Shown here: one piece after another, positions 1 to 64,000 of the stretch
How positions within the stretch are numbered: the first letter of the stretch is position 1
How the letters are laid out: every line of letters starts with the position of its first letter
Assembly (NCBI GenBank): GCA_030263375.1
Contig: SZOV01000003.1
Location: 1 to 64,000, forward strand
Length of the DNA: 64,000 bases
Direction of reading: 5' to 3'
Origin: Deltaproteobacteria bacterium PRO3
Lineage (GTDB): Bacteria > UBA10199 > DSSB01
The notes under the pieces: generated by a model
Database searches by the model: none
Told to the model about the DNA's origin: nothing
What the model saw: the letters and a program-made list of their open reading frames with translations, nothing else
Translations under genes and position numbers: made by a program

Positions 1-536
1 ATTATATTCTGGCCCCCGCCGAGGCCAGCAGCAACCTGGCGCGCTACGACGGCGTCCGCTACGGGCACCGCGCCGCGGGCGTAAAGGATCTCTTCGAGAT
101 GTACGTCCGCTCCCGCTCCGAGGGCTTCGGCGCCGAGGTCAAGCGGCGCATCAGGCTGGGCACCTACGTGCTCAGCGCGGGCTACTACGACGCCTATTCC
201 TTGAAGGCGCAGAAGGTGCGCACGCTGATCCGCCGCGACTTCGAGGCGGCCTTCCAGAAGGTCGACGTCCTGGTGACGCCCACCTCCCCTTCCCACGCCT
301 TCAAGCTGGGCGAGAAGACCGACGACCCGATCCAGATGTATTTGAGCGACATCTTCACGATCAACGTCAACCTGGCCGGTCTGCCCGGGATGAGCCTCCC
401 CTGCGGCCAAAGCGCCTCCAAGCTCCCCATCGGCATGCAGCTGATCGCAGGCTCCTTCCAAGAAGAGAAGCTGCTCCACGCCGGCTACGCCTACGAGCAG
501 GCGACCGAATGGCACAAGATGAGGGCGCCGCTATGA
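1..536 (+). CDS. gatA: Asp/Glu-tRNA amidotransferase subunit A, C-terminal part (cut by window edge)
   Basis: The reading frame is open from the first bases of the window and ends at a TGA at 534-536, so the N-terminal amidase core lies outside. The visible part contains [18 protein letters not shown], then the helical C-terminal stretch with [10 protein letters not shown] and the closing [10 protein letters not shown], all typical of GatA. GatA releases ammonia from glutamine for the GatCAB transamidase, which corrects Glu-tRNA(Gln) or Asp-tRNA(Asn). The stop codon overlaps the gatB start (ATGA), so the two are translationally coupled. A gatC gene is not visible and may lie upstream. Confidence 0.93.
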
Positions 537-1969
537 CCACCTTCGAGACCGTCATCGGATTGGAAGTCCACGCCCAGCTCAAGACGAACACCAAGATTTT
601 CTGTTCTTGCTCGACGGAATTTGGGAGACCGCCCAATACCAACACCTGCGAGGTCTGCTTGGGCCTGCCCGGGGTGCTGCCGGTGCTCAACCGCAAGGCG
701 GTCGAGTTCGCCATCAAGGCCGGACTGGCCACGCACTGCACGATCGCGCGCAAGAGCGTCTTCGCCCGAAAGAACTATTTCTACCCCGACCTGCCCAAGG
801 GCTACCAGATCAGCCAGTACGAGCTGCCGCTCTGCTCCAAGGGCTACCTCGACATCGAGGTCGACGGCCAAAAGAAGCGCGTCGGCCTGACCCGCATCCA
901 TATGGAAGAAGACGCCGGCAAGCTGGTCCACGATCTGGGCGCCTCCGACGTCAGCCACGTCGACCTCAACCGCGCCTGCACGCCGCTCATCGAGATCGTC
1001 TCCGAGCCCGACATGCGCGGCCCCAAAGAGGCCAGCGCCTACCTGAAGCGCCTGCGCGACATCCTGGTCTACCTCGAGATCTGCGACGGCAACATGGAGG
1101 AAGGCAGCTTCCGCTGCGACGCCAACGTCTCGATTCGGCCCGTCGGGCAAAAAGAATTCGGCACCCGCTGCGAGCTGAAAAACATGAACAGCTTCCGCAA
1201 CGTCGAGCGCGCGATCGAGTACGAGGTCAAGCGTCAGGAGGCCCTGATCCTCGACGGAAAAAAAGTGGTGCAGGAGACGCGGCTCTGGAACGCCGACAAG
1301 GGCGTCTCCGAATCGATGCGCTCCAAGGAAGAGGCCAACGACTACCGCTATTTCCCCGACCCCGACCTGCTGCCCCTGATCGTCGAGGAGGCCTGGGTCG
1401 AGCGCCTGCGGAAGGAGCAACCCGAGCTGGCCTTCGAGAAGGCCGAGCGCTTCGCGCGGGACTACGCCATTCCGGCTTACGACGCCGAGGTCCTGACCGC
1501 CGAGAAGTCGGTGGCCCAGCATTGGGAAGCGGCCGTCAAGCTCGCCGCCGGGATCGAGCCCAAGAAGCTCAGCAACCTCTACATGACCCACCTGCTCAAG
1601 CTGCAGAAGGACGTCCCCGAGACCTTCGACCGGATTCAATCCGCGACGGTCGCCGAGGTCTTGAAAATGACCGAGGCGGGCGATATCAGCTTGGGCATGG
1701 CCAAAGAGATCCTCGACGAGGTCGCCGCCAGCGGCAAGGCCGTCGCGGACATCGTCGAAGAGAAGGGCATGAAGCAGGTCTCGGACACCGGCGCCATCGA
1801 GGCGGTGGTCGACAAGGTCCTGGCCGACAACCCGAAAAACTTGGCCGATTACCGCTCGGGCAAGGACAAGCTCTTCGGGTTCTTCGTCGGGCAGACGATG
1901 AAGGCCTTGGGCGGCAAGGCCAATCCGAAGGTCGTGAACGACATTTTGATCAAGAAACTGAAGGGATAG
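533..1969 (+). CDS. gatB: Asp/Glu-tRNA amidotransferase subunit B
   Basis: This 478-residue protein begins [17 protein letters not shown], the standard GatB opening. It contains the zinc-site cysteines (CSCS, CEVCLG), a [13 protein letters not shown] segment and the C-terminal YqeY-like tail ([19 protein letters not shown]), so it is full length. GatB is the kinase/transamidase subunit that activates the misacylated tRNA and receives ammonia from GatA. The ATG at 533 is preferred over an in-frame ATG at 509, because it gives the usual N-terminus and an ATGA overlap with gatA. mtnA follows after two bases. Confidence 0.97.
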
Positions 1970-1971
1970 CT

Positions 1972-3015
1972 TTGAATTTTTTCACCCTACAATGGCAAGA
2001 CGGCGCGGTCGTGATGATCGACCAACGCAAGCTGCCCAACCACGAGATCTACAACACCTATCGCACCCATGAGGAAGTCGCGGAGGCGATCAAGACGATG
2101 GTGGTGCGCGGCGCCCCGGCGATCGGCGTGGCGGGTGCGCTGGGGATGGCCTTGGCGGCCAATAATTCTAAGGCCAAAAACCACGAAGAGTTCTTCGCCG
2201 AGATGGACCGCGCCGCCGACCTGCTCATCAGCCAGCGCCCCACGGCGGTCAACCTACCCTGGGCGGTGAAGCGCATCCAAGCTTTCTACCGGAAAGAAAA
2301 GGACTCGAGCCTCCTGGTCCTGCAGAACAAGATCCTCGAGGAGGCCCTGCGCGTCTTCGAGGAAGACGTCGTCATGTGCCGGCAGATGGGCGAAAAGGGC
2401 GCGCCCCTGATCGAGGAGGGCAAGACCTACCTCACCCACTGCAACGCCGGCGCCCTGGCGACGGCCGGCGAGGGCACCGCCCTCTCGGTCTTTTACGAGG
2501 CGCAGCGTCGCGGCAAGAAATTCAAGGTGATCGCCTCCGAGACCCGGCCTTTTTTGCAAGGCGCCCGGCTGACCGCCTGGGAGCTGAGCAAAAACGGCAT
2601 CGACGTGACGCTGGTGACCGACAACATGGTCGGCCACCTGATGCGGCTGGGCAAGATCCACGGCGCGGTGGTCGGCAGCGACCGCATCGTCGCCAACGGC
2701 GACGTCGCCAACAAGATCGGCACCTACGGCGTGGCGGTCCTGGCCAGGCACCACGGCATCCCGCTCTACGTGGTGGCGCCCTCCTCCACGGTCGACTTCG
2801 AGACTCCGGACGGCTCGCACATCCCGATCGAGCAGCGCCCCGAGGAGGAGGTCACCGCCTTCTTCGGCACCCCCAGCGCGCCGGCGGGAATCAAGGTCTT
2901 CAACCCGGCCTTTGACGTCACGCCCCATGAGCTGGTAGAGGCCATCGTGACGGAGAAGGGCATCGCTCGGGCCCCTTATGCCGAAAATTTGAAAAAGGTC
3001 TTGCAGCGACCGTAG
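1972..3015 (+). CDS. mtnA: S-methyl-5-thioribose-1-phosphate isomerase
   Basis: This 347-residue protein belongs to the eIF2B-like isomerase family. Diagnostic stretches are RGAPAIGVAGALGMALA, THCNAGALATAG (catalytic cysteine), SETRPFLQGARLTAWEL and GSDRIVANGDVANKIGT (catalytic aspartate). It converts methylthioribose-1-phosphate to methylthioribulose-1-phosphate in methionine salvage; some homologues act on 5-deoxyribose-1-phosphate. No ATG precedes the conserved WQDGAVVMIDQRKLP segment, so the TTG two bases after the gatB stop is taken as the start. No other methionine-salvage gene is in the window, so its placement in the gat operon looks incidental. Confidence 0.93.
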   Translation: MNFFTLQWQDGAVVMIDQRKLPNHEIYNTYRTHEEVAEAIKTMVVRGAPAIGVAGALGMALAANNSKAKNHEEFFAEMDRAADLLISQRPTAVNLPWAVKRIQAFYRKEKDSSLLVLQNKILEEALRVFEEDVVMCRQMGEKGAPLIEEGKTYLTHCNAGALATAGEGTALSVFYEAQRRGKKFKVIASETRPFLQGARLTAWELSKNGIDVTLVTDNMVGHLMRLGKIHGAVVGSDRIVANGDVANKIGTYGVAVLARHHGIPLYVVAPSSTVDFETPDGSHIPIEQRPEEEVTAFFGTPSAPAGIKVFNPAFDVTPHELVEAIVTEKGIARAPYAENLKKVLQRP

Positions 3016-3087
3016 AGGCGGAACGTCCTCGCCCTCTACCGCGAGAAAAAAAATTATCGCCACCCCGTGCCCGGACAGAGGAAAACC

Positions 3088-4005
3088 ATGGTTCAAAAAG
3101 TAGAAAAAATCTGGCTCGACGGAAAAATGATCCCCTGGGACGAAGCCAACGTGCACGTCCTGACGCATACCCTGCACTACGGACTGGGCGTCTTCGAGGG
3201 CATCCGCTGCTACGAGGGCGAGGACGGCAAAAGCGCGATCTTCCGCCTGCAAGAGCACATCGACCGTCTCTACGACTCGGCCCACATCCTGTTGATGGAG
3301 ATCCCCTTTCCCAAGGCCGAACTCCTCGAGGCCTGCAAAGAGATCTTCCGCGTCAACAAGCTGAAGGCCGGCTACCTGCGGCCCCTGGTCTTCGTCGGCG
3401 ACGGCGAGATGGGCTTGCACGCCACCAGCAACCGGATCCGCGTAGCCGTCATCGCCTGGCCCTGGGGCACCTACCTGGGTGACGAGGGCGTGAAGCACGG
3501 CATCCGCGCCAAGGTCTCCAGCTACACCCGCCACCACATCAACGCCACGATGACCAAAAGCAAGGCGGTGGCCAACTACGTCAACTCCATCCTCGCCAAG
3601 CGCGAGGCCATGCTGGCCGGCTACGAAGAAACCGTGATGCTCGACCCCGAGGGCTACGTCTCCGAGGCCAGCGGCGAAAATCTCTTCATGGTGAAGAACG
3701 GCAAGGTCGTCACGCCGCTGACCACCAGCGCCCTACAGGGCATCACCCGCGACACCGTGATCGAGCTGCTCAAAGACCGCGGCATCGCGGTCAAAGAGAC
3801 CCACTTCTCCCGCGACGAGCTCTATATCGCCGACGAGATCTTCCTCACCGGCACCGCCGCCGAGATCACCCCGGTGCGCGAGCTGGACCATCGCAAGATC
3901 GGCTCGGGCAAACCGGGCCCGATCACGCAGCAGGTGCAGAAGGATTTTCACGATTTGGTGCGGGGCAAGAGCTCCAAGCACCGAGAGTGGCTGGCCTTCC
4001 TGTAG
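3088..4005 (+). CDS. ilvE: Branched-chain amino acid aminotransferase
   Basis: This is a 305-residue fold-type IV PLP transaminase. Visible features are THTLHYGLGVFEGIRCY, the PLP-lysine region MTKSKAVANYVNS, EASGENLFMVKNGKVVTP and the GITRDTVIELL phosphate-cup segment. It interconverts leucine, isoleucine and valine with their 2-oxo acids. The ATG at 3088 has an AGAGGA at 3077-3082 in front of it; an in-frame GTG at 3067 would place that Shine-Dalgarno inside the gene. A short GTAGAGG/CCTCTAC inverted repeat without a T-tract lies between mtnA and this gene. Confidence 0.95.
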   Translation: MVQKVEKIWLDGKMIPWDEANVHVLTHTLHYGLGVFEGIRCYEGEDGKSAIFRLQEHIDRLYDSAHILLMEIPFPKAELLEACKEIFRVNKLKAGYLRPLVFVGDGEMGLHATSNRIRVAVIAWPWGTYLGDEGVKHGIRAKVSSYTRHHINATMTKSKAVANYVNSILAKREAMLAGYEETVMLDPEGYVSEASGENLFMVKNGKVVTPLTTSALQGITRDTVIELLKDRGIAVKETHFSRDELYIADEIFLTGTAAEITPVRELDHRKIGSGKPGPITQQVQKDFHDLVRGKSSKHREWLAFL

Positions 4006-4033
4006 GCACTCCGGATCCAAGCGGCGTCGAAGC

Positions 4034-4957
4034 TTAGGCGCCCGCCAGCCTTGGCGAGGCCGTCTCTCTCTCCGTCCGGCAGTAAGACGGCACCCAGCTT
4101 CTTTCGATCAACTCCGGCCGCATCACGCTGTAGTCGAAATCCAGTCCCTCGCGGACCATGCGCGGGATATCCAGCAGGTATTTCGCCTCGGGGATGTCCT
4201 TGAAGAAGGCCGTGATCATCGGCCGCACCATCCGGCGCGCGGCGCGGATACCGACGGCACCGATGAAGTTGCGGCGCTGGCCGATGTGGGCCAGCTCGTC
4301 GACCATGATCTCGTGCAACAGGGCTCGGAGCCGGTCTCGGGCCTCGGGCTCGTCGGCGAAGACCTCGTCGAAGAGCCGGTCGAGCTCCAGGTAAAAAGTC
4401 ATCCCCATCAATTCCGAGACGAAGGCGGGCGGGCTCATCAGGCTCTCGGGCACCTTCGGAAAGATCCGATAAACCCTCTGCATCCAAGGGCCCAGCGGTA
4501 CCCACTCGACCTTGTCCAAATGGAAGGTCCGAAACATCTCGTGGAAGAGCCTCACGTGGCAGAATTCCTCGCACAGGTGGTAGCGGCTGATCCGCTCGGT
4601 GGTCTTTTTGGCCTCGGCCATGGAAGGGATCGCATCCCAGGCGCCGGAAATTCCCACCCACTCGTGCCTGGCGAATTTATAGATGCAAGTCAGCAACAAG
4701 GTCTTGCGGTCGAGACTGCGCGGGTCGTCGCGCATTTTGACGTAGTTGCGATAGAATTTTTCGGGATCCGCCAGCGGTTTTCGCGAACGCACGGCCTCGC
4801 GCTGAAATCCGGCCAGGAGATCGCGCTTGGTCGTCAGGTCTTTCTGGTCTTCGAGAATTTTCCCGCTGTGCCGTTGGGAAAACTCCCAATAGGCCTCAAA
4901 GTTATCTTGTCGCTGCCGGGAATCGCTGGGGGAAAAGATCGATTGGTAGGTCGGCAC
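4034..4957 (-). CDS. Ferritin-like di-iron protein, function unknown
   Basis: This 307-residue soluble protein was not recognised as a named enzyme. Two metal-binding signatures are visible: CEEFCH (E130, E131, H134) and VDELAH (D220, E221, H224). E191 lies in a helix between them. This E-ExxH / E-ExxH spacing is that of carboxylate-bridged di-iron ferritin-like or oxygenase folds. The start is a GTG with GCGGAG five bases upstream. It is convergent with ilvE and stands alone, downstream of the 5044-5373 gene. It could be an N-oxygenase, a desaturase-like enzyme or a storage protein; the sequence does not decide. Confidence 0.75.
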   Translation of the reverse strand: MPTYQSIFSPSDSRQRQDNFEAYWEFSQRHSGKILEDQKDLTTKRDLLAGFQREAVRSRKPLADPEKFYRNYVKMRDDPRSLDRKTLLLTCIYKFARHEWVGISGAWDAIPSMAEAKKTTERISRYHLCEEFCHVRLFHEMFRTFHLDKVEWVPLGPWMQRVYRIFPKVPESLMSPPAFVSELMGMTFYLELDRLFDEVFADEPEARDRLRALLHEIMVDELAHIGQRRNFIGAVGIRAARRMVRPMITAFFKDIPEAKYLLDIPRMVREGLDFDYSVMRPELIERSWVPSYCRTERETASPRLAGA

Positions 4958-5043
4958 AAGGCTCCGCTGGAAAAGAGGATTTATTCGGGAACCGTCAGGC
5001 TGGCATCAAGGCCAAGGATTGTCGAGGGAATTCCTGGATCCGC

Positions 5044-5373
5044 TCAATTCAGTCCCTCGCGGAACAGGCGACGCAGGGCCTCGTGGGAGGTGCCGGCCTC
5101 GCGAATCGAGCCGCCGCTGGGATAGAGGTCTTCTTGGGTCGAGCTCATGGCCTCGAGGTTCTTATACATGATCACGCCCTGGCGGTAGTTCGGAAGGAAC
5201 AGGAGTTGGTAAGTGTCTTCCTTCTTGAAGGAGGGCGCCGAGGACGGGGAGAGGTAAACCCCGCCGCAGGAGAGGATCTCGCCCTTCTCCTCCAAGAGCT
5301 GCTGATCGGGGGACTTCTCGGTGTTGACGACGATGCTGCCGCAATCGCTTCCAGGTCTTTCTTTCGGAATCAT
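5044..5373 (-). CDS. Small hypothetical protein, 109 residues
   Basis: This is an unrecognised soluble protein with no signal peptide or membrane segment. It has two cysteines (DCGS and LSCGG), a stretch with alternating hydrophobics (YQLLFLPNYRQGVIMYKNLEAM) and a short acidic/serine-rich middle. It looks like a small mixed alpha/beta fold. A GGGGAG lies about ten bases before the ATG. The long AT-rich stretch upstream (5374-5618) would carry its promoter. The ferritin-like gene follows 86 bases downstream on the same strand and may be co-transcribed. Coding status rests on length, Shine-Dalgarno and lack of a competing frame. Confidence 0.55.
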   Translation of the reverse strand: MIPKERPGSDCGSIVVNTEKSPDQQLLEEKGEILSCGGVYLSPSSAPSFKKEDTYQLLFLPNYRQGVIMYKNLEAMSSTQEDLYPSGGSIREAGTSHEALRRLFREGLN

Positions 5374-5618
5374 GATGGCTTCTCCCCATGCTTAGGTTCA
5401 CTGCAAAGGATTCCTAAACATGAGAATTAGCAATCGATGTGCCACAGCCTCGGAGAAGTTTTATTATTATATGTACATATTAATATTGAATTAATTCAGG
5501 ATGTTGAAAGTTTAACGCCTTGCTCCGTCTTGCAATCTCTGTACATAAACTATTGATCGTCAATATTTTTTTAGTCAATTTATCAGGGCCTCCGTCAATG
5601 CTTTGACGACCGCTCGCG
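5374..5618. other. AT-rich intergenic stretch between uvrC and the 5044-5373 gene
   Basis: About 245 bases that are clearly more AT-rich than the surrounding sequence. It holds a hairpin CGTCAA-TGCT-TTGACG at 5593-5608 just past the uvrC stop. A second hairpin, TATTGA-TCG-TCAATA at 5551-5565, is followed by seven T residues on the + strand, although no + strand gene precedes it. Several TTGAC hexamers occur on the - strand and could be -35 elements for the small gene, but no convincing spaced -10 was found. Confidence 0.4.
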
Positions 5619-7490
5619 TTAGATTTCCTCTTCGCCGAGGGCGCCTTGGAGGCGCTGGGCCAGCTCCATCGAGACGCCGATCGCGGTCGCGATCTCCTCT
5701 GCGGAGGCCGCCCGGATGCGCTTCAGGCTGCCGAAGTGATGCAGGAGCTTCTTCCGCCGCGCCTCGCCGATGCCCGGCACCTGCTCGAGGGCCGAGTCGA
5801 GGGTGCGGCGCTTGCGCAGCTTGCGGTGGAACTCGATGCCGAAGCGATGCGCCTCGTCGCGGATCTGTACCAGGACGAAGAGCGCGGAGGAATTTGGCGG
5901 AAAGAAGACCGGGTTCTTGCGGTTAGGCAGAAAGACACGCTCCTCGCTGCGCGAGCGCGGGGCCTCCGGCGGCGCCTCGTCCCGCCAGGTCTCGCCCAAG
6001 AGCTTGCTCTTCGCCAGCGCGATCAGGTCGACGCCGACGATCTCGAGGTCGCGCAGGGCCTGGGCGGCGGCGTTCAGCTGTCCCTTCCCGCCGTCGATGA
6101 CGATCAGGTCCGGCAAGGCCCAGGCCTCCTCGCCTTCCGCCGCGCGGCGCAGGCGCCGCGTCAGGACCTCGTACATCGAGGCGAAGTCGTTGGCCCCCTC
6201 CACCGTCTTGATCTTGAAGTGGCGGTAGCCCTGCCGGTAGGGCTTGCCCTCGCGGAAGGTCACCATCGAGCCCACCGACTCGCGCCCCTGAAAATTGCTG
6301 ATGTCGTAGCACTCGATGGCCTGCGGCAGCTTTTGCAGCCCCAGGCGGGCCTGCAGGTCGGCGAGCACCTCCTCGGTGTCTTTTTGCTTGCGGTCGCGGC
6401 TCAGGAAGGCCTGCTTGGCGTTCTGTCCGGCCAATTTCAACAGGGCCGACTTCTCGCCGCGACGCGGGAGCAAGAGCTCGACCTTGCGCCCGGCGCGCTC
6501 GCCCAGGATCTCGGCCAGGCTGGCGGCCTCCGGCAATTCGACCGGCAATAGGATCTCGGCGGGGATGAAGCGCCCCTCCGCATAATACTGCAGCAGGAAG
6601 GAGGCCAGAACCTCCGCGTCCTCCTCGTGGGACTTGAAGTGGAAGCTGCGGTTTTCCTGCAGGCTCCCCTCCCGCACCATCATGAGATATAGGGAAAGCG
6701 CCTCGCCCTCGCGGTGCATGCCCAGCACGTCGCGGGTGACGGCCCGGTGGCTGACCACCTTCTGCTTCTCGAGGGTCCGGTCGATGTCGCGCAGCAGGTC
6801 GCGGTAGCGGGCGGCCTCCTCGTAGGCCTCGCGCTCGGCGGCGCCTTGCATTAGATCGCCGACGATTTTCTTCAGTTCGCCGCTCTTGCCCTCGAGGAAG
6901 AGCCGCACCTGGCGCACCACCTTCCCGTAGGCCTCGGCATCGACATAACCCACGCAGGGCGCGTCGCAGCGCTTGATCTGGTACTGAAGGCAGGGACGCA
7001 CCCGGTTGCGGAACTCGTGGTCGCCGCAGGTGCGCAGCTTGAAGTGCGCCTCGATGAACTCGGCCACTTCCCGGCAGGCCCAGGCCGAGGAATAGGGGCC
7101 GAAGTAGAGGCTGCCGTCCTTCTTGAGCCTCCGGGTGACGTAGATCCGCGGAAACTCGTCGCGCACCGAAAGCTTGAGGCTGACGTAGCTCTTGTCGTCT
7201 TTCAGGTCGATGTTGTAGCGCGGCCGGTGCTTCTTGATGAGCGTATTCTCGAGGAGCAGGGCCTCCTTGGCGTTGTCGGTAAGGACGGTCTCGACGGAGG
7301 CGACCTTGGAGATCAGGAAACGCACCTGGTAGCGGTCATGGGCCTCCTTGCCGAAATAGCTCCCCACCCGCGCGCGCAGGTTGCTCGCCTTCCCCACGTA
7401 GAGCACCTCGCCCTTGGCGTTTTTCATCAGGTAGACGCCAGGGGATTTGGGAAGCTCTTCGAGCTTGATGTCGGCCTTGGCCTCGGACAT
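5619..7490 (-). CDS. uvrC: Excinuclease ABC subunit C
   Basis: This 623-residue protein has the GIY-YIG nuclease domain at the N-terminus (SPGVYLMKNAKGEVLYVGKA), a zinc-like cysteine group (RTCGD, PCLQYQIKRCDAPCVGY), a UvrB-binding UVR motif (AYEEAARYRDLL), the RNase-H-like UvrC domain (CYDISNFQG, VIDGGKGQLNAA) and a terminal helix-hairpin-helix pair (VPGIGEARRKKLLHHFGS). It makes both incisions around UvrB-marked DNA lesions. The ATG at 7490 is chosen because homology starts there; upstream ATG/GTG codons would overlap the divergent 7549 gene. uvrB lies 11 kb away, so the two are not one operon. Confidence 0.96.
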   Translation of the reverse strand: MSEAKADIKLEELPKSPGVYLMKNAKGEVLYVGKASNLRARVGSYFGKEAHDRYQVRFLISKVASVETVLTDNAKEALLLENTLIKKHRPRYNIDLKDDKSYVSLKLSVRDEFPRIYVTRRLKKDGSLYFGPYSSAWACREVAEFIEAHFKLRTCGDHEFRNRVRPCLQYQIKRCDAPCVGYVDAEAYGKVVRQVRLFLEGKSGELKKIVGDLMQGAAEREAYEEAARYRDLLRDIDRTLEKQKVVSHRAVTRDVLGMHREGEALSLYLMMVREGSLQENRSFHFKSHEEDAEVLASFLLQYYAEGRFIPAEILLPVELPEAASLAEILGERAGRKVELLLPRRGEKSALLKLAGQNAKQAFLSRDRKQKDTEEVLADLQARLGLQKLPQAIECYDISNFQGRESVGSMVTFREGKPYRQGYRHFKIKTVEGANDFASMYEVLTRRLRRAAEGEEAWALPDLIVIDGGKGQLNAAAQALRDLEIVGVDLIALAKSKLLGETWRDEAPPEAPRSRSEERVFLPNRKNPVFFPPNSSALFVLVQIRDEAHRFGIEFHRKLRKRRTLDSALEQVPGIGEARRKKLLHHFGSLKRIRAASAEEIATAIGVSMELAQRLQGALGEEEI

Positions 7491-7548
7491 AGGGCCACCA
7501 TAACAAAGAGATTTCCTTCCTTCCAAGATCTGATATTTTTTCGCGGCC

Positions 7549-9555
7549 ATGAAAGGCCGCCGCCGAAAAGCCGCCGTTCCGATCGTCGCCGTCGACACGG
7601 GGGGCACCTTCACCGACTTCTTCGTCTTGTCCCCGGAGGGCGTCCGCAGTCACAAGGTCCTGTCGACGCCCCGCGACCCCTCCCGGGCCGTCGCCCGGGG
7701 CTTGAAAGAGCTGGGGCTGAAGGGCGCCTACTCCCTTGTCCACGGCTCCACCGTCGCGACCAACGCCCTGCTCGAACGCAAAGGCGCGCGGGTGGCGCTC
7801 GTCACCACCGCGGGCTTCGAAGACGTCGTCGAGATCGGACGCCAGGAGCGCCCCTGCCTCTACGCGCTGGAGCCGCGCAAAACCCCGCCGCTGGTCGCGC
7901 GCCGACTGCGCTTCGGCCTAGCCGAGCGAATCGGCGCGGGAGGCAAGGTCCTGCGAAGTCCCTCGGCCGCGGAGCTGAAGGCCCTGCGGCGCCGCCTGCG
8001 CGGCGCGGGCGTCGAGTCCCTGGCGCTTTGCCTGCTGCATGCCTACGCCAATCCCGCCCACGAACGGCTCGCGGCGCGATTCCTGAAAACCCTGGGAAAA
8101 CCGCTGTCGGTCTCCTCGGAGATCTGCCCCGAATTTCGCGAGTACGAGAGAAGCTCCACCGTCTGCGTCAACGCCTACGTCGCGCCGGTCATGGCGCGCT
8201 ACCTACGCCGCCTGCAGAAACGCCTGCGCCGCCCGGTCCGCATCCTGCAGTCCAACGGCGGCGGCCTCTCCGTCGCCGAGGCCTCGCGGCAGGCGGTGCG
8301 TACCCTGCTCTCCGGCCCGGCGGGCGGCGCCCTGGGCGCCCTGCGAGCGGCCGAGGCCGCCGGCTTCCGCCGCCTCCTGACCCTGGACATGGGCGGGACC
8401 TCCACCGACATGAGCCTGATCGACGGCGCCCTCGAGTTCACCAGCGAGGCGGCACTCGGCGACTACCCCGTCAAGACGCCGATGATCCGCATCGACACGA
8501 TCGGCGCGGGCGGCGGCTCGCTGGCCTGGATCGACGCGGGCGGCGCCCTGCGCGTCGGGCCGCGGAGCGCCGGCGCCGATCCCGGGCCCATTTGCTACGG
8601 CCGCGGCGGAAGGCAACTCACCGTGACCGACGCCCACGTCGCCCTGGGACGCATTCCGCCCCGGCACTTCCTGGGCGGGCGGATGCGGCTTTTTCCCGAA
8701 CGGATCGAGGCCCCGCTCGGGCGCTTGGCGAAACGCCTCGGCCTCTCCCCGCGGGAGGCCGCCGAGGGCATCATCGCCGTGGCCAACGCCAACATGGCGC
8801 GGTCGCTGCGCGTCCTCTCGCTGCAGCGCGGCCACGACCCGCGGCGCTTCGCCCTCTTCCCCTTCGGCGGCGCCGGCGCCCTCCACGCCGCCGAGCTGGC
8901 CGAGGCCCTGCAGATCCCGCAAGTCCTCGTCCCGCCAAATCCCGGCCTGCTCTCGGCCTACGGCATGGCCTTCGCGGAGTGGCGGCGCGACTACGTGCGG
9001 ACGGTCCTGTGGCGGGAGGAAGAGGCCTCGCCCGCCGCCTTGAGGAGGATCTTCGAGGAGCTGAGGGCGCAGGCGCGGCGTGACGCCCGCGCCGAGCGGG
9101 TCGCGCCGCGCGCGCTGCGCTTCGCCGAGACCCTCGACCTGCGCTACGCCGGGCAGTCCTTCGAGCTGGGCCTCGCCCACCGACCGGGCTTCCGCCAGGC
9201 CTTCGACGCCGCCCACCGCCGGCGCTACGGCCACGCCTACCGCGGCCGGGCCATCGAGGTGGTGAACCTCCGCCTGCAGGTGACGGCGCCGGAGAAACGG
9301 CCCGAGCCCGCCGAGACCGCGCCGCAACGGGGAAGCCGCGCCGCGCCTGCGGACCGGACGAACCTTTATTGGCGGGGAGATGTCTTCGCGGCCCCGGTCT
9401 ACCTCCGGGGCGCGCTACCCGCCCGGGCCTCGCTTGCCGGTCCCGCCTTGGTGGCGGAGTTCAGCGCGACGACCTTCGTCCCGCCGGGCTGGCGGCTGCG
9501 GAGGCTCCCAGGCGGCGCCCTGCTCTTGACGCGAGACGGGAGGTCTCGTGCCTAA
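7549..9555 (+). CDS. hyuA: Hydantoinase/oxoprolinase subunit A
   Basis: This 668-residue protein shows the ATP-grasping DTGGTFTDFFV motif near the N-terminus and a second phosphate motif TLDMGGTSTDMSLI, followed by the GAGGGSLAWIDAGG and SAGADPGPICYGRGG segments of the HyuA family. With HyuB it forms an ATP-dependent amidohydrolase or carboxylase acting on N-methylhydantoin, 5-oxoproline or acetone-like substrates; the substrate cannot be read from sequence. Its stop overlaps the hyuB GTG by eight bases. It is divergent from uvrC, with about 60 bases between starts. Confidence 0.93.
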   Translation: MKGRRRKAAVPIVAVDTGGTFTDFFVLSPEGVRSHKVLSTPRDPSRAVARGLKELGLKGAYSLVHGSTVATNALLERKGARVALVTTAGFEDVVEIGRQERPCLYALEPRKTPPLVARRLRFGLAERIGAGGKVLRSPSAAELKALRRRLRGAGVESLALCLLHAYANPAHERLAARFLKTLGKPLSVSSEICPEFREYERSSTVCVNAYVAPVMARYLRRLQKRLRRPVRILQSNGGGLSVAEASRQAVRTLLSGPAGGALGALRAAEAAGFRRLLTLDMGGTSTDMSLIDGALEFTSEAALGDYPVKTPMIRIDTIGAGGGSLAWIDAGGALRVGPRSAGADPGPICYGRGGRQLTVTDAHVALGRIPPRHFLGGRMRLFPERIEAPLGRLAKRLGLSPREAAEGIIAVANANMARSLRVLSLQRGHDPRRFALFPFGGAGALHAAELAEALQIPQVLVPPNPGLLSAYGMAFAEWRRDYVRTVLWREEEASPAALRRIFEELRAQARRDARAERVAPRALRFAETLDLRYAGQSFELGLAHRPGFRQAFDAAHRRRYGHAYRGRAIEVVNLRLQVTAPEKRPEPAETAPQRGSRAAPADRTNLYWRGDVFAAPVYLRGALPARASLAGPALVAEFSATTFVPPGWRLRRLPGGALLLTRDGRSRA

Positions 9556-11158
9556 GAGCACCGCCATCGGTCCGATCGAGCTGGAGATCTTCCGCAACCG
9601 CTTCGCCGCGATCTGCGAGGAGATGGGCGCCGACTTGGGCCGCAGCGCCTTCTCGCCCAACATCAAGGAACGGCGCGATTATTCCTGCGCGATCTTCGAC
9701 GCCCGGGGCGAGCTGATCGCGCAGGCGGCGCACATCCCCGTGCACCTGGGGTCGATGGCGCTCAGCGTTCGGGCCGCCTTGCGGAAATTCCGCCTGCGGC
9801 CGGGGGATACGGCGATCCTCAACGACCCCTACGCCGGGGGGACGCACCTGCCGGACATCACGCTGGTCGCCCCGGTGGTCCTTCTCCCGCGCCGGGGGCC
9901 TTCACGCGCGTCCCCCACCTTTTACGTCGCGAATCGTGCGCACCACAGCGACGTCGGCGGCCGGTCCCCCGGCTCGATGGCCCTGGCCTCGCGCCTCGAG
10001 GACGAGGGCGTCGTCATCCCGCCGACCCTGCTGGAGCGAAGCGGACGGCGCAACACCGCCTTCCTGAAGTCCTTTTTGAAACAGGTGCGCCACCCCGAAG
10101 AGCGCCTCGCCGACCTCCAAGCCCAGCTCTCCGCCAACCGCAGCGGTCGCCTGCGGCTTTTGGAGCTCGTGGCCGAATACGGCGCGCCCAAGGTCCTGAC
10201 GGCCCTGCGCGCCACGCGCGACTACGAGTCGCGGATCACCCGGGAGGCCCTGCGGAAGATCCCTCGCGGCTCCTATCGCTTCGCGGACTACTTGGACGAC
10301 GATGGCTTCTCGCCCGAGCCCGTCAAGATCGCCGTCGCGATTCGGGCCGGCCGCGACGGGGTCCTCGTCGATTTCTCCGAATCGGCCCCTCAGGTCGCGG
10401 GACCGCTCAACGCCACCTACGCGATCACGCTCTCCGCCGTGGCCTACGCCTTCCGCTGCCTCGTCTTGGCCCTGACCGGCGAGGACTGTCTCTCGCTACG
10501 CGATATCCGCGTCCGCACCCGGTCCGGCAGCGTCGTCGACGCGCGCTATCCCGCGCCCGTCGCCGGCGGCAACGTCGAGACCAGCCAGCGCCTGGTCGAC
10601 GTCCTGTTCGGGGCCCTGGCGCGGGCCTTGCCCGGCCTTTTCCCGGCGGCGAGCCAAGGCACGATGAACAACGTGGCCTTCGGCAACGAGCGATTTTCCT
10701 ACTACGAGACCCTCGCTGGCGGCTGCGGCGCGGGTCCCCGCGGCCCGGGCCTAAGCGGCACCCACAGCCACATGACCAACACCCTCAACACGCCGATCGA
10801 GGCTCTCGAGAATTCCCTGCCGATCCGCATCCAGGGCTACCGGCTGCGCCGCGGCTCCGGCGGCCGCGGAAAATTCTCCGGCGGCGAGGGCCTGGAGCGC
10901 GAATACCTGTTTTTGGAAAAAACGCAGGTGTCCATGCTGAGCGAGCGCCGCGTCTTGGCGCCCTATGGCCTGCGGGGCGGCGGCCCGGGACAGGTCGGCG
11001 CCAATTGGTTGGGCAACGCCGAGCCCGCGAAGAACCCGCCCCGCCTCACATTCAAACTCCCCTCCAAGTTCGAGCGCGTCTTCCAGGCGGGCGAAACTCT
11101 CCGCGTCGAGACTCCGGGAGGGGGCGCCTTCGGGAAAAAGGGCCGCTTGACCCGTTGA
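9548..11158 (+). CDS. hyuB: Hydantoinase/oxoprolinase subunit B
   Basis: This 536-residue HyuB-family protein shows [37 protein letters not shown], the HLGSM segment, [19 protein letters not shown] (metal/active-site region) and NTPIEALE with a glycine-rich C-terminal hydantoinase_B core. It starts at GTG 9548 inside the end of hyuA, so the two subunits are coupled and presumably assemble together. An FAD oxidoreductase follows 57 bases downstream on the same strand, which suggests a small catabolic operon for an N-methylated or cyclic amide. Confidence 0.93.
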
Positions 11159-11215
11159 GCCATCGGCCGGCTTCCGGGCGCTATCCTCTCGGCTCCGTCG
11201 TGATAAAATCCATCC

Positions 11216-12457
11216 ATGGACCTCACCCGGCCGGACATCCTGATCCTGGGCGCGGGCATCCTCGGCTCCTCGGCCGCCTGGCAGCTCGCGGAGCGGGGCG
11301 CGGGCTCCATCGCCGTGCTCGATCTCGACCTGGCGGGGACCTTCAGCTCCTCCGAGCGCAACGCCGGCGGCTGCCGCGCCACCTGGTGGCACCCCCTCAA
11401 CGCCGAGCTCTCCTGGCGCTCGCTGCGGTTTTACGAAGGGATCGCGGCGGAGATTCAGTTTTTCCAGCGGGGTTATCTCTTTCTCTATTCGCCGCGCCGC
11501 TGGGCCGTCGCCCGCGAAAAGAAGGCGCAGTACGATCGACTGGGCATCCCGGTCGAATACCTCGCCCCCGACGAGATCCGCGCACGCCTCCCCGAGTTCG
11601 AAAATCTGAAGGGCGTGGCGGGAGCGACCTTCTCGCCCAAGGACGGACTGCTCGACCCGCATCTCTTGAAGGAATACTACCGCGCCCGGGCGAAGGCGCT
11701 CGGCGTGAAATTCCTGGACCGTTTCTATTTCACCGGTGCGGAGCTGCGCGGGCGGCGGGTAGAGACCGTGCACACCCTGCATGGCGCTTCGCCGCTGTCG
11801 GAGGAGGACTTGGAGGAAATCCACACCCGCCACGAGGTCGGTCGAGGCGGGCTTTGGGAGAAAGAGGTCTTCTGCCCGAAGGCGGTGCTCAACTGCACGG
11901 GCGCCTGGCTCCCCGTGAGCTCGCGTCATCTGGGCTACGCCTCCCCCGTGCAGCCGGTGCGCCGGCAGATCTCGCTCTTCGAGAGCCATGCGGAGGATTT
12001 TTCGGATCGCGGCATGATCGTCGACAGCTCGGGACTCTACCTGCACGCGGAGGGAGAGCACAGCGGTTTGGTGCTCGCAGGCTATTCGAACCGCGACGAG
12101 AAGCCGGGCTACTCCTTCCGCTACGACGGCGAGCCCTTCTTCGACAAAAAGATCTGGCTGCGGCTCTATCGTCGCGGTGCGCGGCGGCGCTTCGAGGCGA
12201 TCCGCCACCGGCGCGGCTGGGCCGGATTATACGCCGTGAGCCCGGACAAATCGGCCATCCTGGGGCCGGTGGCGGAGACGGAGAATCTCTACGAGCTGGG
12301 CGCCGCCACCGGGCGCGGCGTCATGCAGTCTTATATGCTGGGGAAATTGATGGCCGAGCGGATCGCGACGGGCCGCTTCGAGAGCCTCGACGCCGCCCCG
12401 CTCTCGGGCGGGCGCTTCGCCCGGGGCGAATACCTCGTCGAGGACCTGGACATCTGA
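11216..12457 (+). CDS. FAD-dependent amino-acid/sarcosine oxidoreductase, DAO family
   Basis: This 413-residue protein opens with the Rossmann dinucleotide motif ILGAGILGSSAAWQLAERG and has DLD at the end of the second strand. It carries the GGCRATWW segment usual in DadA/SoxB-like oxidases and ends with an FAD-contact region GAATGRGVMQSYMLGKLMAE. The family oxidises secondary or D-amino acids such as sarcosine, dimethylglycine or proline. Its place after hyuAB fits a pathway in which hydantoin-type hydrolysis yields an N-methyl amino acid, but that link is inferred. Confidence 0.85.
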   Translation: MDLTRPDILILGAGILGSSAAWQLAERGAGSIAVLDLDLAGTFSSSERNAGGCRATWWHPLNAELSWRSLRFYEGIAAEIQFFQRGYLFLYSPRRWAVAREKKAQYDRLGIPVEYLAPDEIRARLPEFENLKGVAGATFSPKDGLLDPHLLKEYYRARAKALGVKFLDRFYFTGAELRGRRVETVHTLHGASPLSEEDLEEIHTRHEVGRGGLWEKEVFCPKAVLNCTGAWLPVSSRHLGYASPVQPVRRQISLFESHAEDFSDRGMIVDSSGLYLHAEGEHSGLVLAGYSNRDEKPGYSFRYDGEPFFDKKIWLRLYRRGARRRFEAIRHRRGWAGLYAVSPDKSAILGPVAETENLYELGAATGRGVMQSYMLGKLMAERIATGRFESLDAAPLSGGRFARGEYLVEDLDI

Positions 12458-12805
12458 TTACAAATAGGCGCGACAGGCCTGGGAGAGCTCGCTCTCGTGC
12501 GCCTTCATGCAGGCCTTGATGCGGCCGTCGCCGGGCTGCACGTCCTTGCAGAACTTCTCTTTGTCCGCCTTGCAGGCCAGCTTGCGCTGCTTGGCGCGTT
12601 CCAGCTTGGCCTGGCAGGGTTGGGAGAGGCGGTCCTGGTTTTGCTTGAGGCAGCGGCGGATGCCGCCCTTGCCGTGGGGGACGTCCTTGCAGAATTTCTC
12701 GACGTCGGCCTTGCATTCGCCCTTGGCGAAGGCGACCTGCGGCGCCTGGGCCAAGCCGAAGGCGAAGGCGGCCAGGGCCAAGAAAACGATGCTCTTACGT
12801 TTCAT
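12458..12805 (-). CDS. Secreted cysteine-rich repeat protein
   Basis: This 115-residue protein has a clear signal peptide (KRKSIVFLALAAFAFGLAQA, cleavage near AFA-KGE). Two copies of the GLG1/FGFR-type cysteine-rich repeat follow. Each has the pattern C-K-A-D-x-x-K-F-C-K-D-V, a P-G/GKG turn, C-x4-C and L-S-x-x-C. Homologous single and double repeats occur as small periplasmic proteins of unknown role in many proteobacteria. The start at 12805 is fixed by AAGGAG and the signal peptide; an upstream in-frame ATG would add a non-secreted extension. It is convergent with the FAD oxidoreductase, their stop codons directly adjoining. Confidence 0.85.
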   Translation of the reverse strand: MKRKSIVFLALAAFAFGLAQAPQVAFAKGECKADVEKFCKDVPHGKGGIRRCLKQNQDRLSQPCQAKLERAKQRKLACKADKEKFCKDVQPGDGRIKACMKAHESELSQACRAYL

Positions 12806-12927
12806 GGTAGCTCCTTTATGGAATGCGAAGGTTGATGGAACGTAGAGAACGGGAGTCCCGGGAAAGTTAAAAATTTGGATTTGGACCGCGCGTGGATCGT
12901 GGTATTTCCTCACATAGCGAGGGGCTT

Positions 12928-13746
12928 ATGGAGATAGAGAGCGATTCCCAATACAAAAACATCCTCCCCGGAATGCGCGGCTTGCTTTACCTCGCCTGCC
13001 TCCTCACCTTCATCGCCGGCATCCAGCTCTTCGTCCTGACCGAGCAGACCGACCGCTATTTCGCCTGGACCATCGCGGTCCCGCTCACCGCCGCCTTTTT
13101 AGGCGCCAATTACCTGGCGAGCGCCTTGCTGACCTTTCTCTCCGCCCGAAAACAGACCTGGGCCCAGGCCCGCGCCACCCTGCCCTCGGTCTTGGTCTTC
13201 ACCACCCTGTTATTGGTCGCCACCCTCCTGCACTACGATAAATTCCATTGGAGAAGCGTCTTCGGCTGGGCCTGGTTGCTCGTCTACGTGGCGGTGCCGC
13301 CTTTGCTGCTTTATCTGCTGATCCGGCAATGGCGAAGTCCCGGCGAGATCGGTCCGCGCCTTCGCCCGATGCCCTTTTGGCTCCGCGGTGTTCTCTTTTT
13401 GGAGGGGCTTTATCTGTTGGGATTGGGCGCCTGGATGTTTTGGGAACCGGCCCAGGCGGCGCCCTATTGGCCTTGGAAGCTCACCCCGCTGACCGCCCGT
13501 GCCGTCGCCTCTTGGCTCTGCGGGATCGGGATTTCGGCGCTGCAAGTCCCCCTGGAAAACGACTTTGACCGCATCGGACCGCCGCTGCTCACCTTCACCG
13601 CGATCGGCGTCCTGCAAGTCGTCGCCTTGATCCGCTTTCCCGGAGATTTTATTTGGTCGAGCTTAAGCGGCGTCTACTACCTACTCTTCCTCGCGAATAT
13701 TCTATTCCTGGGCTCCTACTCCTTGCACCTCAGCCGCCGCGTTTAA
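12928..13746 (+). CDS. Polytopic membrane protein, function unknown
   Basis: This 272-residue protein has about eight hydrophobic helices (for example GLLYLACLLTFIAGIQLFVL, SVLVFTTLLLVATLL, LLVYVAVPPLLLYLLI, GVYYLLFLANILFLGSY) and short, partly charged loops. No catalytic or cofactor motif was found. The start ATG at 12928 has GAGGGG seven bases before it and removes a 12-residue hydrophilic extension. It is divergent from the cysteine-rich gene, and no operon partner is visible. Confidence 0.7.
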   Translation: MEIESDSQYKNILPGMRGLLYLACLLTFIAGIQLFVLTEQTDRYFAWTIAVPLTAAFLGANYLASALLTFLSARKQTWAQARATLPSVLVFTTLLLVATLLHYDKFHWRSVFGWAWLLVYVAVPPLLLYLLIRQWRSPGEIGPRLRPMPFWLRGVLFLEGLYLLGLGAWMFWEPAQAAPYWPWKLTPLTARAVASWLCGIGISALQVPLENDFDRIGPPLLTFTAIGVLQVVALIRFPGDFIWSSLSGVYYLLFLANILFLGSYSLHLSRRV

Positions 13747-13765
13747 TCGAAGGATTTCGTAAAGC

Positions 13766-14062
13766 CTAACCGACCATCTTCCGCCGCACCGATTCGACCT
13801 TGTCCTTGATCCGACCCGGCGGCCGGTCGACCTGATCGTCGATCTTGATCAGGGTCGAGACGCGCCTCGAGCGGCCACGCATGAAAAGGTGAAGCTCTTT
13901 CAGCAGCTCGAAGACGGCCTCCGGTTCGCCCTCGACCGTGGTGCCAATGGGACCCAGCTCATAGGCCAGGCCGCTCTTTTCGATCATTTTCACGAGCGGG
14001 GCGATTTCGGCGCTCATGTGTTCCCAGTGGTCTTCGGGGGCGATGGAGACGAAGGCGAGCAT
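13766..14062 (-). CDS. MTH1187-family thiamine-binding-like protein
   Basis: This 98-residue protein matches the small ferredoxin-fold MTH1187/YkoF-related family: LAFVSIAPEDHWEHMSAEIAPLVKMIEKSGL, then YELGPIGTTVEGE and a terminal RVSTLIKIDDQVDRPPGRIKDKVESV. Members bind thiamine or a related ligand at a tetramer interface; the cellular role is unclear. GGAGG stands just before the ATG. It is divergent from the downstream quinone-oxidoreductase-like gene. Confidence 0.85.
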   Translation of the reverse strand: MLAFVSIAPEDHWEHMSAEIAPLVKMIEKSGLAYELGPIGTTVEGEPEAVFELLKELHLFMRGRSRRVSTLIKIDDQVDRPPGRIKDKVESVRRKMVG

Positions 14063-14131
14063 ATTTCCTCCTTCGGGTTAAACGGGTATTTTTGAGTTTA
14101 ATCCTATCGCGAAAAGTAGCAAAGTAGCGCC

Positions 14132-15076
14132 ATGAAGGCGATCGGCATCCAACGTTTCGGCGGGCGGGAGGTCTTGGAAATCCTTGAGCTTCCCAAGCCA
14201 CAGCCCGGTCCTCACGAGGTCCTGGTGAGGGTCCACGCCGCCGGCGTCAACCCCGTGGATTGGAAGATCCGCGAAGGCCTGCTGGAGGGGCGCCTGCCCC
14301 ACGCCTTTCCCATCGTCCTGGGCTGGGACGCCGCGGGGGTAGTCGAGGCCGTCGGGGAAAAGGTGCATTACGCCAGGCCGGGCGACGCCGTCTTCGCCTA
14401 TTGCCGAAAAGACGTGATCCAGGACGGCGCCTACGCCGAATACATCGTCCTGCGCCACCCGCACCTCGCGCCCAAGCCGCGCAACCTCTCCTTCGAAGAA
14501 GCCGCGGCCGTCCCCTTGGCCGCGCTCACCGCCTACCAGGCGCTCTTCGAGGGGATCAAACTCAAGGCGGGCGACAAGGTCCTGATCCACGCCGGCGCCG
14601 GCGGCGTCGGGGGCTTCGCGATCCAGATGGCGAAGGACGCGGGTGCCTACGTCCTCACCACCTCCAGCGCGCGGCACCACGACTATTTGCGCGGCCTGGG
14701 CGTCGACGAGATCGTCGACTACACGCAAACGCCCTTCGTCGCGGCCGTCCGCCGCGCCCACCCGGAGGGCCTCGACGCCGTCTTCGACACGGTGGGCGGG
14801 CAGACCCAACTGGACAGCGCGGAGCTGCTCAAGCCCGGTGGCCGCTTGACCTCGATCTTGGCGCTCAAGGAGGATTTTTTCCGGCATCGCGGCCTCGAGC
14901 CGGCCTACGTCTTCGTGAGGCCGGACACGGACCAGCTCTCGCGAATCAAGGACATGATCGAGGGGGGCCGGCTCAAGGTGAAGTTGGCCGCGGTCTTTCC
15001 CTTAGTGGAGGCTGAGAAGGCCCACGAAAAGATCGAAGCAGGGCATACCGAAGGAAAGGTTGTCTTGAAAATATAA
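14132..15076 (+). CDS. NADP-dependent zinc-independent alcohol dehydrogenase-like oxidoreductase
   Basis: This 314-residue protein belongs to the medium-chain dehydrogenase superfamily, quinone oxidoreductase branch. The GroES-like N-terminus has HAAGVNPVDWKIREG and GWDAAGVVEAVG. The Rossmann domain has IHAGAGGVGGFAIQMAKDAG, followed by a YDYLRGLGVDEIVDY-type segment. The structural zinc cysteines of true alcohol dehydrogenases are missing, as usual for this branch. The substrate is probably an enal or quinone. No pathway context is evident. Confidence 0.88.
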   Translation: MKAIGIQRFGGREVLEILELPKPQPGPHEVLVRVHAAGVNPVDWKIREGLLEGRLPHAFPIVLGWDAAGVVEAVGEKVHYARPGDAVFAYCRKDVIQDGAYAEYIVLRHPHLAPKPRNLSFEEAAAVPLAALTAYQALFEGIKLKAGDKVLIHAGAGGVGGFAIQMAKDAGAYVLTTSSARHHDYLRGLGVDEIVDYTQTPFVAAVRRAHPEGLDAVFDTVGGQTQLDSAELLKPGGRLTSILALKEDFFRHRGLEPAYVFVRPDTDQLSRIKDMIEGGRLKVKLAAVFPLVEAEKAHEKIEAGHTEGKVVLKI

Positions 15077-15082
15077 AGGCCC

Positions 15083-15829
15083 TTACCCCGGAACGACTCC
15101 CCATCTCAAAAAAATCGGCCAACGCAGGGTCCTGATCTCTTCCTTGCCCCAGGCCTCTCGGAGCTTCTCCGCCAATTCGGGCAAGGGGTCTCTGCCCTGG
15201 GCCTCTCGGTAGCGCTTCAGCGCCGACCAGGTGCCCAGATAGCCCAGCACTTGAGCCAAGCCCCACCGCGCCTCCATCGCGAATTCCGGGGGCTTCCCCT
15301 CCCGGAAAGGAAAGGGCAGCGTCCGATAACCCTGCTCGACGAGGCGCCGCTCCGGCGTCCAGTAATTCCCCAAGATCCCCTCGTAAAAATCCCCGATCAC
15401 CGCGTCGACCGCCGGATCGCAGCGAAACAGGGCGTAAGTCCAGGCCGCCAAGACCCCGCCCGGTCGCGCGACCCGCCGCACCTCCGCGTAGAATTTTTCC
15501 AGGTCGAACCAATGCAGGGCCTGGGCCACCGTGACGAGATCGACGGAGGCCGGGGGCAGTCCGGAGGCCTCCGCCGGCGCGACGCGGTACTCGACCCGAG
15601 CGTGGGACTCGGCCTGGGCCAGCTGGGCCTCGCTGGCGTCGGTCGCGATCACCCGCTTAAAAAATTCGGCCAGGCCGACGGCCGCCTGCCCGCTGCCCGT
15701 GGCGCAGTCCCAGGCCAGGCGACGCCCCGGGGCAATGTCGGAAAGATAGCGAAACAGGGCCTCTGGATACCGCGGGCGGTAGCGGGCATAATCCGTGGCG
15801 AGCGAAGAGAAGTGATCTTGGAAGGTCAT
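15083..15829 (-). CDS. Class I SAM-dependent methyltransferase
   Basis: This 248-residue soluble protein has a canonical motif I (LAWDCATGSGQAAVGLAEFF), an acidic end of strand 2 (VIATDASEAQLAQAES), motif IV (VDLVTVAQALHWFDLEKF) and a post-motif strand (RPGGVLAAWTYALF). HWFDLE is typical of small-molecule methyltransferases related to the TMT/UbiE group. The substrate is unknown. It is convergent with the oxidoreductase, with only six bases between the stops, and divergent from the glucan synthase. Confidence 0.88.
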   Translation of the reverse strand: MTFQDHFSSLATDYARYRPRYPEALFRYLSDIAPGRRLAWDCATGSGQAAVGLAEFFKRVIATDASEAQLAQAESHARVEYRVAPAEASGLPPASVDLVTVAQALHWFDLEKFYAEVRRVARPGGVLAAWTYALFRCDPAVDAVIGDFYEGILGNYWTPERRLVEQGYRTLPFPFREGKPPEFAMEARWGLAQVLGYLGTWSALKRYREAQGRDPLPELAEKLREAWGKEEIRTLRWPIFLRWGVVPG

Positions 15830-15980
15830 AAGTTCAACCTATTGAAATTATTTTGTTTTTTAAACGCAACCCCGGACGATTTCCTCAGATAATAGGACGG
15901 GCCGTGCGCGTTTTAAAGCTCTGGAATTGTTCATCATTCGGTGCTAATGGCAGCGCGCCTCGGGTTGAGGAAGAATTTTC

Positions 15981-18629
15981 ATGCGCCTCTCGACACTATT
16001 GATCCTCCTGACCACCGTCGCGGTCAACGTCTTGATCTGGACCCAGATCAACAAGCCGCGCTACATGGTCGAGAGCTCCTATCCCCTCAACAGCTTCTCG
16101 GTAAACCCTTACAAGAAAAACCAAAGCCCCTTCCAGGGCAAGCCCTTCACCGCCGAGGAGCTGGAGGCCGACCTCAAGATCCTGGCCTCGAAGACCGACA
16201 CGATCCGTCTCTACAGCTCCATCGGCGGGCTCGAGCAGGTCCCGGAGCTCGCCAAGAAATACAACATCAAGGTCATCGCCTCCGCCTACCTCGACGGAAA
16301 TCCGGTCAACAACCGCAACCAGGAGGAGGTCGACGCGGTCATCAAGCTGGCGCAAAAAAACAAAAACGTCCTCCGCGTCATCATCGGCAACGAGACCCAG
16401 CTGCAGAACACCGTGCCGCGCGAGGAGCTGGTCAAGTACCTAGCGCAGGCGCGCAAGAAGCTCAAAAAATACAAGGTCCCCGTCTCCACCGCCGAGCCCT
16501 GGGATTATTGGCTGATGCACCCCGAGCTCGCCAAAGAGGTCGACTACATCGCCATCCACGTCCTGCCCTACTGGGCGGAGAAGCCGATCGCGCAGGCGGT
16601 GGACTACGTCCTGGGCGCCTACGAGGCGGTCAAGATCTCCTTCCCGAAAAAAATGGTGATGATCGCCGAGACCGGCTGGCCCAGCGACGGCCCCCAGCGC
16701 GGCGCCGCCCAGGCGACGCTCGCCAATCAGGCGACCTTCGTGCGTGAATTCATGGCGAAGGCCAAGGAACGAAAAATCGATTACAACATCATCGAGGCCT
16801 TCGACCAACCCTGGAAATCCGCCATCGAAGGGCGGGCGGGAGAGCACTGGGGCGTCATGGACGCCGACCGCCGCGACAAGTTTCCGATCCAGGGCCCGGT
16901 GTTGGAGGACCCTAACTGGAAGTGGTGGGCGCTCTGCTCGACCGTCCTCGGCTTTCTCTCCGCGGCCCTCTTCCTGTATCGGCGGCCCGACCTGAAGATC
17001 CGCGGCCAGGTCTTCACCGTCCTGATCTTCCAGGCGGCCATCGCGCTGGCCACCCAGCTGGCCCGCGAGGCCAGCGACCAATACATGTCGCCAGGCGACA
17101 TCGTCTTCTGGTCGGTGATGATCTCGGCCCAAGTCCTGCTCGCCGTCATCCTGCTGACCGACGCGGCGGAGATCGCCGACGTGGTCGGCGCCAAGGCGCT
17201 GCAGCGGAAATACCTCCCGCTCAAGCCCGACCCGGTCGCCGCCAAGGACCTGCCGATGGTCTCGATCCACCTCGCCTGCTGCAAGGAACCGCCGGAGATG
17301 GTCATCGCCACGATCGACAGCCTCGCCCGCCTGGACTACCCCAACTTCGAGGTCATCGTCGTCGACAACAACACCCTCGACCCCGAGATGTGGAAGCCCA
17401 TCGAAAAGCGTTGCGGCGAGCTGGGCCCGCGCTTCCGCTTCTTCTCGCTGGGCTCTTGGCCGGGCTTCAAGGCGGGCGCCCTGAACTTCGCGCTCAAAGA
17501 GACCAACCCGGCGGCCAAGATCGTCGGCGTCGTCGACGCGGACTACATCGTCGAGCCCGACTGGCTGGCCTCCACCGTGCCCTACTTCCAGGACCCCGAG
17601 GTCGCCCTCGTCCAGGCCCCGCAGGAGCACCGCGACTGGGAGCGCAACATCTTCACCCGCATGGAGAACGACGAGTACAGCGGCTTCTTCCGCATCGGGA
17701 TGGTCCAGCGCAACGAGCACAACGCCATCATCCAGCACGGCACGATGACGCTGATCGACAAGGCCGAGCTGCTCAAGCTGAAGGGTTGGGCCGAGTGGTG
17801 CATCTGCGAGGACGCCGAGCTGGGCCTGCGCATCCTGAACGACCGCAAGAAGTCGATCTACCTCGACCACGCCTTCGGCCGCGGCTTGGTGCCGCAGACC
17901 TACGAGGCCTACGCCAAGCAGCGCTTCCGCTGGGCCTACGGCGCGATGCGCATTTTGAAGCGGCACTGGATGATCTTCGCCGGGCTGAAGGGCAATTTGA
18001 CGCTCGCCCAGCGCTATCAGTTCGTGAAGGGTTGGCTGCCGTGGATCGGCGACGCGCTGCACATGCTCTTCACCTTCACCGCGATCGTCTGGAGCCTTTT
18101 ACTCATCCTCAATCCCAAGCACACGGACTTCCCCGAACCGATCTTCATCTATCCGGCGCTACTGCTGGTCGTCCTGCGGATCTTCGGGACGCTCTGGACC
18201 TACACGACGCGGGTCAAGATCGGCAAGCGCCGCACCCTGCTCGCAATGATCGCCGGCGGCTCGCTCACCCACAAGATCGCCAAGGCGGTCCTGCAGGGCC
18301 TGTCCACGCGCTCGAAGCCCTTTTACCGTACGCCCAAAAAGGAATCCTCGGCCCCGCTGCTGAAGGCCGTCTCCAACGTCTACGACGAGCTGCTGCTGTC
18401 GATCACCTTGGTGACCCTATCGTGGGGCATCCTGGACGTCTTCGGCACGGTCAACCATCAGGCGGTGTTGTGGGCCGCGGCGCTCGTGATTCAGGCCTTT
18501 CCGTATTTCGCCGCGCTGATCGCGGCCTTGGTGAGCAGCTACTCCGGAAAGAAGGACAAGCCGGAGGATACCGGAAATTCGGCCCTTCCGGCGGGGGTCC
18601 CGCCGGTGCCGAGCCATGCGGCGCATTAA
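15981..18629 (+). CDS. GH17-GT2 fusion, beta-glucan synthase (NdvB-like)
   Basis: This 882-residue membrane protein starts with a signal anchor ([18 protein letters not shown]). Residues 30-300 form a glycoside hydrolase family 17 domain with acid/base E138 (VIIGNE) and nucleophile E230 ([11 protein letters not shown]). After two or more membrane helices, a family 2 glycosyltransferase follows, with VDADYI and the QRFRW processivity motif, then C-terminal membrane helices. The layout matches the GH17-GT2 NdvB proteins of Pseudomonas and Bradyrhizobium, which make cyclic beta-1,3-glucans; here the GT would build and the GH17 transglycosylate the chain. GAGGAAG precedes the ATG. Its stop overlaps that of convergent uvrB. 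Confidence 0.88.
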
Positions 18630-20635
18630 ACCTTCACCCCGACCGTCATCGCCACTTGTTCCAAGGCCTTGATCCGATCCCGCTTCTGCGCCGCCGTCTC
18701 GAAATCCAGGGCCTCGGCCGCCTTTTTCATTTCCTTGCGCAGGGCCTCGATCATGGCCGGGATCGCCTCGACCTCCACCGCCTCCGGCAGGCCCTCGGCC
18801 TCGGTGGGGACGGTGAAGTAGTCCTGCTCCTCGACGCTGGTCAGGATATCCTGGATATTCTTGCGAATCGTCTGCGGCGTGATGCCGTGCTCTTGGTTGT
18901 AGGCCTCCTGCAGCTGCCGGCGGCGCCGCGTCTCCTGAATAGCCTGGGCCATCGACTGCGTGACGTGGTCGGCGTAGAGGATGACGTGTCCGTTGACGTT
19001 GCGCGCCGCGCGCCCGAAGGTCTGGATGAAGGAGCGCGTCGAGCGCAGGAAGCCCTCTTTGTCCGCGTCGAGGATGGCCACTAGCGAGACCTCGGGCATG
19101 TCGAGTCCCTCGCGCAGCAGATTGATCCCGATCAGGACGTCGAACTCCCCCTTGCGCAGGTCGCGGATGATCGCCACCCGCTCGATGGTCTCGATGTCGG
19201 AGTGCAAATAGCGAACCTTCAAGCCGACCTCGCCGAAGTATTTCGCCAAATCCTCGGCCATCTTCTTGGTGAGGGTCGTCACCAGCACGCGCTCATCGCG
19301 GGCGATCCGTTTGCGGATCTCCTCGATCAGGTCGTCCACTTGGTCCTTGACCGGGCGGACGTCGACGGTCGGATCCAAAAGCCCGGTGGGTCGGATCACC
19401 TGCCGGACCACGGCGTCGCCGCTGTGTTCCAGCTCGTAAGGCCCCGGCGTCGCCGAGACATAGAGGATCTGGTCGGTCAGGCCCATGAATTCGTCGAAGC
19501 GCAGCGGCCGGTTGTCGAGGGCCGAGGGCAGCCGGAAGCCGTACTCGACGAGCGTGGTCTTGCGCGCTCGGTCCCCGTTATACATGCCCTGGACCTGAGG
19601 GACGGTGATGTGCGACTCGTCCAGGATCAAGAGGAATTCCTTCGGATAATAGTCGAGCAGGGTCGGCGGCGGCTGTCCCGCCTTGCGGCCGGTCAGGTGG
19701 CGGCTGTAGTTTTCGATGCCCTTGCAGAAGCCGATCTCTTCCATCATCTCGAGGTCGAAGCGGGTGCGCTGCTCGATGCGCTGCATCTCGAGCAGCTTGT
19801 TGTGCTCGTGGAAGAACTTGATCCTCTCCTCCAGCTCGGCGCGAATGTTAACCACCGCGCGCCTCATCGCGTCGTCCCAGGTGACGTAGTGGCTGGCCGG
19901 GTAGATAGCAATCTTCTCCAGCTGTTGGAGGGCCTTGCCGGTCAGCGGGTCGACCTCCTGAATCGACTCGACCTCGTCGCCGAAGAACTCGATGCGGATC
20001 GCCTTGTCCTCCTCGTGGGCGGGAAAGACCTCGACCACGTCGCCGCGCACGCGGAAGGTCCCGCGGTGGAAGTCGAAGTCGTTGCGCGTGTACTGGATCT
20101 TGGTCAGCTCCTTGAGCATTTCGTTGCGGTTCACCGAGCTCCCCGCCTCCACGAAGACGAGCAGGCCGTGGTAGGCCTCGGGCGAGCCCAGGCCGTAAAT
20201 GCAGCTCACCGAGGCGACGATGATGACGTCGTTGCGCTCGAGCAGGGCGCGGGTCGCGGCGTGGCGCATCTTGTCGATTTCCTCGTTGATCGAGGAGTCC
20301 TTCTCGATGAAGAGGTCCTGGGCCGGGACATAGGCCTCGGGCTGGTAGTAGTCGTAGTAGCTGACAAAGTATTCGACGGCGTTCTCGGGAAAGAGGTCCT
20401 TGAACTCGCGGTAGAGCTGGGCGGCCAGCGTCTTGTTGGGGGCCATCACCAGGGTGGGCTTCTGCACCCGCTGGATGACGTTGGCCATGGTGAAGGTCTT
20501 GCCGCTGCCGGTGACACCGAGCAGGGTTTGCTGCTTGCTGCCGCACGCGAACTCAGCGCTCAGCGCCTCGATGGCCCCCGGCTGGTCGCCGCGGGGTTTG
20601 AGGTCAGAGACGATTTGGAAGGGGCGAATCAACAT
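18626..20635 (-). CDS. uvrB: Excinuclease ABC subunit B
   Basis: This 669-residue protein shows all UvrB hallmarks: Walker [15 protein letters not shown], the beta-hairpin region [16 protein letters not shown]-type DESH, the helicase C-terminal motifs ([36 protein letters not shown]) and a C-terminal UVR domain ([22 protein letters not shown]) that binds UvrC. It verifies lesions and loads UvrC. The gene stands alone between the convergent glucan synthase and an inverted octamer array just upstream of its start. Confidence 0.97.
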
Positions 20636-20641
20636 AGAATC

Positions 20642-20750
20642 AAGTGCCTAAGTGCTTAAGTGCCTAAGTTTCTTTCGCCAAATTTTTTATATTTAAACCT
20701 CTAGGCACAGATCAACTTTGACACTTAGACACTTAGGCACTTCGACACTT
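20642..20750. repeat. Inverted arrays of an 8-base repeat (AAGTGCCT-like)
   Basis: The left arm at 20642-20673 is four head-to-tail octamers: AAGTGCCT, AAGTGCTT, AAGTGCCT, AAGTTTCT. The right arm at 20719-20750 is four octamers in the opposite orientation: TGACACTT, AGACACTT, AGGCACTT, CGACACTT. They flank an AT-rich 45-base centre. The arms can pair as a long imperfect cruciform. It lies upstream of uvrB (start 20635) and just downstream of the membrane-protein stop (20753). Its length and lack of unique spacers exclude CRISPR; it may be a REP-like or mobile intergenic repeat. Confidence 0.85.
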
Positions 20751-20752
20751 CT

Positions 20753-21292
20753 TCATACAGGTATCTTCAAATACACCCGCACGATGCGCTTAAGCAAGGT
20801 TCCGCCCGAGTGGATGATCCAGACCGCCAAAAACACGCGCAGCAGCTTGGCCGCCACGACGATCCCGTAGACCGCCCAGGGATTCATCCCGATCATGGCG
20901 GCGGCGATGGCGCCGATCACGCAGGGCACGACGGTGAAGACGCTGATCGTCAGCTCGAGGTAGCCGTAAGCCTGGGCGTGCTGCACGATGTCGTTCACGC
21001 CGGAATACAGGGAATTGTTGTTCACCAGGGTGTCGAGATAGCCGTGCAGGAAGGTGTAACTCGCTAACACCACCAGTCCCAATCCGGCCACAACGCCGAG
21101 GACGGAGGCGATGAGCCACTTCACGACGTGTCTCGGACGGATCGCGACGGTGGTACCCAGGAGGCTGTCGCAGGGAATAAAGACGAAGAGGCTGTCGAGG
21201 AAGAACAGGAGGAAAAAAACCGGCGCCACCCACTTGGCGTCGGCGTGCTCGGCGATCCTCTGCGCGTAACGGGCGATCCTGTCCTTCCCCAT
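20753..21292 (-). CDS. YqaA/VTT-like small membrane protein
   Basis: This 179-residue protein has four to five hydrophobic segments: VAPVFFLLFFLDSLFVFIPCD, VKWLIASVLGVVAGLGLVVL, LELTISVFTVVPCVIGAIAAAMIG and VYGIVVAAKLLRVFLAVW. The proline-rich re-entrant-like loops (FIPCDSLLG and VVPCVIGAI) resemble the YqaA/DedA (VTT) group, proposed lipid scramblases or transporters. The match is to general layout rather than a decisive motif. It starts seven bases after the cysS stop with AGGTGG in front, so it is the last gene of the ispDF-gltX-cysS operon. Confidence 0.5.
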   Translation of the reverse strand: MGKDRIARYAQRIAEHADAKWVAPVFFLLFFLDSLFVFIPCDSLLGTTVAIRPRHVVKWLIASVLGVVAGLGLVVLASYTFLHGYLDTLVNNNSLYSGVNDIVQHAQAYGYLELTISVFTVVPCVIGAIAAAMIGMNPWAVYGIVVAAKLLRVFLAVWIIHSGGTLLKRIVRVYLKIPV

Positions 21293-21299
21293 AATCCAC

Positions 21300-22748
21300 C
21301 TATTTCGCCTTCCAGGTGGTCGTCCCGTCCGGTTTGTCCTCGAGGAGGATGCCTTGGGCGGAGAGTTCGTCTCGGATGCGGTCGGACATCTTGAAATCCT
21401 TGTTGCGGCGGGCTTCCTTGCGCTCCGCGATCTTTTGCAGGATCTCGGCCTCGCTCAAGGCCCCTTGGCTTAAGGTGAAGCGCTTGCGCGTCTCGAAATA
21501 GGCTTGGGGCGACTGGGCAAAAAGCCCCAGACAGGCGCCGACCCGCGCCAGGGCATTCTTGACCTCGGCGCGGTATTTTTCAAGGTGGGAGGCCGAGGGG
21601 CCGGCGTCGAGGAACTTGTTGATCTCGCGCACCAGCTCGAAGCAAACGCCCAGCACCTGGGCGCTGTTGAAGTCGTCGTCCATCGCGTCCTCGAAGGCGG
21701 CCGGAAAATCTTCCACGGCAGACCATGCCGATTCCGGCCCCGCCCCGTCCCGGCCCGGGCCGCATTCCTCCAACCTTTGCAAGGTCTGGTAGACGCGGTC
21801 GACCGCCGCCAAGGCCTCCTTCATGTTGCCCTCGTTGAAGTCCAGCGGCGAACGGTAATGCGCGGAAAGCAGGAAGTAGCGGATCGCCTCGTGCGGATAC
21901 TGGGCCAGAACGTCGCGGATGGTCAAAAAATTTCCCGTCGACTTGCTCATCTTGTCGGCGTTGAGATTGACGAAGCCGTTGTGCAGCCAATATTTGACGA
22001 AGGGTTTCTCGAAGGCGCCCTCGGACTGGGCGCGTTCGTTCTCGTGGTGGGGAAAGATCAGGTCGCGGCCGCCGCCGTGGATGTCGAGCGAGGGGCCGAG
22101 CAGCTTGGTGCTCATCGCCGAGCACTCGATGTGCCAGCCGGGGCGGCCCTGCCCCCAGGGCGAGGCCCACTCCGGCTCGCCGGGCTTGGCGGCCTTCCAG
22201 AGGGCGAAATCCAGCGGGTCTTTCTTGGCCTCTTGCACCTCGACGCGGGCGCCGGCCTCGAGCTCCTCGAGGTTCTTCTGCGCCAGCTCGCCGTAGGTCG
22301 GGAACTTCCGCACCGAGTAAAAGACGTCGCCCTTGGCGGGATAGGCGATGCCCTTCTCGACCAGCTTGGCGATGATCGCCTGCATCTCGGCGATGTAGTC
22401 GGTCGCGCGGGGCTCGTCGCCGGGCGCTTGATTGCCCAAGGCCTTCATGTCTTCCAAAAAGGCCTGGATGAAGAACTCGGCCACCTGCTTCCAGTCTTGG
22501 CCTCGCTCATGGGCGCGCTTGATGATCTTGTCGTCGATGTCCGTGAAGTTGCGGACGTAGCGGACCTCGTAGCCCTTGAACTTGAGGTAGCGGTAGATGA
22601 CGTCGAAGACGACCGAGGCCCGGGCGTGGCCCAGGTGGCAGTAGTCGTAGGCGGTGATCCCGCAGACGTACATCGCGACGCGCGGCGGGTTCAGGGGTTG
22701 GAAGTCTTCTTTATTGCGGCTTTTCGTGTTGTAGATTCTCAAAGGCAC
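21300..22748 (-). CDS. cysS: Cysteinyl-tRNA synthetase
   Basis: This 482-residue class Ia synthetase has the HIGH motif variant (YVCGITAYDYCHLGHARA, including the zinc cysteine), the ERAQSEG region and KMSKS (ADKMSKSTGNFLTI). It charges tRNA(Cys) with cysteine. Its ATG lies 38 bases inside the 3' end of gltX. The N-terminal [13 protein letters not shown] is conserved in the family, so the overlap is real rather than a start error. Confidence 0.97.
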   Translation of the reverse strand: MPLRIYNTKSRNKEDFQPLNPPRVAMYVCGITAYDYCHLGHARASVVFDVIYRYLKFKGYEVRYVRNFTDIDDKIIKRAHERGQDWKQVAEFFIQAFLEDMKALGNQAPGDEPRATDYIAEMQAIIAKLVEKGIAYPAKGDVFYSVRKFPTYGELAQKNLEELEAGARVEVQEAKKDPLDFALWKAAKPGEPEWASPWGQGRPGWHIECSAMSTKLLGPSLDIHGGGRDLIFPHHENERAQSEGAFEKPFVKYWLHNGFVNLNADKMSKSTGNFLTIRDVLAQYPHEAIRYFLLSAHYRSPLDFNEGNMKEALAAVDRVYQTLQRLEECGPGRDGAGPESAWSAVEDFPAAFEDAMDDDFNSAQVLGVCFELVREINKFLDAGPSASHLEKYRAEVKNALARVGACLGLFAQSPQAYFETRKRFTLSQGALSEAEILQKIAERKEARRNKDFKMSDRIRDELSAQGILLEDKPDGTTTWKAK

Positions 22749-24168
22749 TGCGAACTCTTTCTAGGACTTGGGTCTTGCCGAGCGCGGTCACCAGCGCGGC
22801 GAGCTCGGGACCTTCCGTCCCCCCCGTCAGGGCCACGCGGACCGGCATGAACAATTTCTTGCCCTTAATCTTGGTCTTCTTCTTGAGCTCCTCGAGGATC
22901 TGTTCGTAGCTCGCCGCGTTCATCTCGTCCTCGCGGGCCTCGATGAGCTTGGCCAGGGTCTCGAGGACCTTGCGGCTCTCGGGGGCGTTCAAGACCTCGC
23001 GGGCCTCGTCGTTTTGCGGCTGAGGATGGCCGAGGAGCAGGCCCATCCATCCCGGGATTTCCGAAAAATTCTTTACGTTGGGACGCAGGGCGAGCAGGAC
23101 CTTGCGGAGATTTTCCTCGGGGGTCTGTCCCGGGGCGAAATTCGCCGCGGCCAAGGCTTCGCGGGCCTTCGCGAGGTAGTCCTCCTCGCTGAGCTGCATC
23201 ATGTAGACCTGGTTGATGTGGTCGAGCTTGGCCCAGTCGAAGATCGCGCTGCTGCGCGAGACGCGGCCTAAGTCGAAGCTCTCGACGAGCTTCTCGGGCG
23301 GAACGATGTCCTTGCCTTCGGGCGGCGCCCAGCCAAGCAGGGCCAGGTAGTTGAGGATGGCCGGCGGCAGATAGCCCTTCGCTTTCAGCTCGCCCACCGA
23401 GGTGCTGCCGTTGCGCTTGGAGAGCAACGTGTGGTCGGGCCCGAGGATGAGCGGGAGATGGGCGAATTGCGGCGGAGTGAAGCCAAGGGCCCTCTGCAAA
23501 AGAATCTGCCGGGGCGCGTTGGACATGCCGTCCTCGCCGCGGATCACGTGGCTGATCTGCATCAGGCAATCGTCGATCGCGCAGGCGAAGAGGTAGAGCG
23601 GCAGTTCGTTGGAGCGCGCGATGACGAAGTCGCCGATGGTCAGGGTGTCGAAGACCTTCTCGCCGTAGACCAGGTCGGTGAACTTGACGATCTCGCGCTC
23701 GACCTTGAATCGATAGGTATGCGCGGTGCCGGCCTCAAGCTTGGCCTTGCGGTCCTCGGCGGAGAGCTCGCGGCACTTCCCGCTGTAGCGGTAGGGCTTG
23801 CCGCTGGCCATGGCCTTGCGGCGCTCGGCCTCGAGGTCTTCCTGGGTGCAGAAGCAGGGATAGACCTGGCCCTGGGCCTCGAGCTGCTGCAGGTATTTCT
23901 TGTAGATGTTGAGGCGCTCGCTCTGCCGGTAGGGGCCGAAATCGCCGCCGCGGTCGGGACCCTCGTCGTAGCTCAGGCCCAGCCACTTCAGGTCTTCGAG
24001 GATGGCGGCCTCGTAATTCTCTTGGGAGCGCTCTTGGTCCGTATCTTCGATGCGCAGGATCAGCTTGCCGCCCTGGCGCCGGGCGAAGAGGAAATTGAAC
24101 AGGGCGGTGCGGACGTTCCCCTGATGGAGCAGCCCCGTGGGACTGGGGGCGAAACGGACTCGGATCAT
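22711..24168 (-). CDS. gltX: Glutamyl-tRNA synthetase
   Basis: This 485-residue class Ib synthetase has its first signature as [22 protein letters not shown], with HQGN in place of the common HIGG. The zinc-like group [13 protein letters not shown] and the KLSKR-type motif [15 protein letters not shown] are intact. With gatAB in the same window, the organism probably makes Gln-tRNA by the indirect route, in which GluRS also charges tRNA(Gln). The start ATG overlaps the ispDF stop (ATGA). Confidence 0.96.
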
Positions 24169-25352
24169 GGTGGACTCCCTCTCTTCTGCAACAGGACCAC
24201 GGCGCGCGCCGCGAGGCCCTGCATGGTACCGGTGAATCCCAGGCCCTCCTCGGTCGTCGCCTTGACGCTGACCCGGTCGACCGGGACGCCCAAGGCGGCC
24301 GCGATGATCTCCCGCATCTGGGGGATGTGGGGGGCCAGCTTGGGCCGTTGACAGACCACCGTAGCATCGACGTTGGCGACGGTAAAACCCTTATTTTGCA
24401 CCCGGCGTGTCACCTCGGCCAGCAGGACGCGGCTGGAGACGCCCTTGAATTGCGGGTCGGTGTCGGGGAAGTGCTTGCCCAGATCGCCCTCGGCGGCCGC
24501 GCCCAGCATCGCGTCGCAGATCGCGTGCAGCAGGGCGTCGGCGTCAGAATGGCCCTGCAGGCCCTGCTCGAAGGGGACCTTGACGCCGCCCAAAATCAGG
24601 TCGCGGCCCGGGACGAAGGCGTGGACGTCATAGCCCTCGCCGATGCGGAATTCTTGGCTCATAACGGACTTTCTTTTCTCCAGCAGGGCCGCGGCCATCT
24701 CGAGGTCCTCGGCCCGGGTGATCTTGAAGTTGGCGACCGAGCCCTCGACCAGGCGCACCTTGTGGCCCATGCCCTCGACCAGCCCCGCCTCGTCGGTGGC
24801 GTCCATACCCTTGGCCTCGGCCCACTCCAGGGCCTCGTCGAGGAGGCTTTTGGAAAAGGCCTGGGGGGTCTGAATTTGATAGAGGCGGTCCCGCGAGACC
24901 GTCTTTTGCACGTATTGCCGCTCGTCGCTCTTCTTGAGCGTGTCGGCCACCGGCACGGCGGTCACGGCGGCGCCGGTCTCTTGGACCCCGGCCAGGGTGC
25001 GGCGCAGGATCTCCTCGGTGACGAGCGGCCGGGCGACGTCGTGGATGAGGATCCATTCGGCCTGACCGTCGACCAGCTGCAGGCCCTTCTGAACCGATTT
25101 CTGCCGGGTCAGCCCGCCCGCAGTCACCCGGACCCGGGACCAGGGTCCCTGTTGCAGCCGGGCCTTCCACTCGGAAACGAAGTCCTGGGGAAGCACCAAG
25201 ACCACCCCTTCGAAGAGGGGACTCGCGGCGAAGAGCTCCAAGGCGTATTCGAGGACTTGGCGTCCCGCCAGCGGCAGGAACTGCTTCGGCACCTGGGCCC
25301 CGAAGCGGGTACCCGTCCCCCCCGCCACCAGAATCGCCCACACGGAATTCAT
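24165..25352 (-). CDS. ispDF: Bifunctional IspD/IspF isoprenoid enzyme
   Basis: This 395-residue fusion has two parts. Residues 1-225 are IspD ([30 protein letters not shown]-like [10 protein letters not shown]), which makes CDP-methylerythritol. Residues 235-395 are IspF ([17 protein letters not shown] with zinc ligands D and H, then [19 protein letters not shown] and DIGKHFPDT-like [10 protein letters not shown]), which forms methylerythritol 2,4-cyclodiphosphate. Both belong to the MEP pathway; the kinase IspE between them is not in the window. The ATG at 25352 sits nine bases after AAGGGG; the TTG at 25361 abuts it and is rejected. Confidence 0.96.
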
Positions 25353-25507
25353 GAAAATCAACCCCTTAACCCGGTATTACTAAAGCTTTATGAGACGTAA
25401 CAACGGTCCCGCAGGACCGCCGCCAAAGATGAGAAACGTGGGATAAGGATGTAGCGACCCGCGGGGTATTTGTCAAACCGAAGCATTTTTGCTGTTATCC
25501 GCCCTCG

Positions 25508-26482
25508 ATGAGAACCGCCTGGACCTGTACCAAAAAAGGACTCACGCTGACCGCCCACCCTCCTCAAGCAGGAGACAAGATCCTGCGCTGTCGGCTGGAT
25601 TTGACCGAGGGAGCCTCGGACACCCCGGTAACCGTGGGACTGGGGATGATCTCCAAGAAGCACAAGGCCTTTCCCATTCCGGAGCCCTGGATGTGCGAAA
25701 AGGAGGCCCCTCCCCTCCGCGTTGTCCTAAAACCCGGCCCCGACGGCGGCGCCGAGTTCGAGCTTCCCATCCCGCCTTGGATAACGCCCTTCACGGGCGA
25801 GTGGCTCGAGATCGCCGTCACCGTCCTCGCGAGAACCCAAGACGGAACCACCATCCGCCTGGTGCTCGAAGGGATGCAGCCGCCCCGCGACATCCAGTAC
25901 CGTTTGGTCGGCCTGCCGGCCGAACATTCTCTGAATCCTCCGCTCTCCCCCTGGTTCTTCGGCTTTTTTCTGACGGCGACGCTGTTGCTGATTTTTCTCG
26001 GGTTCTGGAATTCGAATCCCGACTTTCACAAGGCGGCGGTGGGCGCCGGCATCGTCGCCTTCTCACTGGCCTGGATCGCGATACCGCGGGCGCGGCGCTG
26101 GCGGCGCCTGGGAGGACTGCGGATGCGGGCCGAGCGGGTCGGCGAGGGGGCCGAGGCCCGGCTGCGGGTTTCCGGCCGAGGCGACAAGGTCACCGGGGAG
26201 GGTCGGGCGCGCTTGGTGGCGCGGGAGTTCGTCTATTCCGAGTCGAGCCTGTCGAAATTCAACCCCATCGCCTCCGTGGAAGTCCCGCTGCGCCCCTCGG
26301 TCTCGGGCGGTTTCCAAGCCGAGCTTCCCTATCCCGCGCGGGAGATGGCGCCGCCTTCGCTGGTCCTCAGCCGAGCCCAAACCAGGCACGGCATCCTTTG
26401 GGAGGTGGAATTCGAGTTGGAAAGCAAGCGCGGCGGGACCGGAAAGGCGGAGCTCCCCCTCTCGGTGGCCGCCGAGGCATAA
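25508..26482 (+). CDS. Membrane protein with two central helices, function unknown
   Basis: This 324-residue protein was not recognised. Residues 1-145 form a beta-rich soluble region, possibly outside the membrane, though there is no signal peptide. Two adjacent membrane helices lie at about 149-167 (WFFGFFLTATLLLIFLGFW) and 176-193 (AAVGAGIVAFSLAWIAIP). Residues 196-324 form a second beta-rich region after an arginine-rich RARRWRR turn. No nucleotide-binding or catalytic motif is visible. It is followed at once by a strong terminator. Confidence 0.6.
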   Translation: MRTAWTCTKKGLTLTAHPPQAGDKILRCRLDLTEGASDTPVTVGLGMISKKHKAFPIPEPWMCEKEAPPLRVVLKPGPDGGAEFELPIPPWITPFTGEWLEIAVTVLARTQDGTTIRLVLEGMQPPRDIQYRLVGLPAEHSLNPPLSPWFFGFFLTATLLLIFLGFWNSNPDFHKAAVGAGIVAFSLAWIAIPRARRWRRLGGLRMRAERVGEGAEARLRVSGRGDKVTGEGRARLVAREFVYSESSLSKFNPIASVEVPLRPSVSGGFQAELPYPAREMAPPSLVLSRAQTRHGILWEVEFELESKRGGTGKAELPLSVAAEA

Positions 26483-26485
26483 AAA

Positions 26486-26516
26486 AACCCCCTCCGCAGC
26501 GCGAAGGGGGTCTTTT
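26486..26516. terminator. Bidirectional Rho-independent terminator
   Basis: Stem ACCCCCT at 26487-26493 pairs with AGGGGGT at 26505-26511. An inner CGC/GCG stem surrounds an AGC loop. A run of A residues precedes it and TCTTTT follows. It lies between the convergent stops of the 25508 gene and cdnL and can serve both. Confidence 0.9.
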
Positions 26517-26531
26517 AAAAAACAACGGAAT

Positions 26532-27056
26532 TTAGGCCGACTTGAAGATCTCGTTGATCTCTTCCTCGATCTCGTCTTCCTCGCGGGCCTCGCAGATCGC
26601 CAGCTCTTTGATGAGCAGGGACTTGGCGGTGTCGAGCATCTTGCGCTCGCCGAAGCTGAGTTCTTTCTTGAACTTCAGCAGGCTAAGATCCCGCAAAACC
26701 TCGGCAATTTCGTAAACCGATCCCGTCTTGATCTTGTCCATGTACTCGCGGTAGCGGCGGTTCCAGGTTTGGTTGTCAATGTGGACGTCGCGCTGCTTGA
26801 GGATCTCGTAGACGTCATCGACCTCTTGGTCGGAGATGACCTCGCGCAGGCCCACCGCGTTGACGTTGGCGGTCGGGACCATGATCTTCATGCCGCTGTC
26901 GAGGATCTGGAGGACGTAGAAGGTCTGCTTGGCCCCCATGATCTCCTTGCTCTCGATGCTCTTGACCTCGCCGACGCCATGGGCCGGGTAGACCGCCTTA
27001 TCGCCAACTTTGAAGGGAAGTTCGGAAAATGCTTGCTTAGCTAGACCCTTGGCCAT
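26532..27056 (-). CDS. cdnL: CarD/CdnL-family RNA polymerase-binding regulator
   Basis: This 174-residue protein has an N-terminal CarD_CdnL_TRCF RNA-polymerase interaction domain (FKVGDKAVYPAHGVGEVKSIES, then MKIMVPTANVNAVGLREVIS). A helical C-terminal domain carries the conserved TWNRRYREYMDKI, whose tryptophan wedges the upstream edge of the promoter bubble in known homologues. These proteins stabilise open complexes at housekeeping promoters and are frequent in myxobacteria and relatives, actinobacteria and firmicutes. The start at 27056 has AGGAGG eight bases upstream; the upstream ATG would swallow this site. Confidence 0.95.
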   Translation of the reverse strand: MAKGLAKQAFSELPFKVGDKAVYPAHGVGEVKSIESKEIMGAKQTFYVLQILDSGMKIMVPTANVNAVGLREVISDQEVDDVYEILKQRDVHIDNQTWNRRYREYMDKIKTGSVYEIAEVLRDLSLLKFKKELSFGERKMLDTAKSLLIKELAICEAREEDEIEEEINEIFKSA

Positions 27057-27326
27057 GGAGCCAACCTCCTGAGTATGCATCGGAACGGTTTTTGAATGAC
27101 AGGGACGGAGGCTTGTATCACAGAGCCCTCCCCAGCGTCAACGCTGGAGGTAACGCCACGTGTCATTCTCGGGCACGCCCCGGCGGACCCTTTGCGGAAC
27201 GGAATAAAAATTGCAAAGGATAACCGCTAGATAGTAAATTAACCGAAAAAACTTCTTTCTATTTAAATTTATCGACCCGCACCCGGAAAAGTTGTCGGGC
27301 AAAACCTAAAAAACGAAGGTCTAAGC

Positions 27327-28649
27327 ATGCGAGTTCTGCGAAAAAACAGCCTGGATGTCCTGATGGATAAGATTCAGCGGCGTTCTGCCCGGGTGGGCGT
27401 CATCGGCCTGGGCTACGTAGGCCTGCCCCTGGCGGTGGCCTTCGCCGAGGCGGGTTTCGAGGTGACCGGGATCGACGTCGACGGCGGCAAGGTCGCCGCC
27501 CTGAAGGCGGGGCGCAACTACATCCCGGACATCCCCGACCGCCTGGTCCGGGACCTGGTCCGGGCCGGCAAGCTCAAGGCCACGCAGGACTTCGGCCTCG
27601 CCCGGAAGCTGGACTGCATCTCGATCTGCGTCCCCACACCCCTGCGCAAGACCCGGGACCCCGATATCTCCTACATTGTCCACGCGACCGAAGAGCTGAA
27701 AAAGACCTTGCGCGCCGGCCAGCTGATCGTCCTGGAGAGCACGACCTATCCGGGCACCACCGAGGAGCTGGTCCTGCCGCAACTACAGTCCGCCAAATTC
27801 CGAGCCGGGAAGGACTTCTTCCTCACCTTCTCCCCCGAGCGCATCGACCCGGGCAACCCGCGCTTCGGCCTGAAAAACACCCCCAAGATCATCGGGGGCA
27901 TCACCGCGGCCTGCACCCAGGCCGGCGCAGCGTTGTATCGCAACGTCGCCGATAAGGTCATAACTGTAAGCAGCTCGCAAACGGCGGAAATGGTCAAGCT
28001 CCTCGAAAATACCTTCCGCGCGGTCAACATCGGCCTGGTCAACGAGATCGCGCAGATCTGCGACAAGCTCAAGATCAATACCTGGGAGGTGATCGACGCG
28101 GCGGCCTCCAAACCCTTCGGCTTCATGCCCTTCTATCCCGGTCCGGGCCTGGGCGGGCATTGCATCCCCGTCGACCCGCATTACCTCTCCTGGAAGCTGC
28201 GCAGCATGAACTACACGACGCGCTTCATCGAACTGGCCAGCGAGATCAACCAGGAGATGCCGCACTACGTCTTCCAAAAAATCCAATCCGCGTTGAACGA
28301 GCGGAGGCGGGCCCTCAAGGGCGCGCGCATCCTGCTGCTGGGCGTGGCCTACAAGAAAAACGTCTCCGACGTCCGCGAGTCGCCGGCCTACGAGGTGGCC
28401 AAGCTGTTGGAGGAGGCCGGCGCCAAAGTGAGCTATTCCGACCCCCATGTCCCGCAGTGGAAGACCGAGGGCGCCGGCTACCGCTCGCAGCCCTTAAGCC
28501 CCGCTGCGCTTAAAAATTGCGACTGCGCGGTCATCCTCACCGACCACCAGGACTTCGACTACCGCCGGATCGTCGCCCAGGCCCCGCTGATCGTGGACAC
28601 GCGGAACGCGACCAAGGGGCTTCCGCAGAAGAAGGTTGTCCGGCTTTGA
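27327..28649 (+). CDS. Nucleotide-sugar 6-dehydrogenase (UDP-HexNAc dehydrogenase type)
   Basis: This 440-residue protein has an N-terminal NAD Rossmann motif VGVIGLGYVGLPLAVAFAEAG, the ESTTYPGTTEE segment, the middle-domain EMVKLLENTFRAVNIGLVNE and the catalytic cysteine loop GPGLGGHCIPVDPHYLSW. A C-terminal UDP-binding domain has GVAYKKNVSDVRESPA. The VPTPLRKTRDPD segment is typical of UDP-GlcNAc/UDP-ManNAc dehydrogenases (WbpA/WecC group) rather than UDP-glucose dehydrogenase. It would make an acidic sugar for surface polysaccharide. GAAGG precedes the ATG. No glycosyltransferase cluster is adjacent. Confidence 0.92.
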   Translation: MRVLRKNSLDVLMDKIQRRSARVGVIGLGYVGLPLAVAFAEAGFEVTGIDVDGGKVAALKAGRNYIPDIPDRLVRDLVRAGKLKATQDFGLARKLDCISICVPTPLRKTRDPDISYIVHATEELKKTLRAGQLIVLESTTYPGTTEELVLPQLQSAKFRAGKDFFLTFSPERIDPGNPRFGLKNTPKIIGGITAACTQAGAALYRNVADKVITVSSSQTAEMVKLLENTFRAVNIGLVNEIAQICDKLKINTWEVIDAAASKPFGFMPFYPGPGLGGHCIPVDPHYLSWKLRSMNYTTRFIELASEINQEMPHYVFQKIQSALNERRRALKGARILLLGVAYKKNVSDVRESPAYEVAKLLEEAGAKVSYSDPHVPQWKTEGAGYRSQPLSPAALKNCDCAVILTDHQDFDYRRIVAQAPLIVDTRNATKGLPQKKVVRL

Positions 28650-28756
28650 CGGGAAAAACCAAGTGCGATCGGGTCACGGAGCCTAGCCCCAAGTCCGACG
28701 CCCTCTCGCTCCAATTCGCTCTAGACTCCCCCCTCCGCCTCGGCTAAGGCCGGGAC

Positions 28757-29269
28757 ATGCGCCGCATCGCCGTCACCTTCGGGATCCTCGCCTCCCTCTC
28801 CGCCTGCGGCGGCTGGGACGCCTACCTCCGCGAGCCGAACGTCTACGAGAGCCTAAGCCCGCCCTACCGCATCTCCTTCGCCACCGAGATCGACGCCCAG
28901 CAGGGGGACTTCAACGCCCTGGCCCTGGCCGTCGAGATGTGGAACGACGCCCACGAGGGCCTGCTCGTCATCGACCGCGACCCGACCGCGAATTTCCTCG
29001 TCTACATCGGCCCCTACGAGGACCTGCTCGAGGACGCCCGCGCTGGATCGCTGCGCTTCCCCGAGGGGCAGATCTGCGCGATCTACCTGCCCACGGAGGT
29101 CGCCTCCGATTTCCCGGTAATCGCCCACGAGATCGGCCACTGCCTGGGCTTCGACCATACCCAGAACGCGGGCTCCATCATGTACGAGGAACCGGGGGAC
29201 GCGTCTCTGATTTCGCCGGATATCGTCGAGGTCTTGGCGCAGCTGGTGGAAAACGGCGTTTCGGAGTAA
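28757..29269 (+). CDS. Matrixin-like zinc metalloprotease lipoprotein
   Basis: This 170-residue protein begins with a lipoprotein signal (RRIAVTFGILASLSAC, lipobox LSAC). Its zinc site is HEIGHCLGFDH, the full metzincin HExxHxxGxxH, followed by a Met-turn candidate (GSIMYEEPG). The preceding ALALAVEMWNDA and ICAIYLP fit a compact matrixin catalytic domain without a pro-domain. It would sit on the periplasmic or outer-membrane face. The target is unknown. Confidence 0.85.
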   Translation: MRRIAVTFGILASLSACGGWDAYLREPNVYESLSPPYRISFATEIDAQQGDFNALALAVEMWNDAHEGLLVIDRDPTANFLVYIGPYEDLLEDARAGSLRFPEGQICAIYLPTEVASDFPVIAHEIGHCLGFDHTQNAGSIMYEEPGDASLISPDIVEVLAQLVENGVSE

Positions 29270-29297
29270 GATAAACCCCGGAGTGGGGGTTAGGTCC

Positions 29298-30101
29298 ATG
29301 GAAACACCGGAGCGCCCGGAAGAGTCCGGGCCGGCAGAGCCGCTGAAACACCGCATCCTGATAGTCCATCCGCCGGTCTCTATTTCCCAAGTCGATCTCA
29401 GCTCCCACGACATCCACCTCGTCCCCGACCTCGACGCCGCCGACGAAGCCGTCTCCTCCGGGCGTCCCAATATGGTCGTCCTGTTCGCCGATGACCGCAC
29501 CGCGGAGCTTGAGAACCACGTCATGACCTGGCTGGTGGAGGGCTTCAAGGGGAAGCTGATCCTCTTCGATCCCCACGAGACGATCGGCGACCACGGGGAA
29601 TTGGTGAGCGGCCAGGTCGTCGACGATTATTTCGCCGGCCCGGTCAGCGTCCATCGCTTCGCGACCATCCTCCAAAGCAAGGTGCTCCAAGGCACGCGCT
29701 TCGCCGCGCCGCGGGCCATGACCACTTACGACCTGTTTCGCAACCTCTTCGACCGGGGCCTAAGCGCGATCTTCTTCTTCACCGAGGCCTTGGACCGCTG
29801 CGTCGCGGCCAATCTCAAGGCGGAAGACTTGACCGGCCGCTCCTTCGCGGAGCTGAAGCGGATGGGGCTCGAAGGGCTCTGCGATGCGGAGGGGTGGGAA
29901 CGCGCGCTGCGCGCGATCCGGAGGGCGAAGCACCGTTATTTCGACTCGACGGGGGTCTTCGAGATCGTCGACCAAGCGGGGGACCGCAAACGCAGTGAGT
30001 TCAGTTGCGGATATTTCCCCTTCGGGCGGCGGCAGTTCGTGAAGATCGAGGTGCAGGCCCTCGACCGGGGAGGCCGCATGCAGGAACCGCCCCATCGCTA
30101 A
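29298..30101 (+). CDS. Receiver-like plus PAS-like signalling protein
   Basis: This 267-residue soluble protein has residues 15-135 looking like a CheY-type receiver (HRILIVHPPV, PNMVVLFADDR, GKLILFDPH). The usual acidic pocket is degenerate: no DD pair follows the first strand, and the central acidic residues lie in ADDR. Residues 145-260 resemble a PAS fold (GLSAIFFFTEALDRCVAANLKAEDLTGRSFAEL and FDSTGVFEIVDQAGDRKRSEF). No output domain follows. GGGGG lies eight bases before the ATG at 29298; the GTG at 29283 is rejected. Its stop overlaps that of the convergent patatin gene. Confidence 0.6.
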   Translation: METPERPEESGPAEPLKHRILIVHPPVSISQVDLSSHDIHLVPDLDAADEAVSSGRPNMVVLFADDRTAELENHVMTWLVEGFKGKLILFDPHETIGDHGELVSGQVVDDYFAGPVSVHRFATILQSKVLQGTRFAAPRAMTTYDLFRNLFDRGLSAIFFFTEALDRCVAANLKAEDLTGRSFAELKRMGLEGLCDAEGWERALRAIRRAKHRYFDSTGVFEIVDQAGDRKRSEFSCGYFPFGRRQFVKIEVQALDRGGRMQEPPHR

Positions 30102-31153
30102 AAAATCATCTCCGCCCCGATGCGCCGGAATTCCATGGGCACGGAGGCCTCCGCCGCCTCCATGACGCCGGGAATCAGGTCCAGGCTCAGCATGCCCCCG
30201 TTCGGAACGGTGATATTGAGATCCCAAAGCTCCACGTTCGGGTCCTGCCGGAGCATCTTCTTGTTGGCCTTGGTCGCCGCCTTGCGCATGTACTCCGCGC
30301 AGTTGAGCGACATCACCACATGCTCGAAACCGGGCAGCCGGCGAAACCGGCTGCTTTGCAGCAGGTTTGTGGAGACGAAGGCGGAGGGCTGGAGCGTGAC
30401 CGTGATCAGCAGGAGCTGCCGCGATTTTTCCACGCCGAACTCCTTGTCCCGGATCCACTTCTTGTAGACCGATTGAGTCGGAACGTCCTCGATCAGGGCG
30501 CCGTCGATGTAGCGGCGCTCGACCCCTTCGCCCCGGATGACTCGCGGCTCGAAGAGCACCGGGATTGCGCTGGAGGCCATCACCGCATCCAAGACATCGG
30601 TCCGGTAAACCTTGTCGGCGCCGTAGAAATCATGGGCCGGCTCGCTCCCCAGCACCTCGTTTTCCTGGGTCTCCAAATTGAAAGCCGTGCAAAAGAACCT
30701 CCGCTGAAAGCGGCGCCCCTCGAGGACCTTGCTCAAGAAGTCCTCCAGCTGCCGCTGATAATCCCGGAATATCTGGAGGCTCGCGCTTTGCTTCGAAAGC
30801 CCCAAGAGGTCCAGGAACATCCGCTTCGCCAAGGAGAGGTAGCCCGGAAGATGGCGGACGATCTTGCCTTTGAAGGCGACGCCGGCGATGCCCTTCATCT
30901 CCTCGGGACTCATCCCCATCGCGAACAAGGAGCCCATGATGGCGCCGCCGCTGGAACCCCAGACCTCCGAAATCCGCTCGGACACCCCCAGTTTGCCGAG
31001 GAAATCGAAGACCGCCGCGTGGGCGAACATCCTCACCCCGCCTCCCCCCAGGGACAGGACGACCTTCGTGTCCTGCTGACTCAGGCTATGACGCAGCAGA
31101 TCGAAATCGGCTATCTCTATCTTGCCGGGATCGCTTCCCACCCTTGCCCCCAA
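30098..31153 (-). CDS. Patatin-like phospholipase
   Basis: This 351-residue protein has the oxyanion loop VLSLGGGGVRMFAH, nucleophile elbow GSSGGA and the catalytic dyad aspartate in YIDGALIEDVP, so it should be an active serine acyl hydrolase of the RssA/patatin family. No signal peptide is seen. The homology supports a start near 31153 (TTG) or 31141 (GTG); the longer form is listed and the choice is uncertain. A palindrome TGAT-TTAT-ATCA lies 33-45 bases upstream of these starts. Confidence 0.88.
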   Translation of the reverse strand: MGARVGSDPGKIEIADFDLLRHSLSQQDTKVVLSLGGGGVRMFAHAAVFDFLGKLGVSERISEVWGSSGGAIMGSLFAMGMSPEEMKGIAGVAFKGKIVRHLPGYLSLAKRMFLDLLGLSKQSASLQIFRDYQRQLEDFLSKVLEGRRFQRRFFCTAFNLETQENEVLGSEPAHDFYGADKVYRTDVLDAVMASSAIPVLFEPRVIRGEGVERRYIDGALIEDVPTQSVYKKWIRDKEFGVEKSRQLLLITVTLQPSAFVSTNLLQSSRFRRLPGFEHVVMSLNCAEYMRKAATKANKKMLRQDPNVELWDLNITVPNGGMLSLDLIPGVMEAAEASVPMEFRRIGAEMIF

Positions 31154-31184
31154 TTCCCCAAACGGCCGGATACACTAAATGATA

Positions 31185-31198
31185 ATGATTTATATCAA
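31185..31198 (-). promoter_or_regulatory. FNR-like palindrome upstream of the patatin gene
   Basis: ATGAT-TTAT-ATCAA, read on the - strand as TTGAT-ATAA-ATCAT, differs from the FNR consensus TTGAT-N4-ATCAA at one base. The neighbouring TGATAATGAT also resembles half of a Fur box. It lacks the GGG element seen 15 bp beyond the island sites and lies in AT-rich DNA, so chance is possible. Confidence 0.35.
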
Positions 31199-31390
31199 AC
31201 CGCGAAATAGGAATTGTCGCGCCTGCCCTCGCCGCCCCAAACTCCGGAACACCCCGACCGGATCACGGGATTCTACGGCCCGACGGGGATCCCGGTTAGG
31301 CTAAATTAATATTTGCGAAAAGAGGAAGGGACAATTTCTTGACAACAAGACGAAAATAACGGCGAAGAAGGGCGCTCCTAAGGAAATTTC

Positions 31391-34153
31391 ATGCGCCTTG
31401 ATACCAGAGCATTGTTGGATTCCGCGCGCCGCGAGTGGAATTCCCTGAATTCCGAGGTCGATCCCATCCTTTATTGGGAGGGCGCCTTCGGCTTAGCCGC
31501 CCGCCAAGAAACCAGTGGCCATCTCGAAATCGCGACTTCGGTATATTTCGAATTATCGGAGAACGCCGCGGTCCCTGCCGGCCTGCGCCGCCGGGCCCGC
31601 GAACGCCTGGAAGTCCTCCAAGGGGGCGGTTCGCCCTCGGCTCGAGCCGAGCACCTGCTGCGCCACTTCGTGGAAACCGCGGCGGATCCCGCCGCCCTCA
31701 TGGCCATGACCACCGCTAGCATGGTGTTTGGCGCCGCGCGCTTGGGATTTCTGGCGCGGCTCGCCGGTGCGGAAGCCGCTCCATGGACCCGGGGCTTCCT
31801 GGGCCGAACCGTGGCGGCAAGCGGCGCCTTCCTCTTGGAGGCCCCCGCTTTCACGCTGACAGCGCGGCTCGGCAACACCCTCCTGGGCAGGCCGCAAGAA
31901 TGGGATGCCCGCAGCCTGGCACGGGAGCTAACCTCCGCATACCTGACGCTCGGAGGCCTGAAATTGGGCCTCGCGGGCGGCCATGCCCTGCATCGCGCCC
32001 TGGGCGGAGTTTCGCAGCGCGGCCTCGGTTATCAGGTATTTTTCCAGGGCGGCATGCTCTCGGGGCTCCGCCTCGGGCATGGATTGGAAAACTACTTCGG
32101 TTTGAGAGGGCCGGCACTCGACTCGAACCCCTGGATCGACTCCCTGGCGACCCTGCTGCACTTCAACGTGGCAGGCCGCCTGATGAACGGGACCTTCGGC
32201 AGCTTGAGAGCCTGGCAAAATATTTTGGAGGCAAGAAGCGAGTCCCTTGGCGCTCGGCAAGCCCTGTTCATGTCCGTTAAATTTCCGGATCCCCCTCTCC
32301 TCCCCGCCGGCGCGGCCTGCGGCACCGAGGCCGGCACCGTCGCGGCCTCGACCCGTCTAGAACCGCAAAGACCCCCTGTCTCCCTCCACGAAACGGGGGG
32401 AGAAAAGCCTACGCCGCTTGCGGCGATTCGAACCCTTCCCGACAAGGCGACGAATCCCCTTACCGAACCACCAAGCGAAACCGCCTCTGTGGAGGAATAT
32501 CCGCAACTGATCTCCGAGTGGGGTGACGCCTTCATGGAGCAGAGCCGGTCCGTCCTCGGCCGTTTTCTTCCGGAGCTCCGGCGTTTGAACGAAAAAATCT
32601 CCGGAGGCGCCACCCTGATCTCGAAAGAACATCGGCGATTGAGGGGATTTTTGCGGACGGTCACGGCCAGACTCGAGGCCTTCCACGGCCATTGGGATAC
32701 CTTGCGAAGTCGCCGGAGGCATTCCGACCCCTTGGGCTCAAGAGATAACAACTCGCGAGAGAGATTGCGGCTGGTCCTTCACGATTTGCAATATCGGACC
32801 GAACCCTTGACGATGGCCAAGCTGGCCCTCGAAACCGTTCTGCTCGGCAATCCGATTCGCCCCTACCAACAGGCCTACTTGTTTTCCCCCGGAAGCGGCT
32901 TTTCCGCCTCGGGGGCCATCCGGGACGGAATCGCGAGAGCCAGCGTGGATACGCCCGAGGTCTTTCAATGGATCGGACGGGAATGGCATCGAGATTCCCT
33001 GGATGATCTTCGCTTCGCCGCGGGACGCGATACGACAAAAATCGCCGGGGACATCGTCGCCAACCTCGTCGCCAATGCGGCGCGCTATCGCTCTTCCGAA
33101 CGACCCCTCATTCGCATCACCGCCGAACCTTCCGGCTCCGGCGGCCTGAGGGTCACCGTTCAAGACGACGGCATCGGGATCCTTCCGGAACATCTCGCCA
33201 CGCTGGGCGAAAGCGGTTTTCGCGAGGGGCGAAGGGACATCGCCCGATCCCAAGGGCTAGGCTTGACCTCCGTCATCGCGGGCCTCCGCTCTCTAGGCTG
33301 GGGCCCTCTTTGGGTAAGCAGTCGTCCCAGCGAAGGAAGCCGATTTCGCTTCGAAATACCCGCCGCTGCCTTCCTGGAAACCCCGTCCCCCGAATTCCAG
33401 GGCAAAACCGCAGAATCGGCACCGGAGAGCTCTTTGGAGGGCAATTTGCGCGAGGGCTTCGTCGTCCCCGCGGCGTCGTTGGATCTTGCCATCCGGCAAT
33501 TACTTCGGGAGCTGCCGAATTCCCGCAGCTCCATGTACGCGGCGGTCGCGGCAGGATCTTCCCGTATCCAGTCCTTGGCGAACGGTGAATGGCGCCACCG
33601 CCGGCTGGAAGCCCTCCATAGGCTGTTGGCGACCGGTCGAAATATGCAGGACCTCGAAGTCGTCGAAAACGGCCCGGGAGTACTGTTGGACATCGCCGTC
33701 ACCCTGGCCTCTTTGGGAAGCCGCATCCGAGTCAAGGATGTCGACGGCCTCTCCAGCACGATTTACCAGGCGATTTTGGAAACCGATATTCCGACGCCCC
33801 TCCAAGAACGGATATCCATCACCCCCCGGAACGAGCTGGATTTGGCCGGTGCCGCGGACATCGCCTATTGGGCCAACCCGGAACCCTTGTTCCTGCATCG
33901 ACTCGCCGCCTCGAGAAGCGAGGGATATTTGGGAAGAGACGTCCGGCCAGGAGGCTATCTGGTGATTCAAACAGACCATCGTCCAACGCGTCATCCCTCG
34001 GAGACAATCCGCTCCAGCCTCCCCCGTTTAGACCCCTCGCATTGGCGCGAAATTTTCGACGGCCCCCTCCCAAACCTTCCTTTGGACTCCAATGCCGTCC
34101 TGCCGACGGCCCAGGGGCCCCATCTCCACCTGCAAGTTTTTCAAAGGCGATGA
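31391..34153 (+). CDS. Histidine-kinase-type ATPase fused to methyltransferase-like domain, 920 residues
   Basis: Not recognised as a named family. Residues 1-90 are helical and repeat-like. Residues 95-265 carry several hydrophobic, alanine/glycine-rich helices that may enter a membrane. Residues 300-370 form a low-complexity linker. Residues 375-480 are a coiled helical region with LHDLQYRTEPLTM, reminiscent of the HisKA H-box (candidate H464). Residues 545-658 are a GHKL ATPase with N-box DIVANLVANAARY, G1 QDDGIGI, an F-box-like GESGF and G2 SQGLGLTSV. Residues 746-865 resemble a class I methyltransferase core (VVENGPGVLLDIAVTLASLG, VKDVDG, RPGGYLVIQTDH). AAGGA precedes the ATG. The gene is monocistronic. 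Confidence 0.75.
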   Translation: MRLDTRALLDSARREWNSLNSEVDPILYWEGAFGLAARQETSGHLEIATSVYFELSENAAVPAGLRRRARERLEVLQGGGSPSARAEHLLRHFVETAADPAALMAMTTASMVFGAARLGFLARLAGAEAAPWTRGFLGRTVAASGAFLLEAPAFTLTARLGNTLLGRPQEWDARSLARELTSAYLTLGGLKLGLAGGHALHRALGGVSQRGLGYQVFFQGGMLSGLRLGHGLENYFGLRGPALDSNPWIDSLATLLHFNVAGRLMNGTFGSLRAWQNILEARSESLGARQALFMSVKFPDPPLLPAGAACGTEAGTVAASTRLEPQRPPVSLHETGGEKPTPLAAIRTLPDKATNPLTEPPSETASVEEYPQLISEWGDAFMEQSRSVLGRFLPELRRLNEKISGGATLISKEHRRLRGFLRTVTARLEAFHGHWDTLRSRRRHSDPLGSRDNNSRERLRLVLHDLQYRTEPLTMAKLALETVLLGNPIRPYQQAYLFSPGSGFSASGAIRDGIARASVDTPEVFQWIGREWHRDSLDDLRFAAGRDTTKIAGDIVANLVANAARYRSSERPLIRITAEPSGSGGLRVTVQDDGIGILPEHLATLGESGFREGRRDIARSQGLGLTSVIAGLRSLGWGPLWVSSRPSEGSRFRFEIPAAAFLETPSPEFQGKTAESAPESSLEGNLREGFVVPAASLDLAIRQLLRELPNSRSSMYAAVAAGSSRIQSLANGEWRHRRLEALHRLLATGRNMQDLEVVENGPGVLLDIAVTLASLGSRIRVKDVDGLSSTIYQAILETDIPTPLQERISITPRNELDLAGAADIAYWANPEPLFLHRLAASRSEGYLGRDVRPGGYLVIQTDHRPTRHPSETIRSSLPRLDPSHWREIFDGPLPNLPLDSNAVLPTAQGPHLHLQVFQRR

Positions 34154-34193
34154 CGCCACCGCCGAAAGAAGCTAGAATTCGGTCGCAAACCTC

Positions 34194-34207
34194 ATGATCT
34201 AGATCAT
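34194..34207 (+). promoter_or_regulatory. FNR/DNR-type operator of the porin gene, distal site
   Basis: A perfect 14-base palindrome ATGATCTAGATCAT. Fifteen bases after its TGATCTAGATCA core comes GGGGATCATTGGG, the same arrangement as at the tatA and 63585 promoters. It lies 58-71 bases before the porin ATG. Confidence 0.75.
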
Positions 34208-34216
34208 CCCCACCGG

Positions 34217-34230
34217 ATGATGGGGATCAT
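34217..34230 (+). promoter_or_regulatory. Second TGAT-N4-ATCA palindrome of the porin promoter
   Basis: ATGAT-GGGG-ATCAT, centred 23 bases downstream of the distal site and 41 bases before the porin ATG. Its right half coincides with the GGGG-ATCAT element, so it may be a second operator or simply the conserved downstream element. Confidence 0.55.
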
Positions 34231-34264
34231 TGGGCCTGGCGCGGATCCGGGCTAAGGTGGGAGC

Positions 34265-35542
34265 ATGAAAAAATCCTTCTATCCCATATTGCGAAGCCTG
34301 ATCCTCATCTCCGCCCTCGCCTGGCCCTTGGGCCTTCGGGCCGAGCCTGCCGCGGGCAAACCCGAGCCCAAGCTGTGGCCCGATCAAGTGAAGGTCGGCG
34401 GCGAGTTCCGCACCCGCGTCGAGCTGAGGACCAACGAAGACCTCAACAGCGCCGTACCGGACAACGACGTCTTCGTCCTGCTGCGCACCCGCGTCTACCT
34501 CGACCTGAATCCCACGAGCTACGTCCGGCTCTTCGCGATGTTCCAGGACTCCGAGACCCTGGGCCAAAACGCCACCTCCATCTTCAAGGTGCCGGACCGG
34601 CGCAAGCTCTACCAAGCCTTCCTCTACCTGAAAAATGACGCGCCACTGGTCACCAGCCTCAAGATGGGCCGCCAAGAGTTGATCTACGGCGACGAGCGTT
34701 TGATCGGCGCCTTCAACTGGAGCAATCTCGGCCGCAGCTTCGACGGCGCCGTCGTGCGCCTGGAGAACGCGCATTTTTGGCTCGACCTCTTCGGCACCCG
34801 CATCCATCCGGCGGGCAAGGAGAACCAATTCGCGGGGGCCTACGGGCATTGGAAGGGCTTTCCGCAGGGCGAGCTGGAGGCCTACGCCCTCTACCTCCAC
34901 GGCTCCAAGTCGGGCCTCAACGGAGGCAGCCTGAGCATCGTCACGATCGGCTCCCGCCTAAAAGGCAAATTCAAGAAGAACTACGACTACGGCTTCGAAG
35001 GCGCTTATCAGACCGGGACCTCCGGCGGCAGCACGGTCAGCGCCTTCGCCACGCACGTTCGCTTCGGCTACACCTTCCCCCTCGGCTTCAAGCCGCGGCT
35101 GGGCCTCGAGTACAACTTCGCCTCGGGCGACGAGAACCCCGGCACGGGCAAGGTCACGACCTTCAACAACCTGTTCCCGACCAACCACGACAAGTACGGC
35201 TATATGGACCTCTTCTCGTGGAAGAACCTCCACGACATCCGCTTCAGCTTCGACACCCAGCCCCTCGAGTGGTTCAAGACCAAGCTCGACTACCACGCCT
35301 TCTTCCTGCCCGACCCCGCCAACGGGGCCTTCCTGGCCTCGGGCGTGCAATGGCGGGCGGGTGCGCCGGGGGCGGGGCACTTCGCGGGCCAGGAGCTCGA
35401 CCTCCTCTTCACCTTCAAGCCCTGGAAATACTTCGACGCGCTGGTGGGCTACTCGGTCTTCTTCCCCGGGACCTTCTTTTCGGACACGGGGCCCTCGGAC
35501 ACCTCGCACTTCTTCTACACGCAGTTCGCTTTCCGGTATTGA
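34265..35542 (+). CDS. Outer-membrane porin, alginate-export family
   Basis: This 425-residue protein has a signal peptide (SFYPILRSLILISALAWPLGLRA). A beta-barrel pattern follows of alternating hydrophobic residues with repeated aromatic strands: VGGEFRTRVELRTNED, LGRSFDGAVVRLENAHFW, FKPRLGLEYNFASGDEN. It ends in a C-terminal phenylalanine/tyrosine strand (FFYTQFAFRY), the BamA signal. The GDERLIG/GRQELIYG segment is typical of alginate_exp-domain proteins. Its promoter carries two regulon palindromes, so it probably passes nitrate or nitrite, not alginate; this is inferred from regulation. AAGGTGGG precedes the ATG. Confidence 0.88.
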   Translation: MKKSFYPILRSLILISALAWPLGLRAEPAAGKPEPKLWPDQVKVGGEFRTRVELRTNEDLNSAVPDNDVFVLLRTRVYLDLNPTSYVRLFAMFQDSETLGQNATSIFKVPDRRKLYQAFLYLKNDAPLVTSLKMGRQELIYGDERLIGAFNWSNLGRSFDGAVVRLENAHFWLDLFGTRIHPAGKENQFAGAYGHWKGFPQGELEAYALYLHGSKSGLNGGSLSIVTIGSRLKGKFKKNYDYGFEGAYQTGTSGGSTVSAFATHVRFGYTFPLGFKPRLGLEYNFASGDENPGTGKVTTFNNLFPTNHDKYGYMDLFSWKNLHDIRFSFDTQPLEWFKTKLDYHAFFLPDPANGAFLASGVQWRAGAPGAGHFAGQELDLLFTFKPWKYFDALVGYSVFFPGTFFSDTGPSDTSHFFYTQFAFRY

Positions 35543-35600
35543 AATGGGAGGAGGCCGTGAGCGGGGGCTCGCGGTCTAAAAGCGGTGATTTGCCGTAGGC

Positions 35601-35996
35601 TTATTTGGGATCGTCGTAGACGAGGGCGTGGACCTTCAGCTCGGGAAAGGCCTTGGTCAGGTCGGCGATCAGGGCCGCCTTCGAGCCGGCCCGCTCCCAG
35701 ACGAAGCCCATCGACTTCTGCGTGGCCGAGATCTTGATCGTGGCCGCATCGACGCTCGGTCGCGCACTCAGCCACTGCGTCAGCCCGTCGACGGTCGCCT
35801 TGGGCAGGGGCCCGACGATCTTGAAGACGGCGAACTCCAGACGCGCGGGATCGGCCTTCACCTTTTGAACCGCCTCGTAGGAATACACCGCCGAGCGGTC
35901 GTCCTCATGGCAGAGGCCGCAGGGCCGCGCGGCGCGCGGCGCCAGCGTCAGCCCCAGGGCCAGGAAGATCGCGAAGGACCAACCGCTTAATTTCAT
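35601..35996 (-). CDS. Small periplasmic CxxCH protein with HMA-like fold
   Basis: This 131-residue protein has a signal peptide (SGWSFAIFLALGLTLAPRAARP), and CGLCH follows at once, a possible single c-type haem or metal site. The remaining 85 residues alternate strand-helix-strand (LEFAVFKIVGPLP, TVDGLTQWLS, ATIKISATQKSMGFVW, KAALIADLTKAFPELKVHALVY) like a heavy-metal-associated ferredoxin fold, but without its CxxC. The ATG overlaps the nirK stop (ATGA), so it is translated with nirK. It could be a copper chaperone or an electron-transfer partner for NirK; no close family was recognised. Confidence 0.7.
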   Translation of the reverse strand: MKLSGWSFAIFLALGLTLAPRAARPCGLCHEDDRSAVYSYEAVQKVKADPARLEFAVFKIVGPLPKATVDGLTQWLSARPSVDAATIKISATQKSMGFVWERAGSKAALIADLTKAFPELKVHALVYDDPK

Positions 35997-37426
35997 TTCG
36001 TGGCCTCCTTCAGGTAGGCGAGGAGCTGGTCCAGCTCCTCGTTCGTCAAGGGGACCTTGGGCATCTGAGTCTTGTACTCCGCCTTCAGCTGGATCGCGAC
36101 GGGATCCTCCTTGGTCATCGTGACGGGGTCGAGGATGTATTTTCGAAGCCAGGCCTCGTCGCGGCGGGCGAAGATGCCCTTCAGGTCGGGACCGGTCATC
36201 TTGCCCTTGCCGATGCTGTGGCAGGTGTAACAGGTCTTGGTCTTGAACAGCTTGGCCCCGGGCATGTCGGCCAGGCCGGTGGCGGCCGGCGGCGCCGCGG
36301 CCTCGGCGGCCGGGCTGGCGGCGGGGGCCGTCTCCTTCGCGGGAGGCGGCGCGGCAGGCTTGGGCGCCGGCTCTTCGGGAAGACCGGTCTTGCCCTCGGT
36401 GGCGTCGACCGCCCCCAAGGCCCCGTGATGGGCGTCGGCGAACTCGTGGTCCACCAAGACGTACTTCCCGGCCTCGGGGATCACGAACTCGACGATGGCG
36501 CCGTTGGAGGCCCCAAGCAGGATGGTCTGGAGGCCGCGGAATTGGTTCGCCGGATTTCCGTCCAGCCAGACCTTGTCGAAGATGGTGCCGATCACGTGAA
36601 AGCTCGAGGTGTCATCGGGGCCGGCGTTGAGAAAGAAGATCCGCACCCGCTCGCCGGGCCGCGCCTTCAGGCCCTCGGTGAGGTGGCGGTTCACCCTCCC
36701 GTTGAAGGTGACGTAGGTCGGCTGCTTCTTCTCCACCTTGTCCATGTCGATCTCGTAGACGCCGTCGGCGCCGGGCTTGTCCTGCAGGTAGAACTCGCTC
36801 TGCACCACGGCGTACTCGCGGTCCACTTTGCCGGGCCAGCCGCCCTTCGGGTCGACGATCACCATGCCGTACATGCCGGCGGCCAAGTGCTGCAGGACCA
36901 TCGGCGTGGCGCAGTGGTACATGAAGACGCCGGGGTAGTTGGCGGTCCACTCGAAGGTCAGCGTCTGGCCGGGATCGATCGAGCGGTACTTGTCTTGCGG
37001 CGAGACCATGGCGGAGTGGAAATCGATGGAATGCGGCATCGGCGGCACGACCTGCACGGTCTCGGTGCTGCGGTTGGTGAGGGTGAACTTGACCCGGTCG
37101 CCCTGCCGAACGCGGATGGTAGGCCCGGGGATATCGTCGCCGAAGGTCCAGCCGTGGAACTTAACGCCGCTGTCCAGCTCGATCACCTTGTGCGTGACGT
37201 CGAGGCGGACCTCCTTGACCGGCGAGGCGTCGATCCTCGGCACCTCGGGTAGCTTCGCAACTCCGGGGCCGGAGAAGAATTTATCCCCCTTCGGGAGCGT
37301 GTCCCCGACCTGGGACGGAGGGGCGCCGTAGACGTCGCCGTATTTGGGTCCGATCTCGGCGGGTCCGGTGCAGGAGAGGTTCCAGAGCGTTGCGAGGGGC
37401 ATGAGGAGAAAGGCGCTGCGTTTCAT
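35993..37426 (-). CDS. nirK: Copper nitrite reductase with C-terminal cytochrome c domain
   Basis: This 477-residue protein has a lipobox ending at C19. Two cupredoxin domains hold every expected ligand. Type 1 copper: H132, C172, H180, M185. Type 2 copper: H137, H171, H327. Catalytic residues: D135 and H277. After an Ala/Pro-rich linker (about 350-385), a cytochrome c domain has CYTCH (C399, C402, H403). It reduces nitrite to NO in the periplasm; the fused haem should deliver electrons to the type 1 site. The start at 37426 has AAGGAGG in front; the long upstream frame is not coding. Fusions of this kind are known in Ralstonia and Pseudoalteromonas. Confidence 0.95.
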   Translation of the reverse strand: MKRSAFLLMPLATLWNLSCTGPAEIGPKYGDVYGAPPSQVGDTLPKGDKFFSGPGVAKLPEVPRIDASPVKEVRLDVTHKVIELDSGVKFHGWTFGDDIPGPTIRVRQGDRVKFTLTNRSTETVQVVPPMPHSIDFHSAMVSPQDKYRSIDPGQTLTFEWTANYPGVFMYHCATPMVLQHLAAGMYGMVIVDPKGGWPGKVDREYAVVQSEFYLQDKPGADGVYEIDMDKVEKKQPTYVTFNGRVNRHLTEGLKARPGERVRIFFLNAGPDDTSSFHVIGTIFDKVWLDGNPANQFRGLQTILLGASNGAIVEFVIPEAGKYVLVDHEFADAHHGALGAVDATEGKTGLPEEPAPKPAAPPPAKETAPAASPAAEAAAPPAATGLADMPGAKLFKTKTCYTCHSIGKGKMTGPDLKGIFARRDEAWLRKYILDPVTMTKEDPVAIQLKAEYKTQMPKVPLTNEELDQLLAYLKEATK

Positions 37427-37437
37427 AGTCCTCCTTT

Positions 37438-37662
37438 TTATTCGGGTGCTTTCCACCCTTGGGCCAGCTTCACCAACTCCTTGGCGATGGCGACGTGGGC
37501 GACCTCTTCCCGGGCGATGCGGCGGAGCATCTCGCAGGCCTCCGCGTCGTCGCAGTCCTCGGCCAACTGGAGGTAGGCGGCGGCCGCCTCTTCTTCCAGG
37601 GCCAGGATGGTCTGGAACTCCTTGAGGATCGCCTGACCCCGGGTTTTTTCGGTTTCGCTCAT
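37438..37662 (-). CDS. Half-length ferritin-like (rubrerythrin-type) protein
   Basis: This 74-residue protein is two helices with LALEEEAAAAYLQLAEDC and REEVAHVAIAKELVKLA, an E...EExxH pair that forms half a di-iron four-helix bundle. Two copies would have to dimerise to bind metal. The start ATG overlaps the stop of the preceding 72-residue gene (ATGA), and nirK begins 11 bases after its stop. Within the nirK operon it may protect against iron or nitrosative stress; that role is inferred. Confidence 0.72.
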   Translation of the reverse strand: MSETEKTRGQAILKEFQTILALEEEAAAAYLQLAEDCDDAEACEMLRRIAREEVAHVAIAKELVKLAQGWKAPE

Positions 37663-37877
37663 CGTCGCAGCCTCGACACGATGGCATCGATCATGTCCTC
37701 GTGCCGGAAGGTATCCCCGGAGAGCCTCTCCAGGAGCCGGCGGATCTTCGCTTGCTGTCCCGTACTGAATCCCGAGAAGTCGTAGCGCTTCACCTCGGCT
37801 AAATTCGACACCGCGAACTCCTCGAGTTTTTTCAAGGCCTCCAAGGCGGTCAAGATGGTCTCGCGGGCCACGCTCAT
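37659..37877 (-). CDS. Small helical protein, first gene of the nirK operon
   Basis: This 72-residue unrecognised protein is predominantly helical, with no cysteines and no signal peptide: ARETILTALEALKKLEEFAVSN, YDFSGFSTGQQAKIRRLLERL and a charged FRHEDMIDAIVSRLRR tail. AAGGAG precedes the ATG. Its stop overlaps the start of the half-ferritin gene. It is the first gene after the 37919-37944 palindrome, so it should be induced together with nirK. Confidence 0.65.
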   Translation of the reverse strand: MSVARETILTALEALKKLEEFAVSNLAEVKRYDFSGFSTGQQAKIRRLLERLSGDTFRHEDMIDAIVSRLRR

Positions 37878-37918
37878 GCATTTCTCCTTAAAGAAATGGT
37901 AACGGTTTCCCGCAAAGC

Positions 37919-37944
37919 CCCGATATGATCTGAATCATATCGGG
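37919..37944. promoter_or_regulatory. Shared FNR/DNR-type operator between the nirK operon and nnrS
   Basis: Arms CCCGATATGAT and ATCATATCGGG (11 bases each) surround CTGA, giving the core TGATCTGAATCA at 37926-37937. It is centred 45 bases before the nnrS ATG and 54 before the first gene of the nirK operon. A TATTAGATAAT on the nnrS side and TTACCAT on the nirK side sit where -10 elements would be expected from class II activation. Confidence 0.8.
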
Positions 37945-37976
37945 AACCACCTAACGCCTATTAGATAATAAGGACT

Positions 37977-39233
37977 ATGAACGAAAAATCCATAAAAAAC
38001 CTGTTCCTGGAACCCTACCGGCTCTTTTTCGCCGGCGGCTCCCTCTACGCGGTCCTGGCCGTGGCCCTCTGGTTCACCTGGCTCCACCTGCTGGACCACC
38101 AGATTTCCTGGTTCGACTTCCGCGTGGGACCGGCGCAGTACCACTCCCACGTCATGCTCTTCGGGGTGATGGGCTTCTATGTCTTCGGCTTCATCCTCAC
38201 CGCCTTCCCGCGCTTCGTGGGGCAGCCCCATCCCTCGCCCCGCGCCGTGGCGGCCTGGTTTCTGGGCCTGGCGGGGGGCCAAGCGGCTTTCTTCCTCGGG
38301 GCCACCCGCTCGCCTAAGTGGATGATCCTGGCAGGCGTCCTGGAAGGGCTGAGCTACTTGAGCCTGCTGTTCTTCCTCGGCCGGCTCTACCTGCGCTCCG
38401 GGAAGTGGCGCGAGGACAAGCAGCCGCGCTTCCTGCTGCTCGCCCTCGGCTTCGGGACCCTCGGCCTCCTCCTCTCCTATGTCTATTACGCGGCCGACGG
38501 CAGCTTCACCTTCTACACCCTCAGCATCGAGTTCGGCACCTACGGCTTCCTCTTCCTCCTAGTCGTCGGGATCACCTACCGCATCGTCCCCTTCTTCGCG
38601 GGGCGGGTGATCCAGGGCTATGAAGGCCGGCGCGGCGCCCACACCCTGGCGATCGTGACGGCGCTCATCCTGCTGCGCATCCTCCTCGTCACGCTTTGGG
38701 CCGACGGCCCGCGCCAGCACTACGCCTCCTGGGCGATCAACCTCGCCCTGCTGGCGGTCTTGGTGACGGAGTGGCTGCGCTGGCGGCCCTGGCAGGCCAA
38801 GGAGACGCCGATCCTCTTCGTCCTCTTCCTTGGGCTCTTCTGGATCTTGGTCTTTTTGGGATTCTCTGGCTACGAGTTGGCCTATCACCTGACGCATCGC
38901 CAGGCGGGCGTCTACCCGGTCCTGCGGACGCCGGCCCTGCACGCCCTCTACATCGGGGCCTTCGGGACGCTGGTCCTGGCGATCAGCACCCGCGTGGTAC
39001 GCGGCCACGGCGGCGCGCCGATCGTGGCGGACCGCTTCACCCTGGCCGCCCTGCTCCTGATGCAGCTCGCGGCCCTCTGGCGGGTCTTCGTGCCGGTCTT
39101 CCTCGAGGGGACGGGCAGCCTCTGGCTGAGAAATTATTGGGCGGGGCTCCTGTGGTGCGCGGCCTTTGGGGTTTGGGCGCTGCGCTATCTCCCCTTCCTG
39201 TTCCGACCCAAGCCGCCCGAGGCCGCCGGCTGA
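37977..39233 (+). CDS. nnrS: NnrS-family membrane haem-copper protein
   Basis: This 418-residue protein has about twelve membrane helices. The family opening YRLFFAGGSLYAVLAVALWF and the histidine-bearing YHSHVMLFGVMGFYVFGFILTAFPRF are diagnostic for NnrS. Further conserved histidines lie in later helices (ELAYHLTHRQ, PALHALYIGAFG, VVRGHGG). In Rhodobacter and Vibrio, NnrS is induced by NO and relieves nitrosative stress. It is divergent from the nirK operon across one shared operator and convergent with moaE, with seven bases between the stops. Confidence 0.92.
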   Translation: MNEKSIKNLFLEPYRLFFAGGSLYAVLAVALWFTWLHLLDHQISWFDFRVGPAQYHSHVMLFGVMGFYVFGFILTAFPRFVGQPHPSPRAVAAWFLGLAGGQAAFFLGATRSPKWMILAGVLEGLSYLSLLFFLGRLYLRSGKWREDKQPRFLLLALGFGTLGLLLSYVYYAADGSFTFYTLSIEFGTYGFLFLLVVGITYRIVPFFAGRVIQGYEGRRGAHTLAIVTALILLRILLVTLWADGPRQHYASWAINLALLAVLVTEWLRWRPWQAKETPILFVLFLGLFWILVFLGFSGYELAYHLTHRQAGVYPVLRTPALHALYIGAFGTLVLAISTRVVRGHGGAPIVADRFTLAALLLMQLAALWRVFVPVFLEGTGSLWLRNYWAGLLWCAAFGVWALRYLPFLFRPKPPEAAG

Positions 39234-39240
39234 GGCCGCC

Positions 39241-39657
39241 TCAATGATGGTGGCAGGCGACCCACTCCGAGCCCTCGGGATAATGCTCGCGCTTCCAGAC
39301 CGGGGCGCGGCGCTTGAACTCCTCGATGATGTAGGCACAGGCCTCCAGGGCCTCGCGGCGGTGGGCGGCGGAGACGGCCAGGACGATCCCCGTCTCGCCG
39401 ATCTCGAGGCGACCGACCCGTTGGATCAGGGCGGCCTTGTAAAAGCTCCATCGTTCCTTCGCCTCGGCGAAGATGCGGCGGAGTTCGGCGTGGAAGAGCC
39501 GCTCGTAGACTTCATACTCCAGCGCCAGGACCTGCCGGCCCTCGTTCTGTTCGCGGATATTTCCCTCGAAGAGGGCCACGGCGCCGCAGGAAGGATGTCG
39601 CACCTCCTGGAGGGCCTCGCCGCTGTCGACGGCTTCTTGGATGAGTCTTATCAGCAT
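39241..39657 (-). CDS. moaE: Molybdopterin synthase large subunit
   Basis: This 138-residue protein has the MoaE features HPSCGAVALFEGNIREQNEG, LALEYEVYERL, RVGRLEIGETGIVLAVSAAHR, AYIIEEFKRRAPVWKRE and the terminal EWVACHHH. With MoaD it inserts sulfur into cyclic pyranopterin monophosphate. It is the last gene of the Moco operon. The start at 39657 is eight bases after the moaD stop; the longer open frame upstream runs antisense to structure and is not coding. Confidence 0.95.
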   Translation of the reverse strand: MLIRLIQEAVDSGEALQEVRHPSCGAVALFEGNIREQNEGRQVLALEYEVYERLFHAELRRIFAEAKERWSFYKAALIQRVGRLEIGETGIVLAVSAAHRREALEACAYIIEEFKRRAPVWKREHYPEGSEWVACHHH

Positions 39658-39665
39658 AAAGCCTT

Positions 39666-39911
39666 TCAGCCTCCGGCTACGGGCGGGATCAGGGCGATCT
39701 CGTCGCCGTGCCGGGGACGGTAATTTGCCGGAACGTATTCCTCGCCGACGGCGAAGCGGAGAAATTTCCCCCATTCCAGCGGACCGAGCGTCGGCTCGAG
39801 GACGCGCCGGGCGAGGTCGAGGACGCTCTCGCCCTCCTGCAGCTCGCACTCCGCCTCGCCCCGCCGCATGCGGTCACGCAACACCGAAAAGAACAAGAGA
39901 CGCACGCTCAT
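39666..39911 (-). CDS. moaD: Molybdopterin synthase sulfur carrier subunit
   Basis: This 81-residue ubiquitin-fold protein begins SVRLLFFSVLRDR and ends in the obligatory diglycine (IPPVAGG), which is thiocarboxylated before sulfur transfer to MoaE. YVPANYRPRHGDEIALIPPV is typical. GAGGAGG stands directly before the ATG, inside the end of moeA; the moeA stop is one base away. Confidence 0.95.
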   Translation of the reverse strand: MSVRLLFFSVLRDRMRRGEAECELQEGESVLDLARRVLEPTLGPLEWGKFLRFAVGEEYVPANYRPRHGDEIALIPPVAGG

Positions 39912-39912
39912 C

Positions 39913-41151
39913 TCAACCTCCTCTCCATGCCTGAAAGATCGAAGGCAGCAGATGCGCCTCCACAAGGTCGCCCGCCGCCCAGGACTCCCCTTCCTCCGGA
40001 AGCACGGCCAGGGCGTTGGCCGCGGCGAAACTGCGCATCAGGTGGGAGCCCTGTCCTTCCAGGATATGCAGGCTGGGCGCCGCCCCGCCGAGATCCGCGC
40101 GGGCCTTCAAGAAGTGGCGCAGGCCGGGCTTCTTCTTCAGGCCTTGCGCAAGCGGCAGGCGCAGCGCGGGAAGGAAGAGCTCGCGCGCGCCCAAAGCGCG
40201 CAGCAGGGCCGGGCGGACGTACTCGTAGAAACACACCAGGGCACTGGCGGGGTTTCCCGGCAGGCCGAAGAGACATTTCCCTTCCTCCTTTTTTCCGAAG
40301 AAGACGGGTTTGCCGGGCTTCTGCCGGACCTTCCAAAAGACCTCTCGCACCCCGGCGTCGGCCGCCGCCTCCTTGACGAAATCGAAGTCACCCACCGACA
40401 CGCCGCCCGTCACGATCAAGAAGTCCGCGCGCTGCAGGCCCTCCGCGAGGGCCCACTGGAGGTCTTCCCGCCGGTCGCGGCAGCGCTCGGCGAAGGCAGG
40501 CACAAGCCCCAGCTCTTGGAGGGCCGCGTTCAGGCCGAAGGAGTTGGACTCGTAGATCTGGGCCGGCTCCAAGGGGACCCCCGGCGGCACCAGCTCCGAA
40601 CCCGTGACCAAGATCCCGACGCGGGGCGCGGCGTGCACTTCGACCCGCTCGAAGCCGAAGCCGGCCAGCAAGGCCAGCGCGGCCGCCTGCAGGGGCCGCC
40701 CGGGACCGAGGATCTCGGCGCCGATCTCCAACTCCTCGCCGCGGCGCCGGATGTTCTCTCCCCCCGAAACCGGCCGGCTCAGGCGAATCGCCTCGCCCGC
40801 GCGCTCGACGTCCTCCTGCTTGACTACCGCGTCCGCGCCCTCCGGAATTTTGGCCCCGGTGAAGATCCGCATCGCCTCGCCGGGCTTCAGCGGGCTTTTC
40901 AGACAGATCCCCGCAGGAACGGTGGCCGCGACGAAGAGGGACACCGGCGCCCCGGGTCCCGCCGCCGCGGTGTCGGCGGCGCGCAGCGCATAGCCGTCCA
41001 TCGCGGAATTGTCGAAGACGGGACTCGGGATCGAGGCGTCTATGGGTTTCGTCAGGACCCTCCCCCAGGCCTCGGCGAGCGCCAGCGCTTGGCCGGGAAA
41101 GGGGCTCACTGCCTCGACGATTCTCGCTTGGGCCTCAGGGACGGAAATCAT
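39913..41151 (-). CDS. moeA: Molybdopterin molybdenumtransferase
   Basis: This 412-residue protein has domain features in order: PSPVFDNSAMDGYAL, GAKIPEGADAVVKQEDVE, PRVGILVTGSEL, IVTGGVSVGDFDFVKEA, FGLPGNPASALVCFYEYVRP and a C-terminal beta domain. It ligates molybdate to molybdopterin-AMP. A GTG/ATG extension upstream was rejected because homology starts at ISVPEAQARIVEA. It is preceded by the 41171 hemerythrin gene and followed by moaD, all with tiny gaps. Confidence 0.95.
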   Translation of the reverse strand: MISVPEAQARIVEAVSPFPGQALALAEAWGRVLTKPIDASIPSPVFDNSAMDGYALRAADTAAAGPGAPVSLFVAATVPAGICLKSPLKPGEAMRIFTGAKIPEGADAVVKQEDVERAGEAIRLSRPVSGGENIRRRGEELEIGAEILGPGRPLQAAALALLAGFGFERVEVHAAPRVGILVTGSELVPPGVPLEPAQIYESNSFGLNAALQELGLVPAFAERCRDRREDLQWALAEGLQRADFLIVTGGVSVGDFDFVKEAAADAGVREVFWKVRQKPGKPVFFGKKEEGKCLFGLPGNPASALVCFYEYVRPALLRALGARELFLPALRLPLAQGLKKKPGLRHFLKARADLGGAAPSLHILEGQGSHLMRSFAAANALAVLPEEGESWAAGDLVEAHLLPSIFQAWRGG

Positions 41152-41170
41152 GCCTCGCTCCGATCGCGGT

Positions 41171-41647
41171 TCACCCGCAACTGCAACACTCGTGGGCCGG
41201 GGCCGAGGCCCCCGCCTGCACCTCGGCAAGGATCCTCGCGCGAACCTCCGGCGCGACCATGCGGTCGATCGCGGGATACAGGACCTGCTCTTCCTTCACG
41301 TTGTGCTGTCCCAGCACCGAGAGCAGCCTCGCCTCCTCCGCATCGCTGTTCGGGTCCTGGACGCGGACCTTTTGGTGGATCTCTTCCAGGCACTGGTGGA
41401 TCTGCCGGTGCTCCATCCGCATCACGGCGGTCGGCCCCACGTCCCGCATGCCGGTGGCCTGTTCGAAGGCGGGAAACAGCAGCTCCTCCTCCCAGACGAT
41501 GTGCCGCTGCAGGCCGGTGAGGAATTCCTTGAAGGCCCGCTTGGCCGCCGGAAAATCCGATCGCTTGCCTGTTTGGAACTGTCCGAACAAGGCGTCGAGG
41601 CGATCGTGATCGCGTTCGAAAAATTGGGTGATGTTGCGTTCCTCCAT
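41171..41647 (-). CDS. Hemerythrin-domain protein with cysteine-rich tail
   Basis: This 158-residue four-helix protein has the hemerythrin ligand set: ERDHDRLDALF, HIVWEEELLFPAFE, MEHRQIHQCLEEIH and HNVKEEQVLYPAID. It ends in HECCSCG, an unusual cysteine cluster. Such proteins bind O2 or NO at a di-iron site; some repair iron-sulfur clusters after nitrosative damage. Here it is buried in the Moco operon (AAGGAG before the ATG). It could protect MoaA or Nar clusters. Confidence 0.88.
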   Translation of the reverse strand: MEERNITQFFERDHDRLDALFGQFQTGKRSDFPAAKRAFKEFLTGLQRHIVWEEELLFPAFEQATGMRDVGPTAVMRMEHRQIHQCLEEIHQKVRVQDPNSDAEEARLLSVLGQHNVKEEQVLYPAIDRMVAPEVRARILAEVQAGASAPAHECCSCG

Positions 41648-41658
41648 GACGGGCTCCT

Positions 41659-42411
41659 TCAGAATAGGCCCCACAAGAGGCGACCGGAGACCGAGAGGAT
41701 CAGGGCCGCGGTCACGCGCTGCAGGGTGAGTTTGGAAATCTTCCCGGCGCCGAGCCGGCTGCCGATCTGTCCGCCCAGGAACACCGCGGCCATCAGGGGC
41801 AGGGCCAGGCCCCAATCTAAATCCTGGCCGGATTTGGCAAACTGTCCGAAGAGGCCGGAGACCGAATTGACCAGGATGAAGAAGGCGGCGGCCGCGGCCG
41901 CCTCGCGGCTGTGGCTCCAGCCCAAGAAATAAAGGACGGGAGAAAGAAAGATGCCGCCGCCGATCCCGACCAGGCCCGAGAGCAGGCCCAGCGCGGCCCC
42001 GATCGGAAGCCCCAGGGCCCAGGCCCTTCCCCAAGAGGGCTCCCGCCGGACGGTGAAGGAGCGCTCGGAGAGCAGCATGCGCAGGCCCGCGGCGAGCAGG
42101 CTCAAGGCCAAGAGCCAAAGGAAGAGCGTCTTGCCGAGGGGGATCCGCCCCCCGAGGTAGGCCATGGGGATGGAGGTGAGGACGAAGGGCAGGACCTTCT
42201 TCGGCGAAAAATACCCGGCGCGCAGGAAGACCCAAAAGCCACCTCCCGCCACCACGAGGTTGCAGAGCAAGGCCACCTTCGGCATCGCCTCGTAGGGAAA
42301 GGCGAACAAGGCCAGGAGCGCCAGATAGGTCGAGCCTCCCGCGAAGCCCGCCGTGGCATAGACCATGGCGGTCAGGAAGAACAGGGGCAACAGAAAGGAG
42401 AGCAGCTCCAT
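41659..42411 (-). CDS. TauE/SafE-family membrane exporter
   Basis: This 250-residue protein has about eight membrane helices in two repeats. It begins ELLSFLLPLFFLTAMVYATAGFAGGSTYLALLALF and has LSGLVGIGGGIFLSPVLYFLG in the second half, the two glycine-rich TauE/SafE signatures. Family members carry sulfite, sulfonates or other small anions. Its position inside the Moco operon raises the possibility of an oxyanion related to molybdate or sulfur handling, but no substrate can be assigned. The start overlaps the moaC-mogA stop by one base (TGATG). Confidence 0.88.
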   Translation of the reverse strand: MELLSFLLPLFFLTAMVYATAGFAGGSTYLALLALFAFPYEAMPKVALLCNLVVAGGGFWVFLRAGYFSPKKVLPFVLTSIPMAYLGGRIPLGKTLFLWLLALSLLAAGLRMLLSERSFTVRREPSWGRAWALGLPIGAALGLLSGLVGIGGGIFLSPVLYFLGWSHSREAAAAAAFFILVNSVSGLFGQFAKSGQDLDWGLALPLMAAVFLGGQIGSRLGAGKISKLTLQRVTAALILSVSGRLLWGLF

Positions 42412-43316
42412 CAATGCCCTCCCCCGCGCATCATGTTGAAGGCGTGCAGGACGTTGGGAAACAGCGCGGCGATCGACTCCTTCACGCCGTTGGACGACCC
42501 GGGCAACGTCAGCAGCAGCGTCTTGCCGCGCTGGGCGGCGAGGCCGCGGGAGAGCATGGCGTAGGGCGTACGGCGCTGGCCGTAGACCCGCATCGCCTCG
42601 CCGATGCCGGGGATCTCGCGCTCGGCGATCTCCCGAACCACCTCCGCCGTGACGTCGCGGGGCCCCAGGCCCGTCCCGCCGGTGCTTAAGACCAGGTCGA
42701 GCCCCCGCTCGACGTATTCCAACAGCCTCGCCCGGATCTTGTCCCGGTCGTCGGGGATCACCTCGTAGCTCAAGACCTCGACCGGAAACTTCGCCATCGC
42801 CTCGCAGATCCGCTTGCCCGACTTGTCGCCCTTCTTGCCCGCGGAGACGCTGTCGGAGGTCACCAGGACCGCGGCCTTCAGCGGGACGGGGAAGCTCTCG
42901 ACGAAATCGCTCTTTCCGCCCCGCTTCTCCAAGAGGCGGGTCTCGCCGAGCGTGACGTCCTTGTCGATGCCCTTGACCATGTCGTAGACCGTCAGGGCCG
43001 CGACGGCCGCGGCGGTCAGGGCCTCCATCTCGACGCCGGTGCGGCCGATGGCCACAACCTCCGCGCGGACGGCGATGCGGCCCTCCCCTTTTTCGAAATG
43101 GATCGCCACCTTGTCCAAGGCGAGGGGATGGCAGTATGGGATCAATTCGGGCGTCTTTTTGGCCGCAAGGACGCCCGCGGCCCGCGCCACGACGAGGACC
43201 TCGCCCTTCGGGGTCTCGCCGCGCCAAGCCCGCTCGATGGTTTCCTGCCTGGCGCGGACTTCCGTCGCCGCGATCGCGCTGCGCAGGGTCTCGATCTTTT
43301 CGGAGATGTCGATCAT
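42411..43316 (-). CDS. moaCB: Bifunctional MoaC-MogA/MoaB Moco protein
   Basis: This 301-residue fusion has residues 1-150 as MoaC (TPELIPYCHPLALDKVAI, EALTAAAVAALTVYDMVKGIDK, KRGGKSDF), which completes cyclic pyranopterin monophosphate. Residues 155-301 are MogA/MoaB (AVLVTSDSVSAGKKGDKSG, LVLSTGGTGLGPRDVT, RGKTLLLTLPGSSNGVKES), which adenylates molybdopterin. Such fusions are known and couple an early and a late step. The N-terminal strand of MoaC is short compared with E. coli. The start at 43316 follows an AAAGAG. Confidence 0.93.
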   Translation of the reverse strand: MIDISEKIETLRSAIAATEVRARQETIERAWRGETPKGEVLVVARAAGVLAAKKTPELIPYCHPLALDKVAIHFEKGEGRIAVRAEVVAIGRTGVEMEALTAAAVAALTVYDMVKGIDKDVTLGETRLLEKRGGKSDFVESFPVPLKAAVLVTSDSVSAGKKGDKSGKRICEAMAKFPVEVLSYEVIPDDRDKIRARLLEYVERGLDLVLSTGGTGLGPRDVTAEVVREIAEREIPGIGEAMRVYGQRRTPYAMLSRGLAAQRGKTLLLTLPGSSNGVKESIAALFPNVLHAFNMMRGGGH

Positions 43317-43330
43317 CGCTCTTTCCTTTC

Positions 43331-44314
43331 CTAGCCGCCGATCCCGTACATGCCGGCGGTAGCGTTGCATGCCGGCCGGCGGAAGCCGCCGTGATCCGGG
43401 CGCTTGATTTGGATCATGCGGAGGATCTTGGCCTCGAGATCCGCCTCGCGGACGCCGGGCCGCCGCAGCAGGTCCAGCAGGGATTCGGATTCGTCATAGG
43501 CCAGGCAATCTTGTAGGCGCCCGTCCGACGAAAGCCGGACGCGGTTGCATTTTTCGCAGAAGGGCTCGGAGACCGCGTGGATGAAACCCACCACCGCGTT
43601 GAGCTCGAAGACCTTGTAGTACTCCGCCGGCCCGCGGCCGAGGCGTTTGCCGTAAGGAAGCAGGCGGTATTTTTCCTCGAGTCTCTCCCGAACCCAGGAG
43701 CTGGGCAGGAAGCGATCGGACATTTCCAGGCCCGGGCCGATCGGCATCAGCTCGATCCAACGCAGGATCAAGCCTTCCTGGGCGGCGAAGCGCAGCATCG
43801 CCTCGACCTCCGAGTCGTTCCAGCCCTTGAGGAGGACGGCGTTGAGCTTGAGCGGAGAAAAACCCGCTTCCTTGGCGGCGCGCAGGCCCGCGAGGACCTC
43901 CTCCAAGCGACCCCAGCGGGTGATCCGGCGGAATTTCTCGGGGTCCAGGGTGTCAAGGTGGACGTTGACGCGATCTAAGCCGGCGCGCCGCAACGCCGCC
44001 GCCTGGGCGGCCAGGTGGACGCCGTTGGTGGTGAGGGAGAGCTCCTCGATGCCGGGGACGGCGCGCAGCATTTCGATCAGGCGAGGGAGATCCTTGCGCA
44101 GCAAGGGCTCGCCGCCGGTGAGGCGGACGCCCTTGACGCCTTGGCGGGCGAAGGCCGCGACCACCCGGGCGATCTCCTCGAAGCTGAGGATGTCCGCGCG
44201 CTCCCGCTTCACCGCGCCCTCGAGCGGCATGCAGTAGCGGCAGCGCAGGTTGCAGAGATCCGTCACCGAGAGGCGCAGGTATTCGATCTTCCGCCGGTAG
44301 CCGTCACAGAGCAT
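43331..44314 (-). CDS. moaA: GTP 3',8-cyclase
   Basis: This 327-residue radical SAM enzyme has the first cluster CNLRCRYC near residue 21 and GVRLTGGEPLLR for SAM. The C-terminal second cluster is CEKCNRVRLSSDGRLQDC, and the end is GMYGIGG, whose diglycine is essential. It starts Moco synthesis from GTP. Its ATG lies 11 bases inside mobA. A TGAT-TTGG-ATCA match at 43405-43416 falls in the coding sequence and is probably fortuitous. Confidence 0.96.
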   Translation of the reverse strand: MLCDGYRRKIEYLRLSVTDLCNLRCRYCMPLEGAVKRERADILSFEEIARVVAAFARQGVKGVRLTGGEPLLRKDLPRLIEMLRAVPGIEELSLTTNGVHLAAQAAALRRAGLDRVNVHLDTLDPEKFRRITRWGRLEEVLAGLRAAKEAGFSPLKLNAVLLKGWNDSEVEAMLRFAAQEGLILRWIELMPIGPGLEMSDRFLPSSWVRERLEEKYRLLPYGKRLGRGPAEYYKVFELNAVVGFIHAVSEPFCEKCNRVRLSSDGRLQDCLAYDESESLLDLLRRPGVREADLEAKILRMIQIKRPDHGGFRRPACNATAGMYGIGG

Positions 44315-44885
44315 GGCGCCCCTCCAGCCGTCTCAGATCCTCGGGCGTGTTGACGTTGGCGGCGCTCTCGCCCGCCATGGGCACCCAGCGCAGGTCCTCG
44401 AGCCCGGCGCAAAAATCGCGCATCGCGAAGACGCCGCGCTCCAAGGACGCGCGGATTTGCGGGATCAGGGACCTCGCGTAGAGGGCCATCAGGTATTCCC
44501 GCCCTCCCGGGTGAAAGGGCACGGCGGCGGCATGGCCGAGACCCGCCGCGACCACGCCGCGGATCGCCTCGGGATTCAGCAGGGGCATGTCGCAGGCGGC
44601 GACGAAGGCGTAGGGCGTCTCGATCTTTTGCAGGGCGCTGAGGATCCCGCCCAGCGGCCCCAGGTAAGGCGCCTCGTCGCGCAGCAGCTCGGCGGGCAGG
44701 AACTCGTATTCCTCGGGCGTATTGGTGGCGACCAGGATCTTGGGAAAGACCGCGCGCAGCGCGGCCAGGACTCGCTCGATCAGGCGTTGGTCTTGGAATT
44801 CCGCCAGGGCCTTGTTGCGGCCGAAGCGCCGGGATCTCCCGCCCGCGAGCAGGACCCCCGTGACTTCGGGATAGATGGGGTTCAC
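44304..44885 (-). CDS. mobA: Molybdenum cofactor guanylyltransferase
   Basis: This 193-residue nucleotidyltransferase has the signature VTGVLLAGGRSRRFGRNKAL, followed by PYLGPLGGILSALQ, AFVAACDMPLLN and NVNTPEDL. It attaches GMP to Moco to make the bis-MGD form required by NarG. The GTG at 44885 is chosen because AAGGA lies eight bases upstream; the open frame back to 44957 would run through the riboswitch-like leader. moaA overlaps its 3' end. Confidence 0.92.
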   Translation of the reverse strand: MNPIYPEVTGVLLAGGRSRRFGRNKALAEFQDQRLIERVLAALRAVFPKILVATNTPEEYEFLPAELLRDEAPYLGPLGGILSALQKIETPYAFVAACDMPLLNPEAIRGVVAAGLGHAAAVPFHPGGREYLMALYARSLIPQIRASLERGVFAMRDFCAGLEDLRWVPMAGESAANVNTPEDLRRLEGRHAL

Positions 44886-44925
44886 GTCTCGTATCCTTTC
44901 CAATTCAGCCCCTCGCCGTCGAGGG

Positions 44926-45006
44926 ACCTCGGGAGGCGGGGCCGTTTCCAACCCCACCCTGTCCGCGGCGCCTTATCCCGAAGGACTTAGGCGCGACGGA
45001 TCGGAA
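44926..45006 (-). promoter_or_regulatory. Moco/Tuco-family riboswitch candidate, no P3 stem
   Basis: On the - strand, five features line up with my recollection of the E. coli moaA leader. P2 is GCGCC/GGCGC (44990-44994 with 44968-44972) around a loop containing GTC...GATA. GCCGCGGAC follows, then CAGGG. A 7-bp stem GGTGGGG/CCCCGCC (44952-44958 with 44935-44941) encloses a 10-base loop with GGAAA. TCCCG comes immediately after. The P3 hairpin of E. coli is absent, as described for tungsten-cofactor (Tuco) variants. A further hairpin CCCTCG-ACGG-CGAGGG (44925-44910) before the mobA ribosome site could be the expression platform. Confidence 0.65.
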
Positions 45007-45011
45007 TTGTT

Positions 45012-45188
45012 TCATCCCTTGAGCTGTTGCTTGGCGTCCTCGACGTCGCGTTGGACGTCCTTCACTTCTTTCCTGAAGTTCTTGAAAAACTCGCCGATGC
45101 CGCGGCCCAAGCCGGGCAGCTTCGAGGGACCGAAGATCAGGAAGACGACCAAGACCAGCGCTGTAATTTCTCCGGGACCGAGGCTCAT
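45012..45188 (-). CDS. tatA: Twin-arginine translocase subunit TatA, 58 residues
   Basis: Sequence read directly: SLGPGEITALVLVVFLIFGP, then SKLPGLGRGIGEFFKNFRKE and a charged tail ending DAKQQLKG. This is the TatA/E layout: a short periplasmic start, one membrane helix, the FGP hinge, then an amphipathic helix with the conserved phenylalanines. AGAGGA precedes the ATG. It is the first gene after the 45260-45271 operator and leads the Moco operon. A local TatA could help export the Tat-signal subunit ActB. No tatB or tatC is in the window. Confidence 0.93.
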   Translation of the reverse strand: MSLGPGEITALVLVVFLIFGPSKLPGLGRGIGEFFKNFRKEVKDVQRDVEDAKQQLKG

Positions 45189-45236
45189 ACTTTTATCCTC
45201 TTGAGATATTTATAGAGGAAACGAGCGCAGCCCCCT

Positions 45237-45271
45237 ATGACCCCTGGCAGCAGGGCATATGATCTGGATCA
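45237..45271 (-). promoter_or_regulatory. FNR/DNR-type promoter of the tatA-Moco operon
   Basis: Core TGATCCAGATCA on the - strand (45271-45260), followed 15 bases later by GGGGTCATAGGGG beginning at 45244. The same core, spacing and GGGGTCAT occur upstream of the 63585 gene. The core centre is 77 bases before the tatA start. Confidence 0.78.
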
Positions 45272-45293
45272 GGCGCTTAACTATTTAATTTTA

Positions 45294-45938
45294 TTAGATT
45301 TCTTCCATCATCCGGGCGATGACGCGCCACTCGTCCGCCGAGATCAGCTGTTGGGCGAGCGGGAAGATCACGGTGTTTTCCTTGTAGATGTGCAGACGCA
45401 TCGTCTCCACGATTTCTTGGCCGAGATGAAAGGCGTGCTCGAGCAGGACCTGCCGCGACTTCGCATCCTCCAGGCGCGGGGCGAGGCCGAGCAGGTTGAA
45501 GACGAGGCAAGTCGATTGGCCGACCTTCAGGTGATCGTCCTCCATCACCTCGACGGGCGTGACGGGCTTGCCGCTGGGGCTGTGCTCGCCCGTCGCGAGG
45601 AATTTTTCTCGCAGGAAGGGGAAGAGGCACTTCTCCTCCTTGCGGTGATGCGCCAGGACGCTCTCGTCCTGAAACTGGAAGAAGCGCTTCAGGCCGGCGG
45701 AGATCTCCGGGTTGAAGCGCCACTCGTTTTGCTTCAGCGCCAGGAGGGACTGCTCGAAGACGTTGAGGACCTTTTCGTATTCCCGATGCTCCGCGACGAA
45801 GGCGCGGAGCGGCGCGACCAGGGATTCCTCCGGGATCTGCTCGACGGAGCTCGAGCGCGCCTCGGGCGGCTCCATGGGGCTGCAGGGGCTTTGCTCGACG
45901 CCGTGCTCGACGAAACGCTTGATGGGCTCTTGCGACAT
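45294..45938 (-). CDS. Hemerythrin-domain protein, last gene of the nar-act operon
   Basis: This 214-residue soluble protein has an N-terminal 40-residue polar tail, then a hemerythrin bundle with ligand-bearing segments AEHREYEKVLNVF, LAHHRKEEKCLFPFL, EDDHLKVGQ and HIYKENTVIFPLAQQL. It may sense or detoxify NO/O2 or repair iron centres, as RIC-type proteins do. TAGGAG precedes the ATG, and it begins eight bases after the actF stop, so it should be co-transcribed. Confidence 0.88.
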   Translation of the reverse strand: MSQEPIKRFVEHGVEQSPCSPMEPPEARSSSVEQIPEESLVAPLRAFVAEHREYEKVLNVFEQSLLALKQNEWRFNPEISAGLKRFFQFQDESVLAHHRKEEKCLFPFLREKFLATGEHSPSGKPVTPVEVMEDDHLKVGQSTCLVFNLLGLAPRLEDAKSRQVLLEHAFHLGQEIVETMRLHIYKENTVIFPLAQQLISADEWRVIARMMEEI

Positions 45939-45946
45939 ACAGGCTC

Positions 45947-47116
45947 CTACTGGTGCAGGTGAAAGCTCTCTTGGAGATAGGGATCGTTCCTCGGGATCAA
46001 GGGCGCCCGCTCCAAGGCCTTGCCGGTAACGAAGGCGAACAAGGCGGCGAAGCCCAGACCCGAGAGGATCTCCATCCAGCCGATGCTTCGGGCCTTGAGG
46101 ACATTAGGCGCGACCAAGAGGAAAATATCCAGCCAAAAACCGATGAGGAGGACGACGCAGACCCGCTTCAGGACCGCCGCGCTACGCTTGGCGGCGCGCG
46201 GCAGCAGGATGAGGAAGGGGATCAGCCAGTTGAGGGCGAAATTCAGGGCGAAGAGCCAGAGCCAATCGGGATCCGTCCGCACCCAGAAATAGGCCGTCTC
46301 CTCGGGGATGTTCGAATACCAGATCAGCAGGTATTGCGAGACCCAGATGTAGGCCCAGAAGCAGCTGAAGGCGAAGATCATCTTCCCCAAGTCGTGCAGG
46401 TGGTTCTCGTTGAGCAACCGACCGAAATAGCCCCGCTCCTGGAGCAGGATGACTAGGAAGGCAATCGCCGCCAAACCGTGCAGGAAGAGGCTGGAGAAGG
46501 TATAGACCGAGTAGATCGTGCTGTACCAGTGCGGCTCCAGCGACATCAGCCAGTCGTAGCTCGCCATCGCGAAGGTCAAGGCGAAGACCAAGATGAAGAG
46601 CGCCGAGACGCGGATGCTGCGCCGGTGGAGCGAGAGGTCCGGGTTCGCGTCCTGCCGCAGGGAATAACGGCGCAATAAATAGGTCAGCAGGATCCAGAGG
46701 CCGAAATACGCGACCATGCGCCCGAAGAAGAAGGGCACGTTCAGGTAGGGCTCTTTGTGTCGCAGGAGCGGGTCGTGCAAGACGGCGTCGTGATGCGACC
46801 AATGGTAGAGCGAGTGCATCCCGAAGACCAGCGTCAGCATGAGTAGGAGGGCCACCGGGAGAAAGCGCGTCATCGCCTCGGGGACGCGCTTGAAGTTGGA
46901 GGCCCAGCCGGCGTTGGTCACGTAGAGGATGGCCAGGAAAAAGGCGGCCGCCAAGGCCAGCGACGTGTAGTAAAAATTGTTGATCAGGAGGTTCGCCCAC
47001 ATCCGCGCCGGATCCAAGAAGGCGCCCGCGGCCAGGGCGGCGAAGCCCGCGGCCATCAGGACATAGCTCCAACGCTTGTAAACGGGCGCAAAGGTGAAAC
47101 TCGGCTTGATCTTCAT
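45947..47116 (-). CDS. actF: Alternative complex III subunit ActF
   Basis: This 389-residue protein has about ten membrane helices. It opens with a helix RWSYVLMAAGFAALAAGAFL and contains WASNFKRVPEAMTRFLP, GMHSLYHWSHHDAVLHDPLL and LSLEPHWYSTIYSVYTFS, segments characteristic of ActF/NrfD-derived quinol:cytochrome c oxidoreductase F subunits. In solved complexes ActF lies next to ActC and may take part in proton transfer. The start overlaps the actE stop (ATGA). Confidence 0.92.
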   Translation of the reverse strand: MKIKPSFTFAPVYKRWSYVLMAAGFAALAAGAFLDPARMWANLLINNFYYTSLALAAAFFLAILYVTNAGWASNFKRVPEAMTRFLPVALLLMLTLVFGMHSLYHWSHHDAVLHDPLLRHKEPYLNVPFFFGRMVAYFGLWILLTYLLRRYSLRQDANPDLSLHRRSIRVSALFILVFALTFAMASYDWLMSLEPHWYSTIYSVYTFSSLFLHGLAAIAFLVILLQERGYFGRLLNENHLHDLGKMIFAFSCFWAYIWVSQYLLIWYSNIPEETAYFWVRTDPDWLWLFALNFALNWLIPFLILLPRAAKRSAAVLKRVCVVLLIGFWLDIFLLVAPNVLKARSIGWMEILSGLGFAALFAFVTGKALERAPLIPRNDPYLQESFHLHQ

Positions 47117-47763
47117 GGGGCCCTCCCTCCCGAGGGAAGCGATTCGGCGGCCGGGGACGGGGCCGGCGCGGACGGGGCGGATTCCGCCGCGGGCTTAGTC
47201 TCCGCTCCGGGTGTCAGGCCCTGCAGCTTGCGCAGGTAAAAGACCAGCTTCCAGCGATCCTCCGGCCTAATCTGGCTCGCGTAGGCGGCCATCTCGCCGG
47301 ACCCCACGGTGACGATGTGAAAGAGCCGCCCGTCGGGATACTGCATCAAGGTCTTCCCGGTCAGGGACGGCGGGTTCGGGTACTTCGGGATCAGCGGGCC
47401 GTCCCCCTGCCCCGTCTCGCCGTGGCAGATCAGACAAAAGTTGCGATACACCTTCTCCCCGCGCGCCAGGGCCTCCGGCGTGAAGGGGACCGGATTCTTC
47501 AGCTCTACCCCGGCCCGCTGGGCGTCCTCCGGCGTCGCGCCGTAGGGATAGGGCATAAAGCCGCGCGGCACGGTGCCCGCCGGCGGCGCCTGCAGGGTCT
47601 TGCCGTCCTTGAAGTTGGGGTTCGGCGCGAAGGCGTCGTAGGGCACCGAGCGCACCATCTCGGGCAGGAACTCGTAGCCCGGCTGCTTGGGGCTCGAGTC
47701 GCAGGCCGCCAAGGCCAGGAGGGCCGAAGCCAAAAAGCCGCGGATCAGGGCGCGCCTCAACAC
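47113..47763 (-). CDS. actE: Alternative complex III cytochrome c subunit ActE
   Basis: This 216-residue lipoprotein (lipobox LAAC) has one haem-binding CLICH in KVYRNFCLICHGETGQGDGPLI and a probable methionine ligand in VTVGSGEMAAYASQIRPEDRW. A Pro/Ala-rich tail follows. ActE is the mono-haem subunit that passes electrons to soluble carriers. The start is a GTG with AAGGAGG before it, seven bases inside actD. Confidence 0.92.
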   Translation of the reverse strand: MLRRALIRGFLASALLALAACDSSPKQPGYEFLPEMVRSVPYDAFAPNPNFKDGKTLQAPPAGTVPRGFMPYPYGATPEDAQRAGVELKNPVPFTPEALARGEKVYRNFCLICHGETGQGDGPLIPKYPNPPSLTGKTLMQYPDGRLFHIVTVGSGEMAAYASQIRPEDRWKLVFYLRKLQGLTPGAETKPAAESAPSAPAPSPAAESLPSGGRAP

Positions 47764-48281
47764 AGGACCTCCTTGCTCTCCACCGCGAAGGCGCCGAGCT
47801 CGCCCAGCAGGCGCCGGGCCTGCGGCTCATCCAGCGAGGCGTCGCGCTGCTCCAAGACGAGGGCGAAGGTGTCGTTGGTGACGCGCGGGTGAAAGACCCT
47901 CGCCCTCGATCCGGGAAACAGCCTGGAACGGAGGAAAAAAGCAAAGACGGTGCTCAGGGCCCCTAACAGGACGGTGATCTCGAAGGCCACCGGGAGCCAG
48001 GCCAGGGTGGAGTTGTCGGGCTTGCCGCCGACGTTGATCGGCCAGTCCACCACCGAGGTCCAATACTGGAAGGCCATGGCGAGGGCGAGACCCACGAAGC
48101 CCGCGACAAAGGTCACGTAAGGCAGCCGCGAGCGCCTCAGCCCCATCGCCTCGTCGATCCCGTGGATGGCGTAGGGGGAGTAGACGTCCTCGATCGCGAA
48201 GCCGCGCTCGCGCAGCGCCCGCACCGCGCCCAACAACGCGTCCTCTTCCTGAAAATGTCCCACCAGGTACTTCTTAAACAT
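47757..48281 (-). CDS. actD: Alternative complex III subunit ActD
   Basis: This 174-residue DUF3341-type protein has a cytoplasmic N-terminal domain ([40 protein letters not shown]) and two membrane helices ([21 protein letters not shown] and [16 protein letters not shown]). It has no cofactor and serves as a structural subunit. The ends overlap actC and actE by a few bases each. Confidence 0.92.
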
Positions 48282-49659
48282 TCCGAATCACCTCTTCCCG
48301 CTTGTTCTGCGCGGACAGGACGATCTTCACCTCGTGGATCGCGATGCCCGGCAAAAACCGGATGAACAGGAGAAAACAGGTGAAGAACAGCCCGAAGGTC
48401 CCGAGGAAGGTCCCGACCTCGACGAAGGTGGGCTTGTACATGGCCCAGCTGGAGGGCAGGAAGTCGCGATGCAGCGAGGTGACGATGATGACGAAGCGCT
48501 CGAACCACATCCCGACGTTGACCAAGATCGAGAGGATGAACATGGGGACGATGCTGGTGCGGATCTTCTTGAACCAAAAGAGCTGCGGGACGACCAGGTT
48601 GCAGGTCATCATCGTCCAATAGGCCCAGGCGTAGGGGCCGGTGGCCCGGTTTTTAAAAGTGAACATCTCGTACGCGTTGCCGCTGTACCAGGCCATGAAG
48701 AATTCGGTGATGTAGGCGAAGCCGACGATCGAGCCGGTCGCGAGGATCACTTTGCACATGTTCTCGAGGTGGTGCATCGTGATGTAGTTCTCCCAGTGCA
48801 TCACCCTGCGGGTGAGGATCAACAGGGTCAGCACCATCCCGAAGCCGGAGAAGACCGCGCCGACCACGAAGTAAGGCGGAAAGATCGTCGTGTGCCAGCC
48901 GGGAATGACCGAGGTCGCGAAGTCCATGCTGACGATGGTGTGCACCGAGACAACCAGCGGCGTAGCGAGACCGGCCAGGATGAGGGTGAGCGTCTCGTAA
49001 CGCGCCCAGGTCCGGCTCGAGCCGTCCCAGCCGAGGCTGAAGACCGAGAAGAGCCACTTCTTGACCTTGTTCGTCGTCCGGTCCCGCAGCGTGGCGAGGT
49101 CGGGGATCATCCCGATGTACCAGAAGACCGCCGAGACGATGAAATAGGTGCTGATCGCGAAGACGTCCCAGAGCAGCGGGGAGCGGAAGTTCACCCACAG
49201 CGAGCCGCGCAGATTGGGATAAGGAAAGACCCAGAAGGCCAGCCAAGGCCGCCCCATGTGGATGACCGGGAAGACCGCCGCGCAGAGCACCGCAAAAATG
49301 GTCATCGCCTCCGCCGCGCGGTTGATCGAGGTGCGCCACTTCTGGCGGAACAGCAGCAGGATGGCGGAGATCAAGGTGCCCGCGTGGCCGATGCCGACCC
49401 AGAAGACGAAGTTGGTGATGTCGAAGGCCCAGCCGATCGTCTTATTGAGGCCCCAGACGCCGATCCCTTTCTTGATCTGGTAGCCCACCAAGGCGACGCC
49501 CATCAGCAAGGTCAGCAAGGAGAGCAGGAAGAGGAGCTTCCACCCGGCGCCGGCCTTCCGCTCCAGCGGACGACAGACGTCTTCGGTCACGTCCACCATC
49601 GATTTCTCTCCGGTGACCTGCGGGGGACGCAGCGGGCTTGAGACGGTCAATCGCGACAT
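48274..49659 (-). CDS. actC: Alternative complex III quinol-binding subunit ActC
   Basis: This 461-residue NrfD/PsrC-type protein has about ten membrane helices. Family segments include [74 protein letters not shown] and [21 protein letters not shown]. It carries the menaquinol site and proton path in characterised complexes. The start at 49659 has AAGGAA in front; an ATG at 49599 also has a good ribosome site and cannot be excluded. Confidence 0.94.
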
Positions 49660-49662
49660 AGC

Positions 49663-52629
49663 CTATTCCTTGTTCCGCACCTTGGTGAGGTATCCCACCG
49701 CGGGGCGCACGTTCAATTCCTCCAACACCGCGTAGTAGCGCTCGTCCTTGAGCAGCTTCGAGATCTCGCTGTTCGGGTCGTTCAGGTCGCCGAACACGAT
49801 GGCCTTGCCGGGGCAGGACTGCTGGCAGGCCATCTGGATCTCGCCGTCCTGGAGCGCCCTCCCCTCGTTCTTCGCCTGCAGCTTGCCCTCCTGGATGCGC
49901 TGGATGCACATCGAGCACTTCTCCATGACGCCGCGCGAGCGCACCGTGATGTCGGGATTTAAGGCCAGCTTGGCGACCTGGTCGTTGAGGTTGAAGTCGA
50001 ACTCGGGGTTGTCGGCGTAGTCGAACCAGTTGAAGCGCCGCACCTTGTAGGGGCAGTTGTTGGCGCAGTAGCGGGTGCCGACGCAGCGGTTGTAGACCTG
50101 CTGGTTGAGGCCGTCGGAGCTGTGCACCGTCGCCAGGACGGGGCAGACGGTCTCGCAGGGGGCGTTGCCGCAGTGCTGGCACATCATCGGCTGGTGCAGG
50201 GTCTCGGGATTTTCCGCATCGCCGACGTAATAGCGGTCGATGCGGATCCAGCCCATCTCGCGCCGGCGCCAGACCTCCTCTGCGCCGACCACCGGGACGT
50301 TGTTCTCCACCTGGCAGCCGATCAGGCAGCCGGAGCAGCCGGTGCAGGCGTTGAGGTCGATGGCCATGCCCCAGCTGTGGGCGCCCTCTTTCCAGGCGGG
50401 CCACAGCGAGATCAGCTTGGGCCTATCCTCATTGCCGGCCCGCGGGTTTCTCTTGTACTCGTCGAAGCGGGTCTGGCGGACGATGGCGCGCCCCTCCATG
50501 CTGCCGTGGGTCTGCGTCGTCGCGACGCGCTGCGTGCGCCCCGTAGCGGCGAGCCGGACGCCCGAGATCGCGTAGCGAAAATACCCGTCCGCATAGCCGA
50601 GGACCGGGTAGGCGTCGGCACCCACGCCCTTCCCCACCTTTCCCGCCGCGCTGCGCCCGTAGCCCAGCGCCGCGCCGAGGGTCTTGGCCGGCATGCCGGG
50701 CTGGAGGAAGACGGGCAATTCCAAATTTCCCCGCTCGGTTTCCACCCGAACGACGTCCCCGTCCTTCCAGCCGCGCCGGGCCGCCTCGGCGGGCGCGATC
50801 TTCAGGACGTTGCCCCAGGTCACCTTCGTCACCGGGTCGGGCAATTCCTGCAGCCAGGGGTTGTTGGCCGCCGCGCCCTCGCGCAGGGCAATGGACTCGT
50901 AGACCTGCATTTGGAGGGCCTCGCCGCCGGCGGCGCGGAGCCGCGGATCCGCCAGGGCCGCGCGCGCGATCTCGACGGGGTTCTCCACGAGGGCTTTCGC
51001 CTGGGGATCCGATCCCGGCAGGCGAAATACCCCGTCATGGAGAGAAAAGTTCCAAAACTCCCGGAAGGAGAGAAATTTTGTCTGTCGGGGATAGAGCGTC
51101 TTTTCCCAATGGGCCTGGAGGTAACGGTAGAAATCCGGACCTAAGCCCAGCCAGCGCAGCAGGCTGTCCTGGAAGCCGCGGTTGTCGAAGAGCGGCGCGA
51201 TCAAGGGCTGTGTCAGATGGAAGAGTCGCGCGCGGGGCTCGGCGTCGTTCCAGGCCTCGAGGAAGTGCAGGCCCGGCGCCTGGGCGCGGACCAGGGCGGC
51301 GGTCTCGTCGGGCGCGGGGCTGAAGGAGAGGGAGAGCGGGACCTTCTTCAAGGCCTCGCGGAATTCCGCGGCCAAAGGATTGTCGTAGGCGGGGTTCACG
51401 CCCTCGACCAGAAGAACCGCGACCTCCCCGCGCTGCATCGCCGCCACCAACTCGGCGAGTCCGGCCTCGTCGCCCTGCTTTTGGCGGGAGACACCGTCCA
51501 AATCGACGGTCTTGCCGATATTGCCGAGCAGGGCGTTGATCGCGTTGACCGCGGCCTGGACCAGGGGTTCGTTGGAGCCGCTGACCACCAGAGACTTCCC
51601 GCGATGGGCCCACAGATCCTTGGCGACTGCCTGGATTTTTTCCAGGGGCAAACCCTGCTTGGGAAATTCCGGCAGGGCCGCGCCGCCGGCCAGGGCCTGA
51701 ACGGCCTCCAAGAGGGCCAAGGTCGCCCAGGACGTTTGGTCGGGCGCGATCGGGAGGCGCAGGTCCGCGTTGCTGCCGGTCAGGCTGAAATCGGACTCGA
51801 TCTGCACATGGCGGGAGGGCGCGACGCCCGGCTTGAGCTTGCGGCGCGAGACGTACTGCCGCGTGAACTCCACCGGCGAGAGCCAGGCGCCCAGGAAGTC
51901 CGCCTGGATGCCGACGACGCGCTCGGCCAGGTCGAAGCGATAGGTCGGCAGGACCGCCGCGCCGAAGCTCTTGCGGTTGGCCTCGCGAATCGCCTTGGCC
52001 GAGACGGAGTCGTAGGCGACGTGACTCGATCCCGGAAATTTCTTCAGAAACTCCTCGATAAGCGCGAGGGTGGAGGGACCGTTGATCGTCCCTGTCAGGA
52101 GGACGGCCTTGCGCCCCTCCGCGCCGGCGGAGGCCAGGGCCGCGCGAACCCTGTCGTCCAGGGCGTCCCAGGCGATGGGGTTTCCGTCCCAGCGCGGGGC
52201 CTTCAGGCGCGCCCCGTCGTAGAGGGAGAGCAGGCTCGCCTGCCCCACCGCGCAGACGCCGCCCTGATTGAGCGGGGATTCGGGATTGCCCTCCACCTTG
52301 ATCGGGCGACCGTCCCGGCTCTTGACCAAAAGGCCGCACCCGGCGCTGCAGCCCGCGCAGGTCGTGGCGTACCAATTGGCCACGCCCGGCGTCAGCTCCT
52401 CGGGCTTTTGCAAAAAGGGGATCGCCTTGTGAACCGGGGAACGGGTGCAGGCCGTCATCGCGACGGTGCCGAGTCCGAAGCCCATGAGCTTCAAGAAGTC
52501 GCGGCGCGAGGCGCTCCACTCGGGAAATTCGTCGGCGCTTTCCTCGCGCCAGGCCGGGTCCTCGCGCAGCTCCTCGAGGCTTTTCCAGGCCTTCTTCTCC
52601 GGGACCGGTTTTTTCGAGTCAGAGTTCAT
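49663..52629 (-). CDS. actB: Alternative complex III iron-sulfur subunit ActB (fused B1-B2)
   Basis: This 988-residue protein has a Tat signal SRRDFLKLMGFG with lipidated C61. Residues 80-720 resemble a molybdopterin oxidoreductase but belong to the Mo-free B1 domain. C91, C94, C98 and a later cysteine keep the N-terminal cluster pattern. From about 750 the B2 domain has four cysteine groups (CTGCSGCLIGC, CQHCGNAPCETVC, CVGTRYCANNC, CSMCIQ...CQQSC), the arrangement that holds [4Fe-4S]/[3Fe-4S] clusters relaying electrons from quinol to ActA/E haems. AAGGATTT precedes the ATG. Confidence 0.95.
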   Translation of the reverse strand: MNSDSKKPVPEKKAWKSLEELREDPAWREESADEFPEWSASRRDFLKLMGFGLGTVAMTACTRSPVHKAIPFLQKPEELTPGVANWYATTCAGCSAGCGLLVKSRDGRPIKVEGNPESPLNQGGVCAVGQASLLSLYDGARLKAPRWDGNPIAWDALDDRVRAALASAGAEGRKAVLLTGTINGPSTLALIEEFLKKFPGSSHVAYDSVSAKAIREANRKSFGAAVLPTYRFDLAERVVGIQADFLGAWLSPVEFTRQYVSRRKLKPGVAPSRHVQIESDFSLTGSNADLRLPIAPDQTSWATLALLEAVQALAGGAALPEFPKQGLPLEKIQAVAKDLWAHRGKSLVVSGSNEPLVQAAVNAINALLGNIGKTVDLDGVSRQKQGDEAGLAELVAAMQRGEVAVLLVEGVNPAYDNPLAAEFREALKKVPLSLSFSPAPDETAALVRAQAPGLHFLEAWNDAEPRARLFHLTQPLIAPLFDNRGFQDSLLRWLGLGPDFYRYLQAHWEKTLYPRQTKFLSFREFWNFSLHDGVFRLPGSDPQAKALVENPVEIARAALADPRLRAAGGEALQMQVYESIALREGAAANNPWLQELPDPVTKVTWGNVLKIAPAEAARRGWKDGDVVRVETERGNLELPVFLQPGMPAKTLGAALGYGRSAAGKVGKGVGADAYPVLGYADGYFRYAISGVRLAATGRTQRVATTQTHGSMEGRAIVRQTRFDEYKRNPRAGNEDRPKLISLWPAWKEGAHSWGMAIDLNACTGCSGCLIGCQVENNVPVVGAEEVWRRREMGWIRIDRYYVGDAENPETLHQPMMCQHCGNAPCETVCPVLATVHSSDGLNQQVYNRCVGTRYCANNCPYKVRRFNWFDYADNPEFDFNLNDQVAKLALNPDITVRSRGVMEKCSMCIQRIQEGKLQAKNEGRALQDGEIQMACQQSCPGKAIVFGDLNDPNSEISKLLKDERYYAVLEELNVRPAVGYLTKVRNKE

Positions 52630-52636
52630 AAATCCT

Positions 52637-53260
52637 TTAGTAATGGCACTTGGCGCAGTCCATGCCGCCGACGAAGGCCTTCGGCATCTTCTCGCTCAGG
52701 AATTCGGCCGCCGCGGCCTTTTCGTGCCCGGGCGGCGGCGCAATGCCCTGCTGCCGGTGGCAATCGATGCACCAGCCCATCGTCAGCGGCTGGTCCTGGC
52801 GCATCCGCCCCATGGTTTCGACCGGGCCGTGGCAGCTGCGGCAGTCGACGCCCGCGTTCACGTGCTGGCTGTGGTTGAAGTAGACGAAGTCCGGGAGGTT
52901 GTGGACCTTCACCCACTCGATGGGCTTGTTCTCGGCCACCGCCTTGGCGATCTTCTGGATCTCGGGCGAATCCTTTTTGATCTTGTTGTGGCAGTTCAGG
53001 CAGACATTGGCCGGCGGGATGCCCGCGTGCCGGCCCTGCTCGGCTCCGAAGTGACAGTAGCGGCAGTCGATCTTGTTCTCGCCGACGTGGATCTTGTGGG
53101 AGAAGGCGATCGGCTGATCGGGCTCGTAGCCCTGGTTCACGCCCACCCGCATCCCGGCGCGGATCAGCCAAGCGACGAGCGTCGCGACGCCGACCAGCAA
53201 TAGGACTGCGGCGAGCTTGGCGGCCGGGCTGGCCTTTGATTTTTGATCGTGCTCTCTCAT
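52637..53260 (-). CDS. actA: Alternative complex III pentahaem cytochrome ActA
   Basis: This 207-residue protein has an N-terminal membrane anchor (AAKLAAVLLLVGVATLVAWLI) and five CxxCH motifs: CRYCH, CLNCH, CRSCH, CIDCH and CAKCH. That is the five-haem set of ActA. FSHKIHVGENKIDC and YFNHSQHVNAGVDC supply further histidine ligands. It starts only five bases after the narK2 stop, without its own promoter space, so the act genes continue the nar transcript. Confidence 0.95.
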   Translation of the reverse strand: MREHDQKSKASPAAKLAAVLLLVGVATLVAWLIRAGMRVGVNQGYEPDQPIAFSHKIHVGENKIDCRYCHFGAEQGRHAGIPPANVCLNCHNKIKKDSPEIQKIAKAVAENKPIEWVKVHNLPDFVYFNHSQHVNAGVDCRSCHGPVETMGRMRQDQPLTMGWCIDCHRQQGIAPPPGHEKAAAAEFLSEKMPKAFVGGMDCAKCHY

Positions 53261-53265
53261 GGTGC

Positions 53266-54654
53266 TTAACAGGGCTTCTCGCAGCCTTTCCGTCGGTAGA
53301 ACCACCAGTTGATGGCGATGTTCAGCAGATAGAAGACCGCGACGCCGTAGAAGAATCCGTTCACCGAACCCGTTTTCGTCAGGACCTTCCCGATCAACAG
53401 CGAAAAGAGGAAGGGGCCATACGCGGCCACCGCCGCCGTCCAGCCCAACACCCCGCCCGCCTGGCGCGGCGGAAAGATCACCGGAATCTGCCGGAAGGTC
53501 GAGGCGTTCCCGATCCCCGAGAAAAGGAAGATCCCCAGCATGCAGAAGACGAACCACGGAAACTGCGCCATCGAGGTAGGCTGGGTGAAAAAGGTGACCG
53601 CGATGGAAAAGGCGAGCAATCCGATGCCGCTGAGCTGCGTGAAGATCGCACCGCCCCACTTATCGCTGGGCGGCCCCATCACGATGCGGATCGTCGATCC
53701 GATCAGGGGGCCGAGGAAGGCGTACTTCAAGGGATCCGGGGAATCCGGAAAATTCCCGTAGACCGACTTGATCAGGAGCGGAAAGGCCGCGGAAAAACCC
53801 GAGAAGGAACCGAAGGTCATGACGTAGAGCGAAGTCATCAACCAGGTATGTTTGTCCTTGAAGATGTCGGACTGCTCCCGGACGGAGGCGCGCACCGGAA
53901 CGCTGCGCAGTAGGAACCAGGCCAGGAATCCGAGGACCACCAACAAGGGAACGTACCAGAAGGCCGCATTCTGCAGCCAAATCGGCTTGGTCACCGCGCC
54001 CTTGGTGAAGGTCTGCGGATCGCCGCCCAAAGCGCCCAGGGCCGCGAAGCCGATGATCCAGGGGGTGACAAACTGGGTGAGGCTGACGCCGAAATTGCCG
54101 ATCCCCGCCTGGATGCCGAGCGCCGTGCCCTGAAGGCGCTTGGGGAAGAAGAGGCTGGTGCTGGGCATGTAGGAGGAAAAGTCCCCCCCGCCGAAGCCCG
54201 CCGAGAAGGCGAGGACCATGAAAATCCAGAACGGAGTCTCTGGATTCATGACGGCAAGACCGATCCCCACGCAGGGAATCAACTTCAGAAATGTCGAGAC
54301 GGTAACCACCGCTCGCGTGCCGAAGATGGGAATGAGGAAGGTGTGGAGGATGCGCAGCGTCCCTCCCGCCAAGCCCGGCATCGCGGCCAGCCAGAAGAGC
54401 TGCATGGTGTCGAACTTGAACCCGATATTGGGCATTCGCACCACGATCGCGCTCATCATGAACCAGGAGGCGAAGGAAAGAACCAGACAAAGCGTGGTAA
54501 TGGTAAGGGTCCGCCAAGCGATGGCCTTGCCCTGACCCTCCCAAAAACCGAGGTCTTCCGGCTTCCATTCCTTCAGCCAGGATTTGCCTCGGTTCGCGGG
54601 GAGGCCCGCGTCGGGGGGAACTGCGGCCGATGATTTCATGGAGGTAGACGTCAT
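53266..54654 (-). CDS. narK2: Nitrate/nitrite transporter, NarK2 type
   Basis: This 462-residue MFS protein has twelve membrane helices. The nitrate signature appears as AFSAGFGGGDFSSYMPSTSLFFPKRLQG in the first half and GIGNASTFRQIPVIFPPRQAGGVLG in the second. It may exchange nitrate for nitrite. AAAGGAG precedes the ATG; it begins nine bases after narK1. The order narK1-narK2 after narI matches the Thermus nitrate island. Confidence 0.93.
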   Translation of the reverse strand: MTSTSMKSSAAVPPDAGLPANRGKSWLKEWKPEDLGFWEGQGKAIAWRTLTITTLCLVLSFASWFMMSAIVVRMPNIGFKFDTMQLFWLAAMPGLAGGTLRILHTFLIPIFGTRAVVTVSTFLKLIPCVGIGLAVMNPETPFWIFMVLAFSAGFGGGDFSSYMPSTSLFFPKRLQGTALGIQAGIGNFGVSLTQFVTPWIIGFAALGALGGDPQTFTKGAVTKPIWLQNAAFWYVPLLVVLGFLAWFLLRSVPVRASVREQSDIFKDKHTWLMTSLYVMTFGSFSGFSAAFPLLIKSVYGNFPDSPDPLKYAFLGPLIGSTIRIVMGPPSDKWGGAIFTQLSGIGLLAFSIAVTFFTQPTSMAQFPWFVFCMLGIFLFSGIGNASTFRQIPVIFPPRQAGGVLGWTAAVAAYGPFLFSLLIGKVLTKTGSVNGFFYGVAVFYLLNIAINWWFYRRKGCEKPC

Positions 54655-54663
54655 AAAGCTCCT

Positions 54664-55926
54664 TTAAGAATTCACACGCCTCAGTTCCGTAACTCCGGAG
54701 GAGATCTTCGCCTCTGAAGTATCCAGCGCCTTGCCGCCCTCTCCCACCCAAGTCTTGGTCCACGATTTACTGAAGATGGCCAAGGCGGCGATGCCCATCA
54801 CCGCCAACAGGCTCCCGCTGAGAAAACCCGGCGTGAAGCTGCCCACATATTCCTTGCCGATGCCCATCGCATTGGGCAGAAATCCGCCGCCGAGGGCGCC
54901 GATCTCGCCGATCAGGCTGCCCGCCACCGCCGTCATGGTGGCGAAACGCAAGGGCACCAGCTGGAAGACCGCGCCGTTGCCCGCGCCCATCGCCGAGAAG
55001 CAGACGATCATGATGGCGACCATCACCCAAGGGTTCGCGGGCAAGAAGGCCGCGGCCACCGTGGAGCCGAGAATGATGACAAAGACGGTGCGCAACATCC
55101 GGATCCCGCCCATATGGTCGGCCATCCAGCCGCCCGCGATGCGCAGGACGCTGGCCGCGACGATGATGGCGGCGCTGTATTTCCCGATGCTCTGTTTGGC
55201 GATGCCGTATTGGTCGTGGAACAGAGTCGGCAAGAAACTGGTCAGGCCGATGTAGCCGCCGAAGGTGACGATGTAGAGCAGGTTGAAGACCCAGGCATCG
55301 CGATCGACGAGGATTTTCAGGTAGTCCTTCAGGTTTTCCCGTTTTTGATCCGGCGGTTCCTTGGCGAAGACGGCCAATAGGATCATCGCAAGCAAAATCG
55401 GAAAAATGGACAGGCCGTAGACCGCCCGCCAGCCGAAGGCCTTGGCCAGAGGGGGAGCGAAGAGCACCGCCAGCACCGCACCGCTGTTGCCGGCGCCGGC
55501 GATACCCATGGCGAGGCCCTTGAACTTGGGCGGATACCAGCCCGAGCCCAGCGAGAGGGCGACGCCGAAGCTGGCCCCCGCCACGCCCAACACGACGCCC
55601 ATGGCCAGCACGGAACCGTAGCTGCCGGTGAAAAAATATCCGATGCCTAGGCCCACGATGATCAGGCCCATCTCGATCTGCGCCGCGGTCTTGCGCCCGA
55701 TGTATTGGGAAAGCAGGCCCATCGGAAAGCGCATCAGGGCGCCGGCCATGACGGGCACGGAGACCATGAAGCCCTTCTGCGCGGGCGAAAGGCCGAACTC
55801 TTCGCTGATAAAAGGAGCCATGGCGCCGTTCAGCACCCACACGGCGAAGCAGAAGTCGAAATACAACAAGGCGGTGAGCAAGGTGCCGGGATGGCCGGAT
55901 TTCCAAAATTCTTTAAACCGTTCCAT
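54664..55926 (-). CDS. narK1: Nitrate/nitrite transporter, NarK1 type
   Basis: This 420-residue MFS protein shows DFCFAVWVLNGAMAPFISEEFGL, MRFPMGLLSQYIGRKTAAQIEM, the first signature GVAGASFGVALSLGSGWYPPKFKGLAMG and the second AMGAGNGAVFQLVPLRF. This divergent NarK1 is usually viewed as a proton-coupled nitrate importer, so the pair may split import and exchange. It starts 34 bases after narI. Confidence 0.93.
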   Translation of the reverse strand: MERFKEFWKSGHPGTLLTALLYFDFCFAVWVLNGAMAPFISEEFGLSPAQKGFMVSVPVMAGALMRFPMGLLSQYIGRKTAAQIEMGLIIVGLGIGYFFTGSYGSVLAMGVVLGVAGASFGVALSLGSGWYPPKFKGLAMGIAGAGNSGAVLAVLFAPPLAKAFGWRAVYGLSIFPILLAMILLAVFAKEPPDQKRENLKDYLKILVDRDAWVFNLLYIVTFGGYIGLTSFLPTLFHDQYGIAKQSIGKYSAAIIVAASVLRIAGGWMADHMGGIRMLRTVFVIILGSTVAAAFLPANPWVMVAIMIVCFSAMGAGNGAVFQLVPLRFATMTAVAGSLIGEIGALGGGFLPNAMGIGKEYVGSFTPGFLSGSLLAVMGIAALAIFSKSWTKTWVGEGGKALDTSEAKISSGVTELRRVNS

Positions 55927-55960
55927 ATCCTCTCTCCATTTCCATCCAAAAATTTGTCCC

Positions 55961-56650
55961 CTAGCCCGCCCGCCGAATCTTCTTCCGGTCGTAGTTCCAA
56001 ACCACGATCTGGTAGGAACGCCACAGGTACGAGACCGGCACGACCAGGAAGTGGATCAGGCGGGTGAAGGGCAAAATGGCGACGATCAAAAAGGCGGTGA
56101 AGACGTGGACCTTGACCAGGGTCGGCATCCCCGCGACGAACTCGACGTTGGGGTTGAGCGTGAAGAGGCCCCGCAGATAAGGCACCAGGGCGGAGGCGTA
56201 CCAGCTCGAGCCCCAGCGGTAGCCGATCGCCACCGCCACGCCCGAGGCGACCTGCACCAGCAGGACCGCCAGCACCAGGACGTCGACCTTCGAGGTCACC
56301 TGGCGGATCCGCGGGTCGCTGATCCGCCGGACGATCAGCAGGACGATGCCGACCAGGGCCAGCAGGCCGAAGGTCAGACCCGTGACCTCGAGGATCAGCA
56401 GCCGGATCGGAACGGAGTTCCAGAGCAGGACCTCGCGCGGGAAGAGCAGCCCAATCAGGTGCCCGAGCAGGACGGCGAGGATGCCGTAGTGCCATGGCAC
56501 CGAGCCCCAGAACAGCTTCTTGCTCTCCAGGAATTCGGAAGAAAGGCTGGTGAACTCGTGGCGCCGGAAGATGTAGCGCCAGACGGAGACGACCACTTCC
56601 AACGCGATCGCGACATAAGGGAAGACGACGAAGAGCAGGTAATTTTTCAT
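55961..56650 (-). CDS. narI: Respiratory nitrate reductase gamma subunit
   Basis: This 229-residue membrane cytochrome b has five helices. Haem ligands H54, H64, H182 and H200 occupy the places of E. coli H56, H66, H187 and H205. It oxidises quinol on the outer side and passes electrons to NarH. The start overlaps the narJ stop (ATGA). Confidence 0.95.
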   Translation of the reverse strand: MKNYLLFVVFPYVAIALEVVVSVWRYIFRRHEFTSLSSEFLESKKLFWGSVPWHYGILAVLLGHLIGLLFPREVLLWNSVPIRLLILEVTGLTFGLLALVGIVLLIVRRISDPRIRQVTSKVDVLVLAVLLVQVASGVAVAIGYRWGSSWYASALVPYLRGLFTLNPNVEFVAGMPTLVKVHVFTAFLIVAILPFTRLIHFLVVPVSYLWRSYQIVVWNYDRKKIRRAG

Positions 56651-57204
56651 GACAGGGCTCCTTCCCGGCGCTCGGGCCCGCAGGCCTCGGCGGGAAAATC
56701 CTTGCGCAGGACGCCTTGCAGCGCCTGCAGGGCCCCGCCGTAGACGTTCCCCTTCTCCTTGAAACCCGGCAGCATCTTCTCGAGGGCGGGCTCCACGAAG
56801 ACGCGGCTCAACTCGCCGGCCAACTCGCTCGCCTGAATCTTGGCGAGAAGCCGCAGCAGGTTGGGGAGGTGGTCGGCCAGCTCGGTCCCGCAGCGGTTCT
56901 CCGCCTTTTCATGCTCGCGGTTGAGATGGACCAGCAGCTCGCCGCGCTTGTAGTCCTCGCCGAATAGGACGTAGCCGACGTCCAGGTAGCAGACCGGGTG
57001 GATCTCGAAGGTGTGGGTGTAGAGCTCCTGGAGCCGCTGTTCGGAGGATTCGCGGACGAAGTCGCGGAGCGGGGCGAGGGCCTCGCCCGCTTCCGGATAG
57101 GCGGCCGCGACCTCGGTCAAGGCCGTCTCGATCTCGGCGCGGTCGCCCGTCCAGGGATAGCTGAGGATGCGGGCGAAGCTTTCATAGGGGTGTCTCTGGG
57201 CCAT
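56647..57204 (-). CDS. narJ: Nitrate reductase assembly chaperone NarJ
   Basis: This 185-residue helical protein of the NarJ/TorD family has ESFARILSYPWTGDRAEI at the start, the conserved YLDVGYVLFGEDYKRGELLVHLN, and DHLPNLLRLLAKI. It binds the NarG N-terminus until cofactor and iron-sulfur insertion is complete. It begins two bases after narH. Confidence 0.92.
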   Translation of the reverse strand: MAQRHPYESFARILSYPWTGDRAEIETALTEVAAAYPEAGEALAPLRDFVRESSEQRLQELYTHTFEIHPVCYLDVGYVLFGEDYKRGELLVHLNREHEKAENRCGTELADHLPNLLRLLAKIQASELAGELSRVFVEPALEKMLPGFKEKGNVYGGALQALQGVLRKDFPAEACGPERREGALS

Positions 57205-57206
57205 GA

Positions 57207-58697
57207 CTATAACCCCCTCCCCACGGCCATCCGGAAGCCGAAGCCGCCGGTGCCCTTCTTCTCGAACTCGGTGTCGAGCATCACGACCGCCTCCTCGCGA
57301 TGGCTGGGCGGGATGACGAAACGCTCCTCAAAATTGGCCAGCGAGGTCAGCCTGTAGATCGCCTCCGCTTCCTCGGGACTGGTGCCCGTCTCCTTGAGGG
57401 CCTTCTGCACGGCCTCGGCCCCGAGGTCGCCGACCGTCTCCTCGCGGCGGTAGAGGCGCACCGCCATCATCTTCTTCAAGACCTCGCGGATCTGGCCCTC
57501 GTTGCCGGCCGTGAAGAGGGAGGCCAGGTATTGGATGGGCAGCCGCGCCTGCTCGATGTCGGTGAAAAGCCCCTCGGTGAGGCTCTCGTAGACCCCCTCC
57601 TCGCTCATCCCCATGATCGGGAGCAGCGGCGGGACATAGAAGAGCATGGGCAGGGTGCGATATTCGGGGTGGAGGGGCAACGCGAGGCCCCATTCCTTCA
57701 CGAAGCGGTAGACCGGCGAGCGCTGGGCGTACTCGATGACCGAATCGTGGATGCCGTTCTTCCGCGCCTCGGCGATCACCTTGGGATCCTTGGGATCGAG
57801 AATAATCTCGCGGGAGAGATCCAGCAGCTTCGACTCGTCGGCCGAGGCGAATTGGTGGATCAGGTCCGCGTCGTAGAGCATCATCCCCAGGTAGCGGATG
57901 CGTCCGACGCAGGAGTGCATGCAGGCGGGCGCCTGCCCCGTCTCGAGGCGCGGGTAGCAGAGGATGCATTTTTCCGACTTGCCCGTGGACCAGTTGTAAT
58001 AGGTCTTCTTGTAGGGGCAGGCGGTGACGCACATGCGCCAGGCGCGGCACTTCTTCTGGTTGATCAAGACCACGCCGTCCTCGCCCCGCTTGTAGATGGC
58101 CCCCGAGGGACAGGCCGCGAGGCAGGCGGGGTTGAGGCAGTGGTTGCAGATCCGCGGCAGGTAGAACATGACCAGCTTCTCGACCTGGAAGAGGGCCTCC
58201 TGTTCGGCCTGCGAAAGGTTCTTGAAGTTGGGGTCTTTGCGCGCGTAATCCGGACTGCCGCTCAGGTCGTCGTCCCAGTTGGGACCGGCCTTGATCTCCA
58301 TGAACTTCCCGGTCAAGAGCGAGACGGGCCGCGCCACCGGCTGGGTATCGCCTTCCGGCGAGTTGAACAGGTCCTCGTAGCGATAGGTCCAGGGCTCGTA
58401 GTAGTCGTCGATGGTCGGCAGGTTGGGGTTGTGGAAGATGTTCTTGAAGGCACGCAGCTTCCCCGCGCCTTTCAGCTCGATGGAGTTCCCCTTCTTGACC
58501 CAGCCGCCCTTGTAGTCCTCTTGGTTTTCCCAGGCGGTGGGATAGCCGGTGCCGGGCTTGGTCTCGACGTTGTTCCACCACATATATTCCGCGCCCTTGC
58601 GGTCCGTCCAAACGTTCTTGCAGGCGATGGAGCAGGTGTGGCAGCCGATGCATTTGTCCAGGTGAAATACGACCGATACTTGTGCGCGAACATCCAT
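57207..58697 (-). CDS. narH: Respiratory nitrate reductase beta subunit
   Basis: This 496-residue protein has four cysteine groups: CIGCHTCSIAC at the start, CNHCLNPACLAAC, CRAWRMCVTAC (the tryptophan in place of the second cysteine marks the [3Fe-4S] cluster) and CILCYPRL...CMHSC. A NarH C-terminal domain follows. It links NarI haems to NarG. The ATG at 58697 lies seven bases after the narG stop; upstream in-frame codons would run into narG. Confidence 0.96.
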   Translation of the reverse strand: MDVRAQVSVVFHLDKCIGCHTCSIACKNVWTDRKGAEYMWWNNVETKPGTGYPTAWENQEDYKGGWVKKGNSIELKGAGKLRAFKNIFHNPNLPTIDDYYEPWTYRYEDLFNSPEGDTQPVARPVSLLTGKFMEIKAGPNWDDDLSGSPDYARKDPNFKNLSQAEQEALFQVEKLVMFYLPRICNHCLNPACLAACPSGAIYKRGEDGVVLINQKKCRAWRMCVTACPYKKTYYNWSTGKSEKCILCYPRLETGQAPACMHSCVGRIRYLGMMLYDADLIHQFASADESKLLDLSREIILDPKDPKVIAEARKNGIHDSVIEYAQRSPVYRFVKEWGLALPLHPEYRTLPMLFYVPPLLPIMGMSEEGVYESLTEGLFTDIEQARLPIQYLASLFTAGNEGQIREVLKKMMAVRLYRREETVGDLGAEAVQKALKETGTSPEEAEAIYRLTSLANFEERFVIPPSHREEAVVMLDTEFEKKGTGGFGFRMAVGRGL

Positions 58698-58704
58698 AAT
58701 AACC

Positions 58705-61700
58705 CTACCAAACCAGGTCTTCGAGCTTGCGGACCATGACATAGGTGTCGCGGTTGCAGCCGGTGGGACCCCAATAATTGAAGTGATAGGTGAACTGGGC
58801 ATAGCCGCCGACCATCAGGTTCGGCTTCAGCCGCACCCGGGTCAGGCTGTTATGACCGCCCGCCCGCTTGTACTCGCGCAGCGGCGAGCGCGGCACCGAG
58901 TAGGTGCGCTCCGGCGAGTGGTAGATGATGCACACGCCCTTCGGGATGCGCGCGCTCACGTTGGCGCGGGTCACCACCACGCCGTGGTCGTTGTGCACCT
59001 CCACGTAATCGTTGTCCTCGAGGCCCAGCTCCTTCGCGTCCTCCTCGCCGATCCAGAAGGGCTCGGTGCCGCGGGACAGGGTGAGCATGCGCAGGGTGTC
59101 GCCGTAGGTGGAGTGGATGTGCCACTTGCCGTGCGGGGTCAGGTAATTCAGGATCTTCGCCTTGCCCTGCTCCAGGCTCTTCTTCAGATCGCCGTAGGCC
59201 TCGGGGCGCGGCGAGGGCTTGTAGACCGGGAGGTTTTCGCCGAAGGCGATGTAGGCCGGGTGGTCCAGGTAGTAGCTGAGCCGGCCGGTGAGGGTGCGCC
59301 AGGGCACCTTCCGCTCGACGTTGTAGGTGTAGGCGGAATAGGCGCGGCCCCCGTCCATCAGTCCGGACCAGATCGGGCTGTTCAAGAGGCGGCGCGGCTG
59401 CGCGACTAGGTCGGAGAACTCGAGCCGCACGTCGCGGCTGTCCTCAGCCAAGTCGGTAAGCTTGAGGCCCACCCGCTCCTGGATGTTCTGGTAGGCGCGG
59501 TAGGCCAACTCGCCGTTGGTCTCGGGGGCAAAGAGCAGGACCAAGTTCGCCGCCTCGACGTCCCGCTCCAGGGAGGGATAGACCTTGCCGCCCCAGGCCT
59601 GGGTGGGATGGGTCTTCAGGACCTCTTCGTAGAGATCCTCCACCGGATACTTGACGCCGTGGGCGCCCAGCCCCGCCCGGACTAGAGGCCCGAGGGAGAT
59701 GAATTTTTGGTAGATCTGCGTGTAGTCGCGCTCGACCACCGCGAACTTATACATGGTCTTGCCGGGAATCGGCTCGCACTCGCCCTTCCCCCAGTCCTTG
59801 ATCTCCTTTTGCGCCAGCTCGTCGGGGCTGTCGTGGCTTAAGGGCTGGGTGACGATATCCTTGATCGGGTCCGGCAGGTGCTTCTTGGCCAACTCGCTCG
59901 TGACCTTGGCGATGCCTTTGAAAATGTCCCAATCGCTGCGCGACTCCCAGACCGGCGGGATCGCCGCGTTGAGCGGGTGGATATAGGAATGCATGTCGGT
60001 CGAGTTGAGGTCGCTCTTCTCGTACCAGGAGGCCGCCGGCAGGACGATGTCGGAGTAGAGCGCCGAGGTGTCCATCCGGAAGTTGAGGTCGACGATGAGG
60101 TCCATCTTCCCGAGCGGGGCGTTCTTGTGCCACTCCACCTCGCGCACCCGCCCCTCGGCGACTTCCTCCGCGATGGCATTGGTATGGGTGCCCAGGTAGT
60201 GCTTGAGGAAGTATTCGTGGCCCTTGGCGCTGGACATGATCGCGTTGCCGCGCCAGATGTACCAGACGCGGGGCCAGCTGGCCTCGTGGTCGATGTCCTC
60301 GATCGCGTGGCGCAGTTTTTTACCCTTCAACTGCTCGAGGACGTAGGCCGAGATCTCCTCGGGGCCCTTCTTCCCGGCCCGCTCGGCGTCGCGACACAGC
60401 TCCAGATTGCTCTTGGTGTACTGCGGGTAGAAGGGCAGCCAGCCGCAGCGCACCGCCTGCACGTTGAAGTCCGCGGTGTGGCCCTGGGTGAAGGTGTTGT
60501 CCGGGCACTTGTGGTATTCCTTGAAATCGCCCTCATAGCGCCACTGGTCGGAATGCAGGTAGTGCCAGGAAGGCCCGTTCTGCAGCCGCGAGGGCCCGTG
60601 CCAGTCCTTGGCGAAGGCGATGGCGGCCCAGGATCCGACCGGGGCCAGCTTTTCCTGGCCGACGTAGTGGTTGAGCCCGCCCCCGTTGACGCCGATGCAG
60701 CCGCAGAGCATCAGGGCGTTGATCCCCGCGCGGTAGATCAGGTTGTTGTGGTACCAGTGGTTGATCCCGGCGCCGATGATGATCGAGCACTTGCCCTGGG
60801 TCTTCGCCGCGGTCTGGGCCCAGCTGCGGGCGAATTGCAGCACCGTATTCTTCCCGATGCCGGTGTACTGTTCCTGCCAGGCGGGCGTGTAGGCGCCGAT
60901 CTCGTCGTAGTTTTTCGGATAGTCCCCTTCCAGGCCCCGCGAGACGCCGTACTGGCCGTTCATCAGGTCGAAGACGGTGGTCACCACGATGGGACCGTTT
61001 TCGCCCTGCAAGATCTTGGCGGGGACGCCGCGGATCGGTGTCTTGTCCTCGCCGAATTCATGGAAGGCGACTTGCGCCACCTGGTCCTGGCGGCCCAGCA
61101 GGCTGAGTAGCGGGTCGTAGGCCGCGTCGTTTTCGCCGTCTTTCGCCTCGAGGTTCCAATCGCCTGGTTTTTTTTGCCAACGGTGCCCAACGCTGCCCTT
61201 GGGCATGAAGGGCTCCGAGGTCTTCTCGTCGAGGACCAGGAATTTCCAGTCGCCAAGCTCGGCGTCGCGGTATTTCGCCAGGCGGTTCGCGCGGAGGAAG
61301 GCGCCCGGCTTGTAATGATCGCCCTCCTTCACCAGCTCGACCAAAAAAGGCAGGTCGCTGAACTTCTTCCCATAGTCGACGAAGTAAGGCGTGCTGCGGT
61401 CTTGGTAGTACTCCTGCAGGATCACGTGGCCGACCGACATCCAGAAGGCCCCGTCCTGACCGGGGTTGACGGGGATCCACTGGTCCGCGTACTTCGAGAC
61501 CTGGCTGAAGTCGGGCGAGAAGACCACCATCTTGCTGCCGTTGTGCCGCGCCTCGGCGGCGAAGTGGCAGTCGGGGGTCCGGGTCATGTTGAGGTTGGCG
61601 CCCATGACGGCCAAGAACTTCGAGTTGTACCAGTCGGCGCTCTCGGCGACGTCGGTCTGCTCGCCGAACATTTCCGGCGAGGCCGGCGGGAGGTCGCAAT

Positions 61701-62310
61701 ACCAGTCGTAGAAGCTCAGGTTCACCCCACCCATCAGCTGGAGGAAGCGCGAGCCGGAGGCGTAGCTCAGCATCGACATCGCGGGGATCGGCGAGAAGCC
61801 GGTGATGCGGTCCGGCCCGTATTTTTTCACGGTGTAGATATTGGCCGCCGCGATGATCTCCTGCGCCTCGTCCCAGGCCAGGCGGCGGAAGCCGCCCTTC
61901 CCCCGCGCCCGCTGGAAGCGCGCCCGCGCCTCGGGGTTCGCCATAATCGATTCCCAGGCCTCGACGGGATCGCTGAACTTCGCCTTGGCCTCCTTCCACA
62001 GGTCGATCAGGGCGCCGCGGATGTAGGGGTACTTGACGCGGATGGGGCTGTATAAATACCAGGAAAAGGAGATCCCGCGCTGGCAGCCGCGCGGCTCGTA
62101 GGCGGGCAGCGACTTCTCGAGCGAGGGGTAGTCCAGGGCCTGCATCTCCCAGGTGACGATGCCTTCCTTGACGTGGATGTTCCAAGAGCAGCCGCCGGTG
62201 CAGTTGACGCCGTGGGTGCTGCGCACCACCTTGTCGTGCTGCCAGCGATTCCGGTAGAACTCCTCCCAGTCGCGGGTCTGCGGCGAAATCAAATCCTTGA
62301 TCCAACTCAT
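58705..62310 (-). CDS. narG: Respiratory nitrate reductase alpha subunit
   Basis: This 1201-residue cytoplasmic molybdoenzyme (no Tat signal) has the FS0 ligands H33, C37, C41 and about C76 ([11 protein letters not shown] and EPRGCQRG). [17 protein letters not shown] carries the molybdenum-ligand aspartate. [41 protein letters not shown] and a MGD-binding C-terminal domain follow. It reduces nitrate to nitrite with bis-MGD. It is collinear with E. coli NarG except for a slightly shorter C-terminus. The start overlaps the narC stop (ATGA). Confidence 0.98.
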
Positions 62311-63170
62311 GACAAGCCTCCATGACTGGGTTTCGCGGTCTTTTTCCTGCGTTTTCGCCAGGACAGATCCATGAGGCCCAGGAACAGCACGCAGCCTCCG
62401 ACGCCCAGGAAGACGAATTTTTTCTGAAAGCCGGTGGACTCCTGGCCCTGGCGGTCGGCTTGGTAGAGGAAGGCCTTCAAGGCGAAGGCCTCTTCGCCGG
62501 TCAGGGGCCTCGGCACGTAGATCTCGCGCATGATATTGAAGCCGGTCTTGCGCAAGGCCTTGGAGAGGCCCGCGTCTTCATAGCGCGAATAGACCTGGGT
62601 CAGGTCGAGGGCCAGGCTCCCTCCGCCCAGGGGGCCCAGCGAGCCGACGCTGTGGCAGGAGATGCAGGCGGGCCCGCCGTTGGCCAGGGGACGCGAGCCC
62701 AGGAACAGCTCCTGGCCGAGCTGGATATCCTGCGGGGTCGCGGCCGTGGCGGGCTTGTCGTCGATCGGCTTTTCCACCGGACCTCCCTGCTTAATGAAGG
62801 CCAGCAGCTGCTTCACCTCGTCGGGCGAGAGGTCGTGGTCGGGCATCTTCTTGCGCTTGAATTTCTCGAAGAGCTGGGTCGCGACGGGATCTCCGGCGCT
62901 GATCATGGACTGGGAGGATTGGATCATCTTGATGAGCCAGTCTTCCGGGCGCCGCTCGCCGATCCCCTTCAAATCCGGCCCCACGTCGTCGCCGCCGCCG
63001 ACGGTGTGGCAGCTGCTGCATTTTTTCTCGTAGTATTCGGCGGGATCGAAGGCCGCGCGCAGCGTCGCCGCGTACAGGAGGGTCCCCAGGAATAAGGTCG
63101 CGAAGAGGAGCGAGATCCACCGATTGATCCTCTCGCACCGCAATAACGCTTCTCGATTCGAATCTTTCAC
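62307..63170 (-). CDS. narC: Membrane-anchored dihaem cytochrome c, NarC-like
   Basis: This 287-residue protein has an N-terminal anchor (about 16-36), a first haem site CSSCH at 51-55 with SAGDP...[10 protein letters not shown] supplying a methionine, a second at 169-173 (CISCH), and a C-terminal helix near 255-275. Thermus nar operons also begin with a dihaem narC that is needed for the nitrate reductase. The GTG at 63170 is chosen because GGAGG lies about nine bases upstream; the GTG at 63227 would bury that site. It is first in the operon after the 63241-63252 operator. Confidence 0.85.
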
Positions 63171-63222
63171 GTTTCGTTTCCTCCGGGAAAATCTAAGGCT
63201 TTTCCCGATTTTCAAAAATGCG

Positions 63223-63252
63223 CCCACTCATGCCCCGACATGACGGGGATCA
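63223..63252 (-). promoter_or_regulatory. FNR/DNR-type promoter of the nar-act operon
   Basis: Core TGATCCCCGTCA on the - strand (63252-63241), one mismatch from TGAT-N4-ATCA. After 15 bases comes GGGCGCATTTTTG, matching the GGGG(T)CATT element of the sister promoters. The core centre is 76 bases before the narC start and overlaps the 3' end of the 63585 gene. Confidence 0.65.
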
Positions 63253-63585
63253 TCCGATAAGGCCCTTGAACAGGGCTTCCAAACGGCTTTTGGAGATAAA
63301 AACGACCTCGCAATCCTCGGCCGCCACGCCGGTGCAACAAAAAGGCGAGCCGGAAAACACATGGGAAATGCCGAAGATCTTGCCTTGGGGGGCGGACCAG
63401 GATTCGGCGGCGCAGATCTCGCCGGCGCTGGACAGCTCCACCCGGCCGCTGCGGACTAAAAAAACGCCATAGGGCAGATGCCCTTCGTAAAAAAGCACCT
63501 GGCCGCGGTGAAAATTAAGCTGCTGGCCCTGCGCGAGGGCCTGATTCCATTGGGATTCGCTGAGCGAGGAAAAGTCCTTCTCCAT
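63250..63585 (-). CDS. Stand-alone cyclic-nucleotide-binding-like domain protein
   Basis: This 111-residue protein is a single cupin-like effector domain (FHRGQVLFYEGHLPYGVFLVRSGRVELSS, then GKIFGISHVFSGSPFCCTGVAAEDCEVVFISKSRLEALF). It has no helix-turn-helix. Four of its five cysteines (FCCTG, EDCE, EICA) could bind a redox ligand, since the PRAARS-type nucleotide signature is missing. It may modify the neighbouring Crp/Fnr protein. A near-perfect regulon operator precedes it, with a weak ribosome site. Confidence 0.75.
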   Translation of the reverse strand: MEKDFSSLSESQWNQALAQGQQLNFHRGQVLFYEGHLPYGVFLVRSGRVELSSAGEICAAESWSAPQGKIFGISHVFSGSPFCCTGVAAEDCEVVFISKSRLEALFKGLIG

Positions 63586-63620
63586 TGCGGAGAAGATAAA
63601 GGAAGGCGTTCAAGGCCCCA

Positions 63621-63658
63621 ATGACCCCGGACAGAGGGGGACCTGATCTAGATCAGGT
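63621..63658 (-). promoter_or_regulatory. FNR/DNR-type promoter of the 63585 gene
   Basis: ACCTGATCTAGATCAGGT at 63641-63658 is a perfect 18-base palindrome. Fifteen bases beyond the TGATCTAGATCA core on the - strand comes GGGGTCATTGGGG. It lies between the Crp/Fnr stop and the next gene, so the lone domain gene has its own regulated promoter. Confidence 0.8.
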
Positions 63659-63669
63659 GGGAGAAAATT

Positions 63670-64000
63670 TTATTCGATTTCGGCGGCTTCGAGCAGGGAT
63701 TGGGGGTTGAGGATGGTGATGCAGCGCTCCTGGACCGAGATCCACCCGCCCTTCTTGAACTCGGAGAGCAGGCGGATCGCCGTCTCTTGGGTCACGCCGA
63801 TCATCTCGGCCATCTCCTCGCGGGAGAGCTCGAGGTGGATCTGCACGCCCTTCTTGGCGGGCTTGCCGTAAGTCTGCTGGAGCATCACCAGCAGCTCGGC
63901 CATGCGCTGCCGCACGGGACGCTGCGCGATGCTGGTCGCGAGGTCCTCCGCGCTGCGCAGCTCGACGGAGAGCTTGCGCAGCAGGTCGAAGGCGAAGCGG
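63670..64000 (-). CDS. Crp/Fnr-family transcription regulator, C-terminal part (cut by window edge)
   Basis: The frame is open to the window end; 109 residues are visible. They comprise the dimerisation helix (RFAFDLLRKLSVELRSAEDLA) and a winged helix-turn-helix with LSREEMAEMIGVTQETAIRLLSEFKKGG. The recognition helix keeps the glutamate and arginine that read the GA step in FNR, but has isoleucine where FNR has the serine contacting the outer T. That fits operators of the form TGAT-N4-ATCA without fixed outer T/A. The sensory half, with or without cluster cysteines, is outside the window. It is the likely regulator of the island. Confidence 0.88.
   Translation of the reverse strand, partial: RFAFDLLRKLSVELRSAEDLATSIAQRPVRQRMAELLVMLQQTYGKPAKKGVQIHLELSREEMAEMIGVTQETAIRLLSEFKKGGWISVQERCITILNPQSLLEAAEIE

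Follow-up and report, generated by a model that had tools for sequence, protein, structure and literature searches.

The 64,000-nucleotide stretch of DNA analysed here (the window) encodes a protein of 920 amino acids in which an initial annotation recognised a GHKL ATPase followed by a Rossmann-type, methyltransferase-like C-terminal domain. This locus raises the question of whether a histidine kinase core and a methyltransferase have been joined in a single polypeptide, and of what such a protein might do in the cell.

Domain architecture of the 920-residue protein

The ORF, in the forward strand, starts with an ATG at position 31391 and stops at 34153, and is organised as follows:

31391..34153, + strand: whole protein, comprising header, linker, DHp-like helices, HATPase_c and methyltransferase-fold domain
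31391..32287, + strand: N-terminal header domain (residues ~1-299), predicted to be all-helical and common to 78 ORFs of the same genome
32288..32497, + strand: variable, Pro-rich linker (residues ~300-369), with few gap-free matches to the paralogue
32498..33043, + strand: DHp-like region, with helices 371-404, 411-444, 453-484 (containing H464) and 506-520, deduced from predicted secondary structure and H-D conservation
33050..33367, + strand: GHKL ATPase, HATPase_c (residues 554-659)
33440..33478, + strand: conserved connector motif EGFxxPxA (residues 684-696)
33581..34150, + strand: class I methyltransferase-fold domain, as predicted (residues ~731-920)

In Pfam searches, the whole protein matched only HATPase families, with HATPase_c (PF02518) giving an E value of 4e-17, and the boxes typical of these ATPases are intact (N-box, D554-Y566; G1, DDGIGI, 592-597; G2, QGLGL, 621-625). 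Upstream of them, the segment LHDLQ (residues 463-467) places H464 98 residues before N562. The initial annotation had proposed H464 as an H-box-like histidine, and this was supported by comparison with nine divergent homologues, mostly sharing 23-43% identity with the window protein in this part of the sequence: eight of them contain an H-D dipeptide 88-94 residues N-terminal to the N-box Asp, and the exception, L128, where the ATPase closes a protein of 2208 amino acids, lacks the dipeptide altogether. This conserved spacing is the best evidence for a functional H-box, in which H464 would be the likely phospho-acceptor. A profile of the kinase region also retrieved structures of HK853 from the PDB (E 2e-12), with the H464 segment aligned by HMMER downstream of what we take, by its numbering, to be the catalytic His of that kinase.

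The surrounding helices are predicted to form a DHp-like pair that is only partly canonical. Two long helices precede the one carrying H464, the helix after it spans just 15 residues, and no Pfam match to HisKA was found in the protein. Since this last helix is shorter than in a textbook DHp, the designation of the protein as a sensor kinase is tentative; its ATPase core is of the histidine kinase type, but the membrane sensor that the name implies is not supported. The hydrophobic helices described upstream of the core do exist, yet they are part of a compact, all-helical predicted domain without convincing transmembrane segments: in a simple hydropathy scan, as opposed to a trained predictor, the best 19-residue Kyte-Doolittle mean was 1.40, under the usual threshold of 1.6, which is exceeded in only five of 59 members of the header family. 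We thus rejected transmembrane sensor helices as an explanation for this region, and consider that the N-terminal helices are not convincingly transmembrane.

The absence of an adjacent response regulator, already pointed out in the initial annotation, was confirmed. The neighbouring ORF at 29283-30101 (+), of 272 amino acids, gave a single Pfam signal, a weak one to PAS (E 0.05), and did not match any receiver model, so a role for its product as a partner is unsupported. The window copy and its paralogues do not have any neighbour gene in common either. Directly upstream, and divergently oriented, we found a gene for a patatin-like phospholipase (30098-31153, -; Patatin, E 5e-24).

These features allow a different reading of the core, as a GHKL ATPase working as a molecular switch, either MutL/Hsp90-like or anti-sigma-like, with ATP binding and hydrolysis opening and closing the methyltransferase and H464 having a structural role. 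The short second DHp helix, the lack of a linked response regulator and the existence of a homologue without the H-D dipeptide (L128) would all fit such a switch, but the spacing between the H-D and the N-box is fixed in the other eight homologues, and the best matches in both sequence and fold are histidine kinases, which leads us to regard this possibility as somewhat unlikely.

After the ATPase, the connector EGFxxPxA is present as well in several homologues that end at that point and do not contain a methyltransferase. The C-terminal domain contains the motifs VVENGPG (757), VKDVD (781), IAYWANP (824) and GGYLVIQ, and did not match any methyltransferase model from Pfam or NCBIfam; likewise, profile searches of the PDB with the methyltransferase alignment yielded only sub-threshold matches (CmoM, E 0.23). 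The assignment was settled by a fold search. An AlphaFold model of residues 370-920, built with 13 related sequences (mean pLDDT 79.9, pTM 0.73), was compared to the PDB with Foldseek, retrieving histidine kinases and class I methyltransferases in one list at E<1e-3. The former included LOV-HK (8a6x), ZraS (9jfj) and HK853, as whole kinases and with modest TM-scores, and the latter DsyB (with SAM), NNMT, TehB and a halide methyltransferase. Both domain calls of the initial annotation therefore stand, and the predicted model indicates that the C-terminal domain is a class I methyltransferase fold, which would bind SAM and act on a substrate.

Across relatives, motif I is reduced, keeping E/D-x-G with variation in the later glycines (ENGPG, DNGPN, DNGPA), while other features are conserved by position: an acidic residue at the end of each of beta1 and beta2, a GGxLVxQ strand and, where motif IV would lie, [YAF]Wx[NHS]P. 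The reduced motif I and the lack of a matching methyltransferase model in Pfam would be in agreement with a catalytically dead domain that senses SAM or SAH, which would make the protein an ordinary kinase with a ligand-sensing tail. Nevertheless, the positional conservation of the other motifs and the occurrence of stand-alone copies in other genomes, better suited to an enzyme than to a regulatory appendix, make this quite improbable.

Relatives of the kinase-methyltransferase fusion

The fusion is not restricted to the window, a recurrence that had escaped the initial annotation: we found it again in the same genome, in two congeneric genomes, with one copy broken, and in one genome of another family. 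The copy in the same genome, L031, is a full-length paralogue with 37% identity over the full length, and has an orthologue (L130; 83% identity) with conserved flanks in a congeneric genome. In L131, from another congener, the methyltransferase half is shortened and out of frame, and it may correspond to a broken gene or to an assembly error. In L123, which comes from another family of the class, the kinase-methyltransferase order is the same and there is no header. In the rest of the class the halves are separate, four genomes having the methyltransferase by itself and two the ATPase. A scan of contigs with the whole 920-residue protein did not retrieve any relative. A profile of the fusion gave no match in 201 genomes of another phylum, in a search that had no positive control; the alignments behind this profile do find matches inside the class. 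Our literature searches produced nothing close to such kinase-methyltransferase fusions or to a header family of this kind.

Comparison of L031 and L130 yielded dN/dS values of 0.22 overall, 0.21 for the header, 0.17 for the HATPase and 0.22 for the methyltransferase, indicating purifying selection on all parts of this pair. That the fusion could be a by-product of a header recombining freely before arbitrary genes, and devoid of coupled function, agrees with the presence of the header before dozens of unrelated C-termini but is very improbable, given the kinase-methyltransferase junction without header in L123 and the purifying selection over all domains of one orthologue pair.

We also considered, and rejected, that the fusion might correspond to a two-gene ATPase and methyltransferase operon in relatives. 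The genes upstream of three stand-alone methyltransferases differ, coding for an ammonium transporter, a protein with no clear Pfam match and a sigma-54 activator, so there is no conserved operon. Separately, in an ATPase relative at L132:5904-7364, the segment with the F-box and G2 lies ahead of the strand segment that normally precedes it, as if the order had been permuted or rearranged inside the domain.

The N-terminal header family

The most unusual part of the protein is the header, which was missed in the initial annotation and represents a larger point than the fusion. Searching the whole genome with the 920-residue protein, residues 1-300 recurred in dozens of places, and a header HMM identified 78 ORFs in the retrieved regions of this genome, a gene count that is approximate because some ORFs are fragments at contig ends. 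These ORFs total 71,000 residues, make up 6.0% of the 3.55-Mb assembly and include 15 adjacent pairs on the same strand.

The header is about 280-300 residues long and its AlphaFold model, using 59 paralogues as input, is compact and contains eleven helices (pLDDT 91.9, pTM 0.82). It had no match at E<=0.001 among structures from the PDB and viral structure models, no convincing match in PDB profile searches and, across the 59 members, Pfam E values never below 0.04. We provisionally consider its predicted fold as new, in a comparison that covered the PDB and viral models.

Among 46 genomes of the class, five from the same family carry from 41 to more than 53 copies each of the header, which is absent from two other genomes of this family (73% and 82% complete); beyond the family, we found six copies in one genome of the same order and one or two in two other families. 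The header has undergone a massive expansion in a single family of the class and is sparse outside it. A scan with a closer subset of headers retrieved relatives in MAGs that were submitted under the name Deltaproteobacteria (isolates SJ577 and a Lac Pavin bin), and the 201 genomes of another phylum contained only one marginal match of 61 positions.

The 65 C-terminal parts found behind headers are mostly unrelated to each other, matching 54 Pfam families, with many others lacking a Pfam match. They include enzymes, such as multidomain acetyl-CoA carboxylase, fungal-type FAS beta (FAS_N, SAT, AflB-like), ketosynthase and aminotransferase, together with sigma-70, a type III restriction helicase domain, PAS-kinases, FHA and an amino-acid permease; Pkinase, GGDEF and PALP also appear in the tally. 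For instance, L035 (G000:C62) and L057 (G000:C78) contain tandem clusters of eukaryote-like multidomain acetyl-CoA carboxylases (with ACC_central) and fungal-type FAS beta, all of them bearing headers, and an ORF with a header fragment in L038:1293-3803 (G000:C53) has sigma-70 regions 2, 3 and 4 fused to an amine oxidoreductase domain.

A palindromic mini-element also lies in frame within genes that encode headers, where it adds peptides such as VGANLGPH...GSPL. It is composed of GTAGGGGCGAACCTTGTGTTCGCCC with its inverse, and there is a shorter form, GTAGGGGCC..GGCCCCTAC. Its arms occur about 95 times in the genome, compared to 0 for a reversed-pattern control, and examples are found in L041 (G000:C108), L035 (G000:C62), L034 (G000:C98:957-1023) and L042 (G000:C42). 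This element recalls the Rickettsia palindromic elements.

Possible mode of action and comparison with known systems

We propose, with about even confidence, that the window protein is an orphan, cytosolic or peripheral, histidine kinase-like enzyme with an ATP-driven core centred on H464, a coupled methyltransferase and a docking header. The protein would be soluble or peripherally bound, and its DHp/GHKL core would bind ATP and autophosphorylate H464 in a dimer. The conformation or phosphorylation state of the core might then gate the SAM-dependent methyltransferase or, alternatively, the methyltransferase might control the core, while the header would be a lineage-specific docking or assembly domain taking this and ~80 unrelated proteins to the same place or partner. 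We infer in this way the autophosphorylation, SAM binding and catalysis, the coupling between the halves, the substrate and the docking by the header; the coupling of kinase and methyltransferase is suggested by their fusion and shared selection, and by nothing else. Several observations weigh against this proposal: no response regulator is adjacent and no neighbour gene is common to the paralogues, the helix following that of H464 is short, H464 aligns downstream of the presumed catalytic His of HK853, motif I is reduced, and in four members of the class the methyltransferase is found apart from the ATPase. Its main rivals are the pure ATPase switch and the dead, SAM-sensing methyltransferase.

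A broader role can be envisaged for the header, as a recruitment tag of new fold with which one bacterial family would bring ~80 enzymes, transporters, sigma factors and kinases to a common structure, for instance a compartment not described so far or a scaffold at the membrane, with the kinase-methyltransferase being one of its regulators. We see this as unlikely; if true, it would represent a new kind of system. In any case, a kinase core fused directly to a methyltransferase and maintained by two families of the same class would couple phosphorylation and methylation signalling in an unusual way, and our results raise the question of why the same domain of ~280 residues is present on proteins that account for ~6% of a genome, among them fatty-acid synthesis enzymes and sigma factors.

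The window protein shares with the HisKA/DHp-HATPase_c sensor kinases HK853 and ZraS, its best PDB matches, a GHKL ATPase in which the N, G1, F-like and G2 boxes are present and a conserved H-D in the upstream helical region. It differs from them in its non-canonical DHp, in having no recognised sensor or clear transmembrane segment and in carrying a C-terminal methyltransferase where those kinases have a receiver or nothing. The methyltransferase domain resembles TehB, NNMT, DsyB and halide methyltransferases in its predicted beta-alpha order and fold and in having acidic residues at the ends of beta1 and beta2, but it does not belong to any Pfam family and has a reduced glycine motif, [YAF]Wx[NHS]P and GGxLVxQ motifs that are particular to it, and the fusion to a kinase core.

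Methyltransferases are also joined to signalling modules in CheB-CheR-PAS-HK proteins, and the domain order of the CheB-CheR-HK type is opposite to that of the window protein. A further example is CheR-TPR, a chemosensory methyltransferase fused to a signalling module (PMC3447774). CheR/CheB fusions and the window protein thus have in common the combination of methyltransferase and signalling modules, but the 920-residue protein does not contain any CheR or CheB Pfam domain and its methyltransferase family is unrelated to them by Pfam. As for the header family, the arrangement of a single N-terminal header with many C-terminal payloads is known from polymorphic toxins and from the cargo-loading peptides of organelles; here, in contrast, the payloads include housekeeping-type enzymes and regulators, and the header comprises ~280 amino acids with no known relative. 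In all, the C-terminal half of the protein, a kinase core with an unusual output, is a variation on a known theme, and it is the header family that is stranger.

Follow-up and report, generated by a model that had tools for sequence, protein, structure and literature searches.

The nitrate/nitrite island of Deltaproteobacteria bacterium PRO3 raises the question of what a GC-rich element represents that follows an FNR-like palindrome at a fixed distance in several of its promoters. The window analyzed here is a stretch of 64,000 nucleotides (contig SZOV01000003.1, positions 1 to 64,000). An earlier note had described five TGAT-N4-ATCA palindromes in this island and, in four promoters, an element that was taken for either the site of a second regulator or an unusual −10. 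All five palindromes were found: exact before the porin gene, between the nirK operon and nnrS, before the tatA-Moco genes and before the small cNMP-domain gene with its start codon at 63585 (the 63585 gene), and with one mismatch before narC (TGACGGGGATCA on the + strand). The TGATC-N2-GATCA core was present in three of the five (34195, 45260 and 63644) and absent at 37926 and 63241, and the distance of exactly 15 bases to the element was true of all four promoters. TGAT-N4-ATCA occurred nine times in the window against an expectation of 0.36, and none of 100 shuffled sequences reached nine. In a scan of the whole genome (3.55 Mb, 198 contigs) with up to three mismatches allowed, the combined pattern TGAT-N4-ATCA-N15-GGGGNCAT was detected at 45 places, compared to 5 for a backwards control; only the tatA and 63585 promoters matched without mismatch, narC had two mismatches, and the porin and 41 other places had three.

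In all four promoters, the GC-rich element was found to lie at the center of another 12-bp FNR-type site, TGNN-N4-NNCA, which is as a rule weaker than the first (Table 1). This second site (box 2) starts 10 bp after the strong site (box 1) in the tatA, narC and 63585 promoters and 11 bp after it in the porin promoter, where the element falls within a second perfect palindrome; no other box 2 of the four is perfect. In four of four promoters, box 2 is followed by a −10-like hexamer at a distance of exactly 23 bp, within the 22 to 24 bp by which a class II palindrome precedes its −10. By established FNR/CRP promoter geometry, the weak site would be centered near −41.5, as in class II promoters, and the strong one near −63.5. 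The earlier placing of the GC-rich element near −10 thus did not hold, its predicted center being about −41.5. Six bases separate the porin −10 box from the ATG at 34265, predicting a leaderless start, and seven separate that of the 63585 gene from its ATG, for which a near-leaderless start is predicted; the start of narC is probably the GTG at 63170, behind GGAGG. Four more TGAT-N4-ATCA sites in the window (19123, 23553, 31186 and 43405) all overlap listed ORFs, and inspection of the sequence at 19123 and 43405 in both directions, and at 31186 towards the kinase gene, revealed no −10 at 23 bp. The name tatA comes from the earlier note and from assignment by eye rather than from a family search. 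Inverted repeats of the form CCCC..GGGG, considered as a possible additional operator, were seen by eye between the boxes of the window promoters and were absent by eye from the narC promoter of another genome (G027) and from the 63585-orthologue promoter of a family-level relative (G003).

Table 1. Promoter elements and regulatory genes of the window
Feature	Sequence or domains	Position	Strand	Remarks
Porin, strong upstream box	TGATCTAGATCA	34195..34206	+	predicted center −64.5
Porin, second box	TGATGGGGATCA	34218..34229	+	11-bp gap, also in G002; predicted center −41.5
Porin, −10 box	TAAGGT	34253..34258	+	23 bp after box 2
nirK operon/nnrS, strong box	TGATCTGAATCA	37926..37937		common to the divergent nirK operon and nnrS
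nirK operon/nnrS, −10-like	TAGATA	37962-37967	+	24 bp from box
nirK operon/nnrS, −10-like	TACCAT	37901-37896	-	24 bp from box
tatA-Moco, strong box	TGATCCAGATCA	45260..45271	-
tatA-Moco, weak box 2	TGCCAGGGGTCA	45238..45249	-	10-bp gap; conserved in G002
tatA-Moco, −10 box	TATAAA	45209..45214	-	23 bp after box 2
narC, box 1	TGATCCCCGTCA	63241..63252	-	one mismatch
narC, weak box 2	TGAGTGGGCGCA	63219..63230	-	10-bp gap; TGAGTCGGGTCA in G002
narC, −10 box	TAGATT	63190..63195	-	23 bp after box 2
63585 gene, strong box	TGATCTAGATCA	63644..63655	-
63585 gene, weak box 2	TGTCCGGGGTCA	63622..63633	-	10-bp gap
63585 gene, −10 box	TATCTT	63593..63598	-	23 bp after box 2
Small cNMP-domain protein without HTH		63250..63585	-	downstream of tandem promoter
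FNR-like regulator gene, C-terminal part	cNMP_binding, HTH_Crp_2	63670..64000	-	four conserved cysteines

Scanning the window for the complete module returned exactly these four promoters and none at other gaps from 0 to 30; with gaps of 10 to 11, the module was absent from 60 first-order Markov random windows, a test that is partly circular because these same promoters had served to define the module. The gap-10 module, with up to two mismatches, was detected at four places in the organism's own genome and at none in a backwards control. Matches at 63585 and at C27:11864 were exact, and those at tatA and narC had one mismatch; as its gap is 11, the porin promoter could not appear in this search.

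The arrangement was then followed in relatives. A genome of the same genus (G002) has kept all four promoters, with gaps of 10, 10, 10 and 11 bp followed by 23 bp and −10 boxes listed as TATCTT, TACATT, TATAAA and TACATT; in another genome (G001), the counterpart of the weak tatA box reads TGCCACGGGTCA. A search of 46 genomes of the class with TGAT-N4-ATCA-N{0,30}-TGA-N6-TCA yielded, among the matches listed (which omit five of these genomes), 150 entries representing 135 distinct places, with 5 in all for the backwards control. A gap of 10 accounted for 39 of the 135 distinct listed places, in 22 genomes, the next most frequent gap being 21 with 11 places. Gap 21 was considered as a second architecture and dropped, since 59 of the distinct listed places have gaps divisible by three, the pattern expected of coding sequence. 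A strict gap-10 pair was absent in 20 of the 46 genomes. In 42 loci around the regulator and MobA-like genes of other genomes, 86 strong-box readings were obtained, of which 27 had a second box (up to one mismatch) at gap 10, while every other gap from 0 to 44 had at most two. The clustering at gap 10 across the class is that of two Crp/Fnr-type sites lying whole helical turns apart.

In a first test for a −10 box, performed on 47 orientations, the peak was divided between 22 and 23 bp (six TANNNT each). Of 30 tandem promoters with a single qualifying orientation, a set that leaves out the 37 of 67 distinct tandem sites in which both orientations qualify, 19 had TA at a distance of exactly 23 bp downstream of box 2, compared to a mean of 1.5 and a maximum of 8 elsewhere. 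Outside the genus, 12 of 23 promoters had TA at 23 bp (mean elsewhere 1.2, next 5; p = 2e-10) and 11 did not. In 10 of the 30 instances, an ATG followed box 2 at 35 or 36 bp, other single distances having at most 3. Another set, of 31 promoters, was oriented by the −10 alone, and sites with TA at 23 bp on both sides were dropped from it. Both sets test the −10 and the quality of the boxes rather than the gap, because the loci were partly chosen for gap-10 pairs; similarly, the half-sites in relatives are not evidence in themselves, being the search criterion. A consistent TGAC-N4-GTCA motif for box 2, hinted at by the single-orientation set, faded once promoters were oriented by the −10 and was rejected.

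We assign a probability of roughly 0.78 to the reading that the porin, tatA-Moco, narC and 63585 promoters are tandem-site Crp/Fnr activator promoters, the acting regulator most likely being the protein encoded at 63670-64386. The GC-rich element is then most likely the weaker of two FNR-type sites that are set two DNA turns apart in many members of the class, and the best reading for the clade, judged from its sequences, is one of tandem FNR-type class II promoters, often leaderless. At low oxygen, the [4Fe-4S] form of the regulator would dimerize and occupy the strong site first, on the same DNA face and two helical turns upstream of the weak site. This dimer may then cooperatively promote binding of a further dimer at the weak site (−41.5), from where the further dimer would contact and activate a sigma70-type RNA polymerase. 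With a weak proximal site, activation would rise steeply and require both dimers, and a good share of the promoters would initiate transcription at the start codon itself or one base upstream of it. Of the earlier proposals, a single promoter architecture recurring across the island is supported, and so is a second regulator's site, here as another site of Crp/Fnr type.

The whole regulator gene (approximately 63670-64386 on contig C3) extends beyond the window end. Its product matched PF00027 (2.1e-25) and PF13545 (1.9e-18) and has the FNR-type layout of an N-terminal cysteine cluster plus one internal cysteine, with C11, C14, C23 and C113 (alignment numbering) invariant in all of 15 aligned sequences, which were picked from 50 matches listed. 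Among PDB entries, the FNR-type regulator 5cvr matched at 2.3e-33, and the best match was 2gau, a Crp/Fnr regulator. The NCBIfam Fnr model NF008365 gave 101.3 bits, below its curated cutoff of 228; the protein appears to be FNR-like, not Fnr proper. The recognition helix of FNR carries the motif E-x2-S-R. E200 and R204 of the regulator are invariant in the 15 rows (aligned to TVETISRLL of the FNR-type regulator), and the S position departs from the motif, with I in 14 rows and V in 1. Of 38 stretches (up to 3 kb) from genomes of the class, 6 contained both a close regulator homologue and a tandem pair (in G009, G017, G026, G027, G032 and G035). A strict gap-10 pair was present in 21 of 31 genomes with a close regulator homologue versus 5 of 15 without one (E above 1e-50; p = 0.03), an association that is modest because those five genomes still have the pair.

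The same five genomes count in favor of an alternative that we regard as rather unlikely, namely, that box 2 is bound by a different Crp/Fnr paralogue, or a factor with similar half-sites, so that two signals, for example oxygen and NO or nitrate, would be integrated. The organism's own genome has three Crp/Fnr HTH (HTH_Crp_2) genes, two of them elsewhere, on C27 and C32, and box 2 is unlike box 1, the canonical inner pair T..A being found in 24 of 31 upstream boxes but only 7 of 31 downstream boxes when orientation was set by the −10 alone. Some forms of box 2 (TGAC, GTCA) are also near the HcpR site, TTGAC-N4-GTCAA, as given in the available part of PMC1274295. However, box 2 is degenerate and shows no consistent motif of its own (inner pairs, n = 31: TA 7; CG, CA, CC and TC 4 each; GG and TG 3 each; GC and AA 1 each), and the boxes are alike where both are perfect, as in the narC promoter of G027.

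A single-box promoter in the island bears on a further alternative. No second box was seen beside the 37926 box in the nirK/nnrS intergenic region, and the 24-bp distance to the −10-like hexamers predicts that this sole box, conserved in G002 as TGATCTGGATCA, is centered near −42.5. Box 2 could be a down-regulating, auto-limiting operator that is filled only at a high regulator level and then shuts the promoter, with the upstream site activating in a class I-like manner; we consider this improbable. The order of strong and weak sites fits filling at different concentrations, and in Escherichia coli an additional FNR dimer can act as a repressor at certain spacings, as described for melR and yfiD in the accessible text of PMC11264516. 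Against this stand the nirK/nnrS box, the only one of its promoter and near the same place, and the canonical activating class II position of −41.5: most Fnr boxes listed for Sphingopyxis are at −40.5 to −42.5 (PMC7713065, portion available).

Outside the genus, GGGG was rejected as a conserved signal, as GGG was kept in 1 promoter of 23 and CCCC takes its place in G003, whose 63585-orthologue promoter has TGCACCCCGTCA as its second site. The unspecific N4 of box 2 would, in this genus, be occupied by GC-rich sequence, here GGGG, and TCATTGGGG would be the box 2 half-site TCA followed by a degenerate −35. That poor conservation agrees with a reading in which box 1 alone is bound and the element in the −35 region has arisen by chance or from the high GC content of the genome. 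This is very unlikely, since second boxes sought without a fixed gap gather at a single spacing throughout the class, which an artefact of composition would not yield. An unusual −10 or an alternative sigma factor site, for which no support was found beyond the distance estimated in the earlier note, can be dismissed as scarcely credible: GGGG is replaced by CCCC in G003, and the −10 boxes at the fixed 23 bp downstream are ordinary (TANNNT in three promoters, TATAAA in tatA), with TA at the same distance in many relatives.

Like the FNR class II promoters of E. coli, Sphingopyxis and others, the promoters described here have a TGAT-N4-ATCA-type site near −41.5, about 23 bp before the −10, and anaerobic respiration genes downstream; unlike those promoters, the −41.5 site is usually weak and has a strong partner 22 bp upstream. 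The outer T of the TTGAT consensus is not favored, TGAT being preceded by C in 16 and A in 13 of 30 cases. Two FNR dimers per promoter, one at −41.5, as proposed here, are a feature of the melR series and yfiD, where activation persisted with the additional site placed at many different positions upstream (Barnard et al. 2003, as cited in PMC11264516, as far as its available text goes). The melR series is artificial and yfiD is one gene with its second site near −93.5, whereas the fixed 22-bp spacing recurs here in natural promoters across the class. According to the available part of Rodionov et al. 2005 (PMC1274295), TTGAC-N4-GTCAA is the motif given for HcpR in Geobacter and its relatives, and the HcpR regulon in Desulfuromonas and Geobacter also takes in a nar operon. 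Crp/Fnr-family control of nitrogen-oxide genes through FNR-like palindromes is common to HcpR, DNR, NnrR and the present system; the regulator here has FNR-type cysteines, and in that part of the survey NorR and NsrR are the regulators with tandem sites mentioned, and FNR-like regulators are not among them. Within the open-access literature, as far as its available text extends and with most subscription papers lying outside it, tandem FNR sites were met only as artificial constructs or in single genes, and no paper on the arrangement of strong box, 10 bp and weak box was recognized.

A puzzling GC-rich element thereby becomes part of a readable rule: a strong box is followed after 10 bp by a weak box, and this after another 23 bp by a −10 that sometimes leads directly onto the start codon. 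The rule would allow prediction of respiration regulons in a class whose named relatives are metagenome-assembled, and the promoters offer a natural, repeated test case for two adjacent Crp/Fnr dimers at −63.5 and −41.5. A bolder proposal, which we hold as doubtful speculation, is a "two-dimer lock" across the clade, whereby promoters would fire only when adjacent FNR-type dimers at the fixed 22-bp spacing touch, the upstream site being strong and the −41.5 site deliberately weak. The small HTH-less cNMP protein might modulate the contact between dimers, for example by forming mixed dimers with the regulator; its homologues adjoin the regulator in several genomes of the class.

The earlier note's proposal of one promoter architecture repeated in the window was borne out; the architecture is real and extends wider than had been noticed, being retained in the genus, while its gap of 10 bp and its −10 box at 23 bp recur in the class. 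The five TGAT-N4-ATCA palindromes and the 15-base distance from palindrome to a GC-rich GGGG element were confirmed. The reading of this element as a possible unusual −10 was wrong. In all four promoters, the upstream palindrome (box 1) is followed by a gap of 10 bp (11 bp for porin), a second 12-mer of the form TGNN-N4-NNCA (box 2), 23 bp and a −10 box. The GGGG is the N4 core of box 2, give or take a base, the TCA is the second half-site of this box and the position of the −35 hexamer is filled by the bases after that half-site (TTGGGG in the 63585 promoter).

Tandem promoters (transcription direction) and other features; positions are those of the window unless a contig is given
Feature	Position (strand)	Box 1 or single box	Gap (bp)	Box 2	Box 2 to −10 (bp)	−10 box
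Porin promoter		TGATCTAGATCA	11	TGATGGGGATCA	23	TAAGGT
tatA promoter		TGATCCAGATCA	10	TGCCAGGGGTCA	23	TATAAA
63585 promoter		TGATCTAGATCA	10	TGTCCGGGGTCA	23	TATCTT
narC promoter		TGATCCCCGTCA	10	TGAGTGGGCGCA	23	TAGATT
Box in AT-rich stretch	31186-31197	TGATTTATATCA				
Histidine kinase gene	31391					
Copper nitrite reductase-like ORF	35993-37687 (−)					
Ferritin-like protein	37438-37881 (−)					
Small cNMP protein	63250-63585 (−)					
FNR-like regulator (matched part)	C3:63673-64383					
Stretch L121, own genome (G000)	C27:10400-13400					
Second Crp/Fnr gene, in L121	C27:11237-11842					
Stretch L127, G008	C2:500-3500					
Stretch L161, G002 (porin promoter ~3670)	C73:1-6500					

The TGAT-N4-ATCA palindrome occurs 9 times in the window against 0.36 expected, a 25-fold excess, and 70 times in the genome (3.55 Mb); TGATC-N2-GATCA occurs 19 times genome-wide, 4 of them inside the 64-kb window. 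The genome scan asked for in the earlier note, with up to three mismatches in the combined pattern, detected 45 places versus 5 in the backwards control; the match was exact only at tatA and 63585, with two mismatches at narC and three at porin and 41 others. Scanning the window for the module returned the four promoters and nothing more, with zero matches for other single gaps of 0 to 30 bp and zero for gaps of 10 to 11 bp in 60 first-order Markov random windows, a result that is partly circular because the module was derived from the same four promoters.

All four promoters in G002, a genome of the same genus, retain the gap (including the 11 bp of porin), the 23 bp and the −10 box, and the tatA promoter is retained in G001 as well. 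When any gap from 0 to 30 bp was allowed in the class genomes, a gap of 10 bp was found at 39 of 135 distinct places among the matches listed, in 22 genomes; G024, G034, G039, G019 and G029 are counted in the table of 46 class genomes and absent from those matches. The backwards control matched 5 times altogether. With the gap fixed, pairs were detected in 26 of 46 class genomes versus 18 of 339 others, and in 1 of 385 genomes in the backwards control. At 42 loci of other genomes (surroundings of the regulator or a MobA-like gene; at most one mismatch in box 2), a gap of 10 bp gave 27 readings and any other gap at most two, a pair of two strong boxes being counted twice. The spacing and the −10 box count as evidence here but the half-sites do not, since they were the search criterion.

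The loci examined contained 67 distinct tandem sites, 30 of them with a single orientation. TA was located exactly 23 bp past box 2 in 19 of these 30, whereas other distances averaged 1.5 and reached 8 at most. Outside the genus the proportion was 12/23 (mean elsewhere, 1.2; next highest, 5); an earlier, looser test had given a peak divided between 22 and 23 bp. Outside the class, 20 stretches were covered and six further places left out; TA stood at 23 bp in 6 of 26 orientations there, and no other distance gave more than 4. ATG was found 35 or 36 bp past box 2 in 10 instances across the 30 sites, so that the predicted transcription start coincides with the start codon or immediately precedes it. 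Of the 23 promoters from beyond the genus, one had GGG in or beside the box 2 core, and the 63585-orthologue promoter of G003, a family-level relative, has CCCC in its place. With orientation set by the −10 box alone, the canonical inner pair was present in 24/31 upstream and 7/31 downstream boxes.

At the divergent nirK-operon/nnrS promoter a single perfect box lies 24 bp from a −10-like hexamer in both directions; no second box was seen, and the box is conserved in G002. Apparently a strong box in the class II position can do without a partner, which would fit the idea that an upstream box makes up for a weak site at −41.5. The sequence, spacing, conservation and neighbourhood are directly supported; one FNR-like protein would bind both sites, probably cooperatively, and may activate from −41.5. 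In E. coli, when one FNR occupies −41.5, a second FNR upstream allows activation from many positions and is repressive from −85 to −95 (Barnard et al. 2003, as described in PMC11264516). No description of a fixed 22-bp arrangement was recognised in the portions of the open-access literature consulted.

Other box arrangements were observed. The box in the AT-rich stretch, ~200 bp before the histidine kinase gene, lacks a −10 at the usual distance. In L127, one strong box has weaker boxes on both sides at 10-bp gaps, as if common to two divergent tandem promoters; a triple series also occurs in L213, outside the class. In the G002 porin promoter (L161), a third strong box lies 26 bp ahead of box 1; none was seen at the corresponding place of the window.

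The regulator gene, of the Crp/Fnr family, adjoins the 63585 promoter and its product contains PF00027 and PF13545. Four cysteines are invariant in all 15 aligned sequences, chosen from 50 matches listed. Its profile matched 2gau (a Crp/Fnr regulator) best in the PDB, with FNR-type regulators, among them 5cvr (Aliivibrio fischeri FNR), ranking next; the regulator scored under the NCBIfam Fnr cut-off (101.3 versus 228 bits). The recognition-helix serine of FNR is replaced by isoleucine (14/15) or valine (1/15), a change that we infer to accompany the lack of a leading T in the box, the preceding base being C in 16 or A in 13 of 30. Six of the 38 class stretches (G009, G017, G026, G027, G032 and G035) hold both a close homologue and a tandem pair. 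Strict pairs were present in 21/31 genomes with a close homologue versus 5/15 without (p 0.03); this association is only modest, and the layout may therefore also serve other members of the family.

Downstream of class pairs, 47 orientations yielded 34 predicted proteins with a length of 95 aa or more, in which Pfam searches detected cytochrome c (4), molybdopterin oxidoreductase (4), cNMP_binding (3), ABC ATPase, Rrf2, COX2 and Usp (2 each), ApbE (1) and others, a list that is a guide because first ORFs were chosen mechanically and some sites lie inside long open frames. The only other exact module in the genome, in L121, immediately follows a second Crp/Fnr gene and precedes a Usp gene; G001 has a similar arrangement. 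The small cNMP protein (111 aa) has a cNMP-binding domain only, without an HTH, and adjoins the FNR-like regulator, which it might modulate; homologues lie behind tandem pairs in G008, G017, G026 and G030.

The nitrite reductase-like ORF carries a C-terminal cytochrome c domain and ~155 residues ahead of the reductase match, scores under the curated NirK cut-off (221.9 versus 296.3 bits) and has an uncertain start because of a 250-bp overlap with the preceding ORF. The ferritin-like protein, beside the nirK-operon promoter, weakly resembles encapsulin cargo of the EncB type (25 bits against a cut-off of 90). An identical 35-bp string on three contigs of the genome (L035, L042 and L053, on C7, C13 and C40), lying <80 bases from a contig end on two of the three, suggests a repeated element breaking the assembly.
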